Positions 1 through 64,000 of a DNA stretch of 64,000 nucleotides are shown in pieces (within the stretch, counting starts at the first letter, position 1; every line of letters starts with the position of its first letter). Origin of the DNA: Sphingomonas sp. SORGH_AS_0950 (lineage in GTDB: Bacteria; Pseudomonadota; Alphaproteobacteria; Sphingomonadales; Sphingomonadaceae). The translations under genes and the position numbers were made by a program. The notes below the pieces were generated by a model that saw only the letters and a list, made by a program, of their open reading frames with translations, did not search any database and was not told the origin of the DNA. The DNA lies in NCBI RefSeq assembly GCF_030818415.1, contig NZ_JAUTAE010000001.1:250501-314500 (forward strand). Direction: 5' to 3'.

Positions 1-1096
1 GTGCGATTTCGCGCGAGACAAGATAGGTCCGCCCCGACCCGGTATCGAGGAAGTTCTGCCAGACATAGACGGGACCGAAATTGGACACGGTGCGCGACAG
101 CGTACCCGTCAGGTCGACATAGAGGACATGGTCGCCCGACAGCGGCTGGCTCAGGCTGAGATAGCCGCTCCCATTGCGCCGCGCGCTGTCGTAGGTGGCC
201 AGCATGCTGCGCGTATAGTCGCTGCCACAATAGCGCGCCGCGCCTTCGGCGCGATACGTCATGGTGCCGCCGAACAACCCGGCCATCGCGGCGCATCCTG
301 CGGTGCCCGGATCATAATAGCTGCTGGACGACAGACGGGCGAAGGCCTCGTCCTTGAAGGGGGAATAGGCGGTCCTGGCCCGATCGATGCCTAGAATGGC
401 CTGGCGATCGTTAAATTCCCACCCAAAGGTCAGCGTGCCGCCGGTCGGCAGGGTAGCGCCGCCGGTCAGTTGCGCCCGGATGCCCCGGCCGCCGCCCTCG
501 CTATAGCCCGAACCGCGCAACGATACCGTGGTCTTGTCGAGGCTGGTCTTCAGGATGATGTTGACGACCCCGGCGACCGCATCCGCGCCATAGATCGCGG
601 ACTGGGTTCCCGGCAGGATCTCGATCCGGTCCACCATGGCCATTGGAACATTCGCCAGATTGGCGAAATTTCCGGCGTCGCCCGAATTGTTGTTGAGCGG
701 ATAATTGGCGGTCGGCCGGCCGTTGACGAGCACCTTGGTATAGCTGGCCCCCAAGCCGAACAGATTGATCTGCTTGACCCCCTGCATGTTGCCGGTTCCC
801 GGCGTGGAGTCCCGCATGGCCCCGGTCATGAAAGACTGGCTACGCAGCGCGTCGGAGACCTCGCCGAAACCCTTTTCCTGCATATCCTCGGCGGTGATGA
901 CCACCATTGGTCCAGCCGTTTCCTTGTCCGTGCCGGGCAGCAGCGAGCCGGTCACGACGATGTCCGAGCCACCTTCGCGCGTGTCGGCGCCGTCCCGCTT
1001 TTCCGGCACGGCTTGCGCCAGGGCGGCAACCGGGAACGATACGGCAAGCCCCGCGACGAGCAGACCCATGCGACCGAATTCATTGCAATATTTCAT
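1..1096 (-). CDS. TonB-dependent outer-membrane receptor, N-terminal part (cut by window edge)
   Basis: Open frame of 365 codons that continues past base 1, so the C-terminal barrel is missing. The start ATG at 1094-1096 follows a GGGGG/TAGGA purine stretch. The N-terminus is a signal peptide ending in ALAQA. A TonB-box-like segment (DIVVTGS) and a plug domain follow, with the typical VDRIEILPGTQSAIYGADAV element and VAGVVNIILK strand. Family role: TonB/ExbBD-powered uptake of large or scarce ligands across the outer membrane. It starts 35 bases after the ABC transporter gene on the same strand, so the two are probably co-transcribed and share a substrate. The ligand cannot be read from sequence. 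Confidence 0.9.
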   Translation of the reverse strand, partial: MKYCNEFGRMGLLVAGLAVSFPVAALAQAVPEKRDGADTREGGSDIVVTGSLLPGTDKETAGPMVVITAEDMQEKGFGEVSDALRSQSFMTGAMRDSTPGTGNMQGVKQINLFGLGASYTKVLVNGRPTANYPLNNNSGDAGNFANLANVPMAMVDRIEILPGTQSAIYGADAVAGVVNIILKTSLDKTTVSLRGSGYSEGGGRGIRAQLTGGATLPTGGTLTFGWEFNDRQAILGIDRARTAYSPFKDEAFARLSSSSYYDPGTAGCAAMAGLFGGTMTYRAEGAARYCGSDYTRSMLATYDSARRNGSGYLSLSQPLSGDHVLYVDLTGTLSRTVSNFGPVYVWQNFLDTGSGRTYLVSREIA

Positions 1097-1131
1097 TGTC
1101 CTACACCCCCTGTTTTGGTGTTGAGTTTTCC

Positions 1132-2934
1132 TCAACGGGATGTTGCCGGCGCCTTTTTGAGCGTCTCGGACAACGTTTCCTGCGCTGCTGATGCCGGTAC
1201 GACCGGCGCATCCCCGACGGGGGAAATGGTGAAAATCTGGTCGTGGAGCGCGATCACCGATCCCCGGTGCGCGACGCTGACGATGGTCAGGTCGGGCTGG
1301 GCGTCGCGCAGCCGCCGGTAGAGAAGCTCCTCGGTATCCTGGTCGAGCGCCGACGTGGTTTCATCGAGGAAGGCCAGCGACGGTCGGTGAAGGAAGAGCC
1401 GCGCGAAGGCCAGCCGCTGCTGCTCGCCCGGCGACAGACACTTCTGCCATGGTGCCATGTCGCGCAGCCGTTCGACGAGGCGAGGCAGCCGGGCCGAGAC
1501 GAGGGCGGCGCGACAATCCCGGTCAGTAAAATCGTCCAGCGCCGCCGGATAGACGAGCGCGGCTTTCAGCGTGCCGCCTGGAACATATGGGCGCTGCGGG
1601 ATGAACATCGCGGGTCCGGTGGGCAGTTCGATCTTGCCCCGTGCGTGCGGCCACAGCCCGGCAAGCGCGAGCAGAAAGGTCGATTTGCCGCATCCGGACG
1701 GCCCGCACACCACGCTTGACGAGCCGGGGCGGATGGTCAGCGAAACCGGATCGGTCAATGCGAGTCCCTCCGGCGTCACCAGTGTCAGGTCGCGAGTGCG
1801 GAGCATCTCGTCGCCACTGGCCTCGATGGTCAGGGCGCCGCCCCCCTCGGATCCCTTCGCCGCCCCGGCGCGGCCAGCGAGCAGTCCGTCGAATTCGCAG
1901 ATGCGACGGCTTGTCGCGCGCAACTCGGCCAGTTCGCGATAGTTGAGGACGAACCAGGACAGCGCGATGCGGATTTGAAGACAGGCCTGCACCATCTGGG
2001 TCAGGTCTCCCAGCGTCATGTGCCCGCTGAAATAGCCGCCAGTGGCGATCAGATAGGGCAGTACCTGTCCGAACTGGTTGACGCTGTCGACGCCCAGCAT
2101 GACCCGCTTGGTATCGCCGACCAACTTTTTCCAGTTTCCGCGAACCCGCGCGAATGCGGTGCCCAGCCGTGCGCTCTCGGCCTGCTCGCCCGCATAGAGC
2201 GCGATCGGTTCGGCATATTCGCGCACCCGGACCAGATCGAACCGATAATCCGCCTCATAGGCTTGCTGGCGATAGCGCGTCCGGTTCAGCGGTCGGCCGA
2301 TCCATTCGACGATCGCGCTGCCGCCCAGCACGAACAGGATCATCACCCACAAGGCGAGGCCCGGTATCGCCACCGAATGCCCGCCCATGTCGAAGTGAAG
2401 CGCGCGCGATGCGGCCCACAGGACTACGCCAAGCGTAACGATGACCCCGAGCTGGCGATAAATCTCAAACCCGTATTCCAGCGCCTTTTCGGAGTAGAGG
2501 GCCAGATCCTGCGCGATGCGCTGGTCGGGGTTGTCGATCTGTCCGGCGCGCTCGATCCGGTAATAGCTCTTGTTTTCCAGCCAGCCGGCCAGGAACCGGT
2601 CGTTCAGCCACACCCGCCAGCGCATCTGCAGGATCATCCTGATCCAGATGGTGAAGGTATCGACCAGGACCGCGATCAGGCTGAGCCCGGCCACGAACAG
2701 AAGCTCGGACCAGAAGGCGTCGAGATTGCGGACGCCGATCGCGTCGTAGAGCCGCTTGTTCCACAACGAGAACTGCAACGTGCACCATACCGACCCGGAG
2801 CGGAGCGCGATGCTGGTTCCCAGCAGCAGCCATGCCCAGTATCGGTCGCGCGAAATCCAGTAGCCACCCAGCAACCGTAGCGCGGCGCGCATCGTCGGCT
2901 TCTGGATCGGCGCTGTCCCCAGTCGGTCGCTCAT
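1132..2934 (-). CDS. SbmA/BacA-YddA-type ABC transporter, fused permease and ATPase
   Basis: A 600-residue half-transporter. An N-terminal membrane domain with about six helices (residues 30-340) precedes an ATPase domain from about residue 375. The ATPase has Walker A GPSGCGKST, the signature LSPGEQQRLAFAR and Walker B LAFLDETTSALD. The architecture and the motif NRTRYRQQAYEADYRF match the YddA/ABCD-like group, related to vitamin B12, peptide and very-long-chain acyl transporters. I chose the ATG at 2934 because a GGGGGGCGGG stretch sits just upstream; an in-frame ATG at 2952 is possible. The gene lies 105 bases downstream of copZ and just upstream of a TBDR, suggesting envelope import of one compound. 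The substrate is unknown. Confidence 0.88.
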   Translation of the reverse strand: MSDRLGTAPIQKPTMRAALRLLGGYWISRDRYWAWLLLGTSIALRSGSVWCTLQFSLWNKRLYDAIGVRNLDAFWSELLFVAGLSLIAVLVDTFTIWIRMILQMRWRVWLNDRFLAGWLENKSYYRIERAGQIDNPDQRIAQDLALYSEKALEYGFEIYRQLGVIVTLGVVLWAASRALHFDMGGHSVAIPGLALWVMILFVLGGSAIVEWIGRPLNRTRYRQQAYEADYRFDLVRVREYAEPIALYAGEQAESARLGTAFARVRGNWKKLVGDTKRVMLGVDSVNQFGQVLPYLIATGGYFSGHMTLGDLTQMVQACLQIRIALSWFVLNYRELAELRATSRRICEFDGLLAGRAGAAKGSEGGGALTIEASGDEMLRTRDLTLVTPEGLALTDPVSLTIRPGSSSVVCGPSGCGKSTFLLALAGLWPHARGKIELPTGPAMFIPQRPYVPGGTLKAALVYPAALDDFTDRDCRAALVSARLPRLVERLRDMAPWQKCLSPGEQQRLAFARLFLHRPSLAFLDETTSALDQDTEELLYRRLRDAQPDLTIVSVAHRGSVIALHDQIFTISPVGDAPVVPASAAQETLSETLKKAPATSR

Positions 2935-3039
2935 GGTCCCGCCCCCCGGCATGGCTGTTGAGTGTGATGGCTGTTGGTTTGGGATGCGAAGGCGCCGTCA
3001 TCCCCGACACGCGCCGCCTTCGCATCGGTTGGGAGCCAA

Positions 3040-3252
3040 TCAGGCGGGAACGACGGTGAAGCCCGCATCCTTCACGATCGTTTCGAGCCCCTGCCGATCG
3101 ATCAGCGCCGGGTCGAAGGCCACGACCACCTGCTTGGTCGCCAGTTCGATCTCGGCCGACGCGACTCCCTCCGCGGCCTCCATCACTCGCTTGAGACGGC
3201 CCGAGCAGCCCCCGCAGGTCATGCCGTCAACCGTCATCTGCACTGAACTCAT
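3040..3252 (-). CDS. copZ: CopZ-like heavy-metal-associated domain protein (copper chaperone)
   Basis: A 70-residue single HMA domain with the metal-binding loop GMTCGGCSGR near residues 10-19 and the usual beta-alpha-beta-beta-alpha-beta length. Such proteins carry Cu(I) in the cytoplasm and deliver it to a CopA-type ATPase. The gene begins 31 bases after the P-type ATPase stop on the same strand, so both are likely read from the MerR-regulated promoter near 6250. The CxxC motif is intact. Hg or another soft metal is possible, but the neighbouring multicopper oxidase and CopB favour copper. Confidence 0.92.
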   Translation of the reverse strand: MSSVQMTVDGMTCGGCSGRLKRVMEAAEGVASAEIELATKQVVVAFDPALIDRQGLETIVKDAGFTVVPA

Positions 3253-3283
3253 GATTTCCTCCTCATATGAAGCGTGACCGATG

Positions 3284-5713
3284 TCAGCGCGGCCTCCAGC
3301 GGTTCAGCAGCAAAGAATTGCTGACCACCGAAATCGAACTCATCGCCATCGCCGCTCCGGCGATGACCGGGTTAAGCAGCCCGAAGGCGGCGAGCGGAAT
3401 GCCCAACACGTTGTAGATGAAGGCGAAGAACAGGTTCTGGCGGATCTTGGCCAGTGTCGCGCGCGACAGTTCGACCGCCGTCGGTACACCACGCAGATCG
3501 TTACGGACGAGCACGACATCGGCCGCCTCGATCGCCACGTCGGAGCCCGCACCGATCGCGAACGAGACATCGGCCTGGGCCAGGGCAGGGGCATCGTTGA
3601 TACCATCGCCCGCCATTCCGACCGTGCCGCCGATCCCCTGGAGCCGCCGGACCTCCTCGGCCTTGTTCTGCGGCAGGACCTCCGCCGCGAAGCGGTCGAT
3701 CCCGGCCTGAGCCGCGATCGCTTCGGCCGTATGGCGATTGTCGCCGGTCAGCATGACCACATCGATGCCCATCGACCGCAGGCTGCGTACCGCCTCAACC
3801 GAAGTCGTTCGCATCTGGTCCGCGATCCCGATGAAGCCGGCAGCGACACCGTCGACGGCCAGTCCGACCACGGTCTTGCCCTGCGCCTGAACCGTGTTGA
3901 CCCGTGTCGCGAGGTCCGGTCCGATCGCCATGCCCAGTTCGGTCATCCAGCCGGGCGAACCCAGGCTGAGCCGTTGGTTGCCGACCATGCCGGATACGCC
4001 CTTGCCAGGAACGGTATCGAACTGGTCGACGGCCTCGGGTACGATCCCCTCGTCTGCCGCTTTCTTCAGAATGGCGCGGGCCAGCGGATGCTCCGATCCC
4101 TGCTCGAGCGCGGCGGCCAGGCGAAGCACGTCCTTCGCGGCCCAGTCGGAAGCGGCCAGCATGTCGGTGACTTCGGGCTTTCCCTGGGTCAGCGTGCCCG
4201 TCTTGTCGACGACCAGCGTCGACAGGCCGCGTGCGCGCTCCAGCACCTGGGCGTTGCGGATGAGGACTCCGTGCCTCGCCCCCAAACCGGTTCCGACCAT
4301 GATCGCGGTGGGTGTCGCCAGCCCCAGTGAGCAGGGGCAGGCGATGACCAGCACCGCCACGGCGTTGACGAGCGCGGTCTGGAACTCGCCTGTCACTATC
4401 CACGCCACCACCAGGGTGGCGAGCGCGATCAGGACGACGACCGGGACGAAGATACCTGCGATCTTGTCCACGAACTGCTGGATCGGCGGCTTCGATCCTT
4501 GTGCCTCGTCCACCATGCGGATGATCTGCGACAGCATCGTGTCCGCGCCGACCCCGGTCGCGCGCACCCGCAGCATCCCATTCTGGTTCACCGTCGCCGC
4601 AAAGACCTTCGAACCCGCCTCCTTCGCGACGGGAAGGCTCTCGCCGGACAGCATCGCCTCATCGACGCTCGACCGCCCGGACAGAACCTCGCCATCGACC
4701 GGCACGCTCTCGCCAGCCGCGACGACGAAGATGTCGTCGACCAGCAGGGTTCCGGCATCGACCTCGACGATCACGCCGTCGCGTTCAACCTTCGCCGTCT
4801 TGGGCTTGAGGTTGAGGAGGGCGCGTATGGCGGACGATGTTTTGCGCTTGGCATTCGCCTCGAGCAGCCGCCCGAGCAGGATGAGGGTGATGATCGAGGC
4901 CGAAGCCTCGAAATAGACGTGCAGTTCGATGATATCGAACAGCGTCACCACCGCGCTGTAGAGATAGGCGAAGCTGGTGCCGAGCACGACCAGCACGTCC
5001 ATGTTCGCCGTGCCCGAGCGAAGCGACTTGAAGGCCGCCTTGCAGAAGCGTGCGCCGATCCAGAACTGCACTGGTGTGGCCAGCGCGAACTGGGTCCAGC
5101 GCGAAAGGATTTCCACATGATGGCCCTTCACCAGATGTGCCATCTGGCTGGGATCGAACATCACCGCCATCTGCGCGAACAGCGGCAGCGTCAGGACGAG
5201 GGACGCCAGGAACATTCCCAATTCGCGGCGCCAGGCTGCCTGATCGCGCTTTTCCTTGGCAGCCAATTCATCGGCGGACAGGTCACGCGCCTCGGTAGCC
5301 CCGAAACCGGCCTTGGCGATCCGGCTCGCGATCCCGGCAACGTCGATCACGCCCGGGATATAATCGACTCGCGCCTTGGCGGACGCGAAGTTCACCCCGC
5401 CGCCAACCACGCCATCGGTCTTCTTCAGGATGCCATCGATCCCAGCCGCACAGGCCGCACAGCTCATGCCCGTGATGTCGAAGACCGCCGTTTCGGGCGG
5501 CACCTCGAAGCCCGCGCGGTTGATCGCGGCCACCATGTCAGCGGGCGAAACCTGCCGGGCATCATAGCGGACATGCGCGCGCTCGGTGGCGAAATTCACC
5601 TGCGCCTGGACACCGGAAAGCCGGTTCAGAATTTTTTCGATCGTGATCGCACATGCCGCACAGGACATACCCCGCAAAGGCAGGTTGAGGGCGACCGCCC
5701 TTTCTTCCGACAT
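3284..5713 (-). CDS. copA: Cu(I)-translocating P1B-type ATPase
   Basis: An 809-residue inner-membrane copper exporter. Two N-terminal HMA domains each carry GMSCAAC (near residues 15 and 80). Eight membrane helices follow, with the Cu-specific CPC motif in IACPCSLG. The phosphorylation site is DKTGTLT, and the nucleotide-domain SEHPLA, hinge TGDNRHTA and GDGINDAP motifs are all present. The C-terminus has the MSS element typical of Cu(I) pumps. I placed the start at ATG 5713, preceded by ACGAGGT; the longer frame to 5806 would overlap the regulator gene by 80 bases. It lies between the MerR-type regulator and copZ, forming a classic copper-efflux operon. Confidence 0.95.
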
Positions 5714-5726
5714 TGAACCGACCTCG

Positions 5727-6230
5727 TTAGCTAATTCGTTGCGTTCCACCATGGCAGCAGGATGGTGGCTCATCCGCTTCGCCGGGCGTGTCGTCCCGGT
5801 CCGCATCTCCGTGCAGCGCAGACAGGATCGGGCAGCATTCGGGTTCGCCGGTTCCGGGGCAGGCTTCGGCCAACTCCTTCAGCGCATCGCGCATTCGGAT
5901 CATCTCCGCGATGCGCATGTCCAGTTCGTGAATTCGTTCGTGCGCCCGGATTTTGACGCCCAGAACACCGTTCTCCCGGTCGGTTTCGAGCAGCAGCAGA
6001 TTCTTGATCTCGCCAAGCGTAAAGCCCAGCTTCTTGGCGCGGCGGATGAAACGAACCCGTTCGACCGCCGCCTCGTCATATTGACGATACCCCGATGCCT
6101 TGCGCTCCGGCGGTTTCAACAGGCCCTCACGCTCGTAATAGCGGATGGTGTCGACCGCCACGCCTGCCAGCTTGGCAAGCACCCCGATCGTCAGGAGCGG
6201 CGCTGTCCGGGATGGGTTCCGAATCGACAT
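5727..6230 (-). CDS. cueR: MerR-family metal-responsive transcriptional regulator (CueR/HmrR-like)
   Basis: A 167-residue protein with the MerR helix-turn-helix ([20 protein letters not shown]), a wing (SGYRQYD) and a long dimerisation helix. The metal loop near residue 120 reads [13 protein letters not shown]. Its two cysteines are spaced as in CueR, plus one extra adjacent Cys; a second Cys pair (SCCHGG) ends the protein. It sits immediately upstream of the copper ATPase gene and in a MerR-type promoter arrangement with a 19-base spacer, so Cu-dependent activation of itself, copA and copZ is likely. The extra Cys is reminiscent of ZntR/MerR sites, so metal specificity is inferred from neighbours. 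Confidence 0.88.
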
Positions 6231-6237
6231 GGGCAGA

Positions 6238-6268
6238 GCCTAACGCTTGGACCATACTCCAGAGTCAA
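6238..6268 (-). promoter_or_regulatory. MerR/CueR-type promoter with 19-base spacer
   Basis: Read on the minus strand, TTGACT (6263-6268) and TTAGGC (6238-6243) are separated by exactly 19 bases. This over-long spacing is diagnostic of MerR-family promoters. The spacer holds a GGA...TCC dyad (CTCTGGAGTATGGTCCAAG), similar to known CueR/ZntR/PbrR operators. It lies directly upstream of the regulator gene and would drive the regulator-copA-copZ transcript. The expected transcription start falls at or next to the ATG at 6230. Confidence 0.8.
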
Positions 6269-6575
6269 CGGTAATTTCGCGGTTGCGGAACGATCATGCC
6301 GCGATGCCGTGCGCAAAAACCGTGAACTGTATCGAACGTGTCGCGATCTTGCATGGCGGCGACGGAAGAATATTATCCCTTTTCAGTGTTATGACTAAAT
6401 GTCGGGACTATGGTCCAGAGTTGGTCTCCTGCAAATATTCTCTTGAAATCTTGGTTGGTGCGTTGCGAAAAACCGGCGCAACCTGATATGTCGGCCGTGC
6501 TCTGGACGAAAAAGAACCGTTTTCGTCACCACAATCGCAGCTTCGGGATGTGTCTTGGCCGGTTTCCCCATCATT

Positions 6576-6956
6576 GTGAGGATGCTGATTTTGCTGGGCC
6601 TGACCATGGGGTCGGTCGGCAATGCCGCCGCGCACGTCCCGATGCGGACGCTCGCGATACCGATGACGATGACGGCCACCGCCAACTGCCATGATGCGGC
6701 AGCGGCAGGGCGGGATATTGCCATGACGGATCATGCGAGAATCACGTCCAGCCATGATCCGTCCCCAAAGGACGGCAAGGCGGATAAGGCCAAGTTCGGC
6801 TGCTGTACGGTGCAAGTCCCGCAGGTTTTCCTGCTCGGTAGCGATAGCTTCGAACGGCGGGGAGTGTTCGCCCTTGCCATCTTCGAAGGGTATCACGGTT
6901 TCGCGGTGGCACGCGCGCCCCGTCCGCTTCTGCTGCGCCCTCCCATCCTAGGTTGA
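6576..6956 (+). CDS. Small secreted Cys/His protein of the copper cluster, function unknown
   Basis: A roughly 126-residue protein. A hydrophobic signal segment (MLILLGLTMGSVGNAAAH) is followed by a short, flexible Met/His/Cys-bearing region (NCHDA, TDHAR, SSHDP, then FGCCTVQ) and a basic, proline-rich end (RPLLLRPPILG). It stands just ahead of the multicopper oxidase gene and probably shares its transcript. Comparable small periplasmic Cys/His proteins precede copA/copB in other proteobacterial copper clusters (the CopL/DUF2946 style is the nearest idea), but I cannot assign a family. The start is uncertain: GTG 6576, ATG 6582 and TTG 6555 are all in frame, and no strong ribosome site is seen. 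Confidence 0.6.
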   Translation: MRMLILLGLTMGSVGNAAAHVPMRTLAIPMTMTATANCHDAAAAGRDIAMTDHARITSSHDPSPKDGKADKAKFGCCTVQVPQVFLLGSDSFERRGVFALAIFEGYHGFAVARAPRPLLLRPPILG

Positions 6957-7021
6957 TCCGACCGAAGAAACGGACGTGATCCGCCATTCCCCGCCTTTCG
7001 TGGGGATCGGCCGTAATCAGG

Positions 7022-8815
7022 ATGCTTTCCATGACTTTATTCTCTTCCGCAGGGTGCGGAGGGGCGGCATTGCCCGACGTATCGCGCAGGCGCTTCGTCC
7101 AGGGTCTAGCCCAGGGACTGGGGCTGTCGGTGGGCCTTTCCGTCGCCGGCCGCGCCAGCGCCGCTACCGCGACTTCCCCCCGCGCCAGCCATGCTCCCCA
7201 GATGCTGACCGGCCCCGACCTTGCGCTCGACATCGGTGCGACGCGCGTCAACTTCACCGGCCGGGATCGCCCCGCGATCACGGTGAACGGCGGCCTGCCG
7301 GGCCCGACCCTGCGCTGGCGACAGGGCGATACTGTCACGGTGCGCGTGACCAATCGCCTGCCGGGCCATGTCCAGACCTCGCTGCACTGGCATGGCATCC
7401 AATTGCCCGCCAACATGGACGGCGTGCCGGGAATGAGCTTCGACGGCATCTATCCCGGCCAGGCCTATCTCTATCGCTTTCACCTGCGGCAGGCAGGCAC
7501 CTATTGGTATCACAGCCACTCGCTCCACCAGGAGCAGGCCGGACTCTATGGCGCGATCATCGTCGATCCGGTTGCGCCTGCGCCCTATCGTTATGACCGC
7601 GAGCATGTCGTCGTGCTGTCCGACTGGACCGATCTGGACCCAGCCGCGCTCTACAGCCGGCTCAAGAAGATGCCGTCCTACGACAATATGTTCCGGCGCA
7701 CCGTCGGCGACTTCCTGTCCGACATCCGCAATTATGGCTGGGATGCGACCGTGGCGGATCGCAAGATGTGGGGGGGGATGCGGATGACGCCGACCGACCT
7801 GTCGGATGTCAACGGCCTGACCTACACCTATCTTATGAACGGCCATACCCCCGCCGCCAACTGGGAGGCCGGGTTTCGCCAGGGCGAGCGTGTTCTCCTA
7901 AGGCTCATCAACGCCGCGAACATGAGCTATTTCGACTTCCGCATTCCCGGCCTGAAGCTGACCGTGGTCGCGGCCGATGGGCAATATGTGCATCCGGTCA
8001 CGGTCGACGAACTGCGTATCGGGGTTGCCGAAACCTATGACGTCATTGTTGAGCCCGTCGGACAGGATGCCTTTACGCTGTTCGCCCAGGATATAGGGCG
8101 TACCGGCTTCGCCTGTGGTACGTTGACGAGCCGACCCGGCCTGCGAGCCGAAGTCCCGCCGCTCGACCCGCGCCCAATCCTGGCGATGAAGGACATGGGC
8201 ATGGATCACGCGGCGCACGGCAAGCGGGATCGCTATGCCGGTTTCGTCGCCGAACGTCGCGATGCCCCAGTTCTGAAGGGGCCGGTAAGTCATCCGCGAA
8301 CCGAGCGGAACAGCACCTATGTCGATATGCAGGCAATGGTGGCGCAACCCCGGTTGTCCGATCCCGGCGTCGGCCTGCGTGATCGCGAGACCAAGGTCCT
8401 GAGCTATGCCGACCTGCACAGTCTGGATGGCGATCCCGACGGCCGCGATCCGGGGCGTACGATCGAACTCCACCTGACGGGCAACATGGAGCGCTTCGCA
8501 TGGGCGTTTGACGGGGTGCCCTTCATGGATGCCAGACCGCTGCGGTTCAATTATGGCGAAAGACTGAGGGTGGTCCTCGTCAACGACACGATGATGCACC
8601 ATCCCGTTCACCTTCACGGGATGTGGAGCGACCTGGAAGACGACCATGGTGCGTTCCAGGTCCGCAAGCATACGGTGGATATAGCGCCCGGATCACGGCG
8701 GTCCTGTCGCGTGACCGCCGACGCGCTGGGCCGGTGGGCCTATCACTGTCACCTTCTATACCACATGGACGGCGGCATGATGCGCGAAGTCGTGGTGGAA
8801 GAGGCGGGACGATGA
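7022..8815 (+). CDS. copA: Periplasmic multicopper oxidase, copper-resistance CopA/PcoA family
   Basis: 597 residues with a Tat signal (SRRRFVQGLAQG near residues 21-32). Three cupredoxin domains carry all four copper-ligand motifs: HWHGIQLP, YHSHSLHQEQAG, HPVHLHGMW and YHCHLLYHMDGGM. The last supplies the type 1 Cys-His site. A Met-rich stretch (MKDMGMDHA) lies in the middle, as in PcoA/CopA. The enzyme is thought to oxidise Cu(I) to the less toxic Cu(II) in the periplasm and to bind copper. Its stop overlaps the copB start (ATGA), so the two are translationally coupled. It is distinct from the P-type ATPase that shares the name CopA. Confidence 0.95.
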   Translation: MLSMTLFSSAGCGGAALPDVSRRRFVQGLAQGLGLSVGLSVAGRASAATATSPRASHAPQMLTGPDLALDIGATRVNFTGRDRPAITVNGGLPGPTLRWRQGDTVTVRVTNRLPGHVQTSLHWHGIQLPANMDGVPGMSFDGIYPGQAYLYRFHLRQAGTYWYHSHSLHQEQAGLYGAIIVDPVAPAPYRYDREHVVVLSDWTDLDPAALYSRLKKMPSYDNMFRRTVGDFLSDIRNYGWDATVADRKMWGGMRMTPTDLSDVNGLTYTYLMNGHTPAANWEAGFRQGERVLLRLINAANMSYFDFRIPGLKLTVVAADGQYVHPVTVDELRIGVAETYDVIVEPVGQDAFTLFAQDIGRTGFACGTLTSRPGLRAEVPPLDPRPILAMKDMGMDHAAHGKRDRYAGFVAERRDAPVLKGPVSHPRTERNSTYVDMQAMVAQPRLSDPGVGLRDRETKVLSYADLHSLDGDPDGRDPGRTIELHLTGNMERFAWAFDGVPFMDARPLRFNYGERLRVVLVNDTMMHHPVHLHGMWSDLEDDHGAFQVRKHTVDIAPGSRRSCRVTADALGRWAYHCHLLYHMDGGMMREVVVEEAGR

Positions 8816-9696
8816 GGGCGCCCGTCATATTTGCCGCGACCCTTGCCGGGCTTGTCGCATCCGCCGCCACGGCGCAGCACCATCATGGGGGGGAGGGGGC
8901 TATGACGACGGCCACGGCGTCGGATGCATTGGCGGCAACCCCGACGCCCGCGACACAATCGCCCTTACCGACCATGCCAGGCATCCCCAAAAGCTCCATA
9001 CCCGTCCCCACCCAGGCGGATCGGGCGGCCGCCTTCCCGGTTGTGATGAGCAAACACGCGCATGATGCGCCACGTGTGACGCTCGTCAATCTCGATCGGC
9101 TGGAAAGCTGGAACGACGATAGCCGGGTGGGCCTCGCCTGGGAATTGACATCCTGGACGGGCGGCGATGTGCAGCGCCTCTGGGTGCGATCGTCGGGAGA
9201 ACGCGAGGGCGGCAAGACGCGCGGGGACGTCGAGTTGCTCTACGGCCATGCAAAAGGGGCCTGGTGGGATGTGGTGGGCGGAATCCGACAGGATTTCGGG
9301 ATCGACAAGACCGATCAGACCTGGGCGGCGATCGGCATCCAGGGGCTGGCTCCCTATATGTTCGACATATCGGCGACGGCATATCTGAGTACGGATGGGC
9401 AGACGATGCTCCGTGCCGAGGCGGAATATGACCTTCTGCTGACCAACCGCCTGATCCTGCAACCCGTGGCGGGCTTTCGCGCCTTTGGCAGGAACGATCG
9501 AAGCCGAATGCAGGGCGCGGGGCTGTCTTCGATCGAAACGGGAATACGCCTGCGGTATCGCGCGACGCGTTCCGTCGCCCCCTATCTGGGTTATTCCTAC
9601 AAAAGATCTGCGGGTCATACCGCCGATTACCGGCGGCTCGCGGGCCATGACGTTTTCGAAGGACGCCTCGTCCTCGGCCTCAACAGCTGGTTCTGA
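8812..9696 (+). CDS. copB: Copper resistance protein B, outer-membrane barrel
   Basis: 294 residues from the ATG that overlaps the multicopper oxidase stop. A signal peptide ending in ATAQ is followed by a His-rich metal-binding start (HHHGGEGAM) and a low-complexity Pro/Thr linker. The conserved CopB/PcoB barrel comprises segments such as LESWNDDSRVGLAWE, WWDVVGGIRQDFG and APYMFDISATAYLS, and ends in an aromatic residue (LNSWF) typical of outer-membrane proteins. CopB pairs with CopA in periplasmic copper detoxification; its exact chemistry is unsettled in the family. Confidence 0.93.
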   Translation: MRAPVIFAATLAGLVASAATAQHHHGGEGAMTTATASDALAATPTPATQSPLPTMPGIPKSSIPVPTQADRAAAFPVVMSKHAHDAPRVTLVNLDRLESWNDDSRVGLAWELTSWTGGDVQRLWVRSSGEREGGKTRGDVELLYGHAKGAWWDVVGGIRQDFGIDKTDQTWAAIGIQGLAPYMFDISATAYLSTDGQTMLRAEAEYDLLLTNRLILQPVAGFRAFGRNDRSRMQGAGLSSIETGIRLRYRATRSVAPYLGYSYKRSAGHTADYRRLAGHDVFEGRLVLGLNSWF

Positions 9697-9720
9697 ACAG
9701 TTTTTCCAAGGAGATTAGCG

Positions 9721-9966
9721 ATGAAGACATTCCTCCGACTGACCGGCATCATACTCATGCTTGCCCCCACTACCGCCATGGCCGATGCGAAGGCGAACGT
9801 CGTCGATCAGGCTTTCAGAAAATATGACAGAAACAAGGATGGATATATTGCCAAAGCTGAAATTCCCGCTGGCCATGAATTGCTGGAGCATTTCGATATG
9901 GCCGATCGTGACCATGACGGAAAACTGGACAAACGCGAGTTCGGGATCGCCCTCAAGATGATCTAG
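9721..9966 (+). CDS. Small secreted EF-hand protein
   Basis: 81 residues with a signal peptide (MKTFLRLTGIILMLAPTTAMA) and two EF-hand loops: DRNKDGYIAKAE and DRDHDGKLDKRE. Both keep the acidic positions 1, 3, 5 and the Glu at 12. It is predicted to bind Ca2+ in the periplasm. It follows copB by 24 bases, with an AAGGAG ribosome site before ATG 9721, so it probably belongs to the copper operon. A direct role in copper handling is not shown. It ends exactly where IS5-like sequence begins, so further operon genes may have been lost. Confidence 0.85.
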   Translation: MKTFLRLTGIILMLAPTTAMADAKANVVDQAFRKYDRNKDGYIAKAEIPAGHELLEHFDMADRDHDGKLDKREFGIALKMI

Positions 9967-10423
9967 AGGCCGTTATGGACTTGGAAGAGCTGTTGATTTC
10001 ATCCGGCGTTGGATGAGTGTTTGCCGCAAGCCGTATCCATCTGACGTCAGCGACGAGGCATGGTCGCTGATCGTGCCGTACCTGCTGTTGCAGCGAGAGG
10101 ACGCGGGTCAGCGGGAGCATGACCTGCGCGAGGTGTTCAACGGCCTGCGCTACATCGTGAAAACGGGCGTGCCGTGGCGATGGATGCCGAACGCCCTGCC
10201 GCCTTGGGCGGCTGTATACCAGCAAACGCAACGCTGGTTGGCGGCTGGGTGCTTCGAGGCGATGGTAGACGATCTGCGGGCTGTGTTAAGAGGGGCCGTA
10301 GGGCATAAGGCCGAGCGCAGCGCCGCGATCATCGACAGCCGCATCCTGCGCTCCACGCCGGAAAGCGGCGAGCGTGCTGGCTATGACCGGGCAAAGCGCA
10401 AGAAGGGCTCCAAAATCCACCCG
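9965..10423 (+). mobile_element. Truncated IS5-family insertion sequence (5' half of transposase)
   Basis: From ATG 10013 the frame encodes a recognisable IS5-family transposase N-terminus: KPYPSDVSDEAWSLIVPYL, LREVFNGLRYIVKTGVPWRW, AVYQQTQRWLAAGCFEAM, and the region ending DRAKRKKGSKIH. The homology stops abruptly at about 10420, before the rest of the DDE catalytic core, and runs into an unrelated integrase fragment. The left end probably lies right after the EF-hand gene stop, where GAGGCCGTT could be a terminal-repeat remnant. No right end or target duplication is visible, so the element is dead. Confidence 0.82.
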
Positions 10424-10595
10424 ACCGGTTCAGTTCGAACTGCTGCCCGGCGCTCGCGCCAGCTTACTGGCCTGGCTCGAACGGCGGGGCGGCTCAGTGG
10501 ATGACTGTGTCTTCCCAGCCGGGTCGATCAAAACGGCCATCTCAGTGCCCGCCAGTACGCCCAGCTTGTCGATGAATGAGTGACAGGGGGCGGTT
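10424..10595 (+). pseudogene. Tyrosine-recombinase/integrase fragment, decayed
   Basis: Starting at the IS5 breakpoint, one frame reads RPVQFELLPGARASLLAWLE and RRGGSVDDCVFP. After a one-base shift near 10525 the reading continues as RVDQNGHLSARQYAQLVDE, then a TGA where Trp is expected, then VTG. This is the middle of a tyrosine-type integrase common in Alphaproteobacteria. The catalytic His-x-x-Arg and Tyr parts are absent. It is a relic of an integrated element, joined directly to the IS remnant, and is not expressed as a working protein. Confidence 0.7.
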
Positions 10596-10729
10596 TGATG
10601 CGGAGTGAATTTGGTACCCGACCTCGGTGGCGTTACTGACCGCCGCGCCGTTTCCGCAAGATCGGACGAGCAGGCATCGACGTCCGCTAGGGGAGCCCGG
10701 CGTTCGGCGGACGGTACATGGCGATGCTC

Positions 10730-12467
10730 CTAACGGACGGGAATGGCGGCGGCGTCGGGGCGGCGGGTGTCGGCGGCGCCGAGGAAGCGATCGCCATCGA
10801 CCATGATCGACTGGATCGAGCCCATCGTGTTCGACCGGCGCACCTTATGCCCTTTCGCTTCGAGCATCGGCACGATGTCGGGCGAAAAGCCTTCCTCCAG
10901 CTCCAATGCGGCATCGCCGCCGCCCTGGTTGATCCGCGGCCGTTCCGCGGCCTCGCTGACGTTGAGGCCGTGATCGATGACGTTGGAAAGCAATTGCACC
11001 ATCGTCGCGATGATATAGCCGCCACCGGGCGTGCCGGTGACGAGCCAGGGGCGATCGCCATCGAAGACGATGATCGGCGTGATCGTCGATCCCACGCGCT
11101 TGTTGGCGACGGGCAGGGCTGCGCGCCGCTCGGTCGGGCTGCCGCGCCGGCCCCAGGCGAGGTTGCCGAGCGAGTTGTTGAGAAGGATCCCTGTACCTGG
11201 CGCGACGACGTGCGCCCCATAGGAGGCCGAGAGCGTATAGGTGTTGCTGACCGCGTTTCCCGCAGCGTCCGCGACCGAGAAATGCGTCGTGTCGCGGCTC
11301 TCGTAAGGGTACGGATTTCCGTCGGGTACGTCATCCTTGCCGAGCGATCGGTCGGGCTGGATCAACTTCGCCCGTTCGGCCGCGAAGCCCTTGCTGGCCA
11401 GGCCCACCGCGGGTGTTCGCCAGTCAGGGCCGCCGCCGACCAGCCGGCGATCGGCTGAGACGATCTTCATCGTTTCCGACAGCAAATGGAGGTTGGCGGA
11501 CGCTGCCCCATTTTGTTTCCGCGACCGGAAAGGTCTCCAGGATGTTCATGCCCTCGGCGACGCTGACGCCCGATGCGGTCGGCGGCATATAGGCGATGCG
11601 CCTGCCGCGGTAGCTCGACCAGATCGGCGTTGATACGATCGCCCGATAGCCAGCGAGGTCGGCCGCATCGATGATGCCTCCGCCAGCGCGGATGCCCGCC
11701 GCGATCCTTTCGGCGAGCGGTCCGGTGTAGAAGCCGTCGCGCCCTTTGGCAGCGATCGTCGCCAGCGTCGTGGCGAGGTCCGGCTGGCGAAACGTCTCCC
11801 CGGCGGCATAGGCCTTGCCATCGGGCTTGAAGAAGGTCGCCATCGCAGCGGGATCGTCGGCCATCAGCTTGCGCTGCGCGGCCTGTGCCTGCGCCTCGTC
11901 ATCGGACAGTACGACACCTTTTTCCGCCATCGCGATCGCCGGCGCGATCAGCGTGCCCCAGGGCAGCGAACCGAAGCGGCGGTGTGCTTCCCACAGTCCG
12001 GCGACCGTGCCGGGTATGGCGATGCCCTTCATCGACATGACCTTCTTCGCGTCGACCTTGCCGTCAGGGCCCAGCAGCAGGTCGTTGGTCGTGTGACGGG
12101 AGGCCTGGCCGTAATAGTCGATGGCGATGTCCTGCGCGGGTTTGCCGCCCTTCGCCGCCATGTGAACGAGCATGTAGCCGCCGCCGCCGATGTTGCCGGC
12201 GCGGGGCAGCGTCACCGCCAGCGCGAAGCCGACTGCGACAGCCGCGTCGACGGCATTGCCGCCCTTGCGCAGGATGTCGGCACCGACCGCCGCCGCGATC
12301 CGGTTCTGGCTGACGACCATGCCGCCGCGTCCAACGATCGGCTTGTGAATCTGGTCATAGGCGACGATGTCGCCGCCCGAGGGCGAGCGGGCCTGTGGCT
12401 CTTCTTCCTGCGCCGCCACGAGGGATGGCACGAGCAGCGCGACAAGGGCAAAAGGGCGCATGCGCAT
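10730..12467 (-). pseudogene. ggt: Gamma-glutamyltransferase, interrupted by one frameshift
   Basis: Two overlapping frames together cover a whole gamma-glutamyltransferase. The first (12467 to about 11500) has a signal peptide (MRMRPFALVALLVPSLVAAQ), the GGNAVDAAVAVGFAL motif and large-subunit blocks. The second (about 11510 to 10730) carries the catalytic Thr in RDTTHFSVAD and the GSTITPIIVF and GTPGGGYII motifs. The switch falls at ETFPVAETK / AASANLHLLSETM near 11505, beside AAAA and GGGG runs. It could be a real mutation or a sequencing error. The family hydrolyses or transfers gamma-glutamyl groups (glutathione, gamma-Glu peptides) in the periplasm. Its start overlaps the TBDR stop (TGATG), so it is the second gene of that operon. 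Confidence 0.85.
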
Positions 12468-15400
12468 CAGAACGACGCCCGGATGTTGGCGTACCAGTAG
12501 CGGCCGTACGGGTTATAGAGCGAGCCGAGGAACCCGTTCGAGGACAGCGGTGGCTTTGCGTTGGTGAGGTTTCTGACGCCGATCCGCATGCGATACCGTC
12601 CTTCCTGTTTGTTGCCGACGCTGACCTGTCCGTAGAGGTTGTAGGTCATCTGATCCTCGATCAGCCAGGCCGCGCCCGCCGAATCGATCAGGCCGGTGTC
12701 GTCCACGTCGCTGGTATATTGCGTGAAGCCGCCAATCTGGAACTGGCGGTAGCTCCATGTCGCGGTTCCGGTCACGCGCCAGCGCGGCTTGCCGTTCTGG
12801 CGGACGAGGTCGCCAGCATCGGCGATCGACGTACCGGCGTTGATCGTGCCGGCGGCGCGCGCGTCGATGAGCTGCTGGATCGGCTGCGAGGGTTCGAGGA
12901 AGAAGCGGCGGAGATAGGCGGCATTGGCCGACAGCGTCAGCCGCCCCGCACCAAAGTCGGGCAGCCGCCAGTTGAAGCCGAGGTCGACGCCGGACGCCTG
13001 CTGCGGCAGCAAATTGACGTAGCGATCTTTGACGTAGAGTACCCGGCCCGCTGGCTGGAGTCCCGATCCGGCGAAGAGTGCGATATCGTCTGCGGTCGGC
13101 GCCGCGCGAACGACATTGGCGTTGGTGCCGCCGCCGACGCGGGCGAGGTAGTCGGCGATCAGCGCATTGCCTTCGCCGAAGATGCCGACGATCCCCTTCT
13201 GCTTCACGTTCCAATAGTCGGCGGTCAGCGTGATCCGGCCGACCGTCGTGTCGAGGAAGTGCGGCTCCAGCACGACGCCTGCGCTCCAGGTGTTGGAGGT
13301 TTCGGGCTTCAGGTCCGGATTGCCCGCGCGCTGGGCGCTGATCGCGAACGACTGGCTGCAATTGGCGAAGGAGCTGATCGCGCCGGTCCGGAGCTGCGCT
13401 TCGCAGCGGACATAGTCGACGCGGGTGTTCGAGCGGGTGACGACGCGGGCATTGATCTGTTCGAGATTGGGCGCCTTGAACCCTTCGGCGTAGGAGCCCC
13501 GTAGGCGGATGCCGCGGATCACGTCCCAGGCACCGGCGATCTTGGGCTTCGCGACCGAGCCGACGTCACTGTAATGTTCGAAGCGGCCGGCCAGCTGGAA
13601 TTCGAGGTTGCGGACCAGTGGCACATGCATCGACGGGCCGACGATGGGGACCGCCAGTTCGGCGTAGGCCGCGGCGACGATGCGGCGGCCGCTGGTGTCG
13701 GGCGACGGGCTGGTGCCGACGAGGTCGGAGCCATAGGTGATCCCGCTGACGCTGTCCGTGAAGGTTGTCGTACCGTCGACGCGCGGATCGCGGTCGTCGA
13801 GCTGCGTCTCGCGGCGGATTTCCGCGCCGAGGGCGAGGCCGAGGTTGCCGCCGGGCAGTGTCAGCAGGGCTGCGTTCGACAGCTTCACATCGGCCAGCGC
13901 CAGCGTCGCCTTGCTGAAGCGCGTCGTCTTGATGCGGATCGCCTGTAGTGCGGCGGCGTTGATCTGCACGGTGTCGCGCCCCGAGGGGTTCGACAGGTCG
14001 CTGCCGTTGAAGGGATTGTAGGCGTCGGGCGTCGACAGCGCGAGCTGGCGCTGCAGCAGCGTCGAGCTGATCCCGTCCGACGTGTCGCGGACCTGCGCCT
14101 CCGAATAGAGCGCGGCGCTTTCCCACTGAAAACCGAGCCAGTCCCAGCGCAGGCCAGCGAGCACGCGGTACTGGTCGTTCTCGACATGGACGAGGTTGGG
14201 ACCGGCATCCGCGACGTTGTAGCTCGACAGCGTGACCGCGAGGCCGCTGGCGGGTGCGTTGATGCCGGGCAGGCGGTTGGGATTGGCGGCGCCGTTGAGC
14301 ACGGTCGGGCCGAACGGATTATAGTAGTTGCTGGCCGGCACGATGATCGGCAGCGAACTGAGCGTGCCGGACGGCGACTGGATGCTGTCGGTGGTCGCCT
14401 TGTAATAGCCCGCCTCACCGAACAGCTCGAGACCCGGCGTCAGTTCGTAATGGCCGTTGGCGAACAGGTTGAGCCGCTCGACCGAGGGCATGATGTAGGT
14501 GTCGTAGGCCGCACGCGGGTCGAAGCGCAGATTGCGGTCCGCAGCTGCGGTGTTGGTGCCGTCATCGATGCACAGGCCGTTCTTCAGGCCCGTAGTCGCA
14601 TTGGTCTGACAGCCGCTGTTCGTGAGCGGCTGGATGTGAAACTGGCCCGATGCGTTGGTCAGCGCGATGGTGCCCTGACGAACCTGGACGTTGCCGACCG
14701 TCTGGAACGAGCCCCAGGGGGTGATCGACGACCGGCCGTCGAGCGCGGTCGCGCCTGCGAACCGGGTGCCGACGAACAGCGGCCTCTTGTCGTCAGAGGC
14801 GGTGTAATCCTGTTCCGAACTGCGCAGCGGGGTGCGATCGGTATAGCTGGCGAACAGGGTGATGTTGCCGCGCCCGTGGCCGATGTCGGTCCCTGCCAGC
14901 AGCGAGAGGGTGTTCTCGGTCTGGCTGGTGTGTTCGGGATAGCCGGTCTGGCCTTCGATCTGCACGCCGTTGAAATCGGTGCGCAGTACAGTGTTGACGA
15001 CCCCGGCCACCGCGTCCGAGCCATAGATGGCGGCGGCGCCATCGCGCAGCACCTCCAGCCGCTCCAGCCCGAACACGGGGATCGCGTTGGTATTGTAGGT
15101 GAGTACAGGGACCAGGTTGTCGTCGGCGCGGCTGGTCGGGTGGTTGACCACGCGGCGGCCGTTGAGCAGCACCAATGTGTTGCCGACACCAAGATTGCGC
15201 AAATTGACCGAGCCGACGTCGCCGCGCGCCGCGTTCGAGCTGTTGGGCAGGTACGAGCTGTTGAAGGTGACATCGCCCAGTTGCGGGATCGAACGGAACA
15301 GTTCGTCGCCGCTGACCGCGGCGGTGGCGGCGATCTGTTGTTCGTCGACGATTGTTACCGGCAGCGCGGCGACGTTGTTCGCGCCTTTGATCTGCGAACC

Positions 15401-15865
15401 GACGACGACGATGTCGGATGCCGGTGCGGCCCCATCGGCGTTCACCGCGGCTTCGATCGCGGTATTGGATGGCGCGAGGCGTTCGCCGACGACCTGATGC
15501 AGAGGTGCCGGGGCCGTCGCCTGGACGAAGTTGACCGGCGCTAGCGAGGCGGTGTCGAGCGGCACGACACGCACCGTTCGTGGCCCGGTATAGCGCCAGC
15601 CGAAACCGCTGCGCGCGAGCAGGAGGTCGAGCGCAGCACCGGGCGTATAGCGGCCGTTGATCTTCGGTGCGCGCCGGTCGGCGACGGCAGGATCGGTGAA
15701 GACGAGTTGCAATCCCGCCTGACGTGCGACCCGCAGCAGTGCCTCGTCGAGGCGGCCGGCCGGCACGTCGATCGTGACGGTGCGCTGCTCCTTGGCCACG
15801 ACTGAGGTCGGTACGATCATCGCCGTAGCGCACGCGGACAGCAGCAGCCGATAGGTTCTAATCAT
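12467..15865 (-). CDS. TonB-dependent receptor with N-terminal STN signalling domain
   Basis: 1132 residues from ATG 15865 (upstream GGGGGGACGACC). A signal peptide ending in SVVAKEQ precedes an STN/secretin-like domain (VTIDVPAGRLDEALLRVARQ to about residue 100), then a plug (LNLRNLGVGNTLVLLNGRRV-type core) and a 22-strand-size barrel ending in aromatic WYANIRASF. STN receptors contact a FecR-type anti-sigma in the periplasm and report ligand binding. The divergently placed sigma/FecR pair (16033-17552) is the natural partner. Coupling to gamma-glutamyltransferase suggests a gamma-glutamyl peptide or glutathione-like ligand, or a siderophore with such a bond; this is inference. Confidence 0.92.
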   Translation of the reverse strand: MIRTYRLLLSACATAMIVPTSVVAKEQRTVTIDVPAGRLDEALLRVARQAGLQLVFTDPAVADRRAPKINGRYTPGAALDLLLARSGFGWRYTGPRTVRVVPLDTASLAPVNFVQATAPAPLHQVVGERLAPSNTAIEAAVNADGAAPASDIVVVGSQIKGANNVAALPVTIVDEQQIAATAAVSGDELFRSIPQLGDVTFNSSYLPNSSNAARGDVGSVNLRNLGVGNTLVLLNGRRVVNHPTSRADDNLVPVLTYNTNAIPVFGLERLEVLRDGAAAIYGSDAVAGVVNTVLRTDFNGVQIEGQTGYPEHTSQTENTLSLLAGTDIGHGRGNITLFASYTDRTPLRSSEQDYTASDDKRPLFVGTRFAGATALDGRSSITPWGSFQTVGNVQVRQGTIALTNASGQFHIQPLTNSGCQTNATTGLKNGLCIDDGTNTAAADRNLRFDPRAAYDTYIMPSVERLNLFANGHYELTPGLELFGEAGYYKATTDSIQSPSGTLSSLPIIVPASNYYNPFGPTVLNGAANPNRLPGINAPASGLAVTLSSYNVADAGPNLVHVENDQYRVLAGLRWDWLGFQWESAALYSEAQVRDTSDGISSTLLQRQLALSTPDAYNPFNGSDLSNPSGRDTVQINAAALQAIRIKTTRFSKATLALADVKLSNAALLTLPGGNLGLALGAEIRRETQLDDRDPRVDGTTTFTDSVSGITYGSDLVGTSPSPDTSGRRIVAAAYAELAVPIVGPSMHVPLVRNLEFQLAGRFEHYSDVGSVAKPKIAGAWDVIRGIRLRGSYAEGFKAPNLEQINARVVTRSNTRVDYVRCEAQLRTGAISSFANCSQSFAISAQRAGNPDLKPETSNTWSAGVVLEPHFLDTTVGRITLTADYWNVKQKGIVGIFGEGNALIADYLARVGGGTNANVVRAAPTADDIALFAGSGLQPAGRVLYVKDRYVNLLPQQASGVDLGFNWRLPDFGAGRLTLSANAAYLRRFFLEPSQPIQQLIDARAAGTINAGTSIADAGDLVRQNGKPRWRVTGTATWSYRQFQIGGFTQYTSDVDDTGLIDSAGAAWLIEDQMTYNLYGQVSVGNKQEGRYRMRIGVRNLTNAKPPLSSNGFLGSLYNPYGRYWYANIRASF

Positions 15866-16032
15866 TGGTCGTCCCCCCGGATCGGTATCGCAGCTTTCCG
15901 CTGCCCCCGCTTCTTTCGACGCAACAACCACACAGATGCGAACCGCGAACGCGACATTTTTCTGCAATGTTTAATTTTTCGGTTCGCCAATGATGTGGAC
16001 GCACGTCATAGAGGCGAGGGGGACGCACGAGG

Positions 16033-16575
16033 ATGCAGCAGGATGCGAACAAGGCCGTCGTTGTTGACGGGCGAGGGCAGGCTGACGGTAGCGACGCGCC
16101 TTTCGCGGCCTATCGCGCCGCGTTGCGCGCCTTCGTGTCGCGGCGCATACTCGATCCGCACGAGGCCGAGGATCTGGTGCAGGAAGCGTGCACGCGCCTG
16201 ATCGCCACCGCGCGCCTGCGTTCGCTGGATGAGCCTCAGGCCTATCTGTTCCGGATCGCCGCGAACCTGATCGCCGATCGGGGGCGGCGGCATACGGCCC
16301 TTGTGCCGCTGACCGATGACCTGCACCCGTCGATCGCGCCACGTCAGGAAGAGCGCCGCCGTGTTGTCGACCTGCAGCGGGCGCTCGAGGTGGCGCTGGC
16401 TGAACTTAGTCCGCGGGCGCGGGCGATTTTTCTGATGCGGCGGTTCGACGAGATGGGTACCGGCGATATCGCGCGCGCGCTGGGGATCAGTCCGCGGATG
16501 GTCCAGAAACACCTGACCCATGCCGTGAGCCACCTGTACGATCGGCTGGCGCATCTGCGCGAGGTGGCGCCATGA
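16033..16575 (+). CDS. ECF RNA polymerase sigma factor, FecI-like
   Basis: 180 residues with sigma region 2 (AFVSRRILDPHEAEDLVQEA) and region 4 (ELSPRARAIFLMRRFDEMGT, IARALGISPRMVQKHLTHAV). The spacing is normal for FecI-type ECF factors. Its stop overlaps the FecR start (ATGA). It is divergent from the STN-type receptor operon, with about 170 bases between start codons, where its target promoter should lie. By family logic it transcribes the receptor and gamma-glutamyltransferase genes once the receptor signals through FecR. Confidence 0.93.
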   Translation: MQQDANKAVVVDGRGQADGSDAPFAAYRAALRAFVSRRILDPHEAEDLVQEACTRLIATARLRSLDEPQAYLFRIAANLIADRGRRHTALVPLTDDLHPSIAPRQEERRRVVDLQRALEVALAELSPRARAIFLMRRFDEMGTGDIARALGISPRMVQKHLTHAVSHLYDRLAHLREVAP

Positions 16576-17552
16576 GCGAACGCCACGACTCGGACCGCCA
16601 CGGTTTGGGCCGCCATGATCTGGGGAAGCGCCGTGAGGCGGTGTTCGACGCGCTGCTCGGCGACCGCGCGGACACGCTCCATCCCGACGACCGCGCCGAG
16701 GGGCAGGCGTTCTGGGACTGGTTGGGCGAGCAGCCGCGTCCCGCTGCGAACCACACGCCGTCTCGCCGCCCCATGTGGTTCGGCTGGACGATCGCTGCTG
16801 CGTTGGTGTTGACGGTGGGAGGCAATCCGCAGCCAAGGATGCCGGACGGCGCCGCCGATGCGACCGTCGTCCGCTATGTCTCGGGGCGAGGGGAGCGGCG
16901 GGTGATCCGCCTGGCTGATGGGTCTACCGTCACACTCGGTGCGCAGACCGCGCTGAGCGTCCGCTTCGCCCGTGCCCGCCGCGGCCTGCTGTTGGAGGAG
17001 GGCGAGGCCCTGTTCGAGGTGGCGCACGACCGCAGTCGTCCGTTCGTCGTGCAGACGCGGTTTGGTGCGGTTACTGCGGTCGGCACCGCCTTCGGCGTCA
17101 CCATCGGTCGCCGCGAGGCGGACGTCTCGATCACCGACGGGACGGTACGTGTCACCGTCTCGGCCGATCCACAGGACAGGTCCACGTCGGTCGCCAAGCT
17201 CGCGCGTAAGGGCGAACGCGTGGCGTTCGGAACGACGGTGCAGGGGGGCGCCCGCGTGGGCTTCATCCGCCAGACGGAGATGGTCGACGTTGACGACGCG
17301 ATTGCCTGGACGCGAGGCCAGCTCGTCTTCCACGGCGAACCATTGGAAGAGGTGATCGACGAGGTGAATCGCTATGCGATCAGCCCGGCCGACGAACTGT
17401 CGCTGACCGACCGCCGCGCTGCGCGAACGCCGGTCTACGGCATCATCGACCAGGGCAATCCGGCTGCGATTCGTGATCTTATCGATCGCCCGGAGGAGGT
17501 GGTTTCAATATCGAGGCGGTTGAGGGAAGGGCATAAATACCCGTTTCCCTGA
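16572..17552 (+). CDS. FecR-type anti-sigma / signal-transducing membrane protein
   Basis: 326 residues. A cytosolic N-terminal DUF4880-like part (REAVFDALLGDRADTL... FWDWL) is followed by one membrane helix (WFGWTIAAALVLTVGG near residues 75-90). The periplasmic FecR domain includes VIRLADGSTVTLGAQTALSV and RPFVVQTRFGAVTAVGTAFG. A DUF4974-like C-terminal segment (FHGEPLEEVIDEVNRYA) contacts the receptor STN domain in known systems. It is translationally coupled to the sigma gene. Together with the STN receptor this forms a complete cell-surface signalling set. Confidence 0.92.
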   Translation: MSERHDSDRHGLGRHDLGKRREAVFDALLGDRADTLHPDDRAEGQAFWDWLGEQPRPAANHTPSRRPMWFGWTIAAALVLTVGGNPQPRMPDGAADATVVRYVSGRGERRVIRLADGSTVTLGAQTALSVRFARARRGLLLEEGEALFEVAHDRSRPFVVQTRFGAVTAVGTAFGVTIGRREADVSITDGTVRVTVSADPQDRSTSVAKLARKGERVAFGTTVQGGARVGFIRQTEMVDVDDAIAWTRGQLVFHGEPLEEVIDEVNRYAISPADELSLTDRRAARTPVYGIIDQGNPAAIRDLIDRPEEVVSISRRLREGHKYPFP

Positions 17553-17785
17553 CAACAAGATCAGCAAGAAGGTGAAAGCCAGGGGATCCAGTATGATCAC
17601 TTTCGGGAAGGCGGATCGAGGCTATATCGACCGAAGTCTTCAGCGTTGTCACGGTCCGCATTCCCCCATCCCACTACGATCTTGCGACCAAGCGTAGCCG
17701 GACCTCCGTATCGCTTGAATTGAACGAATGACGGAAGCTGGGCGCTGCGTTGGCTGCCTCGAATGACCGCAAGTGGGCCTTGTCC
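17553..17785. other. Non-coding gap between fecR and a leftward small gene
   Basis: About 230 bases between two converging genes. I see no convincing coding frame, no strong hairpin followed by a T-run and no repeat. A short minus-strand frame overlapping fecR (17479-17661) has no recognisable protein features. Confidence 0.5.
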
Positions 17786-18049
17786 CTAACGCTTTGGCTG
17801 ATCTTGCAACTCCGGCAGGGCCTTGATTTCAAACGACGGGGCGGAAGAAGTGGTAAAGCGGCTGATCGCAGCCCGGACCTGCTCGGGCGTCACGGCCTGT
17901 CGGCGGGTCATATCGTTCCGGATTGCGTGGATCTCCATCGGATTGTCCAAGTTCGCCATGATGAGGCCGGCCCAAAAGTCGTTGCCGTTTCTCGCACGCT
18001 CGATACTGCCCATCCCGCCCACGTTCAGGGGTTCAAAAAGCTTGGCCAT
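17786..18049 (-). pseudogene. 87-codon chimeric remnant: flavin-reductase start joined to M16 peptidase end
   Basis: The frame begins at an ATG overlapping the stop of the VOC gene (TAATG). Its first residues, AKLFEPLNVGGM, match the conserved start of Old Yellow Enzyme alkene reductases. From about residue 14 it changes to ARNGNDFWAGLIMANLDNP and then VTPEQVRAAISRF, ending in ALPE. That pattern resembles the extreme C-terminus of M16 zinc peptidases. No flavin or zinc site remains. The simplest reading is a deletion that fused the first codons of one gene to the last 70 of another. It may still be translated by coupling, but no function is expected. Confidence 0.5.
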
Positions 18050-18504
18050 TACCATTCGCCTACGTTGGGCATCGAAGCCCATGGTTCGGCAGGCGCCTTA
18101 TGTTCGCCCTGCTGGAGTAGTTCGATCGAGATGCCGTCGGGCGAGCGGACGAACGCCATATATCCGTCACGCGGCGGGCGATTGATTGTTACCCTGCCAG
18201 CCTGCAGCCGGGCGCAGGTCTCGTAAATGTCCTCGACGCGGTAGGCGAGGTGGCCGAAGTTGCGGCCATCGGTGTAGGTCTCGGCCGGGCTGCCATCCTC
18301 GGGCGGCCAGTTATAGGTCAATTCGACCTCCGCCTGGCCGGGCTTGCCCTCACCGCGATGATCCTCGTCGGCCGCCAGGAAGATCAGGGTGAATCGCCCC
18401 TGCTCGTTTTCGATCCGCCGGGTCTCTCTGAGGCCCAGCAGTTCGAAGAAACGAACTGTCGCCTGCGGATCGGCGACCCGCAACATGGTGTGGAGATAGC
18501 GCAT
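18049..18504 (-). CDS. gloA: VOC-family lactoylglutathione lyase (glyoxalase I)
   Basis: 151 residues, a usual glyoxalase I size, with two beta-alpha-beta-beta-beta modules. The four metal ligands are visible: His in YLHTMLRV, Glu in VELTYNW, His in FGHLAYRV and Glu in GISIELLQ. It converts the methylglyoxal-glutathione hemithioacetal to S-lactoylglutathione in the cytoplasm. It lies 2 bases downstream of the DJ-1/PfpI gene, forming a small electrophile-detoxification operon divergent from a LysR regulator. Confidence 0.9.
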   Translation of the reverse strand: MRYLHTMLRVADPQATVRFFELLGLRETRRIENEQGRFTLIFLAADEDHRGEGKPGQAEVELTYNWPPEDGSPAETYTDGRNFGHLAYRVEDIYETCARLQAGRVTINRPPRDGYMAFVRSPDGISIELLQQGEHKAPAEPWASMPNVGEW

Positions 18505-18506
18505 GA

Positions 18507-19148
18507 TCAGGCGGCCTTTGCCGTGAGGGCTTCCATGACCAACTCCGCCGTGCGTGTGGCCGAAGCGGGGTTCTGTCCGGTCACCAGATTGCCGTCGCGC
18601 AGAGCGAAGGGCTGGAAATCGGGCCCGCCCTCATCGAGGCCCACGGCGCGTTCCTCGCTGTCGGTAAAGGCGGCAACCCGGCGCCCCGCCACGAACGGCG
18701 TGCCATCGGGCTTCCTGGCGGAAACAAGTCCGGCGGGACCGTGGCAGACGGCGGCCACGATCTTGCCTTCGCGGTCGAACCGCTCGACCAATCGCGCGAG
18801 GTCTTCGCTGCCCGGATAGTCGAACATCGTGCCGTGCCCGCCAGGCAGGAACACTGCGTCGTAACCGGCCGTGTCGATGCTGACGAAAGCGGGCGTGTCG
18901 GCCATTTCGGCCTTCAGCGCTTCATCCTTCAGATAGCGCTCGACCGACGCATCATTCTCGCCATCGGCGTTGACGCTGCGCTGATCGACCGGGATCGCGC
19001 CGCCCTTGATCGAGGCCAGGGTCACGTCGGCACCTCCATCGCGGAAGGCGTAGTAGGGCGTGGTCAGTTCTTCGAGCCAGACGCCGGTCGGCTCGGTGCC
19101 GGGGGTCATGCGATCGGCTGACGTGGCGATCATGAGAATTCGTGTCAT
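18507..19148 (-). CDS. DJ-1/PfpI-family protein (Hsp31-like, possible glyoxalase III or deglycase)
   Basis: 213 residues from ATG 19148 (MTRILMIATSADRM). The nucleophile elbow AAVCHGPAGLV holds the conserved Cys near residue 123, with the upstream acidic part FLPGGHGTMFDYPGS. The family includes glutathione-independent glyoxalases and stress chaperones. Pairing with glyoxalase I supports a role in reactive-aldehyde defence. It is probably under control of the divergent LysR regulator. Exact activity cannot be decided from sequence. Confidence 0.88.
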   Translation of the reverse strand: MTRILMIATSADRMTPGTEPTGVWLEELTTPYYAFRDGGADVTLASIKGGAIPVDQRSVNADGENDASVERYLKDEALKAEMADTPAFVSIDTAGYDAVFLPGGHGTMFDYPGSEDLARLVERFDREGKIVAAVCHGPAGLVSARKPDGTPFVAGRRVAAFTDSEERAVGLDEGGPDFQPFALRDGNLVTGQNPASATRTAELVMEALTAKAA

Positions 19149-19315
19149 CGGCTTAGATCCCTTGTTTGGATCGGGGGCGAGTAACGATGCCTTTGCGGCG
19201 ATGGCTCGCACCTACGCCTGACAGAATGCAGCCTGGGTTATCCGTCTGTCCCCGTCGATGTTCAATCGAATAGACCTCATTGCTCATCATGAAACCCAAC
19301 GGAAATGGCCACCAT

Positions 19316-19333
19316 CCATAAATCGATTTATGG
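19316..19333. promoter_or_regulatory. Perfect 18-base palindrome just before the LysR gene, likely operator
   Basis: CCATAAATCGATTTATGG equals its own reverse complement. It ends 7 bases before ATG 19341, in the intergenic region shared with the divergent DJ-1/glyoxalase operon. It contains the T-N11-A spacing of LysR-type sites (ATAAATCGATTTAT). Autorepression and control of the divergent genes is a reasonable inference. Confidence 0.6.
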
Positions 19334-19340
19334 AACCGCG

Positions 19341-20219
19341 ATGTCCCTTCGCCAGATGCGCACTTTCATCGAAGTCTATCGCCGTCGGTCGCTTAGCGAC
19401 GCGGCGCGCGCGCTCGGCATCACACAGCCGGCGGCGTCCCAGCACATCGCCTCGCTTGAGGCGCAACTCGGCCATCTGCTTTTCGACCGCCATTCGCGCG
19501 GCGTCCGTCCCACGGCGATCGCGGACGATTTCGCCGCTTCGATTGGCGGCAGCCTCGATAAGGCCGAAGCCGCATTGGCATCGGCACGCGCGCGGTCGGT
19601 TCGCATTTCGGGCACGGTCCACATCGCCGCGCCATCCGACCTTCTCGGTGAAATGATCACGCCAAGGCTCGGGCCGTTGCTCGGCGCCGGGCTTGATCTG
19701 CGCCTGCATATCGGTGGGCGCGATGCGCTTTATGCCATGCTGCTTGACGATAAGGTGCACCTTGGCATCACCGCATCCCAGCCCGAAGACGCGCGACTCG
19801 CCTATCAGGAGATCGGCAAGGAAGACCTGCGCGCCGTGGCCGCACCCGCCATAGCCGAGCGGATTACGCGCATGCCGCTGCGTGAAGCGCTTAATACGGT
19901 GCCCTATCTTGCCTATGACCTCGACCGGCCATTGGTGCGCAACTGGCTGGAGGCGAACCAGATTGAAGTAGCAACGCTTCCGGCCCTGACCGCACCTGAT
20001 CTGCGCGTCCTGCGCTCTGGGCTATGCTCAGGACTGGGTTGGACGGTGCTGCCGGGCTATCTCACCAGCTCCGAGTGCACGGCCTGCACCCTGGTCGAAA
20101 TTGCCGCGCCTGTCCGCGTGCCGGCCAACGCACTCTATCTCGTCTGGGCCAAATCCTCCTTGCGCCATCCACGCGTGGCATTAGCCCGCGATGCGCTGAT
20201 CGGAGCATTGCAGGCATGA
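19341..20219 (+). CDS. LysR-family transcriptional regulator
   Basis: 292 residues. The N-terminal winged helix-turn-helix contains MRTFIEVYRRRSLSDAARAL and GITQPAASQHIASLEAQLG, followed by a periplasmic-binding-like effector domain. I chose ATG 19341 (MSLRQMRTF), which matches the family start; an in-frame ATG at 19305 would place the palindrome inside the gene. It is divergent from the DJ-1 and glyoxalase genes, as usual for a LysR regulator and its target. The likely signal is an electrophile or quinone, by context only. Confidence 0.9.
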   Translation: MSLRQMRTFIEVYRRRSLSDAARALGITQPAASQHIASLEAQLGHLLFDRHSRGVRPTAIADDFAASIGGSLDKAEAALASARARSVRISGTVHIAAPSDLLGEMITPRLGPLLGAGLDLRLHIGGRDALYAMLLDDKVHLGITASQPEDARLAYQEIGKEDLRAVAAPAIAERITRMPLREALNTVPYLAYDLDRPLVRNWLEANQIEVATLPALTAPDLRVLRSGLCSGLGWTVLPGYLTSSECTACTLVEIAAPVRVPANALYLVWAKSSLRHPRVALARDALIGALQA

Positions 20220-20293
20220 CCGCTCTGGCCGACTTCGGGTCCAAGCGCCCGATGCGGTCACGATAAGCGGTCAAGCACGCCAAGGCCACGACA

Positions 20294-21388
20294 CTATACG
20301 ATCTCCTCGACCTCACGCATCTCGACCACGCGGTGTTCGCGGGCGCTGATTTCCGCTGCGACGCCCATCGCCACCGCGCGAAGACCGTCCTCGGCGGACA
20401 CCTGGACGGGGCCCTCGCCGCGCACCGCATCGGCAAAGGCAAGGTGCTGGTAATAGGTCGCGCCCTCATGGCTGCCTGCGGCATGGGCCGTCGGGTCGAT
20501 CGCGATGCGGGTGCGCTCGACGCGTTTGTCTCCGCCGAAGCCGACGCGCGGGCTGTAGACCAGTTCGCCAGGCGGGATCAGGACGTCGAGTCGGGCGGTG
20601 TCGCCGGTCGCGCTCATTTCCTCCTGATGCTCGGCACCGTCCGCGAACATCGACAGGTCGAGCATCGCGCGCACGCCGTTGGCGAAGTCGATGGTGGTGA
20701 AGCTGTTGTCGATGATGTCGGGTGTGCGGCCGTCATACCGTTCGTCGAGATGGTTCACGTCCATCGCGCCCGAGCAATAGACGCGCACCGGCTCCGCCTG
20801 GACGATCAACCGCATCAGGTCAAAGAAGTGGCAGCATTTCTCGACCATCGTGCCACCGGTATTGGCCGCGAAGCGGTTCCAGTCGCCGACCTTGGGCAGG
20901 AAGGGGAAGCGGTGCTCGCGGATCGACAGCATCTGCAACCGGCCGACGCGCCCGCCATGGATGGCATCGATAAAGGCGGCGGCGGGGGGCATGAAGCGAT
21001 ATTCCATGCCGGTCCAGAACGGCCGGGCATGACCGGCGGCGCGCTCGACGATCCAGCGGGCATCGGCGAGGGTGGTGGCAAGCGGCTTTTCGCACAGGAT
21101 CGCCGCATCCATGCCGAACAGCGGTTCCAGCACCGTGCGGTGCGTGTGATTGGGGGACGCGACGACGACCGCGTCGACACGAGCGTCGCGGGCAAAGGCC
21201 TCGACGCTGTCATAGGCGGTGACGTTCGCCGCTGTGGACCCCAACGCGCCGCGGGCCCAGTCGAGCGATTGCGGCACCGGGTCGGCGATCGCCACGATCT
21301 GCGCCCCCGGCACCAGCGCGATGTTGCGCAGATGCTCGACGCCCATCATGCCCGTTCCGACGATCCCGTATCGAATTGCGGCTACCAT
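20294..21388 (-). CDS. Gfo/Idh/MocA-family NAD(P)-dependent protein, candidate SqgA-type (GH188) sulfoquinovosidase
   Basis: 364 residues from ATG 21388. The Rossmann fold starts with YGIVGTGMMGVEHLRN, has EKPLATT at the active-site end of the fold, and continues into a C-terminal alpha/beta domain (GTMVEKCCHFFDLMRL, YRFMPPAAAF). By family it is a sugar or cyclitol dehydrogenase. Members of this fold were also shown to be NAD-dependent sulfoquinovosidases (GH188) located beside sulfoquinovose monooxygenase genes. Its divergent neighbours here are an aldo/keto reductase and an SsuD-like monooxygenase, which is why I raise that option. Plain dehydrogenase activity remains possible. Start codons of this gene and its divergent partner are only 31 bases apart. 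Confidence 0.85.
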   Translation of the reverse strand: MVAAIRYGIVGTGMMGVEHLRNIALVPGAQIVAIADPVPQSLDWARGALGSTAANVTAYDSVEAFARDARVDAVVVASPNHTHRTVLEPLFGMDAAILCEKPLATTLADARWIVERAAGHARPFWTGMEYRFMPPAAAFIDAIHGGRVGRLQMLSIREHRFPFLPKVGDWNRFAANTGGTMVEKCCHFFDLMRLIVQAEPVRVYCSGAMDVNHLDERYDGRTPDIIDNSFTTIDFANGVRAMLDLSMFADGAEHQEEMSATGDTARLDVLIPPGELVYSPRVGFGGDKRVERTRIAIDPTAHAAGSHEGATYYQHLAFADAVRGEGPVQVSAEDGLRAVAMGVAAEISAREHRVVEMREVEEIV

Positions 21389-21419
21389 TGCCCGTGTCCC
21401 TATGCCATTCCGACGCCCG

Positions 21420-22313
21420 ATGACGACCATCCGCCTTTCCCGCGAAGCACGGCCGCTCGGCAAGAGTGCAATCCTTGTGTCCCCGATAGCTTGGGGCATG
21501 TGGCGTTTTACCGGCGAGGATGTCTCCTCGGCGCGTGCCCGTGTCGAGGCCGCGCTTGATGCCGGAATCACCCTCTTCGACACCGCTGATATCTACGGCG
21601 TCGACGATGGCGGGTTCGGATCGTCCGAGGCGCTGTTGGGGCGGGTGCTCGCCGAGGCGCCCGAATTGCGTGAGCGGATGGTGATCGCGACCAAGGGCGG
21701 CATCTGGCCGGGCTTTCCCTATGACTCCAGCGCGACGTATCTGGCCGGGGCGCTGGACGCGTCGCTCACGCGCCTGGGCGTCGAGCGGGTCGAGCTGTAC
21801 CAGATCCATCGTCGCGATTTCCTGAGCCATCCGCAGGAGGTCGCCACCGCGCTGACCCGGATGGTGGAGGCGGGCAAGGTCGCCGGGATCGGGGTGTCGA
21901 ACCACAGCCCGGCCGAGGTCGATGCGCTCTCCGCATTTCTGGGCCTGCCGATCCTGACCACCCAGCCCGAATTTTCGCCGCTGCATTCGGCGCCGCTGTT
22001 CGACGGCACGCTGGATCAGGCGATGGCGCGAGACATGGCGGTGCTCGCCTGGTCGCCGCTGGCGGGCGGACGGCTGGTCGCGGGGGATCATCCGGCGGGG
22101 GCGCTGCTGGCAGAGCATGGCCGGCGTTGGGGCGTCGATGCCGCGACGGCGGCGCTGGCCTGGACCATGGCGCATCCGGCGCGGATCATCCCGATCATCG
22201 GATCGCAAAATCCCGACCGTATCCGCGCGGCGGCGGACGTGTACCGCGTGGAGTGGACCCGCGCCGAATGGTATGCCGTGCTTCAGGCCGGAATGGGGGA
22301 GCGCCTGCCATGA
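21420..22313 (+). CDS. Aldo/keto reductase, candidate SmoB (6-oxo-glucose reductase)
   Basis: 297 residues with the family tetrad visible: Asp and Tyr in LFDTADIYG, Lys in VIATKGGIWPG and His in YQIHRRDF. NADPH-binding end segments include IIPIIGSQNPDRI. I chose ATG 21420; ATG 21402 is an alternative, and neither has a strong ribosome site. The stop overlaps the start of the flavin monooxygenase (ATGA), so the two proteins are made together. In the sulfo-SMO pathway an aldo/keto reductase (SmoB) reduces the 6-oxo-glucose left after desulfonation, which would explain this coupling. This assignment is by context. Confidence 0.88.
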   Translation: MTTIRLSREARPLGKSAILVSPIAWGMWRFTGEDVSSARARVEAALDAGITLFDTADIYGVDDGGFGSSEALLGRVLAEAPELRERMVIATKGGIWPGFPYDSSATYLAGALDASLTRLGVERVELYQIHRRDFLSHPQEVATALTRMVEAGKVAGIGVSNHSPAEVDALSAFLGLPILTTQPEFSPLHSAPLFDGTLDQAMARDMAVLAWSPLAGGRLVAGDHPAGALLAEHGRRWGVDAATAALAWTMAHPARIIPIIGSQNPDRIRAAADVYRVEWTRAEWYAVLQAGMGERLP

Positions 22314-23380
22314 CCGATACGCTTGGCCCTTGCGAGATCAGCTGGTTCTCGGCGTTGTGCGACGACGATTACGAGTTTCTGGGCGTCCCCGATCTGGCGT
22401 TGCGCTCCAGCTGGGAGCATTGCCGCGACATCGTGTTGCAGGCGGAGACGGCGGGCTATGACAATTGCCTGCTGCCGTCGGGCTATGCGTTGGGCATCGA
22501 TACCACCGCCTTTGCCGCCGGGATCGCGCCGCTGCTCCAGCGGATGCGGTTGTTGATGGCGGTGCGGATCGGCGAGAGCTGGCCACCGCAACTGGCGCGG
22601 CAGATCGCGACGATCGACCGGATGCTGGGCGGGCGGCTGACCGTCAACATCATCTCCAGCGACCTGCCCGGCGAGACGCTGGACAGCGCGCCCCGCTACG
22701 CCCGCACGGTCGAGGCGATGCACATCCTGCGAACCCTGCTGGACGGCAAGCCGCTCGATCATGACGGCGAGTTCTGGAAGCTGAAGCTCGACCCGCCGCG
22801 CGTGACGACCGTATCTGGGCGGTGCCCGCCCTTCTATTTTGGCGGCCTGTCGGAGGCCGCGCGTGAGGCGGCGGCCGAGGGCGCGGACGTCTATCTGATG
22901 TGGCCCGACACGATGGAGGGGGTGCGCGCTATCGTCGCCGACCTGCGTGCGCGGGCCGCGCGGCGCGGCCGGAGCTTGCGCTTCGGCTACCGCGTCCATG
23001 TCGTGGTTCGCGAAACCGAGGCGGAGGCGCGCGTCGCCGCCGACCGGCTGCTGTCCAAGCTGGATGATCCCACCGGCGCGGCGATCCGGTCGCGTTCGCT
23101 GGATTCGCAATCGGCGGGCGTCCGCCGCCAGGCGGAACTGCGCGAGGGCAGCGACGACGGCTATGTCGAGGCCAATCTGTGGACCGGCATCGGTCGGGCG
23201 CGTTCGGGATGTGGCGCGGCGATCGTCGGCGATCCCGATCAGGTTCTCGCCAAGCTGCAGGCTTATCGCGAAGCGGGCATCGATGCGTTCATCCTGTCGG
23301 GCTATCCGCATGCGGCGGAGGCGGACCTGTTCGCCCGCCATGTCCTGCCGCGGATCGATCATGCCCCGCTGACATTGTGA
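22310..23380 (+). CDS. LLM-class FMN-dependent monooxygenase, SsuD-like; candidate SmoC/SqoD
   Basis: 356 residues with a bacterial luciferase-like TIM barrel. SsuD-type features include AETAGYDNCLLPSG, RIGESWPPQLARQIATID, GGRLTVNIISSDLPGE and the flap region with SDDGYVEANLWTGIG. The family uses reduced FMN and oxygen to release sulfite from sulfonates. It is coupled to the upstream aldo/keto reductase and followed by an MFS transporter. A partner flavin reductase (SsuE/SmoA type) is not in this window and would have to be supplied from elsewhere. Ordinary alkanesulfonates are an alternative substrate. Confidence 0.88.
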   Translation: MTDTLGPCEISWFSALCDDDYEFLGVPDLALRSSWEHCRDIVLQAETAGYDNCLLPSGYALGIDTTAFAAGIAPLLQRMRLLMAVRIGESWPPQLARQIATIDRMLGGRLTVNIISSDLPGETLDSAPRYARTVEAMHILRTLLDGKPLDHDGEFWKLKLDPPRVTTVSGRCPPFYFGGLSEAAREAAAEGADVYLMWPDTMEGVRAIVADLRARAARRGRSLRFGYRVHVVVRETEAEARVAADRLLSKLDDPTGAAIRSRSLDSQSAGVRRQAELREGSDDGYVEANLWTGIGRARSGCGAAIVGDPDQVLAKLQAYREAGIDAFILSGYPHAAEADLFARHVLPRIDHAPLTL

Positions 23381-23387
23381 GCGGCTT

Positions 23388-23418
23388 GGCGGCGCGATAG
23401 AGAAACTGTCTCGCCGCC
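23388..23418. other. Intergenic stem-loop between the monooxygenase and MFS genes
   Basis: GGCGGCG (23388-23394) pairs with CGCCGCC (23412-23418), with further partial pairing (GAGA/TCTC) inside the loop. No T-run follows, so it is not a classic terminator. It could stabilise mRNA or lower expression of the transporter. Confidence 0.4.
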
Positions 23419-23446
23419 GTGCCCGGCGCCTCGCCATGATGCGGGC

Positions 23447-24679
23447 ATGAGACATGTCGGGGAATTGAGCGCGCGCCATCGCGGGCTGTTATTTGCTTTG
23501 GTCATCACGGCCGGTGTTCTGAACCTCGTCGACCGGCAGGTCATCGCGGTGCTGAAGCCGGTGATCGCCGCCGATCTTGGCTGGAGCGATGACGATTACG
23601 GCACGCTGGCCGCCTGGTTTCAGGGCGGCGCGGCGGTCGGTTTCCTGTTCAGTGGCTGGATCGTGGATCGGCTGGGCGTGCGCTGGGCCAATCCGATCGG
23701 GGTGGCGGCGTGGAGCGTCGCGGCCTTGCTCCATGGCTGGGCGCGGTCGATGGGCGCGTTCATCGCGGTGCGCGTGGCCCTGGGCGCGACCGAGTCGATG
23801 GGGACGCCCACGGGCATCAAGACGGTCGCCGCCGTCCTGCCGCCGCGCTGGCGGTCCGCCGGGTTCGGTGCGGGCAATGCCGCCAACAGCCTGGGTGCGA
23901 TCCTGGCGCCGCTGGCCATTCCGGTCCTCGGCCTGACATTCGGCTGGCGGGGTACGTTCATCGCGGTCGGGCTGGTCGGGCTGGGCTGGGCCCTGACTTG
24001 GTTGATAGCGGCGCGGGGGATCGTCTTTGCCGCGCCCAAGCTGGCCGATGCCGCACCGCCGTTGCCCGACGTGCCGCTGCTGCGCGACCGGCGGACCTGG
24101 GCGGTGGCGGGGGCCAAGCTGTTGTCCGATGCGACTTGGTGGCTGTTGCTCTTCTGGTTGCCCGACTTCTTTCATCGGCAATTCGGGCTGTCGGGCGTCG
24201 CGCTCGGCGTGCCACTGGCGCTGGCCTATGGTGGCGCGGCGATCGGCTCGCTGATCGGCGGAGCGGTGCCGACCCGGCTGCTCGGGCGTGGCTGGTCGGT
24301 GAATGCGGCGCGCAAGGCCGTGCTGCTTGGCGGTGCACTGGCCGTCGTCCCGATCCCGCTGGCGCTTCTGACGCACAGCTATCCGGTCGCGGTGTCGCTG
24401 ATGGCGTTGGCGCTGGCCGGGCATCAGGCCTTTTCCACCAACATCTTCGCGATGATCGCCGATATCGTGCCGCAGCACCGGGTCGGCCGGGTGACGGCGT
24501 TCGGTTCCTTTTGCGGCAATATGGGGGGCGTCGCCATCGCCAAGATCGCCGGGCTGATCCTGGCAGCGGGGCTGGGCTATCTGCCGCTGCTGCTGTTCGC
24601 GGCGGTGGCCTATCTCGCGGCGCTCGGCTGGGTGCAATTGCTGTTGCCCCGGCTCAGGCCGATCGAGGCCGGGAGCTAA
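23447..24679 (+). CDS. MFS transporter, anion:cation symporter (ACS)-like
   Basis: 410 residues with about 12 membrane helices. Typical MFS motifs are present: DRQVIAVLKPVIAADLGWSD in helix 1 and loop, GWIVDRLGVRWANP for the loop 2-3 motif, and GNAANSLGAILAPLAIP. The ACS group carries hexuronates, sugar acids and other organic anions across the inner membrane. Placement between the desulfonating pair and a TBDR suggests inward transport of the same substrate, for which an anionic sugar such as sulfoquinovose would fit. It starts 66 bases after the monooxygenase stop. Confidence 0.88.
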   Translation: MRHVGELSARHRGLLFALVITAGVLNLVDRQVIAVLKPVIAADLGWSDDDYGTLAAWFQGGAAVGFLFSGWIVDRLGVRWANPIGVAAWSVAALLHGWARSMGAFIAVRVALGATESMGTPTGIKTVAAVLPPRWRSAGFGAGNAANSLGAILAPLAIPVLGLTFGWRGTFIAVGLVGLGWALTWLIAARGIVFAAPKLADAAPPLPDVPLLRDRRTWAVAGAKLLSDATWWLLLFWLPDFFHRQFGLSGVALGVPLALAYGGAAIGSLIGGAVPTRLLGRGWSVNAARKAVLLGGALAVVPIPLALLTHSYPVAVSLMALALAGHQAFSTNIFAMIADIVPQHRVGRVTAFGSFCGNMGGVAIAKIAGLILAAGLGYLPLLLFAAVAYLAALGWVQLLLPRLRPIEAGS

Positions 24680-24766
24680 AGCCGCGCTGCTAACGGGTGA
24701 GGTGCTTCTTTATTTCCCATGCAATAAGTGGACATTAGCCTCCGCGTCGATCTGAAAGGGGACCAG

Positions 24767-27064
24767 ATGATCGATCGACGCCTGTCCGTGCTGCTTGTCG
24801 GCACCGCTTTTACGCTAATTGCCACGTCCGCCACCGCACAGGATGCGCCCATCGCTAAAACCGATACCAAGCCCGCTGACGGCGAGGTGGTCGTGACTGC
24901 GCGCTATCGCAACGAGACTCTGCAACAGGTGCCGATCGCGATCACCGCGCTGGAGGGCGGTACGCTGGCGGAGCGGCAGCTCAACAATCTTGAACGGATC
25001 GCAGCCTCGATCCCGTCGGTCGGCTTTCGTAGCGGCGCGTCTAACAAGGATCGCACCGTCTTCATCCGCGGGATCGGCACGATCACGACCTCGCCCGGCG
25101 TCGAGCCGTCGGTATCGACCGTGCTCGACGGCGTGGTGCTGACCCGTCCGGGCCAGTCGACGCTCGACCTGGGCGAGGTCGAGCGGATCGAGGTGCTGCG
25201 CGGGCCGCAGGGCACCCTGTTCGGCAAGAATGCGTCGGCGGGGGTGGTCAATATCGTCACGCGCAACCCGACTGACGAATTCCACGCCTTTGGCGAGGCC
25301 GGGGCGACGACCGATCAGGAATATCGCATCAAGGCGGGCGTCTCGGGCGCGATCGTGCCGGACAAGGTCCAGGTGCTGATCGGCGGCCTCTACAGCAATT
25401 TTGACGGCAATCTGCGCAATGTCGCGACCGGCCATGATGCCAATGGCTCGCGCCGTTACGGCGCGCGCGGCAAATTGGTGGTGACGCCTTTCGACGCGCT
25501 GAAGATCACCGCGATCGGCGACTATCTGAACACGCGCGAGACGGTGGCGGGGGTCTACAGCTCGACCCGGCAGATCGCCTATCCGACGAACGCGATCACG
25601 GACTCCATCGCCCTGGCTACCGCGCTGGCCGGGCAGGGGATCGTCGCGTCGCCGTCCAACCGGCGGCTGGCGACCGATATCGACACCAACGTCCGCGACG
25701 AGAATTATGGCGGATCGCTGACCGGCGAACTGGCGCTGGGCGACTATCACGTCACCTCGATCACCGCCTGGCGGCGATGGTTGAACCAGCAGCGGCAGGA
25801 TTATGATGGTCTCGCCCAGCTGACGGCCGCTTTTCCGTCGGGAGTAGATGACGGCACGGTCAACAGCCGCCAATTCTCGCAGGAGCTTCGGCTGACCTCG
25901 CCCAAGGGCGGGCTGATCGATTATGTCCTGGGGGCCTATTATCTGCGCGCGCGGACCGACGAGCGATACCAGCGGGCACTGACCACGCTGTCGGGCACGA
26001 CACGGACCAGCACCACCGGCATCGCTAATTACGGCATCACCAACCACAATTACGCGCTGTTCGGCGAGGCGAACATCAACTTCACCCCGCATTTCCGGGG
26101 AATCGCGGGCTATCGTTCGACCTGGGACACGCTGGACTTCTATCATGTCCGCACGTCGACCAACGACCCGACGAACAGCGGCGCGGCGTCGCTCGACCGG
26201 CCCGGCATTCGCGCCTATCACAATGCGACGGGCCGCACCGATGCGCGTGGCGACAGCTACCGCCTCGGGCTTCAACTCGATCTGGGCGACCATGCCCAGA
26301 CCTATTTCACCTATTCGCGCGGCTATAAGGGCCCGGCCTACAACGTCTATTTCAACATGCGTTCGCTCAGTGCGACGACCCTGCTGGACGAAGTCCCGCT
26401 GAACCCCGAAACGTCGAACTCCTATGAGGCCGGGATCAAGGGCAGCACCGCCGACCGCGCACTCAGCTATGCGCTGGCGGTCTATACGACCGATTTCGAC
26501 GGCTATCAGGCGAACTTTACGGACGCGGTCGGCGGCGCTCCGGTCACGCGGCTGATCAACGCCGGATCGGTCCGGTCGCGCGGAGTCGAGGCGGACGTGA
26601 CGCTGCGCCCGGCCCAGGGCTTCACCGTCGACCTGTCGGGGGCATTCACCGACGCCACCGTCCGCAATTTCAACTGCCCGGTCGGCGCACCGGTCAGCTG
26701 CAACATCAATGGCCAGCCGCTGCCCTTCGCACCGCGCGTTCGCCTGTTCGAGAATGCCGCCTATCGCTTCGCCCTGTCGGATGCGCTGTCGCTTGAGTTC
26801 CAGAGCGACGTGTCGTTCAGCAGCAAGGTGCAATATTCGCTGGCCGAGACGCCCAACACGGTCCAGCCCGCCTTTGCCATCTGGAACGCCAGTGTGGCGC
26901 TGATCCGGCCCGGCGATGGATGGCAGCTTCGCGCCTATGTGAAGAACATCGCCAACACCTCCTATGCCAGCTTCCTGAGCAACGGCACATTTGGCGGGAC
27001 CGTCCGCTTCGTGCCGCGCGACGACCGGCGTTACGCGGGCCTTCTGCTGCGGAAGGACTTCTGA
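24767..27064 (+). CDS. TonB-dependent outer-membrane receptor
   Basis: 765 residues from ATG 24767, preceded by AAAGGGGACC; an in-frame GTG at 24728 is less likely. The signal peptide ends in ATSATAQ. The TonB-box region is GEVVVTARY. The plug contains RTVFIRGIGTITTSPGVEPS, DLGEVERIEVLRGPQGTLFG and NASAGVVNIVTRNP. The barrel ends in LLLRKDF with a terminal Phe. No STN domain is present. The stop overlaps the start of a broken sulfatase gene (TGATG), implying that both once worked on the same, possibly sulfated or sulfonated, compound brought in with the upstream MFS carrier. Confidence 0.93.
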   Translation: MIDRRLSVLLVGTAFTLIATSATAQDAPIAKTDTKPADGEVVVTARYRNETLQQVPIAITALEGGTLAERQLNNLERIAASIPSVGFRSGASNKDRTVFIRGIGTITTSPGVEPSVSTVLDGVVLTRPGQSTLDLGEVERIEVLRGPQGTLFGKNASAGVVNIVTRNPTDEFHAFGEAGATTDQEYRIKAGVSGAIVPDKVQVLIGGLYSNFDGNLRNVATGHDANGSRRYGARGKLVVTPFDALKITAIGDYLNTRETVAGVYSSTRQIAYPTNAITDSIALATALAGQGIVASPSNRRLATDIDTNVRDENYGGSLTGELALGDYHVTSITAWRRWLNQQRQDYDGLAQLTAAFPSGVDDGTVNSRQFSQELRLTSPKGGLIDYVLGAYYLRARTDERYQRALTTLSGTTRTSTTGIANYGITNHNYALFGEANINFTPHFRGIAGYRSTWDTLDFYHVRTSTNDPTNSGAASLDRPGIRAYHNATGRTDARGDSYRLGLQLDLGDHAQTYFTYSRGYKGPAYNVYFNMRSLSATTLLDEVPLNPETSNSYEAGIKGSTADRALSYALAVYTTDFDGYQANFTDAVGGAPVTRLINAGSVRSRGVEADVTLRPAQGFTVDLSGAFTDATVRNFNCPVGAPVSCNINGQPLPFAPRVRLFENAAYRFALSDALSLEFQSDVSFSSKVQYSLAETPNTVQPAFAIWNASVALIRPGDGWQLRAYVKNIANTSYASFLSNGTFGGTVRFVPRDDRRYAGLLLRKDF

Positions 27065-27352
27065 TGAACGGCGACACGACCCGGCACGGGGTGCTGCTGG
27101 CCGGAACCGGCGGTGCGTTCGCATCTATTCGATGGCGGCGGGCGCCGCACTGGAGCCGCGCCGCCTACCGCGTATGTCGGGCGTCAGGCCGCGCGACATC
27201 CTGGTCGTGCTGACCGATGACCATCGATACGACGCCATGGGCTTCATGCAGGCGCAGCATTTCGGTGACACGCCCATGCTCGACCGGCCAGCGCGCGAGG
27301 GGACGCGTTTCCGTACGCGTTCGTCACCACCGCGCTGTGTTCGCCCAGCCGG
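27064..27352 (+). pseudogene. Sulfatase, N-terminal remnant with two frameshifts and truncation
   Basis: The reading starts as a Tat-like leader (TTRHGVLLAGTGGAFAS) coupled to the TBDR stop. After a shift near 27120 it continues RPRDILVVLTDDHRYDAMGF, the standard arylsulfatase N-terminus. After a second one-base loss near 27312 it reads YAFVTTALCSPSRA, containing the CxPxR site where Cys becomes formylglycine. Homology stops right after this motif, at about 27352, where leftward regulator sequence begins. The gene is therefore inactive. It belonged to the upstream TBDR operon. Confidence 0.78.
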
Positions 27353-27695
27353 GCGGTCGCCCCAACCGGGCTATTGCGACCTCTTCGGCCAGGGGCGGGG
27401 GTGGGGGCGAGGCAGAGACATCGCTCGGGACGGTCGCCGCTTCGCCGCGATCCTCGTCATCGTCCTGATGAAGTGCCCAGGCGGCCAGTTCCTGTTCGAA
27501 ACAAAGGACCGAGCCCTGTTTCCCACCCGGCATCCGCCGCACCGGCAAGTCGCGTTCCCGCGCCCAGCGCATGACCGTGGTCCGATCGCGATTGAAATAG
27601 GCCGCGATCGATTTCCACCCGTCCAGACGCTTGCCGCCTTGGCCCCCGTCCTGCCCCACCTTGACGCCTACCCCCGAAGCGACCCCCGGCCCCAT
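27324..27695 (-). pseudogene. DNA-binding regulator, N-terminal fragment (truncated)
   Basis: A 123-codon frame whose residues 22-75 (LDGWKSIAAYFNRDRTTVMR, WARERDLPVRRMPGGK, then SVLCFEQELAAWAL) form a helix-turn-helix domain. This domain is known from the N-terminus of larger regulators with TPR or sensor C-termini. After about residue 80 the sequence becomes acidic and then Pro-rich, and it ends inside the sulfatase remnant with no second domain. It probably lost its C-terminal part in the same deletion that truncated the sulfatase. A short expressed DNA-binding protein is possible but unproven. Confidence 0.55.
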
Positions 27696-27832
27696 CGTGC
27701 CCGGAGAGCCGATCGGGCGTCAAGCATCCGCCAGGACCACGCCGATCGGTCCTGATACCCCATGTTTTGGAATGTTCAGACTGCGAAGGGGACGAGCATC
27801 GGCCGGTCCTAAGGATTGCGCGGGCAAGGCGT

Positions 27833-28636
27833 TCAGAAGCGGAACCACAGGCCGCCGGTGCCCCCGCGCTCGCGCAGGGCATTTTTTCCGCCGACCGTCG
27901 CCAGTCCGCCGAGCTGAAGCGACCAGCGATCGTTCAGATCATAGGCGGCGTTCAGGAAGGCATTGTGATAGCGATACGCCTTGAAGACGCCCTTGCCGGC
28001 CCCGTCGGACCAGCTGTTCGACACGGATGTATAGAGCAGGACGCGCTTGACCGGGCGGATGCCCAGGGTCGCGTCGGCCCGGAACTCGTTGGGGGGATCT
28101 CCCGCCCGCACGCGATAGCCGCCCGCCAGGTCGATGAAGCCGGACATGCGCCCGATCGTGAAACTCGCGCCGCCCAGCGCTCGCACGTCGAATTCGGCGT
28201 CGGTGCTGCCCACCTGGGCCAGGGAATCGCGACGCCGCGTTCCAGGAATCCGTGCCGTCGCCTGGAGCGAGCCGACCCAGCGCGATCCGCTGGCCACACG
28301 GTAACGGCCCCCAAACTCGGTATAACCCAGCCCGCTGGTGTCGTCGGTCGCCCCCTGGATGCCGACATGCCGGAAACTCGGCGCGGCGATCAGCGTCAGA
28401 TCGTCGGTGACGCCATATTCACCCAGCACATAGACTTCCTGCTTGTCGTAATCGGGGATGTCGATGGTCCGGCCGTTCGCGTCGAAGCCCCGGTCGCTGT
28501 GCGAATAGACGCCGGTGACCAGGACCTGTCCCTTGCCCTTGGGCAACGTCCAGGCCGACGCCTCGGCCGCCGTGGCATGGACGAGCGCGACGGACGCGAT
28601 GGCGACGGCCAGGATGGAGCGGGTGGCATATTTCAT
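27833..28636 (-). CDS. Outer-membrane beta-barrel protein of the polysaccharide operon
   Basis: 267 residues from ATG 28636, which overlaps the stop of the response regulator (TGATG). A signal peptide (SILAVAIASVALVHATAAEA) is followed by repeated amphipathic strands (GKGQVLVTGVYSHSDRG, YTEFGGRYRVASGSRW, SGFIDLAGGYRVRAG) and a terminal GGLWFRF, the classic C-terminal barrel signature. There is no named domain. As last gene of an exopolysaccharide-type operon it may be the outer-membrane exit or anchor, similar in position to XagA of Xanthomonas or NfrA-linked barrels; that comparison is inference. Confidence 0.82.
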   Translation of the reverse strand: MKYATRSILAVAIASVALVHATAAEASAWTLPKGKGQVLVTGVYSHSDRGFDANGRTIDIPDYDKQEVYVLGEYGVTDDLTLIAAPSFRHVGIQGATDDTSGLGYTEFGGRYRVASGSRWVGSLQATARIPGTRRRDSLAQVGSTDAEFDVRALGGASFTIGRMSGFIDLAGGYRVRAGDPPNEFRADATLGIRPVKRVLLYTSVSNSWSDGAGKGVFKAYRYHNAFLNAAYDLNDRWSLQLGGLATVGGKNALRERGGTGGLWFRF

Positions 28637-29589
28637 CAAAGGACGTCCATATCGGGGAGGGGAAGAAAGGGTCTGCGCCGCTGCTGTTGTTCGAGCAGCG
28701 TGATCATCTCGCCGGGCAGCAGCAGCAGCCGGTCGCCGCTGGCCATGTCGACCACGGCATCCAGCGCGACGTGCAGGTCGCGGGCCGACGCGCCATGGGG
28801 GAGCTTCATCGCGTCGATCCGTGACAGCGCGGCCTCGCCAAATGCCACCATGCCCGCAGGATCGACATTGGGGGCGATCGACAGGAACAGCCCGTCGTCG
28901 AACAGGCCGAGCACCGCGCCCATCGGTGCGGCCACGTCGCACAATGCCATCGACAATTGGCGCATCAGCCGTGTCGCCGCAGCCGCCCCATGTTCCAGGC
29001 GATAGGGATCAAGCGCGCGAACCTGCAGCGCACACAGCGTCGTATCCACGCCATTGTCGGCGGCAAGACGGAGTTCGGCATCGAGAAGCGATCGGTTGGC
29101 GATCAACATGTCGGGGAGAAAGCCGCGCAATTCCTCCTGTACCATCGTCTTGTCGCGCAGGGCCTTTTCCCGTGCGCGTCGGCGATCGATCTCCCGCTTG
29201 AAACGCAGCGCGGCGCGGGTCCGGGCGAGAAGGTCGATCGGCCTGAACGGCTTGGTGACATAGTCGTTTGCCCCGGCGACAAAAGACTGGTTGAGCGACG
29301 ATACGTCGTTCTGGCCGCTGACCATGATGATCGGCACGTCTCGATACCGGCCCGAGGACCGGATGGCGGCGCAGGCCTCTATGCCGTCGACGCCCGGCAT
29401 CAGGATGTCGAGCAGGATGCAGTCGAAGGCAGGGGCGGCGGGACCATCGTCGATGCCAAGGAGGTCATAGGCGTGATTGGCGTCGCTGGCGCCCTCCACC
29501 CGTGCAAATCCCCCCGTGGCCAGTGCGAGCATACCCGCGTCACGGGCCTCCGCACTGTCGTCGACCAACAGAATGCGAGCGCTGTTCAT
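28636..29589 (-). CDS. Response regulator with degenerate GGDEF-like output domain
   Basis: 317 residues. The N-terminal receiver domain (residues 3-130) has the phospho-Asp in ILLDILMPGVDG, the acidic pair in LVDDS and the Lys in YVTKPF. A linker helix (EKALRDKTMVQEELRGFLPD) leads to a domain with diguanylate-cyclase-like layout, but where GG(D/E)EF should stand it reads LGLFDDGLFLSI. It is therefore unlikely to make c-di-GMP and may bind a ligand or partner instead. Its start overlaps the end of the polytopic membrane gene by 50 bases and its stop overlaps the barrel gene start, placing it inside the polysaccharide operon. Confidence 0.85.
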   Translation of the reverse strand: MNSARILLVDDSAEARDAGMLALATGGFARVEGASDANHAYDLLGIDDGPAAPAFDCILLDILMPGVDGIEACAAIRSSGRYRDVPIIMVSGQNDVSSLNQSFVAGANDYVTKPFRPIDLLARTRAALRFKREIDRRRAREKALRDKTMVQEELRGFLPDMLIANRSLLDAELRLAADNGVDTTLCALQVRALDPYRLEHGAAAATRLMRQLSMALCDVAAPMGAVLGLFDDGLFLSIAPNVDPAGMVAFGEAALSRIDAMKLPHGASARDLHVALDAVVDMASGDRLLLLPGEMITLLEQQQRRRPFLPLPDMDVL

Positions 29590-31087
29590 GGAATTTCGAC
29601 CTTTCTGGGCGTGCCCATACCCGCCAGCCGCCTTGATCGAAGGCGAGCCGGTAGCCGGGCGGGCCCTGCTCGAACAGGTTGGGCATGCTGCGGCTGATGG
29701 CGTCGTCGCTCTCGCCGGGGCGATGCGCGCGAACTGCCACGGCGGACGTCAAAACGCGGTGTGCGAGTACCGATACGCCGAATGCGGGAGATCTATCGGT
29801 CAACAGGCCTTCGGCGCTGCCGCGTGCGGCCACCACCGCCGGGTGGGCCAAGGCGTCGATCATGACGTCGCGATGCCCCACCAGATAGCGGCCCAGCGCA
29901 CGATCGGCCGACATTGCGCCGGTTCGCTCCGTCACTGCCTGCGCGACAAGCCCGTTCGCCTTGACATCGGCGCCAAGGATCACCGGGGCCGAGACCAGCG
30001 CCCCGGCCAGGATCAGCAGGCCCGCCTGCGACAGCTTCTCCACTGGCCACCGCGTCGAAACCCCGGCGGCAAGGCCCAGGGCAGGGACCAGGACTTCCCC
30101 AGGATGACGGGCAATCCCGGTCGCCACGACGAGGATCGACGCAAGCATCAGGCTGGCCAGCCCTGCTGCAACGCTTTCACGCAGGGCGCGCGGCGCGGTC
30201 CGCATCGTCGACAGCAGGACGGCGATGGTCGCCACAGCGGCCGTGGCGATCGGTGCCAGCGCCGCGATCGCCCAGCCAGGGGGCGTGCCGCCGCGCACCG
30301 CGTGATAGATATCCCCGACGATGACCGCCAGCGGGGCGTGGAGGATGATCACGAACAGCGCGAACAGCGACAGGACGGATAGGACCAGCGGGAACAGCAG
30401 CACCAGATAGGTGCCGACATAATGCCGCTCCGCCAGGTCGCGGGGCACTGCGAAGATCAGGAAGGGGATGGCCCCGATCGTGATCGCCGCACCCTGCGCG
30501 CTGGTCATCGCCAGCATCGGCAGCGCCAGCGACAGCGCGATCGTCTCGTTGATGCCGGTGATCGTGCGGGTATCCATCATGCTGCGCCCCAGCACCCAGC
30601 CGCCCCATAGGAGCAACAAGGCCTGCGGCCCTTGTGTGAGGGCCGAGATCGACAGGGGGTGCACCGCCAGCAGCAGGACGAGGAGCATGATGGTGCCGGT
30701 CGACGCCCCCCTTTCCGCCAGCGATCCCCCATATCGTGCCGCCAGGCCGCCCAGCAGCACCGCGTCGACCAGCGCGACCGGATCGAGTCCGAGCGGCCGC
30801 CCCAGCATCTCGCCCAATATCAGCAGGAAATAGGGCAGGGGCGGATAGCTGGTCAGGAGCGCGGTGGGATCGGACTGGCCCGCGGCCGACAGGACCGCCC
30901 GGCCCGCCAGTTCCGCGGTGCCGTCGTGCCACAATCCCAGTTCGCTGATCCGCGCGGCCAGGCGGTAGCCCGCCAGGGCGACCAGAATGGCGAGAAGCGC
31001 CGACGGCGCGATCCCGCTGCCGGCTGGCACCGACCATCGCCAGCGCCCGCCCCCCGCCGAGGTTCCGGCCAACGAAACGACGCTCAT
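29540..31087 (-). CDS. Polytopic membrane protein, possible glycosyltransferase-39-like enzyme
   Basis: 515 residues from ATG 31087, overlapping the upstream glycosyltransferase stop (ATGA). About 11-12 hydrophobic helices occupy residues 25-400, followed by a soluble periplasmic tail with RAHRPGESDDAISRSMPNLF. The first loop, ELGLWHDGTAELAGRAVL, sits where ArnT/PMT-type (GT39) lipid-sugar transferases have their catalytic acidic residue, and YPPLPYFLLILGEMLGRPLG resembles their second block. The match is weak, so transfer of a lipid-linked sugar is only a possibility. Operon position supports an exopolysaccharide role. Confidence 0.75.
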   Translation of the reverse strand: MSVVSLAGTSAGGGRWRWSVPAGSGIAPSALLAILVALAGYRLAARISELGLWHDGTAELAGRAVLSAAGQSDPTALLTSYPPLPYFLLILGEMLGRPLGLDPVALVDAVLLGGLAARYGGSLAERGASTGTIMLLVLLLAVHPLSISALTQGPQALLLLWGGWVLGRSMMDTRTITGINETIALSLALPMLAMTSAQGAAITIGAIPFLIFAVPRDLAERHYVGTYLVLLFPLVLSVLSLFALFVIILHAPLAVIVGDIYHAVRGGTPPGWAIAALAPIATAAVATIAVLLSTMRTAPRALRESVAAGLASLMLASILVVATGIARHPGEVLVPALGLAAGVSTRWPVEKLSQAGLLILAGALVSAPVILGADVKANGLVAQAVTERTGAMSADRALGRYLVGHRDVMIDALAHPAVVAARGSAEGLLTDRSPAFGVSVLAHRVLTSAVAVRAHRPGESDDAISRSMPNLFEQGPPGYRLAFDQGGWRVWARPERSKFHEQRSHSVGRRQCGGP

Positions 31088-32967
31088 GCCGCCTGTTCCT
31101 CCAGCGCGCTGGAGACTTCGGCCGCGGTGAATTTCGACAGACCGTGCTGGGTCTTCTCCCAGTAGAAGGGCCGGGTGACGAGCTGCCACGCCCCTTTCCA
31201 GGCGGCGACGGACAGCAGCACCCAATACCACATGACGGTCAGCGCATAGGGCGCCAGCTGGACCCAGCGTCGCCGGAACGGCGCGAGCATCATCAGATAG
31301 ATGAACATGCCGTTCCCGATCAGCAGGTTCAGCATGCTGGTGTAGAGCAGCATCGGCGGGAAGACGATGTCGAAGCCCCCCGTCTGGGTCACCGCCCAGA
31401 AGAGGAAGACCGCCCAGAAAATGGGATTGAGCAGGCCGGAAAGGACCGTCCCGCCCAGGAAGCTGACAAAGCCGAGCGTCCCCAGCGGACCGACGGTCTT
31501 CATCAGGTGCAGCGGGCGCCGGGTGTGAACCAGGCACGTCTGCATATAGCCCTTCATCCAGCGCGAGCGCTGCCGCACCCAATTGGCGTGCGAGACATTG
31601 GCTTCTTCATAGGTCGTCGAATCGACCAGGCCGACCCGATACCCTTTCTGGGTCATGCGGATTCCCAGATCGGCGTCTTCGGTGACGTTGAAGGGATCCC
31701 ATGCATGAAGCTCGCGCAGGACCTCGATCTTGAAATGGTTCGACGTGCCCCCCAGCGGGATCGGGATCCCCAGCCGCTCGAGCCCGGGCAGCATCAGGTC
31801 GAACCACAGGGAATAGTCGAGCGTGAACATCCGCGTCAGCCAGTTTTCCGACGCGTTGAAATAGTTCAGGCGGCACTGGATGCAGGCGACGTCGGGCGAC
31901 GACCGGCGAAACGCCGCGACGACCTTGCGCAACTGGTCGGGTTCCGGCTTGTCCTCGGCATCGAAGATAACCAGATATTCGCCGCGTGCGAAGCGCAGGG
32001 CATAGTTGCACGCCTTGGGCTTGGTCTGCGGCTGTGACGGCGGCACCCGCACGATCTCGAAAATGCCCTCCAGGCCCAGTCGCTTGGCCGCGTCGATCGT
32101 CTCGTCGTCGCCTTCTTCCAGGACGATCTTGATATCCAGCTTGCCCAGCGGATAGTCGAGCTTGCGCAATGCGCCGGCCAGGATCGGCAGCACCTCCGGC
32201 TCGCGGAACATGGGGACGAGCACGGTGTAGACCGGCAAATCCTCGTCGCGCAGCAGTCGCGCTTCCATCGCCAAGGCGCGATGGCGATCGTGGCTGCGCC
32301 GTCCGCCCGCCCAGACGAGGACGCCGCGAAACACGAAATTGCCGAGATAGAAGACGCTGGTGATCGTGTTGACGACGATCAGGGTCGGGGTGGGCGCAAA
32401 ACCCAGGCCCAGGCACAGCAGGGTCAACCCGGCCCAGACGACCAGCAACTGCGCCCGGGTGAACACGGTACGGGCCGACATCTCCGGGTCGGCATCCGCC
32501 AGTTCGTGGACTGCCCGGTGCGAATGGCGGGCGCTGAAGACCTTTTGCAGGGACCACAGGACATCGAACTTGGCCGTGACGACCATGTCGATATTGGAAC
32601 CCCAACGGCGCCGCGCGTACAGGACCGATTCCGGTCCCAGATGAGCGGTCACGACGACCATGCGCCCATCCTGCACGCGCCACGGCATCGTCAGTTCGCG
32701 CATGTAATCCTCGACTTCCGCCTCGATCAGCAGCGTCTCGTCGGGAGGATCGGTCTGAAGGTTGACGAAGGTCATGCCGAAGCGCCGCGCCGCCGCGCGA
32801 TGAAAGTCCTGCGGCGTCATCCAGCGACGCGACATGACCACGTCGGACAGCGACCGGTCCCATTGCTCCATCAGGTCGAGCGCTTCGTCGAATTGCTCGA
32901 GCGAGAGGAAGCCGTTTTCGACCAGGAAGTCGGCGGTCCAGGAATCGCCGATCGTCAGGCAGCCCAT
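31084..32967 (-). CDS. Membrane glycosyltransferase 2 with MshEN/NfrB-like N-terminus
   Basis: 627 residues. Residues 10-80 (FLVENGFLSLEQFDEALDLM, WMTPQDFHRAAARRFGMTFV) look like the MshEN (GSPII_E N) domain that binds c-di-GMP in several systems. Two helices lead to a processive GT2 domain with EEGDDET, the DxD motif IFDAEDKPEPD, the acidic TEDADLG and QRSRWMKG (QxxRW). C-terminal membrane helices follow. The layout equals E. coli NfrB and Xanthomonas XagB, which build secreted polysaccharides under c-di-GMP control. It overlaps both neighbours (13 bases upstream, ATGA downstream). Confidence 0.88.
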   Translation of the reverse strand: MGCLTIGDSWTADFLVENGFLSLEQFDEALDLMEQWDRSLSDVVMSRRWMTPQDFHRAAARRFGMTFVNLQTDPPDETLLIEAEVEDYMRELTMPWRVQDGRMVVVTAHLGPESVLYARRRWGSNIDMVVTAKFDVLWSLQKVFSARHSHRAVHELADADPEMSARTVFTRAQLLVVWAGLTLLCLGLGFAPTPTLIVVNTITSVFYLGNFVFRGVLVWAGGRRSHDRHRALAMEARLLRDEDLPVYTVLVPMFREPEVLPILAGALRKLDYPLGKLDIKIVLEEGDDETIDAAKRLGLEGIFEIVRVPPSQPQTKPKACNYALRFARGEYLVIFDAEDKPEPDQLRKVVAAFRRSSPDVACIQCRLNYFNASENWLTRMFTLDYSLWFDLMLPGLERLGIPIPLGGTSNHFKIEVLRELHAWDPFNVTEDADLGIRMTQKGYRVGLVDSTTYEEANVSHANWVRQRSRWMKGYMQTCLVHTRRPLHLMKTVGPLGTLGFVSFLGGTVLSGLLNPIFWAVFLFWAVTQTGGFDIVFPPMLLYTSMLNLLIGNGMFIYLMMLAPFRRRWVQLAPYALTVMWYWVLLSVAAWKGAWQLVTRPFYWEKTQHGLSKFTAAEVSSALEEQAA

Positions 32968-33962
32968 GCCGGGGCCTCCGTCGCCGTCACGCGCCGGGGC
33001 AGGCGGCGATAGACCAGGCCCAGGCCGACGCTGGCCGCTGCCCAGCCGATCAGGAGGAGCCAGCGCCAGATCCGCTTCGTCCGCTGCGATCCGTCGGCAT
33101 CGACGCCGGGGCCATAAGCGGGATGGAGGGTCCGCGCGTCGCTGGCATAGGAAAAGGCCATCAGCCTTCCCGATGGCCCGAAAATACCGATGTCGCCGCT
33201 GTCCAGATCCAGCTCGCGCGGCACGTCCGGGCCTGGGCGCACCCAGATGACGGGATGGTCGCCGGTCCGCAGCACCTGCACTACGGTCAGCCTGTCCAGC
33301 ATGTCCGGCGGGATGACCGTGACACCATCCTGACGGACGAGGCTCACCGGGCCGAGATCGAAGCGTATCGGGGCGATGAAATCGGGCGGCTGCTGTCGCG
33401 AGACATAGACCAGCCCCCCGCCTTCCGCGAGCGGACGGGCCCTGGGCGCCAGGGCATTGCGGACCAACTTACCGAATGCCGGATCGACGTCCGGTCCCTG
33501 CAAAAGGGTCAGGCCGGCCCGATAGCGGCTGGCAAGATGCGCGAAGGTGGCGTCGGCGCGGGCGGCATCATAGTCCTGGTGCACGGGGCCGACGACGCGC
33601 ACCGATGCGGCCAGAGCGCGGCAATAGGGCGTCTCGCATTGCGGCACATAGGCGGCCACTTCGACCAGGCTGCGCATCGACAGCAGGCGTTCGTCCACAT
33701 CGGCGCGCAGCGTGACGCTGTCCTGACGCCCCAGCCATGTCCGCGCGATCACAACGCCGTTGACGGCCATGGACACCCAGGGCTGTCGGGCGTCGCTGCC
33801 TGCTCGACCATGGACGTCGACGGTCAGAGCCGACAATCGGGAGCGTGCGGGCAAGTCCCGCAGATCGATCACGTCGCGCCGGATCACTGTGCGCGCGGAT
33901 TCCGTCGCCCCGGACGGCGTGGCGGCACCCGCCAGCAGCGCGAGATGGAGAGCGGTCCACAT
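32955..33962 (-). CDS. Secreted, membrane-anchored BcsB-like polysaccharide accessory protein
   Basis: 335 residues. A short signal peptide (MWTALHLALLAGAATPSGA) precedes a beta-rich periplasmic body with jelly-roll-like strands (ALTVDVHGRA, VSMAVNGVVIARTWLG, RSLVEVAAYVPQCETPYC). One C-terminal membrane helix (WRWLLLIGWAAASVGLGLVY) and a short basic tail complete it. This is the topology of BcsB-type cellulose synthase partners, but it is half their length, so the comparison is structural only. It is the first gene of the five-gene operon, ending 13 bases into the glycosyltransferase gene. Confidence 0.75.
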   Translation of the reverse strand: MWTALHLALLAGAATPSGATESARTVIRRDVIDLRDLPARSRLSALTVDVHGRAGSDARQPWVSMAVNGVVIARTWLGRQDSVTLRADVDERLLSMRSLVEVAAYVPQCETPYCRALAASVRVVGPVHQDYDAARADATFAHLASRYRAGLTLLQGPDVDPAFGKLVRNALAPRARPLAEGGGLVYVSRQQPPDFIAPIRFDLGPVSLVRQDGVTVIPPDMLDRLTVVQVLRTGDHPVIWVRPGPDVPRELDLDSGDIGIFGPSGRLMAFSYASDARTLHPAYGPGVDADGSQRTKRIWRWLLLIGWAAASVGLGLVYRRLPRRVTATEAPAWAA

Positions 33963-34137
33963 GGGTTTCGATCAAGGCAGCGGGCGAACGGGCGCGTGGA
34001 CGTTGCCCGATCCGGAGCGGGCCGAAGCGATGTTCGCGCTGCGAAGTGGCGATGCGGAAACCATATGCGCGTCAATGTCATATGTTAGTTAAATTCTGCT
34101 TATTGGGTTATCCTTTCTGTAAACGCGCGCAGTTGTA

Positions 34138-34153
34138 TGCACCGTAATTGCCA
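34138..34153 (-). promoter_or_regulatory. Possible sigma-54 (-24/-12) promoter for the polysaccharide operon
   Basis: On the minus strand TGGCAATTACGGTGCA has the GG-N10-GC spacing required by RpoN and matches TGGCA strongly, with GTGCA in place of TTGCA. It is about 175 bases before the first operon gene. A single match of this length can occur by chance, and RpoN is not universal in sphingomonads. Confidence 0.3.
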
Positions 34154-34256
34154 AGTGACTGGCTAAAGACGATTTTTATTGATTGCTATATATGATCTCA
34201 TGAAATCGCGGTCTGATAGCTTCCTTGAAATGGAAGAACGCCCGATGGGACGGGTT

Positions 34257-34272
34257 TGTCACGGGAATGACA
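34257..34272. promoter_or_regulatory. Inverted repeat TGTCA-N6-TGACA, possible regulator site
   Basis: A perfect 5-base dyad (TGTCACGGGAATGACA) in the AT-rich non-coding region about 300 bases upstream of the polysaccharide operon. The half-site spacing suits a dimeric response regulator or helix-turn-helix protein. No bound protein can be named. Confidence 0.3.
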
Positions 34273-34434
34273 CATTAATTCATCCCACCCGAGAAGCGGT
34301 GCGGCAGGTCAAGATCAGACCGCGATGCCGAGTCGGTGGCTTGGGGGCAACCCTTTGACGTATCTCCTGTTTTTTAGCTTGGTCTGAGCGAGAGTTTGTC
34401 GGACCTTTAAACTCTGCGGGCAAGGATCTGAGAC

Positions 34435-34835
34435 CTGAAGAAGTTGTGGTACTCGGAAGAGCAGATCACTTTTGCGCTGAACCGGGCGGAGACCGGCACG
34501 CCGGTGACCGATGTCACCCGCCCTACGGGGATTTCCGAGCAGACATTCTGTCGCTGGAAGAAGGGGTACGGCGGGCTCGAGGCTGGTGGGTTGCGACGCG
34601 TGAGGTAACGCGAGGAGGAGAACCGGACGCTGAAACAGCCGTCGCGGACCCGAGTTTCGACAGGCATATCCCGCAGGATGTTCTGACAACAAAGCTCTGA
34701 TGGCCGGACGGGCGCGGGACCGTCCCGCACGTCCGGACGTCCCACGGCGGCAGCCGCGCATCCTGCTGAGCAGGGAAGGATGGGGCGTGAACCACGAACG
34801 TGCTTACCGGCTGTATCGGGAAGGCGGCCAAAATT
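34435..34835 (+). pseudogene. IS3-family insertion sequence remnant (orfA and part of orfB)
   Basis: The orfA part reads KKLWYSEEQITFALNRAETG and then GISEQTFCRWKKGYGGL, the typical IS3 helix-turn-helix. A TAA at 34606 replaces the expected Gln. After REEENRTLK a frameshift is needed to reach SFDRHIPQDVLTTKL. The orfB part shows only LLSREGWGVNHERAYRLYRE. The DDE catalytic region is missing, so the element is inactive. It separates the polysaccharide operon promoter from the peptidoglycan-related island. Confidence 0.75.
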
Positions 34836-35020
34836 TTCGCCGAATGAACGCAGGATGTTCCCCCCTCAGACTGGATAGACACTGAGAGAACCTCATGCCT
34901 CGGGGGCCTCCCTGTGAAAGGCATATCGGCCGGGGAGGTTCGCGACGCCGTCCGCTTCCGATGATCTCAGCAAATGCGATCGCACATTTTGTACATCATG
35001 CGATGAGCGATCGTCCGGGA
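34836..35020. other. Short non-coding stretch after the IS3 remnant
   Basis: No gene, clear terminator or repeat recognised. It ends at the stop codon of the leftward serine hydrolase gene and may contain the far end of the decayed insertion sequence, but no inverted repeat could be matched. Confidence 0.4.
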
Positions 35021-36181
35021 TCAACCAACGTGGCGCTGGGGGGCCAGTCCATCGATCGCCGCCAGGATAGCGGTGTGGATCGCGATGCGCGCTTCGCCGA
35101 TGCGCTTGTTGTCGCGGGTGGGGTTCACGCGATTGGTCAACAGAATGATGAAGGCATCGCGCTTGCGGTCGATATAGATGGACGTGCCGGTAAAGCCGGT
35201 ATGGATCAGCGCGTCGGGTGAGGCGCGCGGCCCGGCAAAGCTACCGGAGGCATCGGGCATGTCCCATCCCAAAGCGCGCGAAGTGCCCGGCGGTTCGGCC
35301 TGGCGAGTGGTGAAGGCGGCGATGGTGGACGGCTTCAACAGGCCCTTGCCGTCGCGAAGATAGAGTTCCGCCAGCTTTGCGAGGTCCCGCGCGGTGGAGA
35401 ACAGCCCAGCATGCCCGGAAACCCCATCCAGCACATAGGCATTTTCGTCATGCACCTCGCCCCGGATCAATCGGTGCCGAAATATCTTGTCCTGCTCGGT
35501 GGGCACGATCCTGGCCAAGTTGCGGGCGGACGGGTTGAAGCCGGTATCCTTCATCCCCAACGGTCCAAACACAGCGTCGTGCAGGAAGCGGTCGAGCGGC
35601 TTGCCCGATAGGCGCGCGACGATCTCGCCCATCAGGATCATGTTCTCGTCGCGATACTGATAGTGCGAACCGGGTGTCCATGCGACCGGCATATGATCGA
35701 TCAGGGCGAGCAGCTCCTGCCGGTTGCGGCTATGCTGCCAGAGAAGATCGGTGATGAACAAGCCCGAGCTGTGACCCAGCAGGTGACGCACGGAAATCCG
35801 CTCATGCCCGGGCGTACCGGCGAAGGTCGGCAGATAGTCGATCACCGGCCGGTCGAGGTCCAGCAGCCCCCGGTCATAGAGCAACTCGGCCGCGGTTGTC
35901 GTACCGACGACCTTGGTCAGCGAGGCGAGATCGAAGATCGCGTTGCGGGGCATGGGCAGCGCATCGGGCGCGGACGACATCCGCCCGAAGTTGCGCAGCG
36001 CCACCAGCCGACCATGGAGACCGATCGCGACGACCGCGCCTGGAAAGGCCTTGCCGACCCAGGATTGGATTTCATCAAAGGCTTCGGCGAAGCGTGGCGG
36101 CCGTGCCTGGGCAACGACAGCCTGGGCGAATATTGCCCCCACGGTCATCCCCTGCACGAAGCGCCGCCGGTCGATCGTCAT
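35021..36181 (-). CDS. Tat-exported serine hydrolase, class C beta-lactamase fold (AmiE/YbbE-like)
   Basis: 386 residues from ATG 36181, overlapping the acylase stop (ATGA). A Tat motif (DRRRFVQGMT) begins the leader. The catalytic SxxK is SLTK in FDLASLTKVVGTTT. The second motif is a Tyr in YQYRDEN, and the third box is HTGFTGTS in place of KTG. The HTGFTG variant also occurs in B. subtilis YbbE (AmiE), which removes the peptide from MurNAc. Given murQ and anmK in this island, an N-acetylmuramoyl-L-alanine amidase, D-aminopeptidase or carboxypeptidase role is likely, in the periplasm. True beta-lactamase activity is less likely. Confidence 0.88.
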   Translation of the reverse strand: MTIDRRRFVQGMTVGAIFAQAVVAQARPPRFAEAFDEIQSWVGKAFPGAVVAIGLHGRLVALRNFGRMSSAPDALPMPRNAIFDLASLTKVVGTTTAAELLYDRGLLDLDRPVIDYLPTFAGTPGHERISVRHLLGHSSGLFITDLLWQHSRNRQELLALIDHMPVAWTPGSHYQYRDENMILMGEIVARLSGKPLDRFLHDAVFGPLGMKDTGFNPSARNLARIVPTEQDKIFRHRLIRGEVHDENAYVLDGVSGHAGLFSTARDLAKLAELYLRDGKGLLKPSTIAAFTTRQAEPPGTSRALGWDMPDASGSFAGPRASPDALIHTGFTGTSIYIDRKRDAFIILLTNRVNPTRDNKRIGEARIAIHTAILAAIDGLAPQRHVG

Positions 36182-38445
36182 GGGTGAAGCTCCGTCACCT
36201 GGCGAATATGTGCGTCGACCGCCTTCCTGCCAAATGGAAAGGGGCGTGCCCGACCGGCTAGCCACGTCGCATAGCCGTCGCGGTAATGCGGGGAGCGCGG
36301 ATCGATCGACTGGCCGGGCAGGGTCAGGATACAGCTCCGATCCCAATCGCCGACATCGCAGACCATCAGGACGCTCGCGCCGTGGCTGACGTGATAGTCG
36401 CGGGCGGCGACATAGCCGCGCGCCATCACGGTGAAGGTGTCGCCCCCGGACCGGCCGCCCTCGATGACGGGTAGCGCGGCGTCGATCGCGGGCAAGCCGG
36501 ACAGGGGATGGCGAAGGACGACGCGGTGAATGTCACCCCAACGCCAGGCGGCCGGATCGGCGCCCAACGCCTCCGACGCCGTCTCCCAGGCCCGGCCGAG
36601 CGCCTTCGCCAGCAGAGCGTCGCGCGCCGCCTCAGGGTCGGGGCCGAGGCGCGTATCGGGATGAGTCAGCAGCGCGAGCATCGGTCGCGGATCGATCGAT
36701 GTCACCAACTCGCGCGCGCTGTCGGGCACGATCGCGGCGAGGCAGGCTTTGCCGAGTTCGATCCACAGCATTTCAAACAAAGCGGCGGCGGCGCTGTCCG
36801 CACCCAGCCGAGCATCCCAGTCGCAGAGCATGACTGCCGCCCGCGCCGCCATGCCGTCGAGCGCCTTCGGCAGCAACGGCAGAAGGGCCTGCGCGGGCAG
36901 CGAGAGATCGTCATGCTGTAACGCCACGCTATCGGCGACGGAATGACAGTCGGCGTCACCGAGCACCTGCGCGATCCGGTCGTAGCGATAAGGCGCGTTC
37001 CAGGTGAAGCTCGTCATTCCCTTGGTCGACGACCATTCCGGTGGAAGATTGAACTGGTTGGCCGAGGCGAACCAGCCCTGCGCCGGATTGAGAAGCGTCG
37101 GCATCTGCTCGGCGGGAAGAATACCCTGCCAGTCATGGCGTCCGTCGCCCGGCACCGGCAACAGGCCGTCAGCCTGGTTACGGATTGGAACATGGCCCAG
37201 CAATCGCCAGCCCGTGTTGCCGTCGATATCGGCATAATGGAAGTTGGTCGGCGCCACGTGCAGCCGGGCGGCCTCGGCGATTTCGTCCCAGTTCCCTGCC
37301 AGATTGAGCGCGATGATGGCAAAGGTCATGTTAGCGCCGGGAAGCAGCGAGGCCGACGCCATGGCCGTGGCACGCAGGCGGGATGGATCGTGGCGCAACA
37401 CCGGCCCGTGTTCGGCATGGCGGAGCGTCACCACCACGTCATCGGCGTCCTTCACGCGGATCGTTTCGGTCGTCTTTGCGAACCGCTTCCATTGGTCCTG
37501 ATGGCGATAGCATTCGGGATCGTCCGGGCTCAGCTCCAGGACGTACAGATCCTCCTGATCGATATGCGAATTGGTCCGCCCGAACGCATAATGGTCGGTA
37601 TGGCCCTGCATGATGCCGGGCATGCCGGGGCTCCCCGCGCCGATCACGTCGAAACCCGGGGCGGTGAGATGGGCAAGATGACGTGGGGAAAAGCCTCCGA
37701 TACCGAGATGCGGATCATTGGCCAGGATCGGGCGACCGGTGGCCGACCGCGCAGACGAGATTGTCCAAGCATTGCTGCCATGCGCGTTGCGGTCGAGGCG
37801 GTCCTCGACCGGGTCGTAACCGGCAGGCGAGGTGCCGCTCCAGGGCAGCGGCCCTTCGGTCTCGCCCAAGATACCCAGATCGGCCTGAGAGACGGCTGCC
37901 AGATCGAGCCCCTCGGGTAGCTGGGGCGTGCGGTCCCCGGTCAGCGGTGCGACCAGCGTGTCGAGGTCTAGCAGGCCAAGCGTTGCGAGCCGGGCCCGCC
38001 GGATTTCGTCGGTAACGCTGCCCATGTCGCCACGGCGGACGCGGACCAGGTCGGCAATGTCCCACCGCAGTGGTTGCAGCTTCAGCACGTCATATTCCGG
38101 CGGCAATAGAGAGGGATCGCCCTCCAGCTCGGCGATGCGGGCGTTGATCCCGTCGACATAGGCGCGGGCGCAAACGACAACGTCCACGGGAAGCTCCGCC
38201 AGTTCGCTCTCGACGTTGCCGCGATAGAGGAGCAGGCGCGCGGCATGGTCATGGGGCACGAACCGCGCGCCGAACGCCTCCGCCAGCCGTCCCAGATCGC
38301 GCCGCACCTGGAGATCGATTTGGAACAGCCGGTCGCGGGCGACGACATAGCCCTGACCGAAATAAGCATCGGGGATCGAGGAGGCGCGAATATGCGGCAC
38401 GCCCCATTCGTCGTCGGCGATGGTTACGGATGCCCGCAGCGGCAC
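36178..38445 (-). CDS. Penicillin-acylase-family Ntn hydrolase without export signal
   Basis: 755 residues from GTG 38445, set by a strong AAAGGAGG six bases upstream. It begins straight into the alpha-chain fold (VTIADDEWGVPHIRA, FGQGYVVARDRLFQID) with no signal peptide, unlike its paralogue at 41841. The autocatalytic nucleophile is Ser in AHGSNAWTIS, after which RPILANDPHLG follows. The C-terminal PGQSIDPRSPHYRDGY block is present. The family cleaves amide bonds of N-acyl compounds (penicillins, acyl-homoserine lactones, acyl amino acids). The substrate is unknown; coupling to the serine hydrolase points to N-acyl or D-amino acid products. Without export, proenzyme processing would occur in the cytoplasm. 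Confidence 0.88.
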   Translation of the reverse strand: MPLRASVTIADDEWGVPHIRASSIPDAYFGQGYVVARDRLFQIDLQVRRDLGRLAEAFGARFVPHDHAARLLLYRGNVESELAELPVDVVVCARAYVDGINARIAELEGDPSLLPPEYDVLKLQPLRWDIADLVRVRRGDMGSVTDEIRRARLATLGLLDLDTLVAPLTGDRTPQLPEGLDLAAVSQADLGILGETEGPLPWSGTSPAGYDPVEDRLDRNAHGSNAWTISSARSATGRPILANDPHLGIGGFSPRHLAHLTAPGFDVIGAGSPGMPGIMQGHTDHYAFGRTNSHIDQEDLYVLELSPDDPECYRHQDQWKRFAKTTETIRVKDADDVVVTLRHAEHGPVLRHDPSRLRATAMASASLLPGANMTFAIIALNLAGNWDEIAEAARLHVAPTNFHYADIDGNTGWRLLGHVPIRNQADGLLPVPGDGRHDWQGILPAEQMPTLLNPAQGWFASANQFNLPPEWSSTKGMTSFTWNAPYRYDRIAQVLGDADCHSVADSVALQHDDLSLPAQALLPLLPKALDGMAARAAVMLCDWDARLGADSAAAALFEMLWIELGKACLAAIVPDSARELVTSIDPRPMLALLTHPDTRLGPDPEAARDALLAKALGRAWETASEALGADPAAWRWGDIHRVVLRHPLSGLPAIDAALPVIEGGRSGGDTFTVMARGYVAARDYHVSHGASVLMVCDVGDWDRSCILTLPGQSIDPRSPHYRDGYATWLAGRARPFPFGRKAVDAHIRQVTELHP

Positions 38446-38554
38446 GGCTTTCCTCCTTTCCTGGATCGGGCAGGGTCGCTTCGTGCCGTCGTCGCGCCGC
38501 CCACCCTGCCGGCCTGATGGCGGCGCCGGACGGGAGGGGGGCGGCGGGGACGGA

Positions 38555-38577
38555 TCACGGCGGTCGCGCCGCCGTGA
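38555..38577. terminator. Stem-loop between TBDR and acylase genes (no T-run)
   Basis: TCACGGCGG (38555-38563) and CCGCCGTGA (38569-38577) form a perfect 9-pair stem with a 5-base loop, just after the TBDR stop in the direction of transcription. No poly-T follows. It may cause partial termination or protect the TBDR message from decay, giving more receptor than acylase. Confidence 0.5.
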
Positions 38578-38595
38578 ACGCCCCGCTGCGCCGGC

Positions 38596-41547
38596 TCAGC
38601 GGGTCTGGAACCGGATGCCGAACCGGAAGGCGCGGCCGAGCAGGTCTGAATAGGTGCTGTTCGCCGCAAGCCCTGTTTCCGGCAACAGGATGGGATCGCG
38701 ATCCAGCAGGTTCGTGATGTTCAGGAACAGCTCGGCGCGACCGCCGCTATGCGTCTTGATCTTGGCGGTCAGGTTCAGGTCGAGATACATCGCGCCCGAG
38801 ATGGAGTTGTCGTCGATCGTCGGGAATTGCGAAACGGTCGCGGCGGGGCGCCCGGTCGGGCAGTTGCCATTGCAGACTATGTAGTTGTTGCCATAGGTCC
38901 CGCTGCTCACCCCGCGCGCCGTGCCGGTGACCGAGAAGCCGTCATCGTCATAGGCCAGGTTGAACCGATAGATCCATTTGGGCGGGCTGGTGCCGTTCAG
39001 CTGGCCGACGATGTCGACCGGCACCACGTTCGGCACGCCGCTGTCGGTGATGTTGTGGATATACCGCGTCGCCAGCCCGTGAAGCGTCACCGCGCCGGGG
39101 GCTTGACGGACGAGGTCGCTCAGCGGCACGCGGTAGTTGGCGTCGAAGTCGATGCCGCGTACCCATTGCCGCGCGAAGTTGAACGGGCTGGCCCGGAAGA
39201 ACAACTCCCGGTCGCCCGAGGGATCGGGGCCATAGGCGGCACAGAAGTCCTTGCGCCCTTCATAGCAGCGATTGATGATGTCCTGTGCGAAGAATTGCCC
39301 GATCGCGTCTCTCAGCTTGATGTCGAAGCCGTCGACCGAGGCCGAGAAGCCGGGAAGGAAGCGGGGTTGGAGCACGACGCCGATCGAGATCGAATCGGCC
39401 TTTTCGGGGTGCAGATTGGGGTTGCCCGTCGTGATTTCGCGGAAGGTGACGGTGGTTCGCCCGGTCGCGGGATCGGTCAGCGTATTGGTCCGCGACGTGC
39501 CCGATGCGTACAGCTCGCTGAGATTGGGGGCCCGGATGTCGCGTGAACGGGTGGCGCGGAAGCGGATGTCCGGGATGGGTTGCCACGTCGCGCCGAGCTT
39601 CCAGGTGGTGACATAGCCCGAGGTGGAATAGTCGGTCCCGCGAACCGCGCCGTTGAACTCCAGGCCGAGGCCCAGCGGGACCACCGTTTCGAGATAGGCT
39701 TCCTTGACGTGATAGCTGCCGAAGGTGGGCAGGAAATTGCCCACGGACCAGCCGGTCTGATATTGGCTGGGCACGAAGCCGGATACCGACTCCCGGCGAT
39801 ATTCGCCGCCTACCGCGACGCTGACGTCGCCCGCCCAGGTCGCGAACGGGGTCATCGACAGATTGGCACCGGCGACGGTCTGTTTCAGTTTCTGGTCGCG
39901 ATAGGGATCGCCCAGGACATAGTCGATCGCGGCCGGATTCGCGACGCCGATGCCCAGCCGGTTGAGCGGCACGCAGCCATTGGTCGGCGCGGTCAGCGAG
40001 GATCGGCATACGATCGTGCCCGCTGCCACACCCAGCGCATTGCCCGCCGGTGCGGCGACCGCGTCGGTCGCTGCGGCCATGTTGGCGGTGTTCATGATGT
40101 CGCGCAGCTGTTCATGCGCATTCGTTTCGCCATATTGGCCGTAGATGTTCCAGAAGGCCGTGTGGCCGAATGCCTGAAACTCACCCTCGCCGCCGATCGC
40201 GTAACGCTGAACGTCACGGCTGCTGTTGTTCTTTCGGTAGGGCAGGTCGACGGCGGTGCTGCCGACCGTCACCGAGGTGACGGCGGACCGCTCCGCCGGG
40301 GTGATGAGCCCGGCGGACACCGCATTGGCCAGGGCGGCCTGCAGATAGGGATTGGCCGCCGTGAGGGTGATGCCGGTCGTCGATTGCGGCCCGGCGTTGA
40401 ACAGCGTCTTTTGCCAGTTGTACGATGCCTCGGCGAACAGCGTCACGCCATTGGCGACTTCGTAGCTCAACCGGCCGAATGCGCCCCGGCGGTCGTCGTC
40501 CGCATCCAGGCCGATATTGCGGCCCTGATCGTTGACGCGCCAGTCCCCGCCCTGGGTCAGCGAAGGGGCGGTGGCGCCGCCCGGCGCCGGGAAGCTGAGC
40601 GCGCCATATTGATACTGGCTCGCTGCGCCGCCTTGCCCGAAATAGAGACCGCGTAGCCGGTTCGCCACGCCGCCGCTGGAATTCAGGATGATGCCACCGG
40701 GGGTCGTGTTGGAGACGCCGACCGGCTGGCGGATCAGATATTGCGGCTGGCCATTGGTGTTGGTGTAATTGGGATTGGTGATCCGGACCACGCCGCGCGC
40801 GTTCCATGCGCGGTCGACCCGGAAGATGCCGTCGCGATGCGCCCATTCGCCGCTCAGCAGCAGATGACCGCGATCATCGCGGCCAAAGGCCGTCCCGACG
40901 GCGGCGCTGAATGAGTAATTTGCACCATCGCCCCGTTCGGTGATCCCGCTGTCGGCCAGGACCTTGATGCCCTGATACTTCTTGTCCAGCACGAAGTTGA
41001 CGACCCCGGCGACCGCGTCCGATCCATAGGCCGCCGATGCGCCACCCGTGACGATCTCGACGCTCTTTACCAAGGCCTGGGGGAAGGTGTTGACGTCGAC
41101 CAGACCGGTGACGCTGGACGACACCGTCCGCCGCCCGTCGAGCAGCACCAGCGTGCGGATCTCGCCCAGACCGCGCAGGTTGAGCGCATTGATGCCCGCC
41201 AGGCCCGAACTGATCGCCAGCCGCGAATTGGAGGGGCGGGTGGAACCTGCCAGCGCGGGCAGCTGGTTGACGAAATCGGCAATGTTGTTCGTCGGTGAGG
41301 TGTTGAGGATATCCTCTTGCGTCGCCACGGTCAGCGGCGTCGGCGACTGGAACCCGTTGCGGATGATCCGCGTGCCGGTGACGGTGATGTCGTCCGGGTC
41401 GATTTGCGTTCCGTTGATGTCCGGCGGGGACGGGGGCGCGCCGGGTGACGGCGTCGTCTGGGCAAAGGCGGGGGAGGCAAGCGCCATCGACAAGGCTGTC
41501 AGGCCCGTGCCGGCGCTCATCAGACGGCGCCGAGATCCGTCGGTCAT
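38596..41547 (-). CDS. TonB-dependent outer-membrane receptor, large carbohydrate/peptide type
   Basis: 983 residues from ATG 41547; a TTG two codons earlier is in frame but weaker. The signal peptide ends in SPAFAQ. A proline-rich linker precedes the TonB box DDITVTGTRI. The plug includes LNLRGLGEIRTLVLLDGRRT and VEIVTGGASAAYGSDAVAGV, and the barrel ends in AFRFGIRFQTR. The GGASAAYGSDAVAGV form is usual in sphingomonad receptors for oligosaccharides and peptides. It lies between two penicillin-acylase paralogues: one downstream on its strand, the other divergent, 293 bases away. The three probably serve one N-acylated ligand. Confidence 0.93.
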   Translation of the reverse strand: MTDGSRRRLMSAGTGLTALSMALASPAFAQTTPSPGAPPSPPDINGTQIDPDDITVTGTRIIRNGFQSPTPLTVATQEDILNTSPTNNIADFVNQLPALAGSTRPSNSRLAISSGLAGINALNLRGLGEIRTLVLLDGRRTVSSSVTGLVDVNTFPQALVKSVEIVTGGASAAYGSDAVAGVVNFVLDKKYQGIKVLADSGITERGDGANYSFSAAVGTAFGRDDRGHLLLSGEWAHRDGIFRVDRAWNARGVVRITNPNYTNTNGQPQYLIRQPVGVSNTTPGGIILNSSGGVANRLRGLYFGQGGAASQYQYGALSFPAPGGATAPSLTQGGDWRVNDQGRNIGLDADDDRRGAFGRLSYEVANGVTLFAEASYNWQKTLFNAGPQSTTGITLTAANPYLQAALANAVSAGLITPAERSAVTSVTVGSTAVDLPYRKNNSSRDVQRYAIGGEGEFQAFGHTAFWNIYGQYGETNAHEQLRDIMNTANMAAATDAVAAPAGNALGVAAGTIVCRSSLTAPTNGCVPLNRLGIGVANPAAIDYVLGDPYRDQKLKQTVAGANLSMTPFATWAGDVSVAVGGEYRRESVSGFVPSQYQTGWSVGNFLPTFGSYHVKEAYLETVVPLGLGLEFNGAVRGTDYSTSGYVTTWKLGATWQPIPDIRFRATRSRDIRAPNLSELYASGTSRTNTLTDPATGRTTVTFREITTGNPNLHPEKADSISIGVVLQPRFLPGFSASVDGFDIKLRDAIGQFFAQDIINRCYEGRKDFCAAYGPDPSGDRELFFRASPFNFARQWVRGIDFDANYRVPLSDLVRQAPGAVTLHGLATRYIHNITDSGVPNVVPVDIVGQLNGTSPPKWIYRFNLAYDDDGFSVTGTARGVSSGTYGNNYIVCNGNCPTGRPAATVSQFPTIDDNSISGAMYLDLNLTAKIKTHSGGRAELFLNITNLLDRDPILLPETGLAANSTYSDLLGRAFRFGIRFQTR

Positions 41548-41840
41548 ATGCAATCCCCCTATTCACGATCTTTGGAGCGTGATCTCCCTGCGGCCGGTCA
41601 TGATCTTTTCGCTGATCCGTGCTTCCGGAATGGTGCAGGCGAGACGCAACCCAGGTCAAGGGTCGTCCGACTACCGATCGTTGGGTGGGCCATAGCCTTG
41701 GATTATGGCGGCATTGCACGCGCGTCGGGCCGCCCTATGGTCTGGCACCGGCCGTCCTGTCGACAGGGGGCATCACCGACTTTGCGGGGGTGCGCCACGG
41801 GATGATCCGACACACCGCATGGTTCGAGAAGGGGGAAGCC
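41548..41840. other. Divergent intergenic region between TBDR and second acylase
   Basis: About 290 bases without a convincing gene. It should hold promoters for both directions. I see no strong palindrome. The rightward frame upstream of ATG 41841 is open but lacks any recognisable protein sequence. Confidence 0.5.
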
Positions 41841-44177
41841 ATGGTCTCTCGCCGTACATTCCTGCTCGGCGCCACCGCGTTGGGTGCGCTTGCGCCCTGG
41901 CGAGGGATCGCCCGACCGGTCGGCTCGACCGCCTATGCGACGGTGCCCGGCCTGTCGCGACCGATCGAGATCGTGGACGATGGCTGGGGCATCCCGCATA
42001 TCCGCGCGCAGACCAAGGCGGACGCCTTTTTCGGTCAGGGCTATGTCGTTGCGCGTGACCGGCTGTTCCAGATCGACTTCGCCCATCGCCGGGAAATGGG
42101 GCGGATGGCCGAGGCGTTCGGCGCGGCGTTCGCGACATATGACGCCAAGGCGCAGCTGTTCCATTATCGCGGCGATCTCGATGCGGAGCTGGCCCGCATC
42201 CCGTCGCCGGTCCTGGACTGCGTGCGGGGCTATGTCGCTGGGATCAATGCCCGGATCGCCGAAGTGGAGCGCGATCCGACATTGCTGCCGCTGGAATATC
42301 GCATTCTGGGCGTGATGCCGATGCGTTGGGAATTGCGCGATCTGGTGGTGGCGCGGGGCGGCTCGGTCGGCAATGTCGACGACGAGATTCGCCGCGCCAT
42401 GCTGGCGGCAATGGGGCGGCTCGACCTCGACCGGCTGGTGGCCCCGCTGCGCCCCGCGATCGCGATGACCGTGCCGGAGGGACTGGACCCGGCACAGGTC
42501 AGCGAGGCGGACATGGGGGTGTTGCAGCTTGGGCCGCTGCCGTTCGGACGAGAGACGCCGACCCGGGAGCGGGACGAGATGTTGAGCGCCACCAATGCCG
42601 GGTCGAACGCCTGGACGGTGGCGGGAAGCCGCACCGCGACGGGGCGTCCGATCCTGGCCAATGACCCGCATCTGGGCATTGGCGGGTTCGGGCCGCGCCA
42701 CGTCGCCCATCTCAGCGCGCCCGGCCTGGACGTAATCGGCGGCGGGGCGCCGGGGCTGGCGGGCATCATGCAGGGCCATACCGACCGCTTCGCCTTCGGT
42801 CGCACCAATTTCCATATCGACCAGGAAGACCTGTTCGTGCTGGAGCTCCATCCGGACGACCCGGAGCGTTACCGCCATGACGGCGGCTGGAAGCGGTTCG
42901 AGCGGGAGGTGATCGACATTCCCGTGAAGGACGCGCCGCCGCACCGGGCGGTGCTCCGTTACGCGGTGCAGGGGCCGGTGGTGTCGCACGATTCGGCCCG
43001 TTCGCGCGCGACTGCGATCGCCTCGGTGGGAATGCAGCCGGGCGGATCGGGTGCGTTTTCGATGGTGGCCATCAACCTGGCGGAGGACTGGGCGGGGTTG
43101 CGCGAGGCGTTCAAGTTCCACCCGTCGCCCACCAATTTCCATTATGCCGATGTGCGCGGGCATCATGCGTGGCAGGCCATCGGCTTCTGGCCGGAGCGCA
43201 AGCGCGGCCATGGCCTGCTGCCGGTACCGGGCGATGGACGTTACGACTGGGTGGGGATGCGCGATTTCCGCGCCTTGCCCGGTGTGTTCGATCCCGCTGC
43301 GGGCTGGTTCGCCTCCGCGAACCAGAACAACCTGCCGCCAGGCTGGCCGATCGAAAGGAGCCCGGCCTTCTCGTTCCGCGATCCCGCACGCTATGATCGC
43401 ATTGCCGACGTGCTGTCGAAGCAGACCCGGCACAGCCTGGCCGACAGCGTGGCGCTGCAGCACGACACATCGTCGTCGCTCGCCCGGCGCTTCCAGGCGA
43501 TGTTACCGCGCCAGCCTTCGCCCGGAGCGGCGGCGGCGGTCGCGATGCTGGCGCGCTGGGATACGCGGATCGACGGTGCGAGCGGGGCGGCGGCACTGTA
43601 CGAGGTCGTGCTGCGCGCGCTGAATGTACGGATGCTCGGCGCACAGGTCCCGGAAAACGCACGCAGCCTGATTTCCTCGATCGAGCCGCCCGAACTGCTC
43701 CGTGTAGCCGCTGGTCGGCCCGACCTGGTCGACGAGTCGCTCGCCGTCGGCTGGACGGAAGCGGGCAAGCTGCTGGGGCCCGATCCCACGGCCTGGCGGT
43801 GGGATATGCTGCACCGGGTCCGGATCACGCATCCGCTTGCGCGGCTTCCGGCGATCGCGGCGGCTTTCCCCGCGATCGAGGTGGGCGGCTCAGGCGGCGA
43901 TGGCTTTACGGTGATGGCCCGCTGGCTGGGCAACGGACCGGACTGGCGGGTCGGCGGCGGCGCGAGCTATCTCGAGGTGATCGATGTCGGTGACTGGGAT
44001 CGTTCGCTGATGCTCAACCTGCCGGGCCAGTCGAACGATCCGCGCTCCCCGCACCGGCAGGACCAGGGTGGCCCGTGGAGTGCGGGCCAGATGCTACCCA
44101 TGCCGTTCAGCCGCGCCGCGGTCGACGCGGTCGCCACGACCGTCACCCACCTGCAACCCGAGAGGAGCCCGAGATGA
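41841..44177 (+). CDS. Tat-exported penicillin-acylase-family Ntn hydrolase
   Basis: 778 residues from ATG 41841, preceded by AAGGGGGAAG. The Tat leader has SRRTFLLGATALG. The mature part (IEIVDDGWGIPHIRA, FGQGYVVARDRLFQIDFAHR) is a close paralogue of the protein at 36178. The nucleophile Ser lies in NAGSNAWTVAG, followed by RPILANDPHLGIGGFG. It is expected to mature into alpha and beta chains in the periplasm. It is coupled to a D-aminoacylase gene (ATGA), so release of acyl groups from D-amino acid amides or related N-acyl compounds is a sensible guess. Acyl-homoserine lactone cleavage is another possibility. Confidence 0.9.
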   Translation: MVSRRTFLLGATALGALAPWRGIARPVGSTAYATVPGLSRPIEIVDDGWGIPHIRAQTKADAFFGQGYVVARDRLFQIDFAHRREMGRMAEAFGAAFATYDAKAQLFHYRGDLDAELARIPSPVLDCVRGYVAGINARIAEVERDPTLLPLEYRILGVMPMRWELRDLVVARGGSVGNVDDEIRRAMLAAMGRLDLDRLVAPLRPAIAMTVPEGLDPAQVSEADMGVLQLGPLPFGRETPTRERDEMLSATNAGSNAWTVAGSRTATGRPILANDPHLGIGGFGPRHVAHLSAPGLDVIGGGAPGLAGIMQGHTDRFAFGRTNFHIDQEDLFVLELHPDDPERYRHDGGWKRFEREVIDIPVKDAPPHRAVLRYAVQGPVVSHDSARSRATAIASVGMQPGGSGAFSMVAINLAEDWAGLREAFKFHPSPTNFHYADVRGHHAWQAIGFWPERKRGHGLLPVPGDGRYDWVGMRDFRALPGVFDPAAGWFASANQNNLPPGWPIERSPAFSFRDPARYDRIADVLSKQTRHSLADSVALQHDTSSSLARRFQAMLPRQPSPGAAAAVAMLARWDTRIDGASGAAALYEVVLRALNVRMLGAQVPENARSLISSIEPPELLRVAAGRPDLVDESLAVGWTEAGKLLGPDPTAWRWDMLHRVRITHPLARLPAIAAAFPAIEVGGSGGDGFTVMARWLGNGPDWRVGGGASYLEVIDVGDWDRSLMLNLPGQSNDPRSPHRQDQGGPWSAGQMLPMPFSRAAVDAVATTVTHLQPERSPR

Positions 44178-45760
44178 AGCGTCTTGTCCTGACCGCACTG
44201 GTTTGGTGCGTCGCCACGGCGTCGAGTACGCCGCGCGTCGATGTCGTGATCCGGGGCGGCACCATCTATACGGGTGCCGAGACGCCGCCCTTTGTCGGCG
44301 ATGTCGAGTTGGCGGGCGATCGCATCGTCTATGTCGGCCGCGCCCGCGGCACGGCGGCGGTTGACGAGATCGATGCGCGGGGGCTGATCGTCGCGCCCGG
44401 CCTGATCGATGCGCATACCCATCCGGACAGCTATATCCGCTCGGCCGATGCCGAGGCGCGGCTCAATCTTCCCTGGCTGGCGCAAGGCGTCTCGACCGTG
44501 GTGATCGGCGTCGACGGCTATGGTACGTTCGAGGTGGCGAAGGATGCGCGCGCGCTGGAGGCCAGCGGGATCGGCACCAATGTCGTGCCTTTCGTCGGCT
44601 TCGGGGCGATCCGCGAGCGCGTGCTGGGACAGGATGCCCGCGCGCCCACGGCCGCGGAACTGGCGGAAGAGAAGCGCCTTGCAGCCCGTGCGATGTGCGA
44701 GGGCGCCTATGGCCTGTCCACCGGCCTGTTCTATCCGCCGCAAAGCTTTGCCAAGACGGCCGAGGTGGCGGCGGTCGCCCGTGAAGCGGGCAAGCGCGGT
44801 GGTATGTACGACACGCACCAGCGCGACGAGGCGCATTATTCGATCGGCCTTCTTGCCTCGACCCGAGAGGCGATCGAGATCGGGCGCATCGCTGGCACGC
44901 CGGTCCATTTCGCTCACCTGAAGGCCTTGGGCGTCGATGTGCAGGGCCAGGCGCCCGCGCTGATCGCCACGATCAAGGCGGCGCGCAGCAAGGGGCAGGC
45001 CGTCACCGCGGACCAATATCCCTGGCTGGCCTCGGGGTCGAGCGTCGATGCCGCGCTGGTGCCGGGCTGGGCGATGGACGGCGGCTATCCCAAGCTGCTC
45101 GCCCGGTTCGACGATCTGGCGACGCTCGCGCGGTTGAAGATCGAGATGGCGGAGAATCTGCGTCGGCGGGGTGGGGCGGATTCGCTGTTGCTGACCGCGC
45201 AGGGCCAGCCCTGGAGCGGCAAGACGCTCGAAACGATGGCGACGCAATGGGGGCTCTCACCGATCGACGCGGCGATCCGCATCCTGCGCACGCCCAATGC
45301 CACGGGCACCGGCCCGGCGGGCAGCAGCGTGGCGAGCTTCAACATGGCTGATCGTGACGTCGACCTGATCATGAAGCAGCCCTGGGTGGTGACGTCATCG
45401 GACGGATCGGACGGCCATCCCCGTCAATATGCGACCTTTCCCCAGCTCTATCGCACCTATGTCGTCGCGCGGAAGGTGATCACCCTGCCACAGTTCATCC
45501 GCCGGTCGACCGGCGCGACGGCCGACATGTACCGCATCGCGCAGCGCGGTTATCTGCGGCGAGGTTATTTTGCCGATGTCGTGGTGCTCGATCCCAGAAC
45601 TTATGCCCCCCGCGCCGATTATATGCATCCGCGCGTGCCTGGCGTCGGCGTTACCGCGCTGTTCATCAACGGGCGACGGGCGGTGTCGGATGGGGCGGCG
45701 ACCGGCGTGGCGGCGGGACGTGCGCTGCTGCGGGCCCGGCCCGGCGGCTGCGGCCAATAG
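44174..45760 (+). CDS. N-acyl-D-amino-acid deacylase (D-aminoacylase family amidohydrolase)
   Basis: 528 residues. A short signal peptide (MKRLVLTALVWCVATASS) is followed by the amidohydrolase start (VDVVIRGGTIYTGAE) and the metal site GLIDAHTHPD. D-aminoacylase blocks include GVSTVVIGVDGYG, EGAYGLSTGLFYPP, GGMYDTHQRDE and VTSSDGSDGHPRQY, with the C-terminal FADVVVLDP. The enzyme removes acyl groups from N-acyl-D-amino acids, yielding free D-amino acids for the next genes. It is probably periplasmic. Its start overlaps the acylase stop, and the D-Glu genes follow 71 bases later. Confidence 0.9.
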   Translation: MKRLVLTALVWCVATASSTPRVDVVIRGGTIYTGAETPPFVGDVELAGDRIVYVGRARGTAAVDEIDARGLIVAPGLIDAHTHPDSYIRSADAEARLNLPWLAQGVSTVVIGVDGYGTFEVAKDARALEASGIGTNVVPFVGFGAIRERVLGQDARAPTAAELAEEKRLAARAMCEGAYGLSTGLFYPPQSFAKTAEVAAVAREAGKRGGMYDTHQRDEAHYSIGLLASTREAIEIGRIAGTPVHFAHLKALGVDVQGQAPALIATIKAARSKGQAVTADQYPWLASGSSVDAALVPGWAMDGGYPKLLARFDDLATLARLKIEMAENLRRRGGADSLLLTAQGQPWSGKTLETMATQWGLSPIDAAIRILRTPNATGTGPAGSSVASFNMADRDVDLIMKQPWVVTSSDGSDGHPRQYATFPQLYRTYVVARKVITLPQFIRRSTGATADMYRIAQRGYLRRGYFADVVVLDPRTYAPRADYMHPRVPGVGVTALFINGRRAVSDGAATGVAAGRALLRARPGGCGQ

Positions 45761-45831
45761 CCGCACGTTATAGGCGGCGATGCGAGCGCGATTGGCGGCA
45801 CCTAGGACGTTGCTCCTATCATGTTCGCATC

Positions 45832-46878
45832 ATGACCATTCCCGCCCCCTACCTCCTCTATCTCGGCCATTCCGATGACGAGATCGGCCTCAAGACATCG
45901 CGCGGTCTCGCCGCCTTCCGCAGCGAAGACTGTGTGGGCGAATGGCGGCACGACGATTGCCCGTTCACGCTCGGCCTGCCCCGGATGGATGCCGCTGCGG
46001 CACGCGCCGCAGGGGCAAGGACGCTGGTGCTGGGCATCGCCAATCCGGGGGGGCGTTTCCCCGATTGGATGATAGGCGACGCACTGTCAGCGATCCGCGC
46101 CGGGCTCAACATCGCCTGCGGGCTTCATCAGCGGCTGCGCGACGTGCCCGTGCTGGTCGCGGCGGCAGCGGAGGCGGGCGTTACCCTGTTCGACGTACGC
46201 GACGCGCCCGAGACGCTGCCGGTCGGCAGCGGGCGGAGGCGCACGGGCCACCGGCTGCTGACCGTCGGCACGGATTGTTCGGTCGGCAAGATGTACGCCA
46301 CGCTCTGCCTGCGCGATGCGCTGCGTGCACGGGGTGTCGTGGCTGATTTCCGCGCGACCGGCCAGACGGGCATCCTGATCGCAGGGAAGGGCGTGCCGCT
46401 CGACGCGGTGGTCGCCGATTTCATCGCGGGCGCGATCGAGACGCTGGCCCCGGCCCGCACGGATCAGGGCTGGGATCTGATCGAGGGGCAGGGGTCGCTG
46501 TTCCACCCCGCCTTTGCAGGGGTTTCGACCGGCCTTCTCCATGGCGCACAGCCGACCGCGCTGGTGATGTGCCACGATCCACTGCGCCCGCATATGCGCG
46601 GCCTGCCGCATTTCCCGATGCCGGGGCTAGCCGAGTGCCTGGATGCCAATCTGCGCGTTGCCCGGCTGACCAGCCCGGACGTTCGCGCGGTCGGCGTGGC
46701 GCTGAACACCGTCAAGCTCGACGAAGCGGCCGCTCAGCGTCTGTGTTCCGAGACCGAGGATGCGCTGGGCCTGCCCTGCACCGATACCTATCGCTTTGGG
46801 GCCGAGGCGATCATCGACCTCCTGCTGGAAACGTCATGCGCCGCATCCTCACCGTTCGTCACGACCCTTTCCCGCTAA
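45832..46878 (+). CDS. dgcN: DUF1611-family N-acetyltransferase DgcN (D-glutamate N-acetylation)
   Basis: 348 residues. The N-terminal part has YLLYLGHSDDEIGLKTSRGL. The P-loop-like motif GTDCSVGKMYATLCLRDAL and the block FRATGQTGILIAGKGVPLDA are hallmarks of DUF1611. Proteins of this family named DgcN acetylate D-glutamate as the first step of a D-Glu catabolic route in marine Proteobacteria. The next gene, dgcA, overlaps it by 43 bases, as in those operons. Cytoplasmic. Substrate preference (D-Glu, D-Gln or another D-amino acid) is inferred. Confidence 0.88.
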   Translation: MTIPAPYLLYLGHSDDEIGLKTSRGLAAFRSEDCVGEWRHDDCPFTLGLPRMDAAAARAAGARTLVLGIANPGGRFPDWMIGDALSAIRAGLNIACGLHQRLRDVPVLVAAAAEAGVTLFDVRDAPETLPVGSGRRRTGHRLLTVGTDCSVGKMYATLCLRDALRARGVVADFRATGQTGILIAGKGVPLDAVVADFIAGAIETLAPARTDQGWDLIEGQGSLFHPAFAGVSTGLLHGAQPTALVMCHDPLRPHMRGLPHFPMPGLAECLDANLRVARLTSPDVRAVGVALNTVKLDEAAAQRLCSETEDALGLPCTDTYRFGAEAIIDLLLETSCAASSPFVTTLSR

Positions 46879-47834
46879 GGGCGCCGTTCCGCATCGCGCG
46901 CGGGGTGAAGACGGCCGCCGATGTGGTGACGGTGACGATCCGCGAAGGCGACGCCCAAGGATGGGGTGAGGGCGTGCCCTATCCCCGTTATGGCGAGACG
47001 ATCGAGGCGGCGATCGCGGCCATCGAAGCGGTCCGCGACCTGATCGAGGGCGGCGCGACGCGAGCGGACATCGCCCGGGCGATGCCAGCGGGGGCCGCCC
47101 GCAACGCGGTGGATTGCGCGCTCTGGGACTTGGAGGCGCGACTGACCGGAACCAGCGTCGCGGCGCTCGCGGGTCTCCCGCCGGTGGCGGCGCTCGCCTC
47201 GGCGATCACCATCGGTATCGACACGCCGCAGGCCATGGCGGAGTTCGCCCGAACGGTGGCGCGGGTGCCGCTGCTCAAGATCAAGGTGGATCGCGAGGGC
47301 GCGGCCGAACAGATCGCGGCGGTCCGTGCCGTCGCGCTCACGCCCCGGCTGATCGTCGACCCGAATGAAAGTTGGCGGGTGGCCGACATCGCCGATCGGT
47401 TGCCGATGCTGCTCGCCCAGCGCGTCGACCTGCTGGAACAGCCGGTGCCTGCCGGAGAGGATGAGGGGCTGGCCGAGCTGGCAGGGACGATTCCGATTTG
47501 CGCAGACGAGGCATTGCACACCCGCGCCGATCTCGATCGGCTGGCCGGGCGCTATAGCCATGTCAACGTCAAGCTCGACAAGACCGGCGGGTTGACCGAA
47601 GCATTGGCGCTGGCGGCAGAGGCAAGGGAGCGGGGGTTCGGCGTGATGGTGGGGTGCATGGTGTGTTCGTCGCTGGGGATCGCGCCCGCGATGCTGGTGG
47701 CGGGCGACGCGGACTTCGTCGATCTGGACGGCCCGCTGTGGCTGGCGGCGGACCGTCCCGGCGGCGCGCGGGATGAGGGCGGCATTCTGACGGCGCCCGC
47801 GCCCGGCTTCTGGGGAGCGCCGGCTTGCGCCTGA
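46836..47834 (+). CDS. dgcA: DgcA: N-acetyl-D-Glu racemase / dipeptide epimerase, enolase superfamily
   Basis: 332 residues from ATG 46836. It has the muconate-cycloisomerase barrel with catalytic KxK (LLKIKVDREG), metal ligands Asp in LIVDPNESW, Glu in LLEQPVPAGED and Asp in ICADEALHT, and the second base Lys in VNVKLDKTGG. These are the L-Ala-D/L-Glu epimerase group motifs. Within the dgcN context it is the racemase that turns N-acetyl-D-Glu into N-acetyl-L-Glu. Action on the muropeptide product L-Ala-D-Glu is an alternative that also suits this island. Confidence 0.9.
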   Translation: MRRILTVRHDPFPLRAPFRIARGVKTAADVVTVTIREGDAQGWGEGVPYPRYGETIEAAIAAIEAVRDLIEGGATRADIARAMPAGAARNAVDCALWDLEARLTGTSVAALAGLPPVAALASAITIGIDTPQAMAEFARTVARVPLLKIKVDREGAAEQIAAVRAVALTPRLIVDPNESWRVADIADRLPMLLAQRVDLLEQPVPAGEDEGLAELAGTIPICADEALHTRADLDRLAGRYSHVNVKLDKTGGLTEALALAAEARERGFGVMVGCMVCSSLGIAPAMLVAGDADFVDLDGPLWLAADRPGGARDEGGILTAPAPGFWGAPACA

Positions 47835-49093
47835 TCCGGGGGTGGTTCGGCATCCCGCTGTGGCAGCGGGTGATGGGCGGGTTGCTGCTGGGCGTCGCGC
47901 TCGGTCTGTTCTGGCCCGAAGGGGCCGGGGCGATCCGGTTGGTCGGTGAGCTATTCGTCCGCCTCATCAAGATGCTGGTGGTGCCGGTGGTGCTGGTCAC
48001 CATCGCAGGCGGGATCGCGACGCTGGGCGATCCCCGGCGGCTGGGGTCGATCGGGCTGCGTACGGTAGGACTATTCGCGGCGACCACTCTGGTGGCGGTA
48101 TCGATCGGCATGGCGATGGGTCTCATCCTACGACCCGGCGCGGCTATGCAGCTGGCGGACGTGGTTCCCCATCCGCTCGGGGCGCCGGTGACGCCGGCTG
48201 ACCAACTGCTGTCGATCGTGCCGATCAACATCGTCGAGGCTTTGGGGCGCGGCGACATGCTGGCGATCATCTTTGTCGCCGTGCTGCTCGGCACCGGCAG
48301 CGTGATGGCGGGCGAGGCGGGGCGGCCGGTCGTTGCGCTGCTCCAGGGGCTGTCGGCGGTACTGCTGCATATCGTCCGCGTGGTCATGGAGGTGACGCCA
48401 TTCGGCGTGCTTGCGCTGATCGCCCAGGCGGTGGCGGTGAACGGCGCGGCGCTGTTCGTCCATGTCGGCTGGCTCGCGCTGGCGGTCATAATCGCGTCGC
48501 TGGTGCAGATGCTGGTCGTTCATGCCGCACTGGTCGGGCTCGTCGCACAGTTGCCGGTGGTGCGATTCTTCCGGGGGATCGTCGATGCACTGATCGTCGC
48601 CTTTTCGACCGCCTCGTCCTCGGCGACGCTGCCCGTCGCGCTGCGGGTGGCGCAGGACAATCTGGGCGTGTCGCGCGGCGTCGCCTCGACGGTGCTGCCG
48701 CTGGGCGCATCGATCGGCAAGGACGGCACGGCCATGTATGTCGGGCTGCTCGGCCAGTTCGCGTTGCAGGCGCTGGGGATCGTCCCGGACGCGACCATGC
48801 TCGTCGTCATGCTGGTGACCGGCGCGCTGGCGGCCTTCGGTACGGCACCCGTCCCTTCGGCTTCGCTCTTCATGCTGGCGGCGATGTTGTCTGCGGTGGG
48901 CGTGGGGGCGGAGCAGACCGCCCTCGTCGTAGGGTTGGTCCTGCCGTTCGACCGACTGCTCGACATGACGCGTACCGTGCCATCCGCGTCGGCCAATCTG
49001 GCGGTGGCCACGCTGGTCGCGCGCGGCGAGGGGGAGCTGGACGCGGCGCGTTTTCGCGGGTCGATGGTGGAACAGGCACAGGACAGGGCCTAG
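47825..49093 (+). CDS. Dicarboxylate/amino acid:cation symporter (DAACS, GltP/DctA-like)
   Basis: 422 residues from a TTG that overlaps the end of dgcA, with GGGGAG just upstream. Eight membrane helices and re-entrant loops are visible with family motifs: LFVRLIKMLVVPVVLVTIAG, the serine-rich STASSSATLPVALRVA and VLPLGASIGKDGTAMYVG. The latter two form the substrate and Na+/H+ sites. It should import glutamate, aspartate or C4-dicarboxylates, and here most likely D-Glu or N-acetyl-Glu for DgcN/DgcA. Inner membrane. Confidence 0.92.
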   Translation: MRLIRGWFGIPLWQRVMGGLLLGVALGLFWPEGAGAIRLVGELFVRLIKMLVVPVVLVTIAGGIATLGDPRRLGSIGLRTVGLFAATTLVAVSIGMAMGLILRPGAAMQLADVVPHPLGAPVTPADQLLSIVPINIVEALGRGDMLAIIFVAVLLGTGSVMAGEAGRPVVALLQGLSAVLLHIVRVVMEVTPFGVLALIAQAVAVNGAALFVHVGWLALAVIIASLVQMLVVHAALVGLVAQLPVVRFFRGIVDALIVAFSTASSSATLPVALRVAQDNLGVSRGVASTVLPLGASIGKDGTAMYVGLLGQFALQALGIVPDATMLVVMLVTGALAAFGTAPVPSASLFMLAAMLSAVGVGAEQTALVVGLVLPFDRLLDMTRTVPSASANLAVATLVARGEGELDAARFRGSMVEQAQDRA

Positions 49094-49102
49094 GCTGCAC
49101 CC

Positions 49103-49987
49103 ATGAACCTTCGCCATATCGAGATTTTCCACGCCGTTTATGTCAACGGCTCGGTATCCGCCGCAGCCCGGGCGCTCAACGTGTCGCAGCCGTCGGTGTC
49201 CAAGACGCTCCGCCATGCCGAGACCCTGTTGGGGTTCGAGTTGTTCCAGCGCTCGAACGGGCGGTTGCTGCCGACCGAGGATGCGCATGCGCTGTTCGCC
49301 GACGTGGCCGATATTCAGGAGCGGGTGCGTGCGCTGCGTGAGGCGGGGCGCAACCTGCGCATGGGCGCGGGCACGACGTTGCGCATTTCCGCGTTGCCCA
49401 GCCTGGGGCTGGGGGTACTGCCCGATGCGGTCTCGCGGTTCCTCGCGCGGCGTCCTGATGTCCGCTTCGACTTGCAGACGGTGCATCACGACGACCTGCT
49501 GCGCAAACTCTACGAACGCGAAAGCGACATCGCCATCGCCAGCGAGCCGCCGCGCGGTGTGGCCCTGACCCATGACTGGCTGGGCGAGGGCGAGATGGTC
49601 GTCCTCTACCGCGAACGTGACATGCCCGACGCCCCGCCAAGGCTGGAACTGTCGCAGCTGGTCGGGCGTCCGCTGATCTCGCTCAAGGGCAGCGGCCCGA
49701 TCGGCAAGCTGCTGTCCGAAGAGATCGACCGGCACGATCTGGTCCTCGACGAGATCGTGGTGGCGCGGACCTTCTATATCGCCGCAGCCCTGGTCCGTGC
49801 AGGGGTGGGGCTGGCGATCGTCGACAATTTCACGGCGGCGGCGTCGATGGCGCCGGGGCTCGCGATGCGGCCGCTTCGCCCCTCGATCACCTTCGACGTC
49901 CACGCCATCCACCTGCTCGATCGGCCACCTTCGATGCTGGCCGCCGAGTTCCTGACCCTGCTGAGCGAAGAGATCGAACGCCGATGA
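49103..49987 (+). CDS. LysR-family regulator, likely for the D-glutamate genes (DgcR-like position)
   Basis: 294 residues. The helix-turn-helix (MNLRHIEIFHAVYVNGSVSA, NVSQPSVSKTLRHAE) is followed by an effector domain with LRISALPSLGLGVLPDAVSR and GVGLAIVDNFTAAASM. It is co-directional with dgcN-dgcA-symporter, 10 bases after the symporter stop. A LysR regulator, DgcR, controls dgcN/dgcA in the described D-Glu pathway, so this is a good candidate. Its stop overlaps the PBP4 gene start, so it is part of the operon. Confidence 0.9.
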   Translation: MNLRHIEIFHAVYVNGSVSAAARALNVSQPSVSKTLRHAETLLGFELFQRSNGRLLPTEDAHALFADVADIQERVRALREAGRNLRMGAGTTLRISALPSLGLGVLPDAVSRFLARRPDVRFDLQTVHHDDLLRKLYERESDIAIASEPPRGVALTHDWLGEGEMVVLYRERDMPDAPPRLELSQLVGRPLISLKGSGPIGKLLSEEIDRHDLVLDEIVVARTFYIAAALVRAGVGLAIVDNFTAAASMAPGLAMRPLRPSITFDVHAIHLLDRPPSMLAAEFLTLLSEEIERR

Positions 49988-51408
49988 TGGGTAGCCTGTT
50001 GCTGCCGCTGTTGCTGGCGGGCGCGCCGGTCGGGGCGCCGCTGCCGCCCGCCGCCATCGAAGCGCTGGCCAAGGCGCCGCCGGGCACGCGGATCGGGCTG
50101 GTGGTGGTCGATGCCGAGGGGCGCGAGATCGTCGCGCTGCGCCCCGACGAGCGCTTCATCCCGGCGTCCAACACCAAGCTGTTCACCACCGCCGCCGCCT
50201 TCGCGACGCTGGACGTGGCGAGCCCGGATATACGGAGCGGGGCGACGGTGCGGCTGGAGGGGCAGGGGACGCCGACGGTGATCCTGGCCGGGCATGGCGA
50301 CGCCCGCCTGTCCTCCGCCCCCGGTTGTCGTGTCGACTGCCTGGGCGAATTGGCGGCTGCGGTCGCCCGACGGACGCGTGTCGTGGGCGATGTGGTCGGC
50401 GACGACACGGCATTCCCAGACGAGCGCTGGCCGCAGGGGATGAGCTGGAACAACATGGACAGCGTCTATGGCACCGGCATCTCGGCGCTGACCCTGGACG
50501 ACAATGTCACGATATTGACCGTGTCCCCCACGGCACCGGGCGAACCGCTCCAGGTCGTCGGGGACGGCTATTACCGGATCGAAAATGCCGCGACGACCGG
50601 TGAGGCCGGTAGTGGGAACGCGCTGTCGGTCGAACGCATGCCGGGCAGCAATCTGCTGCGCGTGACCGGCAGTCTCGCGGCCGGGGCGACGCCGGTGGTT
50701 CTGAAGCTGGGCGTTGACGATCCGGCTCACCGGGCGGCCTGGCGGTTCGCGCAACTCTTGCGCGCGGCGGGTGTGATGGTGAAGGGGCGTATCACCGTGC
50801 GTCACCGGTCGTTGACGGACGCGGATGATCCCGCGCACCGTGGCCGCGCTCCTGGTGCGGTGGCCGCACCCGTTCCGGTACTGGCGGCCCTGACGCCGCC
50901 ACCGCTGGCCGAGGATCTATACCAGACCAACAAGACGAGCCAGAATCTCCATGCCGAACTGCTGCTACGCCGACTTGGGGCTAGCGGCTCGGTCGCCGAT
51001 GGTCTTGCCGTCGTCGATGCGGTTCTGGCACGTGCTGGCATTGCCCGCGTGACCTACGACTTTGCCGATGGCGCGGGCATGTCCAATTATGACCGGGTCA
51101 CCCCCCGCACGACGGTGGCGCTGCTGCGCTGGGCAGAGGCCCAGCCCTGGGGCGCGCACTGGCGCGCGACCTTTCCGGTCGCGGCCACCGACGGGACGCT
51201 CGCGCGACGGTTCGTCGGCACGCCGCTGGCGGGTCGGCTGAGGGCGAAGACCGGCACGCTCAACGCCGCCAATGCGCTGGCTGGCACGATGATCGCGGCG
51301 AGCGGTCGGATGCTGACCTTCGCGGCCTATGCCAACGACATGCCGGGCGACATGAGCGCGACCCTGGCGATCGACGCGGCGCTGGTGGCGATCGCCGGAG
51401 CGAATTGA
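49984..51408 (+). CDS. dacB: D-alanyl-D-alanine carboxypeptidase/endopeptidase, PBP4 (DacB) family
   Basis: 474 residues, with a second ATG one codon in. The signal peptide is MMGSLLLPLLLAGAPVGAPL. Penicillin-binding motifs are complete: SNTK (Ser62-Lys65) in FIPASNTKLFTTAAAF, SxN in GAGMSNYDRVTP and KTG in LRAKTGTLNAANAL, with the long PBP4 insert between the first two. The enzyme trims terminal D-Ala and cuts DD-crosslinks in periplasmic peptidoglycan. As last gene of the D-Glu operon it links wall breakdown to D-amino acid use. Confidence 0.92.
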   Translation: MMGSLLLPLLLAGAPVGAPLPPAAIEALAKAPPGTRIGLVVVDAEGREIVALRPDERFIPASNTKLFTTAAAFATLDVASPDIRSGATVRLEGQGTPTVILAGHGDARLSSAPGCRVDCLGELAAAVARRTRVVGDVVGDDTAFPDERWPQGMSWNNMDSVYGTGISALTLDDNVTILTVSPTAPGEPLQVVGDGYYRIENAATTGEAGSGNALSVERMPGSNLLRVTGSLAAGATPVVLKLGVDDPAHRAAWRFAQLLRAAGVMVKGRITVRHRSLTDADDPAHRGRAPGAVAAPVPVLAALTPPPLAEDLYQTNKTSQNLHAELLLRRLGASGSVADGLAVVDAVLARAGIARVTYDFADGAGMSNYDRVTPRTTVALLRWAEAQPWGAHWRATFPVAATDGTLARRFVGTPLAGRLRAKTGTLNAANALAGTMIAASGRMLTFAAYANDMPGDMSATLAIDAALVAIAGAN

Positions 51409-51419
51409 GCGCCCGTTGA

Positions 51420-51563
51420 TCAGCCCCGCATGAGCGCGAGGACGTTGGAGGCGAGCAGCGTCGGGGCGGGCGGCTGGGCCGCCAACGCCTTGGGCAACGG
51501 CGCGGTGACCCGGCCTAGTGCGGCGAGCCCCGTGGCGGCGAGGAAGCGGCGACGCTCGATCAT
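51420..51563 (-). CDS. 47-residue Tat-leader protein or truncated gene
   Basis: The frame starts at an ATG overlapping the stop of the kinase gene (ATGA). It encodes a good Tat leader (MIERRRFLAATGLAALG, cleavage after KALAAQ) and then only about 20 residues (PPAPTLLASNVLALMRG). The stop lies 12 bases from the end of the converging PBP4 gene. It looks like the leader of an exported hydrolase whose body has been lost. It could still be a real small exported peptide. No domain is recognised. Confidence 0.5.
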   Translation of the reverse strand: MIERRRFLAATGLAALGRVTAPLPKALAAQPPAPTLLASNVLALMRG

Positions 51564-52444
51564 ATCAAAGTCTCCGTTGCGCGGGCGGGCAGACCCGCAA
51601 GATAGAGCGCGCCGCTCAATGCATCGCCCATCGGTTCGCTGAGCCGGGCGACGGTCCGGGCGCGCAACCAGGGGCGCATCTTCGCCGACAGGCCGCCGAG
51701 CAGCGCGCATCGAGGTGCGCCGCGTTCGTAGATCGTCTCGATGAACCGCTCGATATGGCCTGCCGCGTCCTCGACGATCGAGCGAGCGATCGTATCGTCC
51801 GCTTCGGCATAGTCCATCACCAGCGGGGCGAAGCTGCCATAGTCGCGCGGGGTCGCCTGATCCATCCAGGCGATGGCGCGCGCCGTGTCATGGCCAAACC
51901 GCTCCGTGACTGCCGTACTGAGCGGCGTCGCGCGCGTCCGTCCGTCCAGCGCGCGCAGTGCGTGGCGCATCGCGCTGAGGCCCAGGGCCGCGCCGCTGCC
52001 CTCGTCGGAAATGGGAAAGCCATAGCCGCCGATCCGGAAGCTCCGCCCGTCTACCCGCACTTGCGCGATGCTGCCGGTGCCGATGATCAGCACGGCCCCG
52101 TCGCCGCCGCCATGCGCTCCCAGATTGGCGATGACGGCATCGGTGTCGAACACCGTCGAGGCGAAGGGAAAGACGAAGCCCTCCAGCGCCGCCCGAACGC
52201 CGGGGCGCGAGATGCCTGCGATACCCATCGCCGCCCGGACGCTCGCGACCTGCTCCGCGTCGAGTCCGGCTGCGCGCACCGTATTCTCGGTCACTTGGCG
52301 CAGCGTCGTATAGAGCGCGTCCAGCCCCAGTCCGGCATTGGCGGGACCGGCCTGTTCGGTGGCCAGCATCCGACCCGCGCCGTCGACCAGGCGGCAGCGA
52401 CAGGTGCTGCCGCCCGCATCCACGCCGAGAAAGAACTGCGTCAT
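51560..52444 (-). CDS. BadF/BadG-type sugar kinase (GlcNAc/MurNAc kinase candidate, MurK-like)
   Basis: 294 residues with the ASKHA fold: phosphate-1 loop FLGVDAGGSTCRCRLVD, phosphate-2 LIIGTGSIAQVR, and adenosine motif RCALLGGLSAKMRPW. Family members include N-acetylglucosamine kinase and the bifunctional MurNAc/GlcNAc kinase MurK of Clostridium. It lies 20 bases after a GH84 glycosidase gene, and murQ, which needs MurNAc-6-P, is in the same island. Phosphorylating the amino sugars freed by the glycosidase is the likely job. Cytoplasmic. Confidence 0.88.
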   Translation of the reverse strand: MTQFFLGVDAGGSTCRCRLVDGAGRMLATEQAGPANAGLGLDALYTTLRQVTENTVRAAGLDAEQVASVRAAMGIAGISRPGVRAALEGFVFPFASTVFDTDAVIANLGAHGGGDGAVLIIGTGSIAQVRVDGRSFRIGGYGFPISDEGSGAALGLSAMRHALRALDGRTRATPLSTAVTERFGHDTARAIAWMDQATPRDYGSFAPLVMDYAEADDTIARSIVEDAAGHIERFIETIYERGAPRCALLGGLSAKMRPWLRARTVARLSEPMGDALSGALYLAGLPARATETLI

Positions 52445-52463
52445 GTCCTGTTCTGCCCTTTCG

Positions 52464-53528
52464 TTATTGCGTCTGCACCTCGTCCAGCGTGGTGCGGAAG
52501 CGTCCGTCCAGCCAGTCGGTGATTTCACGGGCGGCGGGATGATCGATCGCCCCATAGCGTTCGCGCAGTTCAGCGAAACGCGGACCGAGATTGTCGAGCC
52601 CGGTATCCTGGAGCGGCAGGATGTCGCGGTGCAATAGGGTGGCGAAGTCGGCGCCCAGCAGCTGCTTCGCTGCCGCCAGAAATGCCTGGCCATAAGCGTA
52701 GCGCTCTCCCTCCCGATAGCTGGCCGCGAGCGTCAGCGCGGGAATGCAGGAGAGGAGCGGTTGCGATGCGGGGTTGATCGCATGACCCGCGACATGATGG
52801 CGGATCGCGGCCGGGCGACCGGTGAACGCGCGCAGATGCAGATATTGCGACATGCGGACACCGTCATTGACGGGATAATTGTCCCAAAGGCACACTTTGC
52901 GGCCGAGTTCGTGCTGTACCCGTTCCAGATGGGCCACACCGATCTCGCGGGACACCACCTCCTCGCCGGTCCAATAGACGCGCACGTTGCGATCCAGATA
53001 GCGCCCGAGCTGGGGCAGATAGGCGGGTGGCCGCTTCCCCCAGGCGCGCTCGAGAATGGGATCGTCGGAATAGAAGCTGGGGCAGAAGAAGACCTGGGTC
53101 GCGCGGCTGTTGCTGGCGCAGAAATCGACGAGTTCGGCCTGGCCGCGCGCCAAATCGGGCAGTTCGGCGGGCAGGTCGTCGAACAGGATGGCGAGGTCCT
53201 GGATGCCCAGCGCGTCGAGCTGCCCCAGCTTCCGCTTCAGAGCGGCGCGCGATTCCGCGCTGAAGGGATGGGTGCTGCCGACCGGGGTCAGCGCGACACC
53301 AAAGCGCACGCCCAGCCTTTTGCACTCGGCGGCGAAGGCCGCGAGGGCGGCGAAGTGTTCGGGCGGATGCGGTTCGCGCCAGCGGCGGCGCAGGAACGGG
53401 TCGGCCTTGGGCCCGTAATGATAGAAGCGATAGCCTGCCCCTGCCAGCGTCCGTAGCACGGTCGTTCGATCGGCCCAGCTCCATGGCTTGCCGAAAAAGC
53501 CTTCGATCACGCCCAGGTTCAGCGCCAT
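52464..53528 (-). CDS. GH84-family beta-N-acetylglucosaminidase, apparently cytoplasmic
   Basis: 354 residues. It begins directly with the GH84 core (LGVIEGFFGKPWSWADR, GYRFYHYGPKADPFLRRRW). The catalytic Asp pair is in ILFDDLPAELPD, and the substrate pocket includes WTGEEVVS and LWDNYPVNDG. There is no signal peptide and no extra domain. GH84 enzymes remove beta-linked GlcNAc by substrate-assisted catalysis. Being cytoplasmic and followed by a GlcNAc/MurNAc-type kinase, it may replace NagZ in cutting GlcNAc-(anhydro)MurNAc. The first 10 bases overlap the upstream serine hydrolase gene. Confidence 0.85.
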   Translation of the reverse strand: MALNLGVIEGFFGKPWSWADRTTVLRTLAGAGYRFYHYGPKADPFLRRRWREPHPPEHFAALAAFAAECKRLGVRFGVALTPVGSTHPFSAESRAALKRKLGQLDALGIQDLAILFDDLPAELPDLARGQAELVDFCASNSRATQVFFCPSFYSDDPILERAWGKRPPAYLPQLGRYLDRNVRVYWTGEEVVSREIGVAHLERVQHELGRKVCLWDNYPVNDGVRMSQYLHLRAFTGRPAAIRHHVAGHAINPASQPLLSCIPALTLAASYREGERYAYGQAFLAAAKQLLGADFATLLHRDILPLQDTGLDNLGPRFAELRERYGAIDHPAAREITDWLDGRFRTTLDEVQTQ

Positions 53529-54844
53529 GTCTTCTCCTTTTTCCGGTTTTCGAGCACTGTCGTCACCGCTTGCCGCAGCACAGTCTCCCGCAGGGCGTCG
53601 AGCGTGGGATAGGGTTCGCCGTCCGGCCGGTGGACCCGGTTGGTGAGGAGGACGACGGTCATGTCCAGCTGGGGCGAGAAGGCGAACCAGGTGCCGGTGA
53701 AACCCGAATGCCCGTAGAAGGGGGCCGCGATCCCGGCGAGCTGCGTCTTGTGGAAACCCAGTGCCTGATCGGCATCGAAGGGCGTGTCCTCGAACGCTGC
53801 GATCGTCCGGGCGGGCGCGAGCCGCCAGCCGCCGTAGCAGCCGCCGTTGAGGAGCAGCTGGGCATAGCGGGCTAGATCGGTCGCGGTCGAGAACAGCCCG
53901 GCATGGCCAGCCACCCCCCGCCAGCCGAGCGCGGCATTAGCATCATTCGCCTCGCCGACTAGCATCCGGTTCCGATATCCGTCGAAGGGCTGGGCCGATG
54001 GGAAAGGCGCGGCGGGGTAGGGCTTGCCGGTCTCCGTCATGCGCCGCTGATAGGCGTCGCCCTGCGATGTCGCGGCCGCGCGCCGACGCAAGGACGGTGA
54101 CGGCAGGAAGCCGGTGTCGGTCATGCCGAGCGGGCGATAGACTCGGCTGCGGACATAACGGTCCAGCGGTGTGCCCGTGACCCGCTCCACGACGGCACCC
54201 AGCAGCATGAAACCGATGTCAGAATAGGCAAATCGTGAGCCCCTCGGATAACGGAGCGGCAGCGCCGCCAGATAGGGCAGCACCTGGCCCGAGGCGTCGC
54301 GGTGCAGCCAGGTCGGCTGCCATTCCCAAAGCCCTGCCCGGTGGGTCAGCAACTGACGGACGGTGATGTCCGCCTTGTCGGTGCCCCGAAACGCGGGCAG
54401 CAACGTACCCAGCCGGTCGTCGAGCGACAGGCGGCCGGTACCGACGAGATGGAGGATCGCCGCGGTGGTCGCCTCGATCTTGGTGATCGAGGCCATATCG
54501 AAAAGCGTGTCGACCGCCATTGCGCGCGGCGTGGCGAGCGTCCGCAGCGTGCCGTCGGGCGCGCTGGTCAGCGTCTGGGCATCGCCGAAGGCCGCCTGAT
54601 GAACGATCCGCCCCCGATCGGTGACGATCAGTACCGCGCCGGGATAGAGTGTGCCGACGCCATCGCGAACCGCCGCATCTATCGGTGCGAAACGCATGTC
54701 GTCGGCGCGAGCGGATGTGGTGTTCAGGATCGGACAGACGGGGGAAGCCGCGAGGCCCGGTGCGGCGCATAGGCCGAGGCACATGAAAAGCGGGGCGATG
54801 CGGGCGCGGCGGGTTCGCGCGGCTCGAATCGTCATGCGCTTCAT
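53519..54844 (-). CDS. Exported serine hydrolase, class C beta-lactamase fold (AmiE/YbbE-like)
   Basis: 441 residues from ATG 54844 (ATG 54835 also in frame). A signal peptide (ARIAPLFMCLGLCAAPGLAA) precedes the enzyme. SxxK is SITK in FDMASITKIEATTA, the Tyr motif is YSDIGF, and the third motif is HSGFTGT, like the HTGFTG of the 35021 protein. A motif GVAGHAGLFSTATDLARYAQ is shared by both. Two such enzymes in one muropeptide island could differ in peptide or sugar preference. It heads the group with the GH84 and kinase genes and follows dld by 94 bases. Esterase activity is an alternative. Confidence 0.87.
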   Translation of the reverse strand: MKRMTIRAARTRRARIAPLFMCLGLCAAPGLAASPVCPILNTTSARADDMRFAPIDAAVRDGVGTLYPGAVLIVTDRGRIVHQAAFGDAQTLTSAPDGTLRTLATPRAMAVDTLFDMASITKIEATTAAILHLVGTGRLSLDDRLGTLLPAFRGTDKADITVRQLLTHRAGLWEWQPTWLHRDASGQVLPYLAALPLRYPRGSRFAYSDIGFMLLGAVVERVTGTPLDRYVRSRVYRPLGMTDTGFLPSPSLRRRAAATSQGDAYQRRMTETGKPYPAAPFPSAQPFDGYRNRMLVGEANDANAALGWRGVAGHAGLFSTATDLARYAQLLLNGGCYGGWRLAPARTIAAFEDTPFDADQALGFHKTQLAGIAAPFYGHSGFTGTWFAFSPQLDMTVVLLTNRVHRPDGEPYPTLDALRETVLRQAVTTVLENRKKEKTWR

Positions 54845-54938
54845 CGTTCCGTCATAGCATGGCGGCCAATGGTCACCCATTCCACCATGGCGGACCGCCA
54901 TAACGGCCGGCCATGCCCTTGGGGACGGTGACCGGTTC

Positions 54939-56699
54939 TCAAACCCGATTCTCCGATAGTGACTGGGGCCGTTCGGCGCTTTCCGGGTTCTCGCAGGTCC
55001 AGTGGCGTGCACGCGGCGTGTGGCCGATCCCCGGATTGAGCTGATTGCGCGGATCGATGTGGCGATAGAATTGGGCCAGTGCGGGCGGCGCGACATAGAG
55101 GTGGCCGACATTGTGCTCGGCCGGATATTGCGCGCCCCGCGCGTCGAGCAAGGCCCATAGCGCATGTTCGAACGCCACGGGATCGGTGCCTTTGCGCACG
55201 ATATAGTCCTGATGGAAGACGTGGCAGAAGAAATGGCCGTAATAGAGCGCGTGGATGACCTGGGTATCCAGCGCCGACGGCAATGTCTCGGTCCATATCC
55301 CGGCGTTGCGGGGCAGCGCGACGTCGAGCGCGACGATGTCGGCGACGTCGTCGGCATTGATAGCCCGATAACGGACCGCCGCTCCCGCCGCGACGAACCG
55401 GTGAAGAAACGCCTTGGCGCTGTCCGCGGCGCTGCATTCGACATAGTCGCCCGCGTCGTCGCCGGGGAGAAGCCGGGTGAGCAGGGCACGGGTTTCGTCG
55501 ATCTGATCGATCGACACTTTCAGCATCAGGTGATGGGCGAAGCGATCACGGTAGCCCCGCATCCAGCCGGGCAGCGGATCCGGGATGAAACGTCCCGCCG
55601 CCTGGAGCAGACGATCACTCAGGCCCCTGGACAGGCGATCGGCGAGCGCGTCGAACCGTGCCTTGGCAGCGAAAAGGGCGGGCAGCCGTTCGGTGCCGAG
55701 CCGCTCAATCGCGAAGAAGGTGTCACGCCCATAACGATCCGCCACGTCGAAGGCGGTCCGGTGCATATACTCGGCCGCAATCGGCAGCCTGTCGTAATCG
55801 CGCAGCATCGTGCGCCGTAGATCGGTGAGACGATCGGCCTCGTTCGCGCCGATATAGAAGGTGGCGGTGCCCTCTTCGCGCGGGAAGGTGTCGAGGCGCA
55901 CCGCGAAGACGATCAGCTTGCCCGCACTTCCCGCCGCCTCGAACAGGCAGCGCGGGTCGGCGTTGAAACGGGCGGGGACAGGGCTATCGATCCCCCGGAC
56001 ATGTTCGGCATAGCGATGGTCGTGCGCCCATCGATCATCCACGTCTTCGATGTCGGCATCACTGAAGTCGCCGCGATCGAGGCGCGACAGGATCGTCTCC
56101 GGCTCCTCGCCCAACGCCATGCCCAGGTGATTGACCAGGTGCAGTCGGCCATCGGGCTGGACGGCCGCGAACAGGGCCAGCTGGGTATAGGCGGGCCCGC
56201 GCCGGATCAGTGATCCACCCGAATTGTTGCAGATGCCGCCGACCACCGACGCGCCGAAACAGGATGATCCGATGACCGAATGCGGCTCACGCCCATAAGG
56301 CCGCAGGGCCTGTTCGAGCGCGTATAGGGTCGTGCCCGGCAGGCAGAGCACCTGCTTGCCGCCCCGGATCACGCTCAGCCGCGACAAGCGCGTGGTGCTG
56401 ATGATGACGAGGCCGCCGGGATAATCGTCGCCATCGGGGGTGGAGCCGCCGGTGAGCCCGGTATTCGACGCCTGAAGCAGGATCGAGACATCGGCGGCGA
56501 CGCAGGCCTGGGCTACGCGCCACATCTCGACCAGGCTTCCCGGCCGCACCACGGCGATCGCCGCTCCCTCGCCGGTGCGATAGCCCTTGCGAAACCGTGC
56601 CGTGGCGCGTGGCGCGGTCAGGACATGACGACGGCCGACCGCGTTGCGCAGGCAGGCGAGCAGCGTAGCAGCGTCTTTCGGAGCCGTGGGGCGTGTCAT
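54939..56699 (-). CDS. dld: Quinone-dependent D-lactate dehydrogenase
   Basis: 586 residues from ATG 56699 (E. coli Dld is 571). The FAD-binding PCMH domain shows VVRPGSLVEMWRVAQACVAA, NTGLTGGSTPDG and VVGGICNNSGGSLIRRGPAY. Dld-specific C-terminal blocks include FFCHVFHQDYIVRKG and AEHNVGHLYVAPP. It is a peripheral inner-membrane flavoenzyme that passes electrons from D-lactate to quinone. MurQ releases D-lactate from MurNAc-6-P, so placement beside anmK and murQ gives it a direct supply. It is divergent from the PP2C-anmK operon. Confidence 0.94.
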   Translation of the reverse strand: MTRPTAPKDAATLLACLRNAVGRRHVLTAPRATARFRKGYRTGEGAAIAVVRPGSLVEMWRVAQACVAADVSILLQASNTGLTGGSTPDGDDYPGGLVIISTTRLSRLSVIRGGKQVLCLPGTTLYALEQALRPYGREPHSVIGSSCFGASVVGGICNNSGGSLIRRGPAYTQLALFAAVQPDGRLHLVNHLGMALGEEPETILSRLDRGDFSDADIEDVDDRWAHDHRYAEHVRGIDSPVPARFNADPRCLFEAAGSAGKLIVFAVRLDTFPREEGTATFYIGANEADRLTDLRRTMLRDYDRLPIAAEYMHRTAFDVADRYGRDTFFAIERLGTERLPALFAAKARFDALADRLSRGLSDRLLQAAGRFIPDPLPGWMRGYRDRFAHHLMLKVSIDQIDETRALLTRLLPGDDAGDYVECSAADSAKAFLHRFVAAGAAVRYRAINADDVADIVALDVALPRNAGIWTETLPSALDTQVIHALYYGHFFCHVFHQDYIVRKGTDPVAFEHALWALLDARGAQYPAEHNVGHLYVAPPALAQFYRHIDPRNQLNPGIGHTPRARHWTCENPESAERPQSLSENRV

Positions 56700-56709
56700 A
56701 ACCTGAGTA

Positions 56710-56759
56710 AATACCACTATGCACAGCGGTGCAAGTGGCATGCTATTGGTTTGCATGCC
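56710..56759. promoter_or_regulatory. Nested dyads in the dld / PP2C-anmK divergent promoter
   Basis: The 116-base gap between the two start codons holds AATACCA (56710-56716), a dyad TGCAC-AGCG-GTGCA (56720-56733) set inside CCACT...AGTGG, and a perfect GGCATGC-N9-GCATGCC repeat (56737-56759). This density suggests a shared operator controlling both directions. AATACCA recurs before the TBDR at 58891. The regulator is not known. Confidence 0.5.
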
Positions 56760-56815
56760 GGGGAGGATCGGGATAGCATTTCGCATCGCATGAGGATCGG
56801 CTCGAGGAGCATGGG

Positions 56816-57673
56816 ATGCTGAGGATCGACGTCGCGCTCTCCGATGCCGGGAGCATGGTGAACGAGGATGCGATCGGCCATTTCGGCGATGCGGCCTGGG
56901 TGATCGACGGAGCCACGGGGATCGGTCCATCCCTGCTGGACGCACCCAGCGACGCGGCATGGCTGGCTCAGACCGCCAACCGGCTGATCGCCGACGCCCT
57001 TGCCGAAGATCCGGACTGTTCCACGATCGAGATATTGCGCGATGTCATGACGCGCTGCGCGGTAGCGCTTGCGGATGCGCAGGTTCGCGCTTTCGACGGC
57101 ACCCACGAACTGCCCTCGGCGGCTTTTGCCATGATCCGGTTGCGTGGTGATGCTGCCGAGATCACCGCGCTGGCCGACTGCCGCGTAGCGGCAGTGGACG
57201 AAGCCGGGGTTGCGCGATTGTTCGGCACCTATGCGCTTGATGTCGTCGAGGCGCGGACGCTGGCTGCGGTCAAGGCGATTCGCGAGGAAAACCCCTCGAT
57301 CGACTCCGAGGCTTTGAAGAATCTGCTGTTGCCGGGACTGAGCGCCAATCGCCATCTCAAGAACCGCGACGGCGGCTATTGGGTGCTCGGGACGGAGCCT
57401 GCCGCTGCCGACCATCTCTGGCAGGCGACGGTTCCGCTCCATCCCGGCCAGCGCTTCGCGATCGCCAGCGACGGCTTCCTGCGACTCGTGGAACTGTTCG
57501 ATGTGGCGACGCCCGACGATCTGCTGGCGATCGCCACGCCGGAGGACGGTGCCGCCTGGCTGGCGCGGTTGCGCGATATCGAAAGCGAGCCGGATTCGCT
57601 GCGGCGTCATATCCGGGTGAAGCGGCACGACGATGCCAGTCTGATCGTCTGCACTTGGGACCCGTCCTGCTGA
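56816..57673 (+). CDS. PP2C-like phosphatase domain protein coupled to anmK
   Basis: 285 residues spanning one PP2C-type domain. The start has SMVNEDAIGHFGDAAWVIDG (the metal Asp pair region) followed by ATG. ALADCRVAAVDEAG marks the central strands, IASDGFLRLV the DG motif, and VKRHDDASLIVCTW the end. These correspond to the metal-binding Asp residues of PPM/PP2C phosphatases. There is no signal or other domain. It overlaps the anmK start (TGATG), an unusual partnership. It may dephosphorylate a protein regulating the pathway or a small phosphate; the substrate is unknown. Confidence 0.8.
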   Translation: MLRIDVALSDAGSMVNEDAIGHFGDAAWVIDGATGIGPSLLDAPSDAAWLAQTANRLIADALAEDPDCSTIEILRDVMTRCAVALADAQVRAFDGTHELPSAAFAMIRLRGDAAEITALADCRVAAVDEAGVARLFGTYALDVVEARTLAAVKAIREENPSIDSEALKNLLLPGLSANRHLKNRDGGYWVLGTEPAAADHLWQATVPLHPGQRFAIASDGFLRLVELFDVATPDDLLAIATPEDGAAWLARLRDIESEPDSLRRHIRVKRHDDASLIVCTWDPSC

Positions 57674-58773
57674 TGCTGGTGATGGGCTATATGAGCGGGA
57701 CGTCGCTGGACGGCGTCGACGTCGCACTGATCGAGACGGATGGCGAGCGGATCGAGGCGTTCGGTTCCACGACGATGATCCCCTTTACCGACGCCCAACG
57801 CGTGAGCATCGAACAGGCGACGCGCGATGCGCTGGCGTGGAACGGCTATGGTGCGATGCCGTCATCGTTCGATACGGCGTCAACGGTCATAGAGCGGCTG
57901 CATATCGAGGCTGGCGAGCGGCTGATGGCGGAGGCCGGGCGGCGCCCGGATCTGATCGGCTTTCATGGCCAGACGTTGCTCCATCGGCCCGAGCGCGGCC
58001 TGTCGGTCCAGATCGGCGATCCCCAGATGCTGGCGGATGTCCTGCGCGTGCCGGTAGTCGCGCAAATGCGGCAGGATGATCTGCAGGCTGGCGGGCAGGG
58101 TGCCCCGCTGGTGCCTGTCTATCACGCCGCGCTTGCCGAGTATCTTGGCTTCGCGCGGCCGGTCGCGTTCCTCAATATCGGGGGCGTTGCGAACCTGACC
58201 TGGATCGGGGCGGACAGGAGCTTGATCGCGTTCGATACGGGACCGGGCAACGGCTTGATCGACCAGCTCGTCCAGTCGCGCGGGGCGGGCCGTTATGACG
58301 ATGGGGGCCGTTTTGCCGCTGCGGGCTGTGTCGACACGGACATTCTGGCCCGTCTGCTGACGCACGACTATTTTCAGGGAGAGGGAGCGAGATCGCTCGA
58401 TCGCTATGACTTTCCGCTCGACTGGGTGGCGGCCTGTTCGATCGAGGATGCCGCCGCCACACTGACTGCGTTCACGGCGGAGGCGGTGGCCCTGGCGGCG
58501 CGGACACTGCCCGCCCTGCCCGAATTGTGGATCGTGTGCGGGGGCGGGGGACATAATCCGGTATTGATGGCGGCGTTGCGCGATCGCCTCGGAGTCTGCC
58601 GGACGGCGGACGAAATCGGCCTGCGCAGCGATTTCATCGAGGCCGAGGCGATGGCCTTCCTCGCTGCACGTAGCCTGCATGGTCTGCCTTTGACCTTTCC
58701 GGGCACGACCGGTGTCGTCGAACCCTTGACCGGCGGTCGCCTTTGGCGGCCACGCAATAATACCAAAATATAA
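57673..58773 (+). CDS. anmK: Anhydro-N-acetylmuramic acid kinase AnmK
   Basis: 366 residues, the usual family length. The signature ATP motif is GYMSGTSLDGVDVAL. Conserved blocks are GFHGQTLLHRPERG, RQDDLQAGGQGAPLVP, NIGGVANLTW and FDTGPGNGLIDQ with the catalytic Asp, plus WIVCGGGGHNP. It hydrolyses the 1,6-anhydro ring and phosphorylates the sugar to give MurNAc-6-P, the MurQ substrate. Cytoplasmic. Coupled to the PP2C-like gene upstream; the operon continues to a TBDR, an SSS symporter and murQ. Confidence 0.96.
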   Translation: MLVMGYMSGTSLDGVDVALIETDGERIEAFGSTTMIPFTDAQRVSIEQATRDALAWNGYGAMPSSFDTASTVIERLHIEAGERLMAEAGRRPDLIGFHGQTLLHRPERGLSVQIGDPQMLADVLRVPVVAQMRQDDLQAGGQGAPLVPVYHAALAEYLGFARPVAFLNIGGVANLTWIGADRSLIAFDTGPGNGLIDQLVQSRGAGRYDDGGRFAAAGCVDTDILARLLTHDYFQGEGARSLDRYDFPLDWVAACSIEDAAATLTAFTAEAVALAARTLPALPELWIVCGGGGHNPVLMAALRDRLGVCRTADEIGLRSDFIEAEAMAFLAARSLHGLPLTFPGTTGVVEPLTGGRLWRPRNNTKI

Positions 58774-58778
58774 TACCA
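58757..58778. promoter_or_regulatory. Direct repeat ATAATACCA x2 before the TBDR gene
   Basis: ATAATACCA occurs at 58757-58765 and again at 58770-58778, 13 bases apart start to start, overlapping the anmK stop and lying in the AT-rich leader of the TBDR at 58891. The AATACCA core is shared with the dld/PP2C promoter. A pathway-specific repressor site is plausible. Confidence 0.5.
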
Positions 58779-58890
58779 CATGTTTACATATTGAGGAGAG
58801 GTATACATGATCGCGGTGGGGTCCAGGCCTGCCATAGGTCATGATCCATGATCGGCGGACTGGGTTCGGGCATATCAGGGAGGGACTGCA

Positions 58891-61629
58891 ATGATGACGT
58901 CGTACCGACATAGCGTAGCCGCAGCCGCACTGGCGGTAGCCCTTGTGCAGGCACCCGCAGCTGTGCACGCCCAGACCGCCTCTGCGACGCCCGCGACCCA
59001 GGACGGTTCGACGTCCGGCGACGAGGTCGTGGTCACGGGGACGCGCATTCCCGCCACCGGCCTGACCTCCAGCAGCCCGGTCGCCTCGACGAACGAGGCG
59101 CAGATCAGATTGCGGTCCGCGCTGACGATCGAGGATTTCTCCACCACCATCCCGCAGCTTTCGGGCGGTGTGCGCCAGGGCTCGCAGGGCAGCGATGCGT
59201 TCGGCGCGCAGGTTCTCGAGCTACGCAATTTCGGTCAAAGCCGCTCGCTGGTGCTTATCGACGGCACCCGTGCGGCACCCTTCAGTTTCCGGAACTCGGT
59301 CGACGTCAACGCCATTCCCGCATCGCTCATCAAGCGCGTCGATGTGCTGACCGGTGGTGCGGCGGCGGTCTATGGCGCGGATGCCGTCGCTGGCGTCGTG
59401 AACTTCATCCTCAACGACGAATATGAGGGCATCCGCGGCACCGCGACCAGCCGGTTGTCGGTCCATGGCGGTGCGCAATATGGCGGCTCGCTGATGCTGG
59501 GCACCGGCATTGGTGATCGTGGCAATCTGGTGATCGCGGCGGACTATACCCAGCGCGACGGTGTGCGGGCGGGACAGCGCAGCTGGGCCGCGACGCCCAA
59601 CCAGACCATTCCGAGCATCGGCGGCGTCTTCACCGACGTCGCGAGCGGTCGACGCTTCGGCTTTACGGACGATGGCACGTTCACGACCACTCCTTCCGCC
59701 ACCTCCAACATCTCCGCCACCTATCCCCTGATCTCGCCGCTCAAGCGGATCAACGTGGCCGCGCTGTACAAATATGAGATCACGCCGCAGATCGAGGTCT
59801 ATGGCCGGGCCATGTATACCAATGCCCGTACCGAGGAGACGGGCACCCCCGGGGCGGCGCCCGCATCGGTCAACCGCACCGTTGGGATCAGCGCGACCAA
59901 TCCGTTTTTGACGGACGCGATCCGCAACCAGCTGACGTTCGTGAACGGCACCGCCCAGGTAAACGTGTCCCGGTCGCTCAGCGAACTGGGGCTGATCCGC
60001 TATGCCACCGAGCGTAATACATTGCAGGTCCAGTCGGGCCTGCGCGGACCATTGACCGATGCGGTGCGATGGAACGTCTATGCGCAATATGGCCGTTCGA
60101 CGGAATCGTCGCTGATCTCGGGCGATGGCCTTGTCACCAGCCCGGCGGGCGCGAACAATTTCGCGTCGATCGTCAATACGGTCAACATCTTCGGGCCCAA
60201 CCGGCCCGGGCTGGCCGCCGCGCTGGGCAGTACGATCGACGGCTTCAACCGCAAGCGTGACCAGTTCGTCACGGCAGGGACGGTGAGCGGCACGCTGGCC
60301 GACCTGTTCTCCCTGCCTGCCGGGCCGATCGGCTTTGCCGGCGGCGTCGAATATCGGCGGGAAACGGCGAGCATCAATCAGGATAGTGCGCTGCTGACCG
60401 GCAACACCTATCGCCAGGGCGTGCAGGCCGCCTATCGCGGCGCGTTCGATGTCATCGAACTCTATGGCGAAGTCCTTGTCCCGCTGATCCACGACACTCC
60501 GCTGATCCGAAAGCTCGACGTCGGCGGCGCCTATCGCCTGTCGGATTATAATCGGTTCGGCACGCACGGTACGTGGAAGGTCGAGGGTAACTGGGAAGTC
60601 GACCGCAACCTGCGGCTGCGGGGCACCTATCAGCGCGTGTTGCGGACGCCCAATTTCGGGGAATTCGCCGCCAGTACCTCGTCGCTGCCGCTCAACAGCC
60701 TGGTCACCGTCGATCGCCTGAAGCCGCGCTATGGCGGCGATCCTTGCGTGATCGGCACCGGCAATGCGGCGCAATGCGCGCGGTTCGGCGCTCCGTCGGT
60801 GGGATCGGCCAATTCCACCGCCCCCGGCTACCTGACCGGCAACTATTATTATGGCGGCAATCCCGACATCAAACCGGAAACCGGCTATACGACGACGGCG
60901 GGCGCGGTGTTCACGCCGACCTTCCTGCCGGGCCTGAACGTGACGGTCGACTATTACAATCTCGACCTGCGTGGGGCGGTCGGCGTGATCCAGCCGATCG
61001 CGGCGATCACGAGCTGTTACATCACCAATCCGACCGCGAACAATCCGCTATGCGCGCTGGTCACGCGCAACTCGAACGGCACCTTCGCCGATGCCTTCGT
61101 CAACAATCAGAATCTGGGTCGCCTGCTGCAGCGCGGCTTCGACATCTCGGCGGCCTATACCCTGCGACCGGACTGGCTGCCGGGCAAGGGCCTTCGCGCG
61201 AGCTATCAGGGCAATATCGTCACATCCTATCTGATCCAGGCGAACCCGACCGTGTCCGCGGTTCAGTGCAAGGGGACGTTCGGTGCCACCTGCTCCAGCG
61301 ATGGTACGACGCTCGTCCAGCCGGATTATCGCCACACGGCCGGGCTCGGCTGGCTGTTGGACAGGGGCGTGATCCAGTTCGACTGGCAGCGCATCGGTAA
61401 GGTCCGGTCGAGCACGGTCGGATCGACCGAGACGCTGAAGGCGCAGGATGTCTTCGACCTGTCGGCCTCCTACGACTTCACCGATGTCGTCACGATGAGC
61501 GCGGGCGTCTACAACCTGTTCGACAAGGCGCCGCCCCGTGTGTCGACGGGCGGTGTGTTCAACACCTTCCCCGACACCTACGACATTCTGGGGCGGACGA
61601 TCGGCTTCTCGCTGACCGCGCATCTCTGA
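58891..61629 (+). CDS. TonB-dependent outer-membrane receptor (candidate muropeptide receptor)
   Basis: 912 residues. The signal peptide ends in AVHAQTA, and the TonB box is DEVVVTGTRI. The plug has VLELRNFGQSRSLVLIDGTR and VDVLTGGAAAVYGADAVAGV. The barrel ends with GFSLTAHL; the last residue is Leu, less typical than Phe. There is no STN domain. It sits between anmK and an SSS symporter/murQ pair with an AT-rich promoter of its own, so amino-sugar or muropeptide uptake is the likely role. Chitin-derived sugars are an alternative. Confidence 0.93.
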   Translation: MMTSYRHSVAAAALAVALVQAPAAVHAQTASATPATQDGSTSGDEVVVTGTRIPATGLTSSSPVASTNEAQIRLRSALTIEDFSTTIPQLSGGVRQGSQGSDAFGAQVLELRNFGQSRSLVLIDGTRAAPFSFRNSVDVNAIPASLIKRVDVLTGGAAAVYGADAVAGVVNFILNDEYEGIRGTATSRLSVHGGAQYGGSLMLGTGIGDRGNLVIAADYTQRDGVRAGQRSWAATPNQTIPSIGGVFTDVASGRRFGFTDDGTFTTTPSATSNISATYPLISPLKRINVAALYKYEITPQIEVYGRAMYTNARTEETGTPGAAPASVNRTVGISATNPFLTDAIRNQLTFVNGTAQVNVSRSLSELGLIRYATERNTLQVQSGLRGPLTDAVRWNVYAQYGRSTESSLISGDGLVTSPAGANNFASIVNTVNIFGPNRPGLAAALGSTIDGFNRKRDQFVTAGTVSGTLADLFSLPAGPIGFAGGVEYRRETASINQDSALLTGNTYRQGVQAAYRGAFDVIELYGEVLVPLIHDTPLIRKLDVGGAYRLSDYNRFGTHGTWKVEGNWEVDRNLRLRGTYQRVLRTPNFGEFAASTSSLPLNSLVTVDRLKPRYGGDPCVIGTGNAAQCARFGAPSVGSANSTAPGYLTGNYYYGGNPDIKPETGYTTTAGAVFTPTFLPGLNVTVDYYNLDLRGAVGVIQPIAAITSCYITNPTANNPLCALVTRNSNGTFADAFVNNQNLGRLLQRGFDISAAYTLRPDWLPGKGLRASYQGNIVTSYLIQANPTVSAVQCKGTFGATCSSDGTTLVQPDYRHTAGLGWLLDRGVIQFDWQRIGKVRSSTVGSTETLKAQDVFDLSASYDFTDVVTMSAGVYNLFDKAPPRVSTGGVFNTFPDTYDILGRTIGFSLTAHL

Positions 61630-61646
61630 CCGGATAGCCTTGCCAC

Positions 61647-61677
61647 GGCGTCCGGCCCGATCCGTGGGCCGGACGCC
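61647..61677. terminator. Strong stem-loop after the TBDR gene (no T-run)
   Basis: GGCGTCCGGCCC (61647-61658) pairs perfectly with GGGCCGGACGCC (61666-61677) around a 7-base loop. There is no following poly-T. Its position between the TBDR and the symporter mirrors the hairpin after the TBDR at 38596, suggesting partial termination or protection of the receptor message. Confidence 0.6.
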
Positions 61678-61728
61678 ATCGCCTCATGCCTGCGGGCCTT
61701 TGGTCCGGGGCGATCGGAGTATGCTTCG

Positions 61729-63309
61729 ATGATGCTGCCCTTCTCCATGGCCGACTGGCTCGTGATCGCTGGCTATCTGCTGCTGCTGGTCGCGGGCGGG
61801 TGGCTATTGACGCCGCGCCAGACGGCGTCGGCTCGCGAATATTTCCTGGCGGGCGGCACCGTTCCCGCCTGGCTCGCGGCGCTTTCGGTCCTGTCCGCCA
61901 CCCAGTCGGCGGCGACCTTCCTCGGTGGGCCGGACTATGGCTATCACGGCGACCTGACCTATCTTAGCGCCAATATCGGCGGCGGCCTGATCGGGGCGAT
62001 CTTCGTGGCCCATGTCCTGATCCCACGCTTCTACGCGATCCGCGCGAATACCGCCTATGAGTTGCTGACCCTGCGGTTCAGCGAGCGAGCGACCCGCTGG
62101 GCGGGTGGCATGTTCCTGGTCGGGAGGGTCTTTGCCGGTGGCGCGCGCGTATATCTCGCCGCCATCGCGTTGGCGATGGTCGTCACGGGCGGCGTCGGCG
62201 TGCAGGGCATCGTGATCGCCGCCGCCGCGCTGGTCGTAGCGAGTGTCGCGTTCACCTTCGTCGGCGGTCTGAAGTCGGTTCTGTGGAACGACCTGATCCA
62301 ATTCGTCGTCTATGTCGGCTCGGCGGTCGCGGTGCTGGTGTTCCTGCGCCTGTCGATCCCGGCCTCCAATGCCCAGATCCTGCAGGCGCTGGCCCATACC
62401 CCGCAGGGCGTCGACAAGCTGCGGCTGTTCGATTTCTCGCTGGACCTCTCGCGGCCCTTCTCGATGCTGGCGATCGTTACCGGGCTTGCACTGCTCTATA
62501 TCGCCAATGCAGGCATGGACCAGGACACCACGCAGCGCCTGCTTTCGTGCAGGGATGCAAAGACGGGCGCGCGTAGCCTCTATCTGTCGGTGTTGGCGAC
62601 GGTGCCGACCGTCGGCATGTTCATTGTCATCGGCCTGTTGCTGTACGTGTTCTATGACCGCCCCGACCTGATGGTTGGTTCCGGCGCCGCCGCCGCCAGC
62701 GAGTTTGAGGGGCAGAAGATCAGCATTTTCATGCACTATATCCTGACGCAATTGCCCGGCGGCCTGCGCGGCCTGGTGACGATCGGCATCTGCGCGGCGG
62801 CGGTGGCGACCACCAATTCCGCGCTGAATGCGATGTCGTCGGTGCTGGTGCAGGACTTCTATCGCCCCTGGCGAGAACGGCGCGGGCCGGTCGAGGAGCA
62901 TCACTTCGTCCAGGCCGGGCGTGCCGGCATGGGCATCATCGGCTTCGCGATGTTCCTGATGGCCGTCCTCTCCTTCTATTGGCAGCGCCACAGCTCGATG
63001 GGCCTGCTGGAGTTCGCGCTGCAGGTGATGGTGTTCAGCTATGCGGGACTGCTGGGTGTCTATTTCACCGCCTTGTTCACCACGCGCGGGACGACCGGTT
63101 CGGCCATCGCCGCGATGTTGATTGGTTTCCTGACGATCATCCTCCTGCAACCTGCCATCGCACGCGCCATCGGCCTGCCTCTCCAACTGAGCGGGCTCTC
63201 CTTTCCTTTTCAGCTTTGCATAGGAACCGCCCTGGCGTTCCTGGTCTGCGCTGCGCCATCGGGCGCAGGCCGCTCCGCATCGAAGCTCCCATCGGGATCG
63301 ACGCTATGA
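61729..63309 (+). CDS. Sodium:solute symporter (SSS family), candidate amino-sugar importer
   Basis: 526 residues with about 13-14 membrane helices. SSS features include EYFLAGGTVPAWLAALSVLS, NTAYELLTLRF, GGLKSVLWNDLIQFVVYVGS and AGMDQDTTQRLLSCRDAKTG. It starts at ATG 61729 (a second ATG follows directly). Its stop overlaps the murQ start (ATGA). Na+-coupled carriers of this group move sugars including N-acetyl sugars, so import of MurNAc, anhydroMurNAc or GlcNAc-MurNAc across the inner membrane is likely. No phosphotransferase component is nearby, consistent with kinase-based activation by AnmK and the BadF-type enzyme. Confidence 0.92.
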   Translation: MMLPFSMADWLVIAGYLLLLVAGGWLLTPRQTASAREYFLAGGTVPAWLAALSVLSATQSAATFLGGPDYGYHGDLTYLSANIGGGLIGAIFVAHVLIPRFYAIRANTAYELLTLRFSERATRWAGGMFLVGRVFAGGARVYLAAIALAMVVTGGVGVQGIVIAAAALVVASVAFTFVGGLKSVLWNDLIQFVVYVGSAVAVLVFLRLSIPASNAQILQALAHTPQGVDKLRLFDFSLDLSRPFSMLAIVTGLALLYIANAGMDQDTTQRLLSCRDAKTGARSLYLSVLATVPTVGMFIVIGLLLYVFYDRPDLMVGSGAAAASEFEGQKISIFMHYILTQLPGGLRGLVTIGICAAAVATTNSALNAMSSVLVQDFYRPWRERRGPVEEHHFVQAGRAGMGIIGFAMFLMAVLSFYWQRHSSMGLLEFALQVMVFSYAGLLGVYFTALFTTRGTTGSAIAAMLIGFLTIILLQPAIARAIGLPLQLSGLSFPFQLCIGTALAFLVCAAPSGAGRSASKLPSGSTL

Positions 63310-64000
63310 TGAAAACCGAAACGCTCGACGCACGCTATCTCGAACTCGATAAGTGGCCGACGGAATCGGCTGTCCAGGCGATGCTGGAAGGCCAGATGGC
63401 GGCCATCGCCGCCATCCAGTCGCAGACCGCTGCGATCGCGCGGGCCGCCGAAGCGGCGGCGGCACGGCTCGGCCAAGAGGGGCGCCTGATCTATGTCGGG
63501 GCAGGTACGTCCGGCCGGCTCGCCGTGCAGGACGGGACGGAGCTGAACCCCACGTTCAACTGGCCTATGAAACGCCTGATCTTCCTGATGGCGGGCGGTT
63601 ACGGGGCGCTGACACAGGCATATGAAGGGGCGGAGGACAATACCGAGGCGGCACGCGCCGATATCGATGGCTGCGCAATCACCCCGTCCGATGTCGTCAT
63701 CGGCGTGGCGGCCAGCGGCTCAACGCCCTACACCGTCGCGGCAATCGAGCATGCCAGAACGCTCGGTGCGCTGACGATCGGGATTTCGAACAACGCGGGG
63801 ACTCCGCTGATCGCACATGCCGAGCATCATGTGCTGGCCGATACGGGCAGCGAAGTTCTGGCGGGGTCGACCCGGATGAAGGCGGGCACCGCGCAAAAGG
63901 CGGTGTTGAACCTGTTGTCCACCGCACTGATGCTGCGCCTGGGGTTTGTCTATCGCGGGCGAATGGTGGCCATGCGCGTTTCCAACGCGAAACTCTTGCA
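63306..64000 (+). CDS. murQ: N-acetylmuramic acid 6-phosphate etherase MurQ (3' end beyond window)
   Basis: 231 codons of the roughly 300 expected; the frame is open to base 64000. The SIS domain begins GRLIYVGAGTSGRLAVQDGT. Catalytic Glu79 (in DGTEL) and Glu110 (in EGAEDN) match the pair known from E. coli MurQ. Further family blocks are VIGVAASGSTPYTVAAIEHA and SEVLAGSTRMKAGTAQK. It splits MurNAc-6-P into GlcNAc-6-P and D-lactate. It is translationally coupled to the symporter. Its product D-lactate is the substrate of the nearby Dld. Confidence 0.96.
   Translation, partial: MMKTETLDARYLELDKWPTESAVQAMLEGQMAAIAAIQSQTAAIARAAEAAAARLGQEGRLIYVGAGTSGRLAVQDGTELNPTFNWPMKRLIFLMAGGYGALTQAYEGAEDNTEAARADIDGCAITPSDVVIGVAASGSTPYTVAAIEHARTLGALTIGISNNAGTPLIAHAEHHVLADTGSEVLAGSTRMKAGTAQKAVLNLLSTALMLRLGFVYRGRMVAMRVSNAKLL

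Follow-up and report, generated by a model that had tools for sequence, protein, structure and literature searches.

The murQ gene lies in Bacillus subtilis within the cluster murQ-murR-murP-amiE-nagZ-namZ, and in E. coli within murQ-murP-yfeW. The ybbC gene of the Tannerella forsythia unit ampG-ybbC-murTKQ presumably belongs to the NamZ family. Reports on T. forsythia describe this unit as serving the use of environmental muropeptides, and state that the organism has no AnmK orthologue (PMC5388701, PMC7670621, PMC10465942). For Caulobacter, NagZ-AnmK-MurU recycling is described, in an organism stated to be without MurQ (PMC13046382), and DgcN-DgcA are presented as a D-glutamate pathway (PMC10845958, PMC12363236).

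Much carbon and nitrogen, and a large stock of D-amino acids, is stored in peptidoglycan. The locus described here, within a 64,000-nucleotide stretch of Sphingomonas sp. SORGH_AS_0950 (the window), is likely an island for utilisation of peptidoglycan fragments (muropeptides) consisting of two modules, with substrates, compartments and direction of flux predicted from sequence. DgcN and DgcA are side by side here, both above their equivalog cut-offs, and embedded with PBP4, S45 acylases, D-aminoacylase and MurNAc genes.

Gene content of the two modules

Module A (35-51.4 kb) carries a candidate D-amino-acid route composed of an S12 hydrolase, two S45 acylases, D-aminoacylase, DgcN, DgcA, an SDF symporter and PBP4, and module B (51.5-64.9 kb) a candidate MurNAc/anhydro-MurNAc route composed of a TonB receptor, SSS symporter, GH84, a second AnmK, BadF, MurQ and Dld, in overlapping operons (Table 1). 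A sequence-only reading had named murQ, anmK, BadF, dld, PBP4, two S12 genes, GH84, SSS, two TonB-dependent receptors (TBDRs), D-aminoacylase, dgcN, dgcA and a symporter; all are present in the window as Pfam and NCBIfam profile matches, and NagZ, AmpG and NamZ are missing from it, as had been stated. The two S45 genes and the LysR gene were absent from that list. Compartments were assigned from N-termini by inspection.

Table 1. Predicted features of modules A and B, with positions in the window.
Feature	Position	Strand	Evidence
S12 serine hydrolase (AmiE/PBP4B-like), module A	35021..36181	-	PF00144 215.9 bits (longer frame); Tat-type N-terminus by inspection
S45 Ntn acylase, D-succinylase-type	36178..38445	-	PF01804 612 bits; best PDB D-succinylase 7ea4, E 1e-142
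TonB-dependent receptor, module A	38596..41553	-	PF00593/PF07715
Second S45 Ntn acylase (S45b), D-succinylase-type	41841..44177	+	Best PDB D-succinylase 7ea4, E 7e-129
D-aminoacylase / N-acyl-D-glutamate deacylase-like amidohydrolase	44174..45760	+	PDB 1rjp (D-aminoacylase) E 1e-55; 3gip (N-acyl-D-glutamate deacylase) E 4e-41
DgcN	45832..46878	+	NF041892 492.4 bits, cut-off 480
DgcA, N-acetyl-D-Glu racemase	46836..47834 (scanned 46827-47834)	+	NF042940 441.6 bits, cut-off 400
SDF (dicarboxylate/amino acid:cation) symporter, presumed D-Glu importer	47825..49093	+	PF00375 319.5 bits
LysR-type regulator, module A	49103..49987	+	PF03466, PF00126
PBP4/DacB (S13), D,D-carboxypeptidase/endopeptidase	49984..51408	+	PF02113 274.9 bits; TIGR00666 215.8 (cut-off 107.8)
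BadF-type kinase (NagK/MurK-like)	51560..52444	-	PF01869; PDB NagK-like 1zc6 E 3e-35; MurNAc/GlcNAc kinase 8zo3 E 4e-15
GH84 beta-N-acetylglucosaminidase, 354 aa	52464..53528	-	PF07555 204 bits (cut-off 25); no signal peptide by inspection
S12 serine hydrolase (AmiE/PBP4B-like), module B	53519..54844	-	PF00144 224 bits (longer frame); Sec-type signal peptide by inspection
Dld, membrane D-lactate dehydrogenase	54939..56699	-	NF008387 846.1 bits, cut-off 391 (scanned without first codon)
Divergent promoter region	56700..56815		ATACCA half-site at 56711
PP2C-like phosphatase	56816..57673	+	PF13672 weak, 19.5 bits (cut-off 24)
AnmK2, locus AnmK paralogue	57673..58773	+	NF007141 473.6 bits, cut-off 352
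Region before TBDR-SSS-murQ operon	58760..58890		ATACCA at 58760 and 58773, 3' end of anmK
TonB-dependent receptor, module B	58891..61629	+	PF00593/PF07715
SSS symporter, presumed (anh)MurNAc-sugar importer	61729..63309	+	PF00474 79.1 bits
MurQ etherase	63306..64202 (window ends at 64000)	+	NF003915 341.1 bits; PDB MurQ 4s12 E 1.5e-56
GntR/UTRA gene	L003:2200-2934, after MurQ, outside window		Profile match

MurQ exceeded two curated models (NF003915, cut-off 168; NF009222, 276 bits against 255) but missed TIGR00274 (250.4 against 302). Its TELNPTF and EGAEDN motifs align with SECPPTF and EGAEDD of 4s12, so both catalytic Glu residues are kept, a pair that we take to be E83/E114 in E. coli numbering. 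The catalytic pair Asp117-Asp118 of GH84 is invariant across 24 aligned sequences, as are NED, DGA.G, SDG and DD of the PP2C-like protein across 28 aligned homologues; the PP2C profile had no match in the PDB up to E 0.1. AnmK2 carries FDTGPGN, with the Asp expected of an AnmK, and is 48% identical to a core AnmK elsewhere in the same genome, with 13 locus AnmKs forming a branch apart from core AnmK in the tree (support 100/100). For the BadF-type kinase, the best NCBIfam model was NagK_SO3507 (232.8 bits, below the cut-off of 370), and the PDB chains named MurNAc kinase that it matched were 8zo3 (Table 1) and 8ow9 (E 3e-4).

The best NCBIfam model for both S12 proteins was PBP4B, at 144.4 bits in module A and 200.8 bits in module B, below the cut-off of 385. 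The called frame of the first S45 is without an obvious signal peptide, and S45b has a Tat-type N-terminus by inspection. The nearest solved relative of both S45s is a D-succinylase, from which their substrate is predicted. PF00144 and PF01804 also comprise beta-lactamases, penicillin acylases and PvdQ, and the S12 and S45 proteins might on that basis serve the breakdown of beta-lactams or acyl-homoserine lactones. This is extremely improbable, as the S12 pair scored 58.5 and 56.7 bits against the class C beta-lactamase model (cut-off 415), the S45 pair 74.9 and 77.6 against the PvdQ model (cut-off 950), and the D-succinylase is the closest S45 structure by a wide margin.

Recurrence and linkage in related genomes

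Genes of the array murQ-SSS-TBDR-anmK-PP2C-dld, proposed as something to be sought in relatives, recur together there. With 80 GH84 loci kept of at least 576 confirmed matches, MurQ was in the fetched stretch of 17, all of them Sphingomonadales by title. SSS, the module-B receptor and GntR were each found in 15 of these 17, BadF in 13, Dld in 11, AnmK in 10, NagA with NagB also in 10, and PP2C in nine. NagB and NagA were identified in locus L030, and nagB-nagA is often part of module B in relatives, which makes the path complete to fructose-6-phosphate. The other 63 of the 80 kept loci show no MurQ nearby; 32 are from Marinobacter by title and six are from sphingomonads, one of which (L007) has kept the larger part of module A together with S12 and BadF. 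The second S12 occurs among the 80 in L005-L007 only, plus a 30% match in L032.

Across 149 genomes of the family, MurQ was found in 15 and GH84 (E 1e-40) in 12, with both in five (Fisher p 0.003), where they lie 3-10 kb apart in every case. The remaining 10 MurQ genomes are without a GH84 of the island type, although one (G024) keeps the remainder of the AnmK-type locus. Association of MurQ with AnmK over the family is not clear (8/15 against 41/134, p 0.07), and three of the 15 MurQ loci are nearly bare, G020 and G104 holding only a distant receptor and G071 only BadF, NagA and NagB. The recurrence of the gene set in other genomes suggests that the grouping is beyond chance.

If both the sugar and the D-amino-acid parts of muropeptides are consumed, as the earlier reading proposed, modules A and B would be expected to travel together, and the family genomes support this. 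DgcN above cut-off occurs in 22 of the 149 genomes and together with MurQ in eight (Fisher p 2e-4, kinship ignored), with the two genes 2-17 kb apart in seven of the eight, under seven different genus codes. The six such loci besides that of the window all contain BadF, PBP4, D-aminoacylase and an AmpG-family match (one of these distant, at 26%), with NagA and NagB in four and S45 in three, and their gene orders differ. S13/PBP4 was counted in 21 genomes (single matches above 200 bits; G042, where S13 matched in two pieces, is omitted), 14 of which also have DgcN, within 9 kb in 12. At nine sub-cut-off DgcN loci (of 16 such genomes), PBP4, AmpG, SDF, S45, BadF and MurQ were each found in none, but S12, S9 or D-aminoacylase-like matches are present at such loci.

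The ATACCA half-site is frequent in module B promoters. Among upstream regions that are related to one another in sequence, it lies upstream of PP2C in 12 of 13 and upstream of the TBDR in 16 of 19, with 44 sites in total against 2.8 in shuffles (counted without two over-long L049 rows and without the module A TBDR set), and upstream of BadF in two of 16 (three sites against 1.3 in shuffles). The whole window contains 19 ATACCA words against nine expected. Since the module A promoters contain no such half-site, the modules probably form two separate regulons; a single regulon for both is unsupported.

Module A could be an unrelated N-acyl-D-amino-acid module that is no more than a neighbour of module B, as its S45s are nearest to D-succinylase, its amidohydrolase is nearest to D-aminoacylase, and it has its own LysR and promoters without ATACCA. 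MurQ above cut-off is also missing in 14 of the 22 DgcN genomes, and PBP4 is missing near DgcN in 10. The proximity of MurQ and of PBP4 to DgcN described above, together with AmpG-family matches in nine of 21 fetched DgcN genomes (six with two stretches searched), argues against this explanation, which is considered unlikely.

Predicted route and competing explanations

Under the muropeptide-utilisation reading, peptides would be trimmed and freed from the sugar outside the inner membrane by PBP4, S45b, D-aminoacylase and the amidase-type S12 enzymes, and the two TonB receptors would carry fragments across the outer membrane. The SSS symporter would take in GlcNAc-(anhydro)MurNAc, whole or in parts, GH84 in the cytoplasm would liberate GlcNAc, BadF would phosphorylate GlcNAc and/or MurNAc, and AnmK2 would convert anhMurNAc to MurNAc-6-P. 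From this, MurQ would produce GlcNAc-6-P and D-lactate, the latter to be oxidised by Dld, and NagA and NagB would lead on to fructose-6-P; their genes are placed in the same operon of many relatives, the genome's own copies not having been located. D-aminoacylase and the D-succinylase-type S45s would free D-amino acids, D-Glu above all, for import by the SDF symporter and conversion to L-Glu by DgcN and DgcA.

The earlier suggestion that GH84 and SSS may be used in place of NagZ, AmpG and NamZ does not hold as a replacement of missing genes, since a NagZ-like GH3 gene (C1:3475020-3475898; 203.8 bits, just below the cut-off of 207) and an AmpG-family gene (354.5 bits, cut-off 350) lie elsewhere in the genome. 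With the NagZ model matched by 148 of the 149 family genomes, 138 of them above cut-off, GH84 as a substitute for an absent NagZ is rejected. NamZ had no match in a profile search of the whole genome; it is present in eight of the 15 MurQ genomes and linked to MurQ in one only. In a single genome of the same genus (G147), SSS, NamZ, S12 and BadF are consecutive and MurQ is divergent, the SSS being 73% identical to that of the island and the S12 (L103) 65% identical to that of module A. AmpG-family genes adjoin S12 in L111, L108 and L034 (314.6, 317.5 and 343 bits, respectively; cut-off 350).

To our knowledge, GH84 has hitherto been known as hyaluronidase or O-GlcNAcase, and no role for it in peptidoglycan breakdown was seen in the titles and opening abstract lines of matching open-licence PMC papers; those listed on muropeptides, MurNAc and the etherase do not mention GH84. 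As a tentative possibility, a cytoplasmic GH84 branch may split GlcNAc-anhMurNAc for a dedicated AnmK paralogue, and the S45s may cut the gamma-D-Glu amide of muropeptide stems, feeding DgcN/DgcA. If true, the island would cover the whole breakdown from wall to central metabolism, and two of its enzyme activities would be novel for peptidoglycan degradation.

Four of the enzymes, namely GH84, BadF (with NagK as its best model), NagA and NagB, belong to GlcNAc metabolism, and module B could be read as general GlcNAc/chitin or O-GlcNAc utilisation in which MurQ and AnmK are incidental. From general pathway knowledge, however, pure GlcNAc breakdown has no place for MurQ, AnmK or Dld, and the SSS recurs beside NamZ in G147, making this explanation very unlikely. 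Most solved GH84 structures in the PDB carry the name O-GlcNAcase, hyaluronidase or glucosaminidase, and Caulobacter GlcNAc clusters contain a TonB receptor, PTS permease, NagA, NagB and GntR regulators (PMC13046382). The island GH84, at 354 aa, is nevertheless shorter than the three best-matching PDB chains (447-474 aa), and the helical bundle after the GH84 domain has been proposed to serve in recognition of the substrate's protein moiety (PMC4683255).

The island may alternatively recycle products of the cell's own wall turnover and not foreign peptidoglycan, AnmK and MurQ being recycling enzymes in E. coli (PMC13046382). AnmK also occurs in all 12 GH84 genomes of the family, a bond that is not universal, as it holds in two of five GH84 genomes at class level. 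This explanation is unlikely, as MurQ is accessory (15/149 genomes), the two TonB receptors imply outer-membrane uptake that recycling does not need, and core AnmK, AmpG and the NagZ-like gene are already present elsewhere in the genome.

Should muropeptide utilisation be correct, loci in a free-living Gram-negative family use peptidoglycan as food. Testable predictions include a new GH84 substrate, an SSS symporter for muramic sugars and a second AnmK serving breakdown. The physical linkage of MurNAc breakdown with D-Glu racemisation, recurring under seven genus codes, is testable by deletion.

Comparison with known systems

The island resembles the T. forsythia unit in that MurQ shares one locus with a transporter for MurNAc, presumed in the case of the island, and with a sugar kinase, MurK in T. 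forsythia and BadF-type here. It differs by its SSS and TonB receptors, by GH84, AnmK and Dld, and by a module that turns D-Glu into L-Glu, whilst AmpG and NamZ, part of the T. forsythia-type unit, occur only in loci related to the island and not in the island itself. MurQ together with AmiE/PBP4B-type S12 proteins is shared with the B. subtilis and E. coli clusters, as is NamZ in G147; the PTS component MurP, MurR and GH3 of those clusters are absent from the island, which has SSS and a cytoplasmic kinase instead. As in Caulobacter, AnmK, NagZ-like and AmpG genes are present in the island's genome, to which the second AnmK and MurQ would add a breakdown branch.

Gene content of the island and its flanks

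The window corresponds to bases 250501-314500 of contig C1 in a genome of 4.39 Mb, and the closest named locus, that of Sphingomonas sp. GM_Shp_1 (L005), matches it gene by gene at 84-98% protein identity. Module A holds D-amino-acid genes, many of those on the plus strand overlapping by a few bases, and module B holds MurNAc/anhydro-MurNAc genes. The genes listed in the sequence-only reading were located in these modules, but that list had omitted two S45 acylases and the LysR gene.

Features of the island and its surroundings (window coordinates unless marked L003, the flank past the window end)
Feature	Position	Strand	Content
Module A, minus	35-51.4 kb	-	S12 (AmiE/PBP4B-like) hydrolase, S45 acylase (S45a), TonB receptor (TBDR)
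Module A, plus	35-51.4 kb	+	S45 acylase (S45b), D-aminoacylase, DgcN, DgcA, SDF symporter, LysR, PBP4
Module B, minus	from 51.5 kb	-	Dld, S12, GH84, BadF (NagK/MurK-like kinase)
Module B, plus	from 51.5 kb	+	PP2C-AnmK; then TBDR, SSS symporter, MurQ; GntR/UTRA regulator outside window
MurQ	63306-64202	+	3' part beyond window end
47-codon open frame	51420-51563	-	Tat-like N-terminus, early end
PP2C-like phosphatase	56816-57673		overlaps anmK
ATACCA, module B promoter regions	56711, 58760, 58773
ATACCA, module A	44800, 50919		both within genes
Possible peptide row	L003:4312-11301 (66.3-73.3 kb)		TonB receptor, SbmA/BacA-like ABC protein, TldD/TldE-like metalloprotease pair
Possible glycan row	L003:12582-18308		GH92-family gene, TonB receptor-like frame, DUF218 gene, consecutive

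The catalytic parts of the island enzymes look intact from their sequences. The GH84 Asp-Asp pair (117-118) is kept in 24/24 aligned relatives, and MurQ and AnmK retain the motifs bearing their catalytic residues. We infer the substrates of these enzymes; D-succinylase is by a wide margin the closest match of both S45s, and the amidohydrolase is closest to D-aminoacylase and N-acyl-D-glutamate deacylase. Judged by N-termini, the S12s, S45b, D-aminoacylase and PBP4 would lie beyond the inner membrane, whereas the cytoplasm would hold GH84, BadF, AnmK, MurQ, DgcN and DgcA; the GH84 protein begins right at its domain and, by eye, lacks a signal peptide, and S45a shows no N-terminal signal in its called frame. 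A NagZ-like gene and AmpG are also encoded in the genome, with which the cell could recycle its own wall alongside. A literature search restricted to open-licence papers found no such island locus described for sphingomonads.

The start of the 47-codon frame overlaps the stop codon of BadF (ATGA); a gene once present downstream may have left this frame behind. The PP2C-like gene, with motifs NED, DGATG, SDG and DD intact, recurs in MurQ loci, even in one without AnmK (L014). Just beyond the island, the peptide row, whose receptor has a FecA-like N-terminal part by eye, is suggestive of modified-peptide uptake and breakdown, and the glycan row is a possible glycan locus.

Linkage of sugar and D-amino-acid genes

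Modules A and B tend to go together. Among 149 sampled genomes, Sphingomonadaceae in a wide sense by named kin, DgcN exceeded the cut-off in 22 and MurQ in 15, with both in eight. In seven of these eight (G000, the window's genome, G041, G054, G060, G069, G077 and G107; seven genus codes) the two are separated by 2.0 to 16.5 kb, with G147 as the exception, which supports the earlier reading that the sugar and D-amino-acid genes belong together. S13/PBP4 matches above 200 bits occurred in 21 of the 149 genomes. DgcN is also present in 14 of the 21, and the two genes are within 9 kb in 12 of these 14. In nine control loci with sub-cut-off DgcN, drawn from 16 such genomes, PBP4, AmpG, SDF, S45, BadF and MurQ were each found in 0/9, with S12-type matches in most and D-aminoacylase-type matches in three. 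Against the linkage, PBP4 is not near DgcN in 10 of the 22 DgcN genomes and MurQ was not found in 14. The Fisher and binomial values ignore kinship, though genus codes and gene orders differ.

Module B around GH84 and MurQ

Module B recurs as a unit. Searching genome contigs with a GH84 profile (A1) gave at least 576 confirmed relatives, and MurQ was found in the fetched stretch around GH84 in 17 of the best 80 loci, all Sphingomonadales by title. Two genes precede GH84 in 10 of these 17; in one locus (L030) they are NagB-II (NagB_SO3506, 318.6 bits, cut-off 430) and NagA (TIGR00221, 263.6 bits, cut-off 225.65), a position occupied in the window by S12 and Dld. Those of the NagB/NagA loci that also contain SSS, AnmK, BadF and MurQ hold in one place the set leading from outer-membrane uptake to fructose-6-phosphate. 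Among the other 63 of the best 80 loci (32 Marinobacter by title), 61 contained no other island gene at the threshold used; L032 shows a single S12 match, a weak one, and L007, whose genes mark it as a sphingomonad, retains S12, GH84, BadF and the greater part of module A, with no MurQ in reach.

GH84 and MurQ lie 3-10 kb apart in all five sampled genomes (of 149) with both. The putative role of GH84 in peptidoglycan use rests on this linkage; not every such locus requires the gene, and its subfamily is also found in other settings. Marinobacter loci (L017, L027, L028, L063 and others) carry the same subfamily, with acyltransferase and TRAP transporter genes (clusters in 16 and 25 loci, respectively) within a few kb and no MurQ or AnmK matches, and there it likely serves a different use.

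L007 is titled Arthrobacter sp. TPD3018, a name that is probably wrong; its island genes show 72-89% identity. In the 15.8 kb covered of the Sphingomonas trueperi locus (L006), no TBDR, AnmK, PP2C or Dld was detected between SSS and S12, and SSS (73%) and MurQ (64%) diverge more than neighbouring genes, which suggests an exchanged front end.

Front ends also vary among the 14 MurQ loci fetched besides that of the window. Three (G028, G042, G024) are of the AnmK-SSS-TBDR type, G024 without GH84, and G036 has TBDR, MurQ, GntR, NagB, NagA, GH84 and AnmK with no SSS match. G147, of the window's genus, has SSS (73%), NamZ (PF07075, 222 bits), BadF, MurQ and an S12 65% identical to the window's first; the place of AnmK and GH84 is here taken by the exo-MurNAcase NamZ. 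NamZ is present in 8/15 MurQ genomes, at the MurQ locus only in G147 and elsewhere in the rest. AmpG-family matches, a name resting on L108 (317.5 bits), L111 (314.6) and L034 (343) against a cut-off of 350, occur in the G054, G060, G041, G077 and G107 loci, with a distant one (26%) in G069. Little besides MurQ is found in G071, G020 and G104.

The window's genome has two AnmK genes, island and core, with 48% mutual identity. In a tree of 36 rows (21 core, 15 locus), a 100/100 branch splits off 13 locus AnmKs from all 21 core AnmKs and two locus rows of one genome (L020, L104). The best tree requires two label changes, and none of the bootstrap trees gets by with one, so such loci may have acquired AnmK on two occasions; the branches with strong support are by themselves compatible with a single origin.

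Regulation of the two modules

The half-site ATACCA occurs in 12/13 PP2C and 16/19 TBDR upstream regions (one over-long TBDR row left out), totalling 44 sites versus 2.8 in dinucleotide shuffles, compared with 2/16 BadF upstreams in a contrast set (3 sites versus 1.3). The whole window has 19 versus 9 expected. Module A has only the two intragenic sites and none in its promoters, which makes separate regulation of the modules probable. NagR/DasR operators contain TGGTAT-type half-sites; the locus GntR would be the obvious candidate regulator for the ATACCA half-sites.
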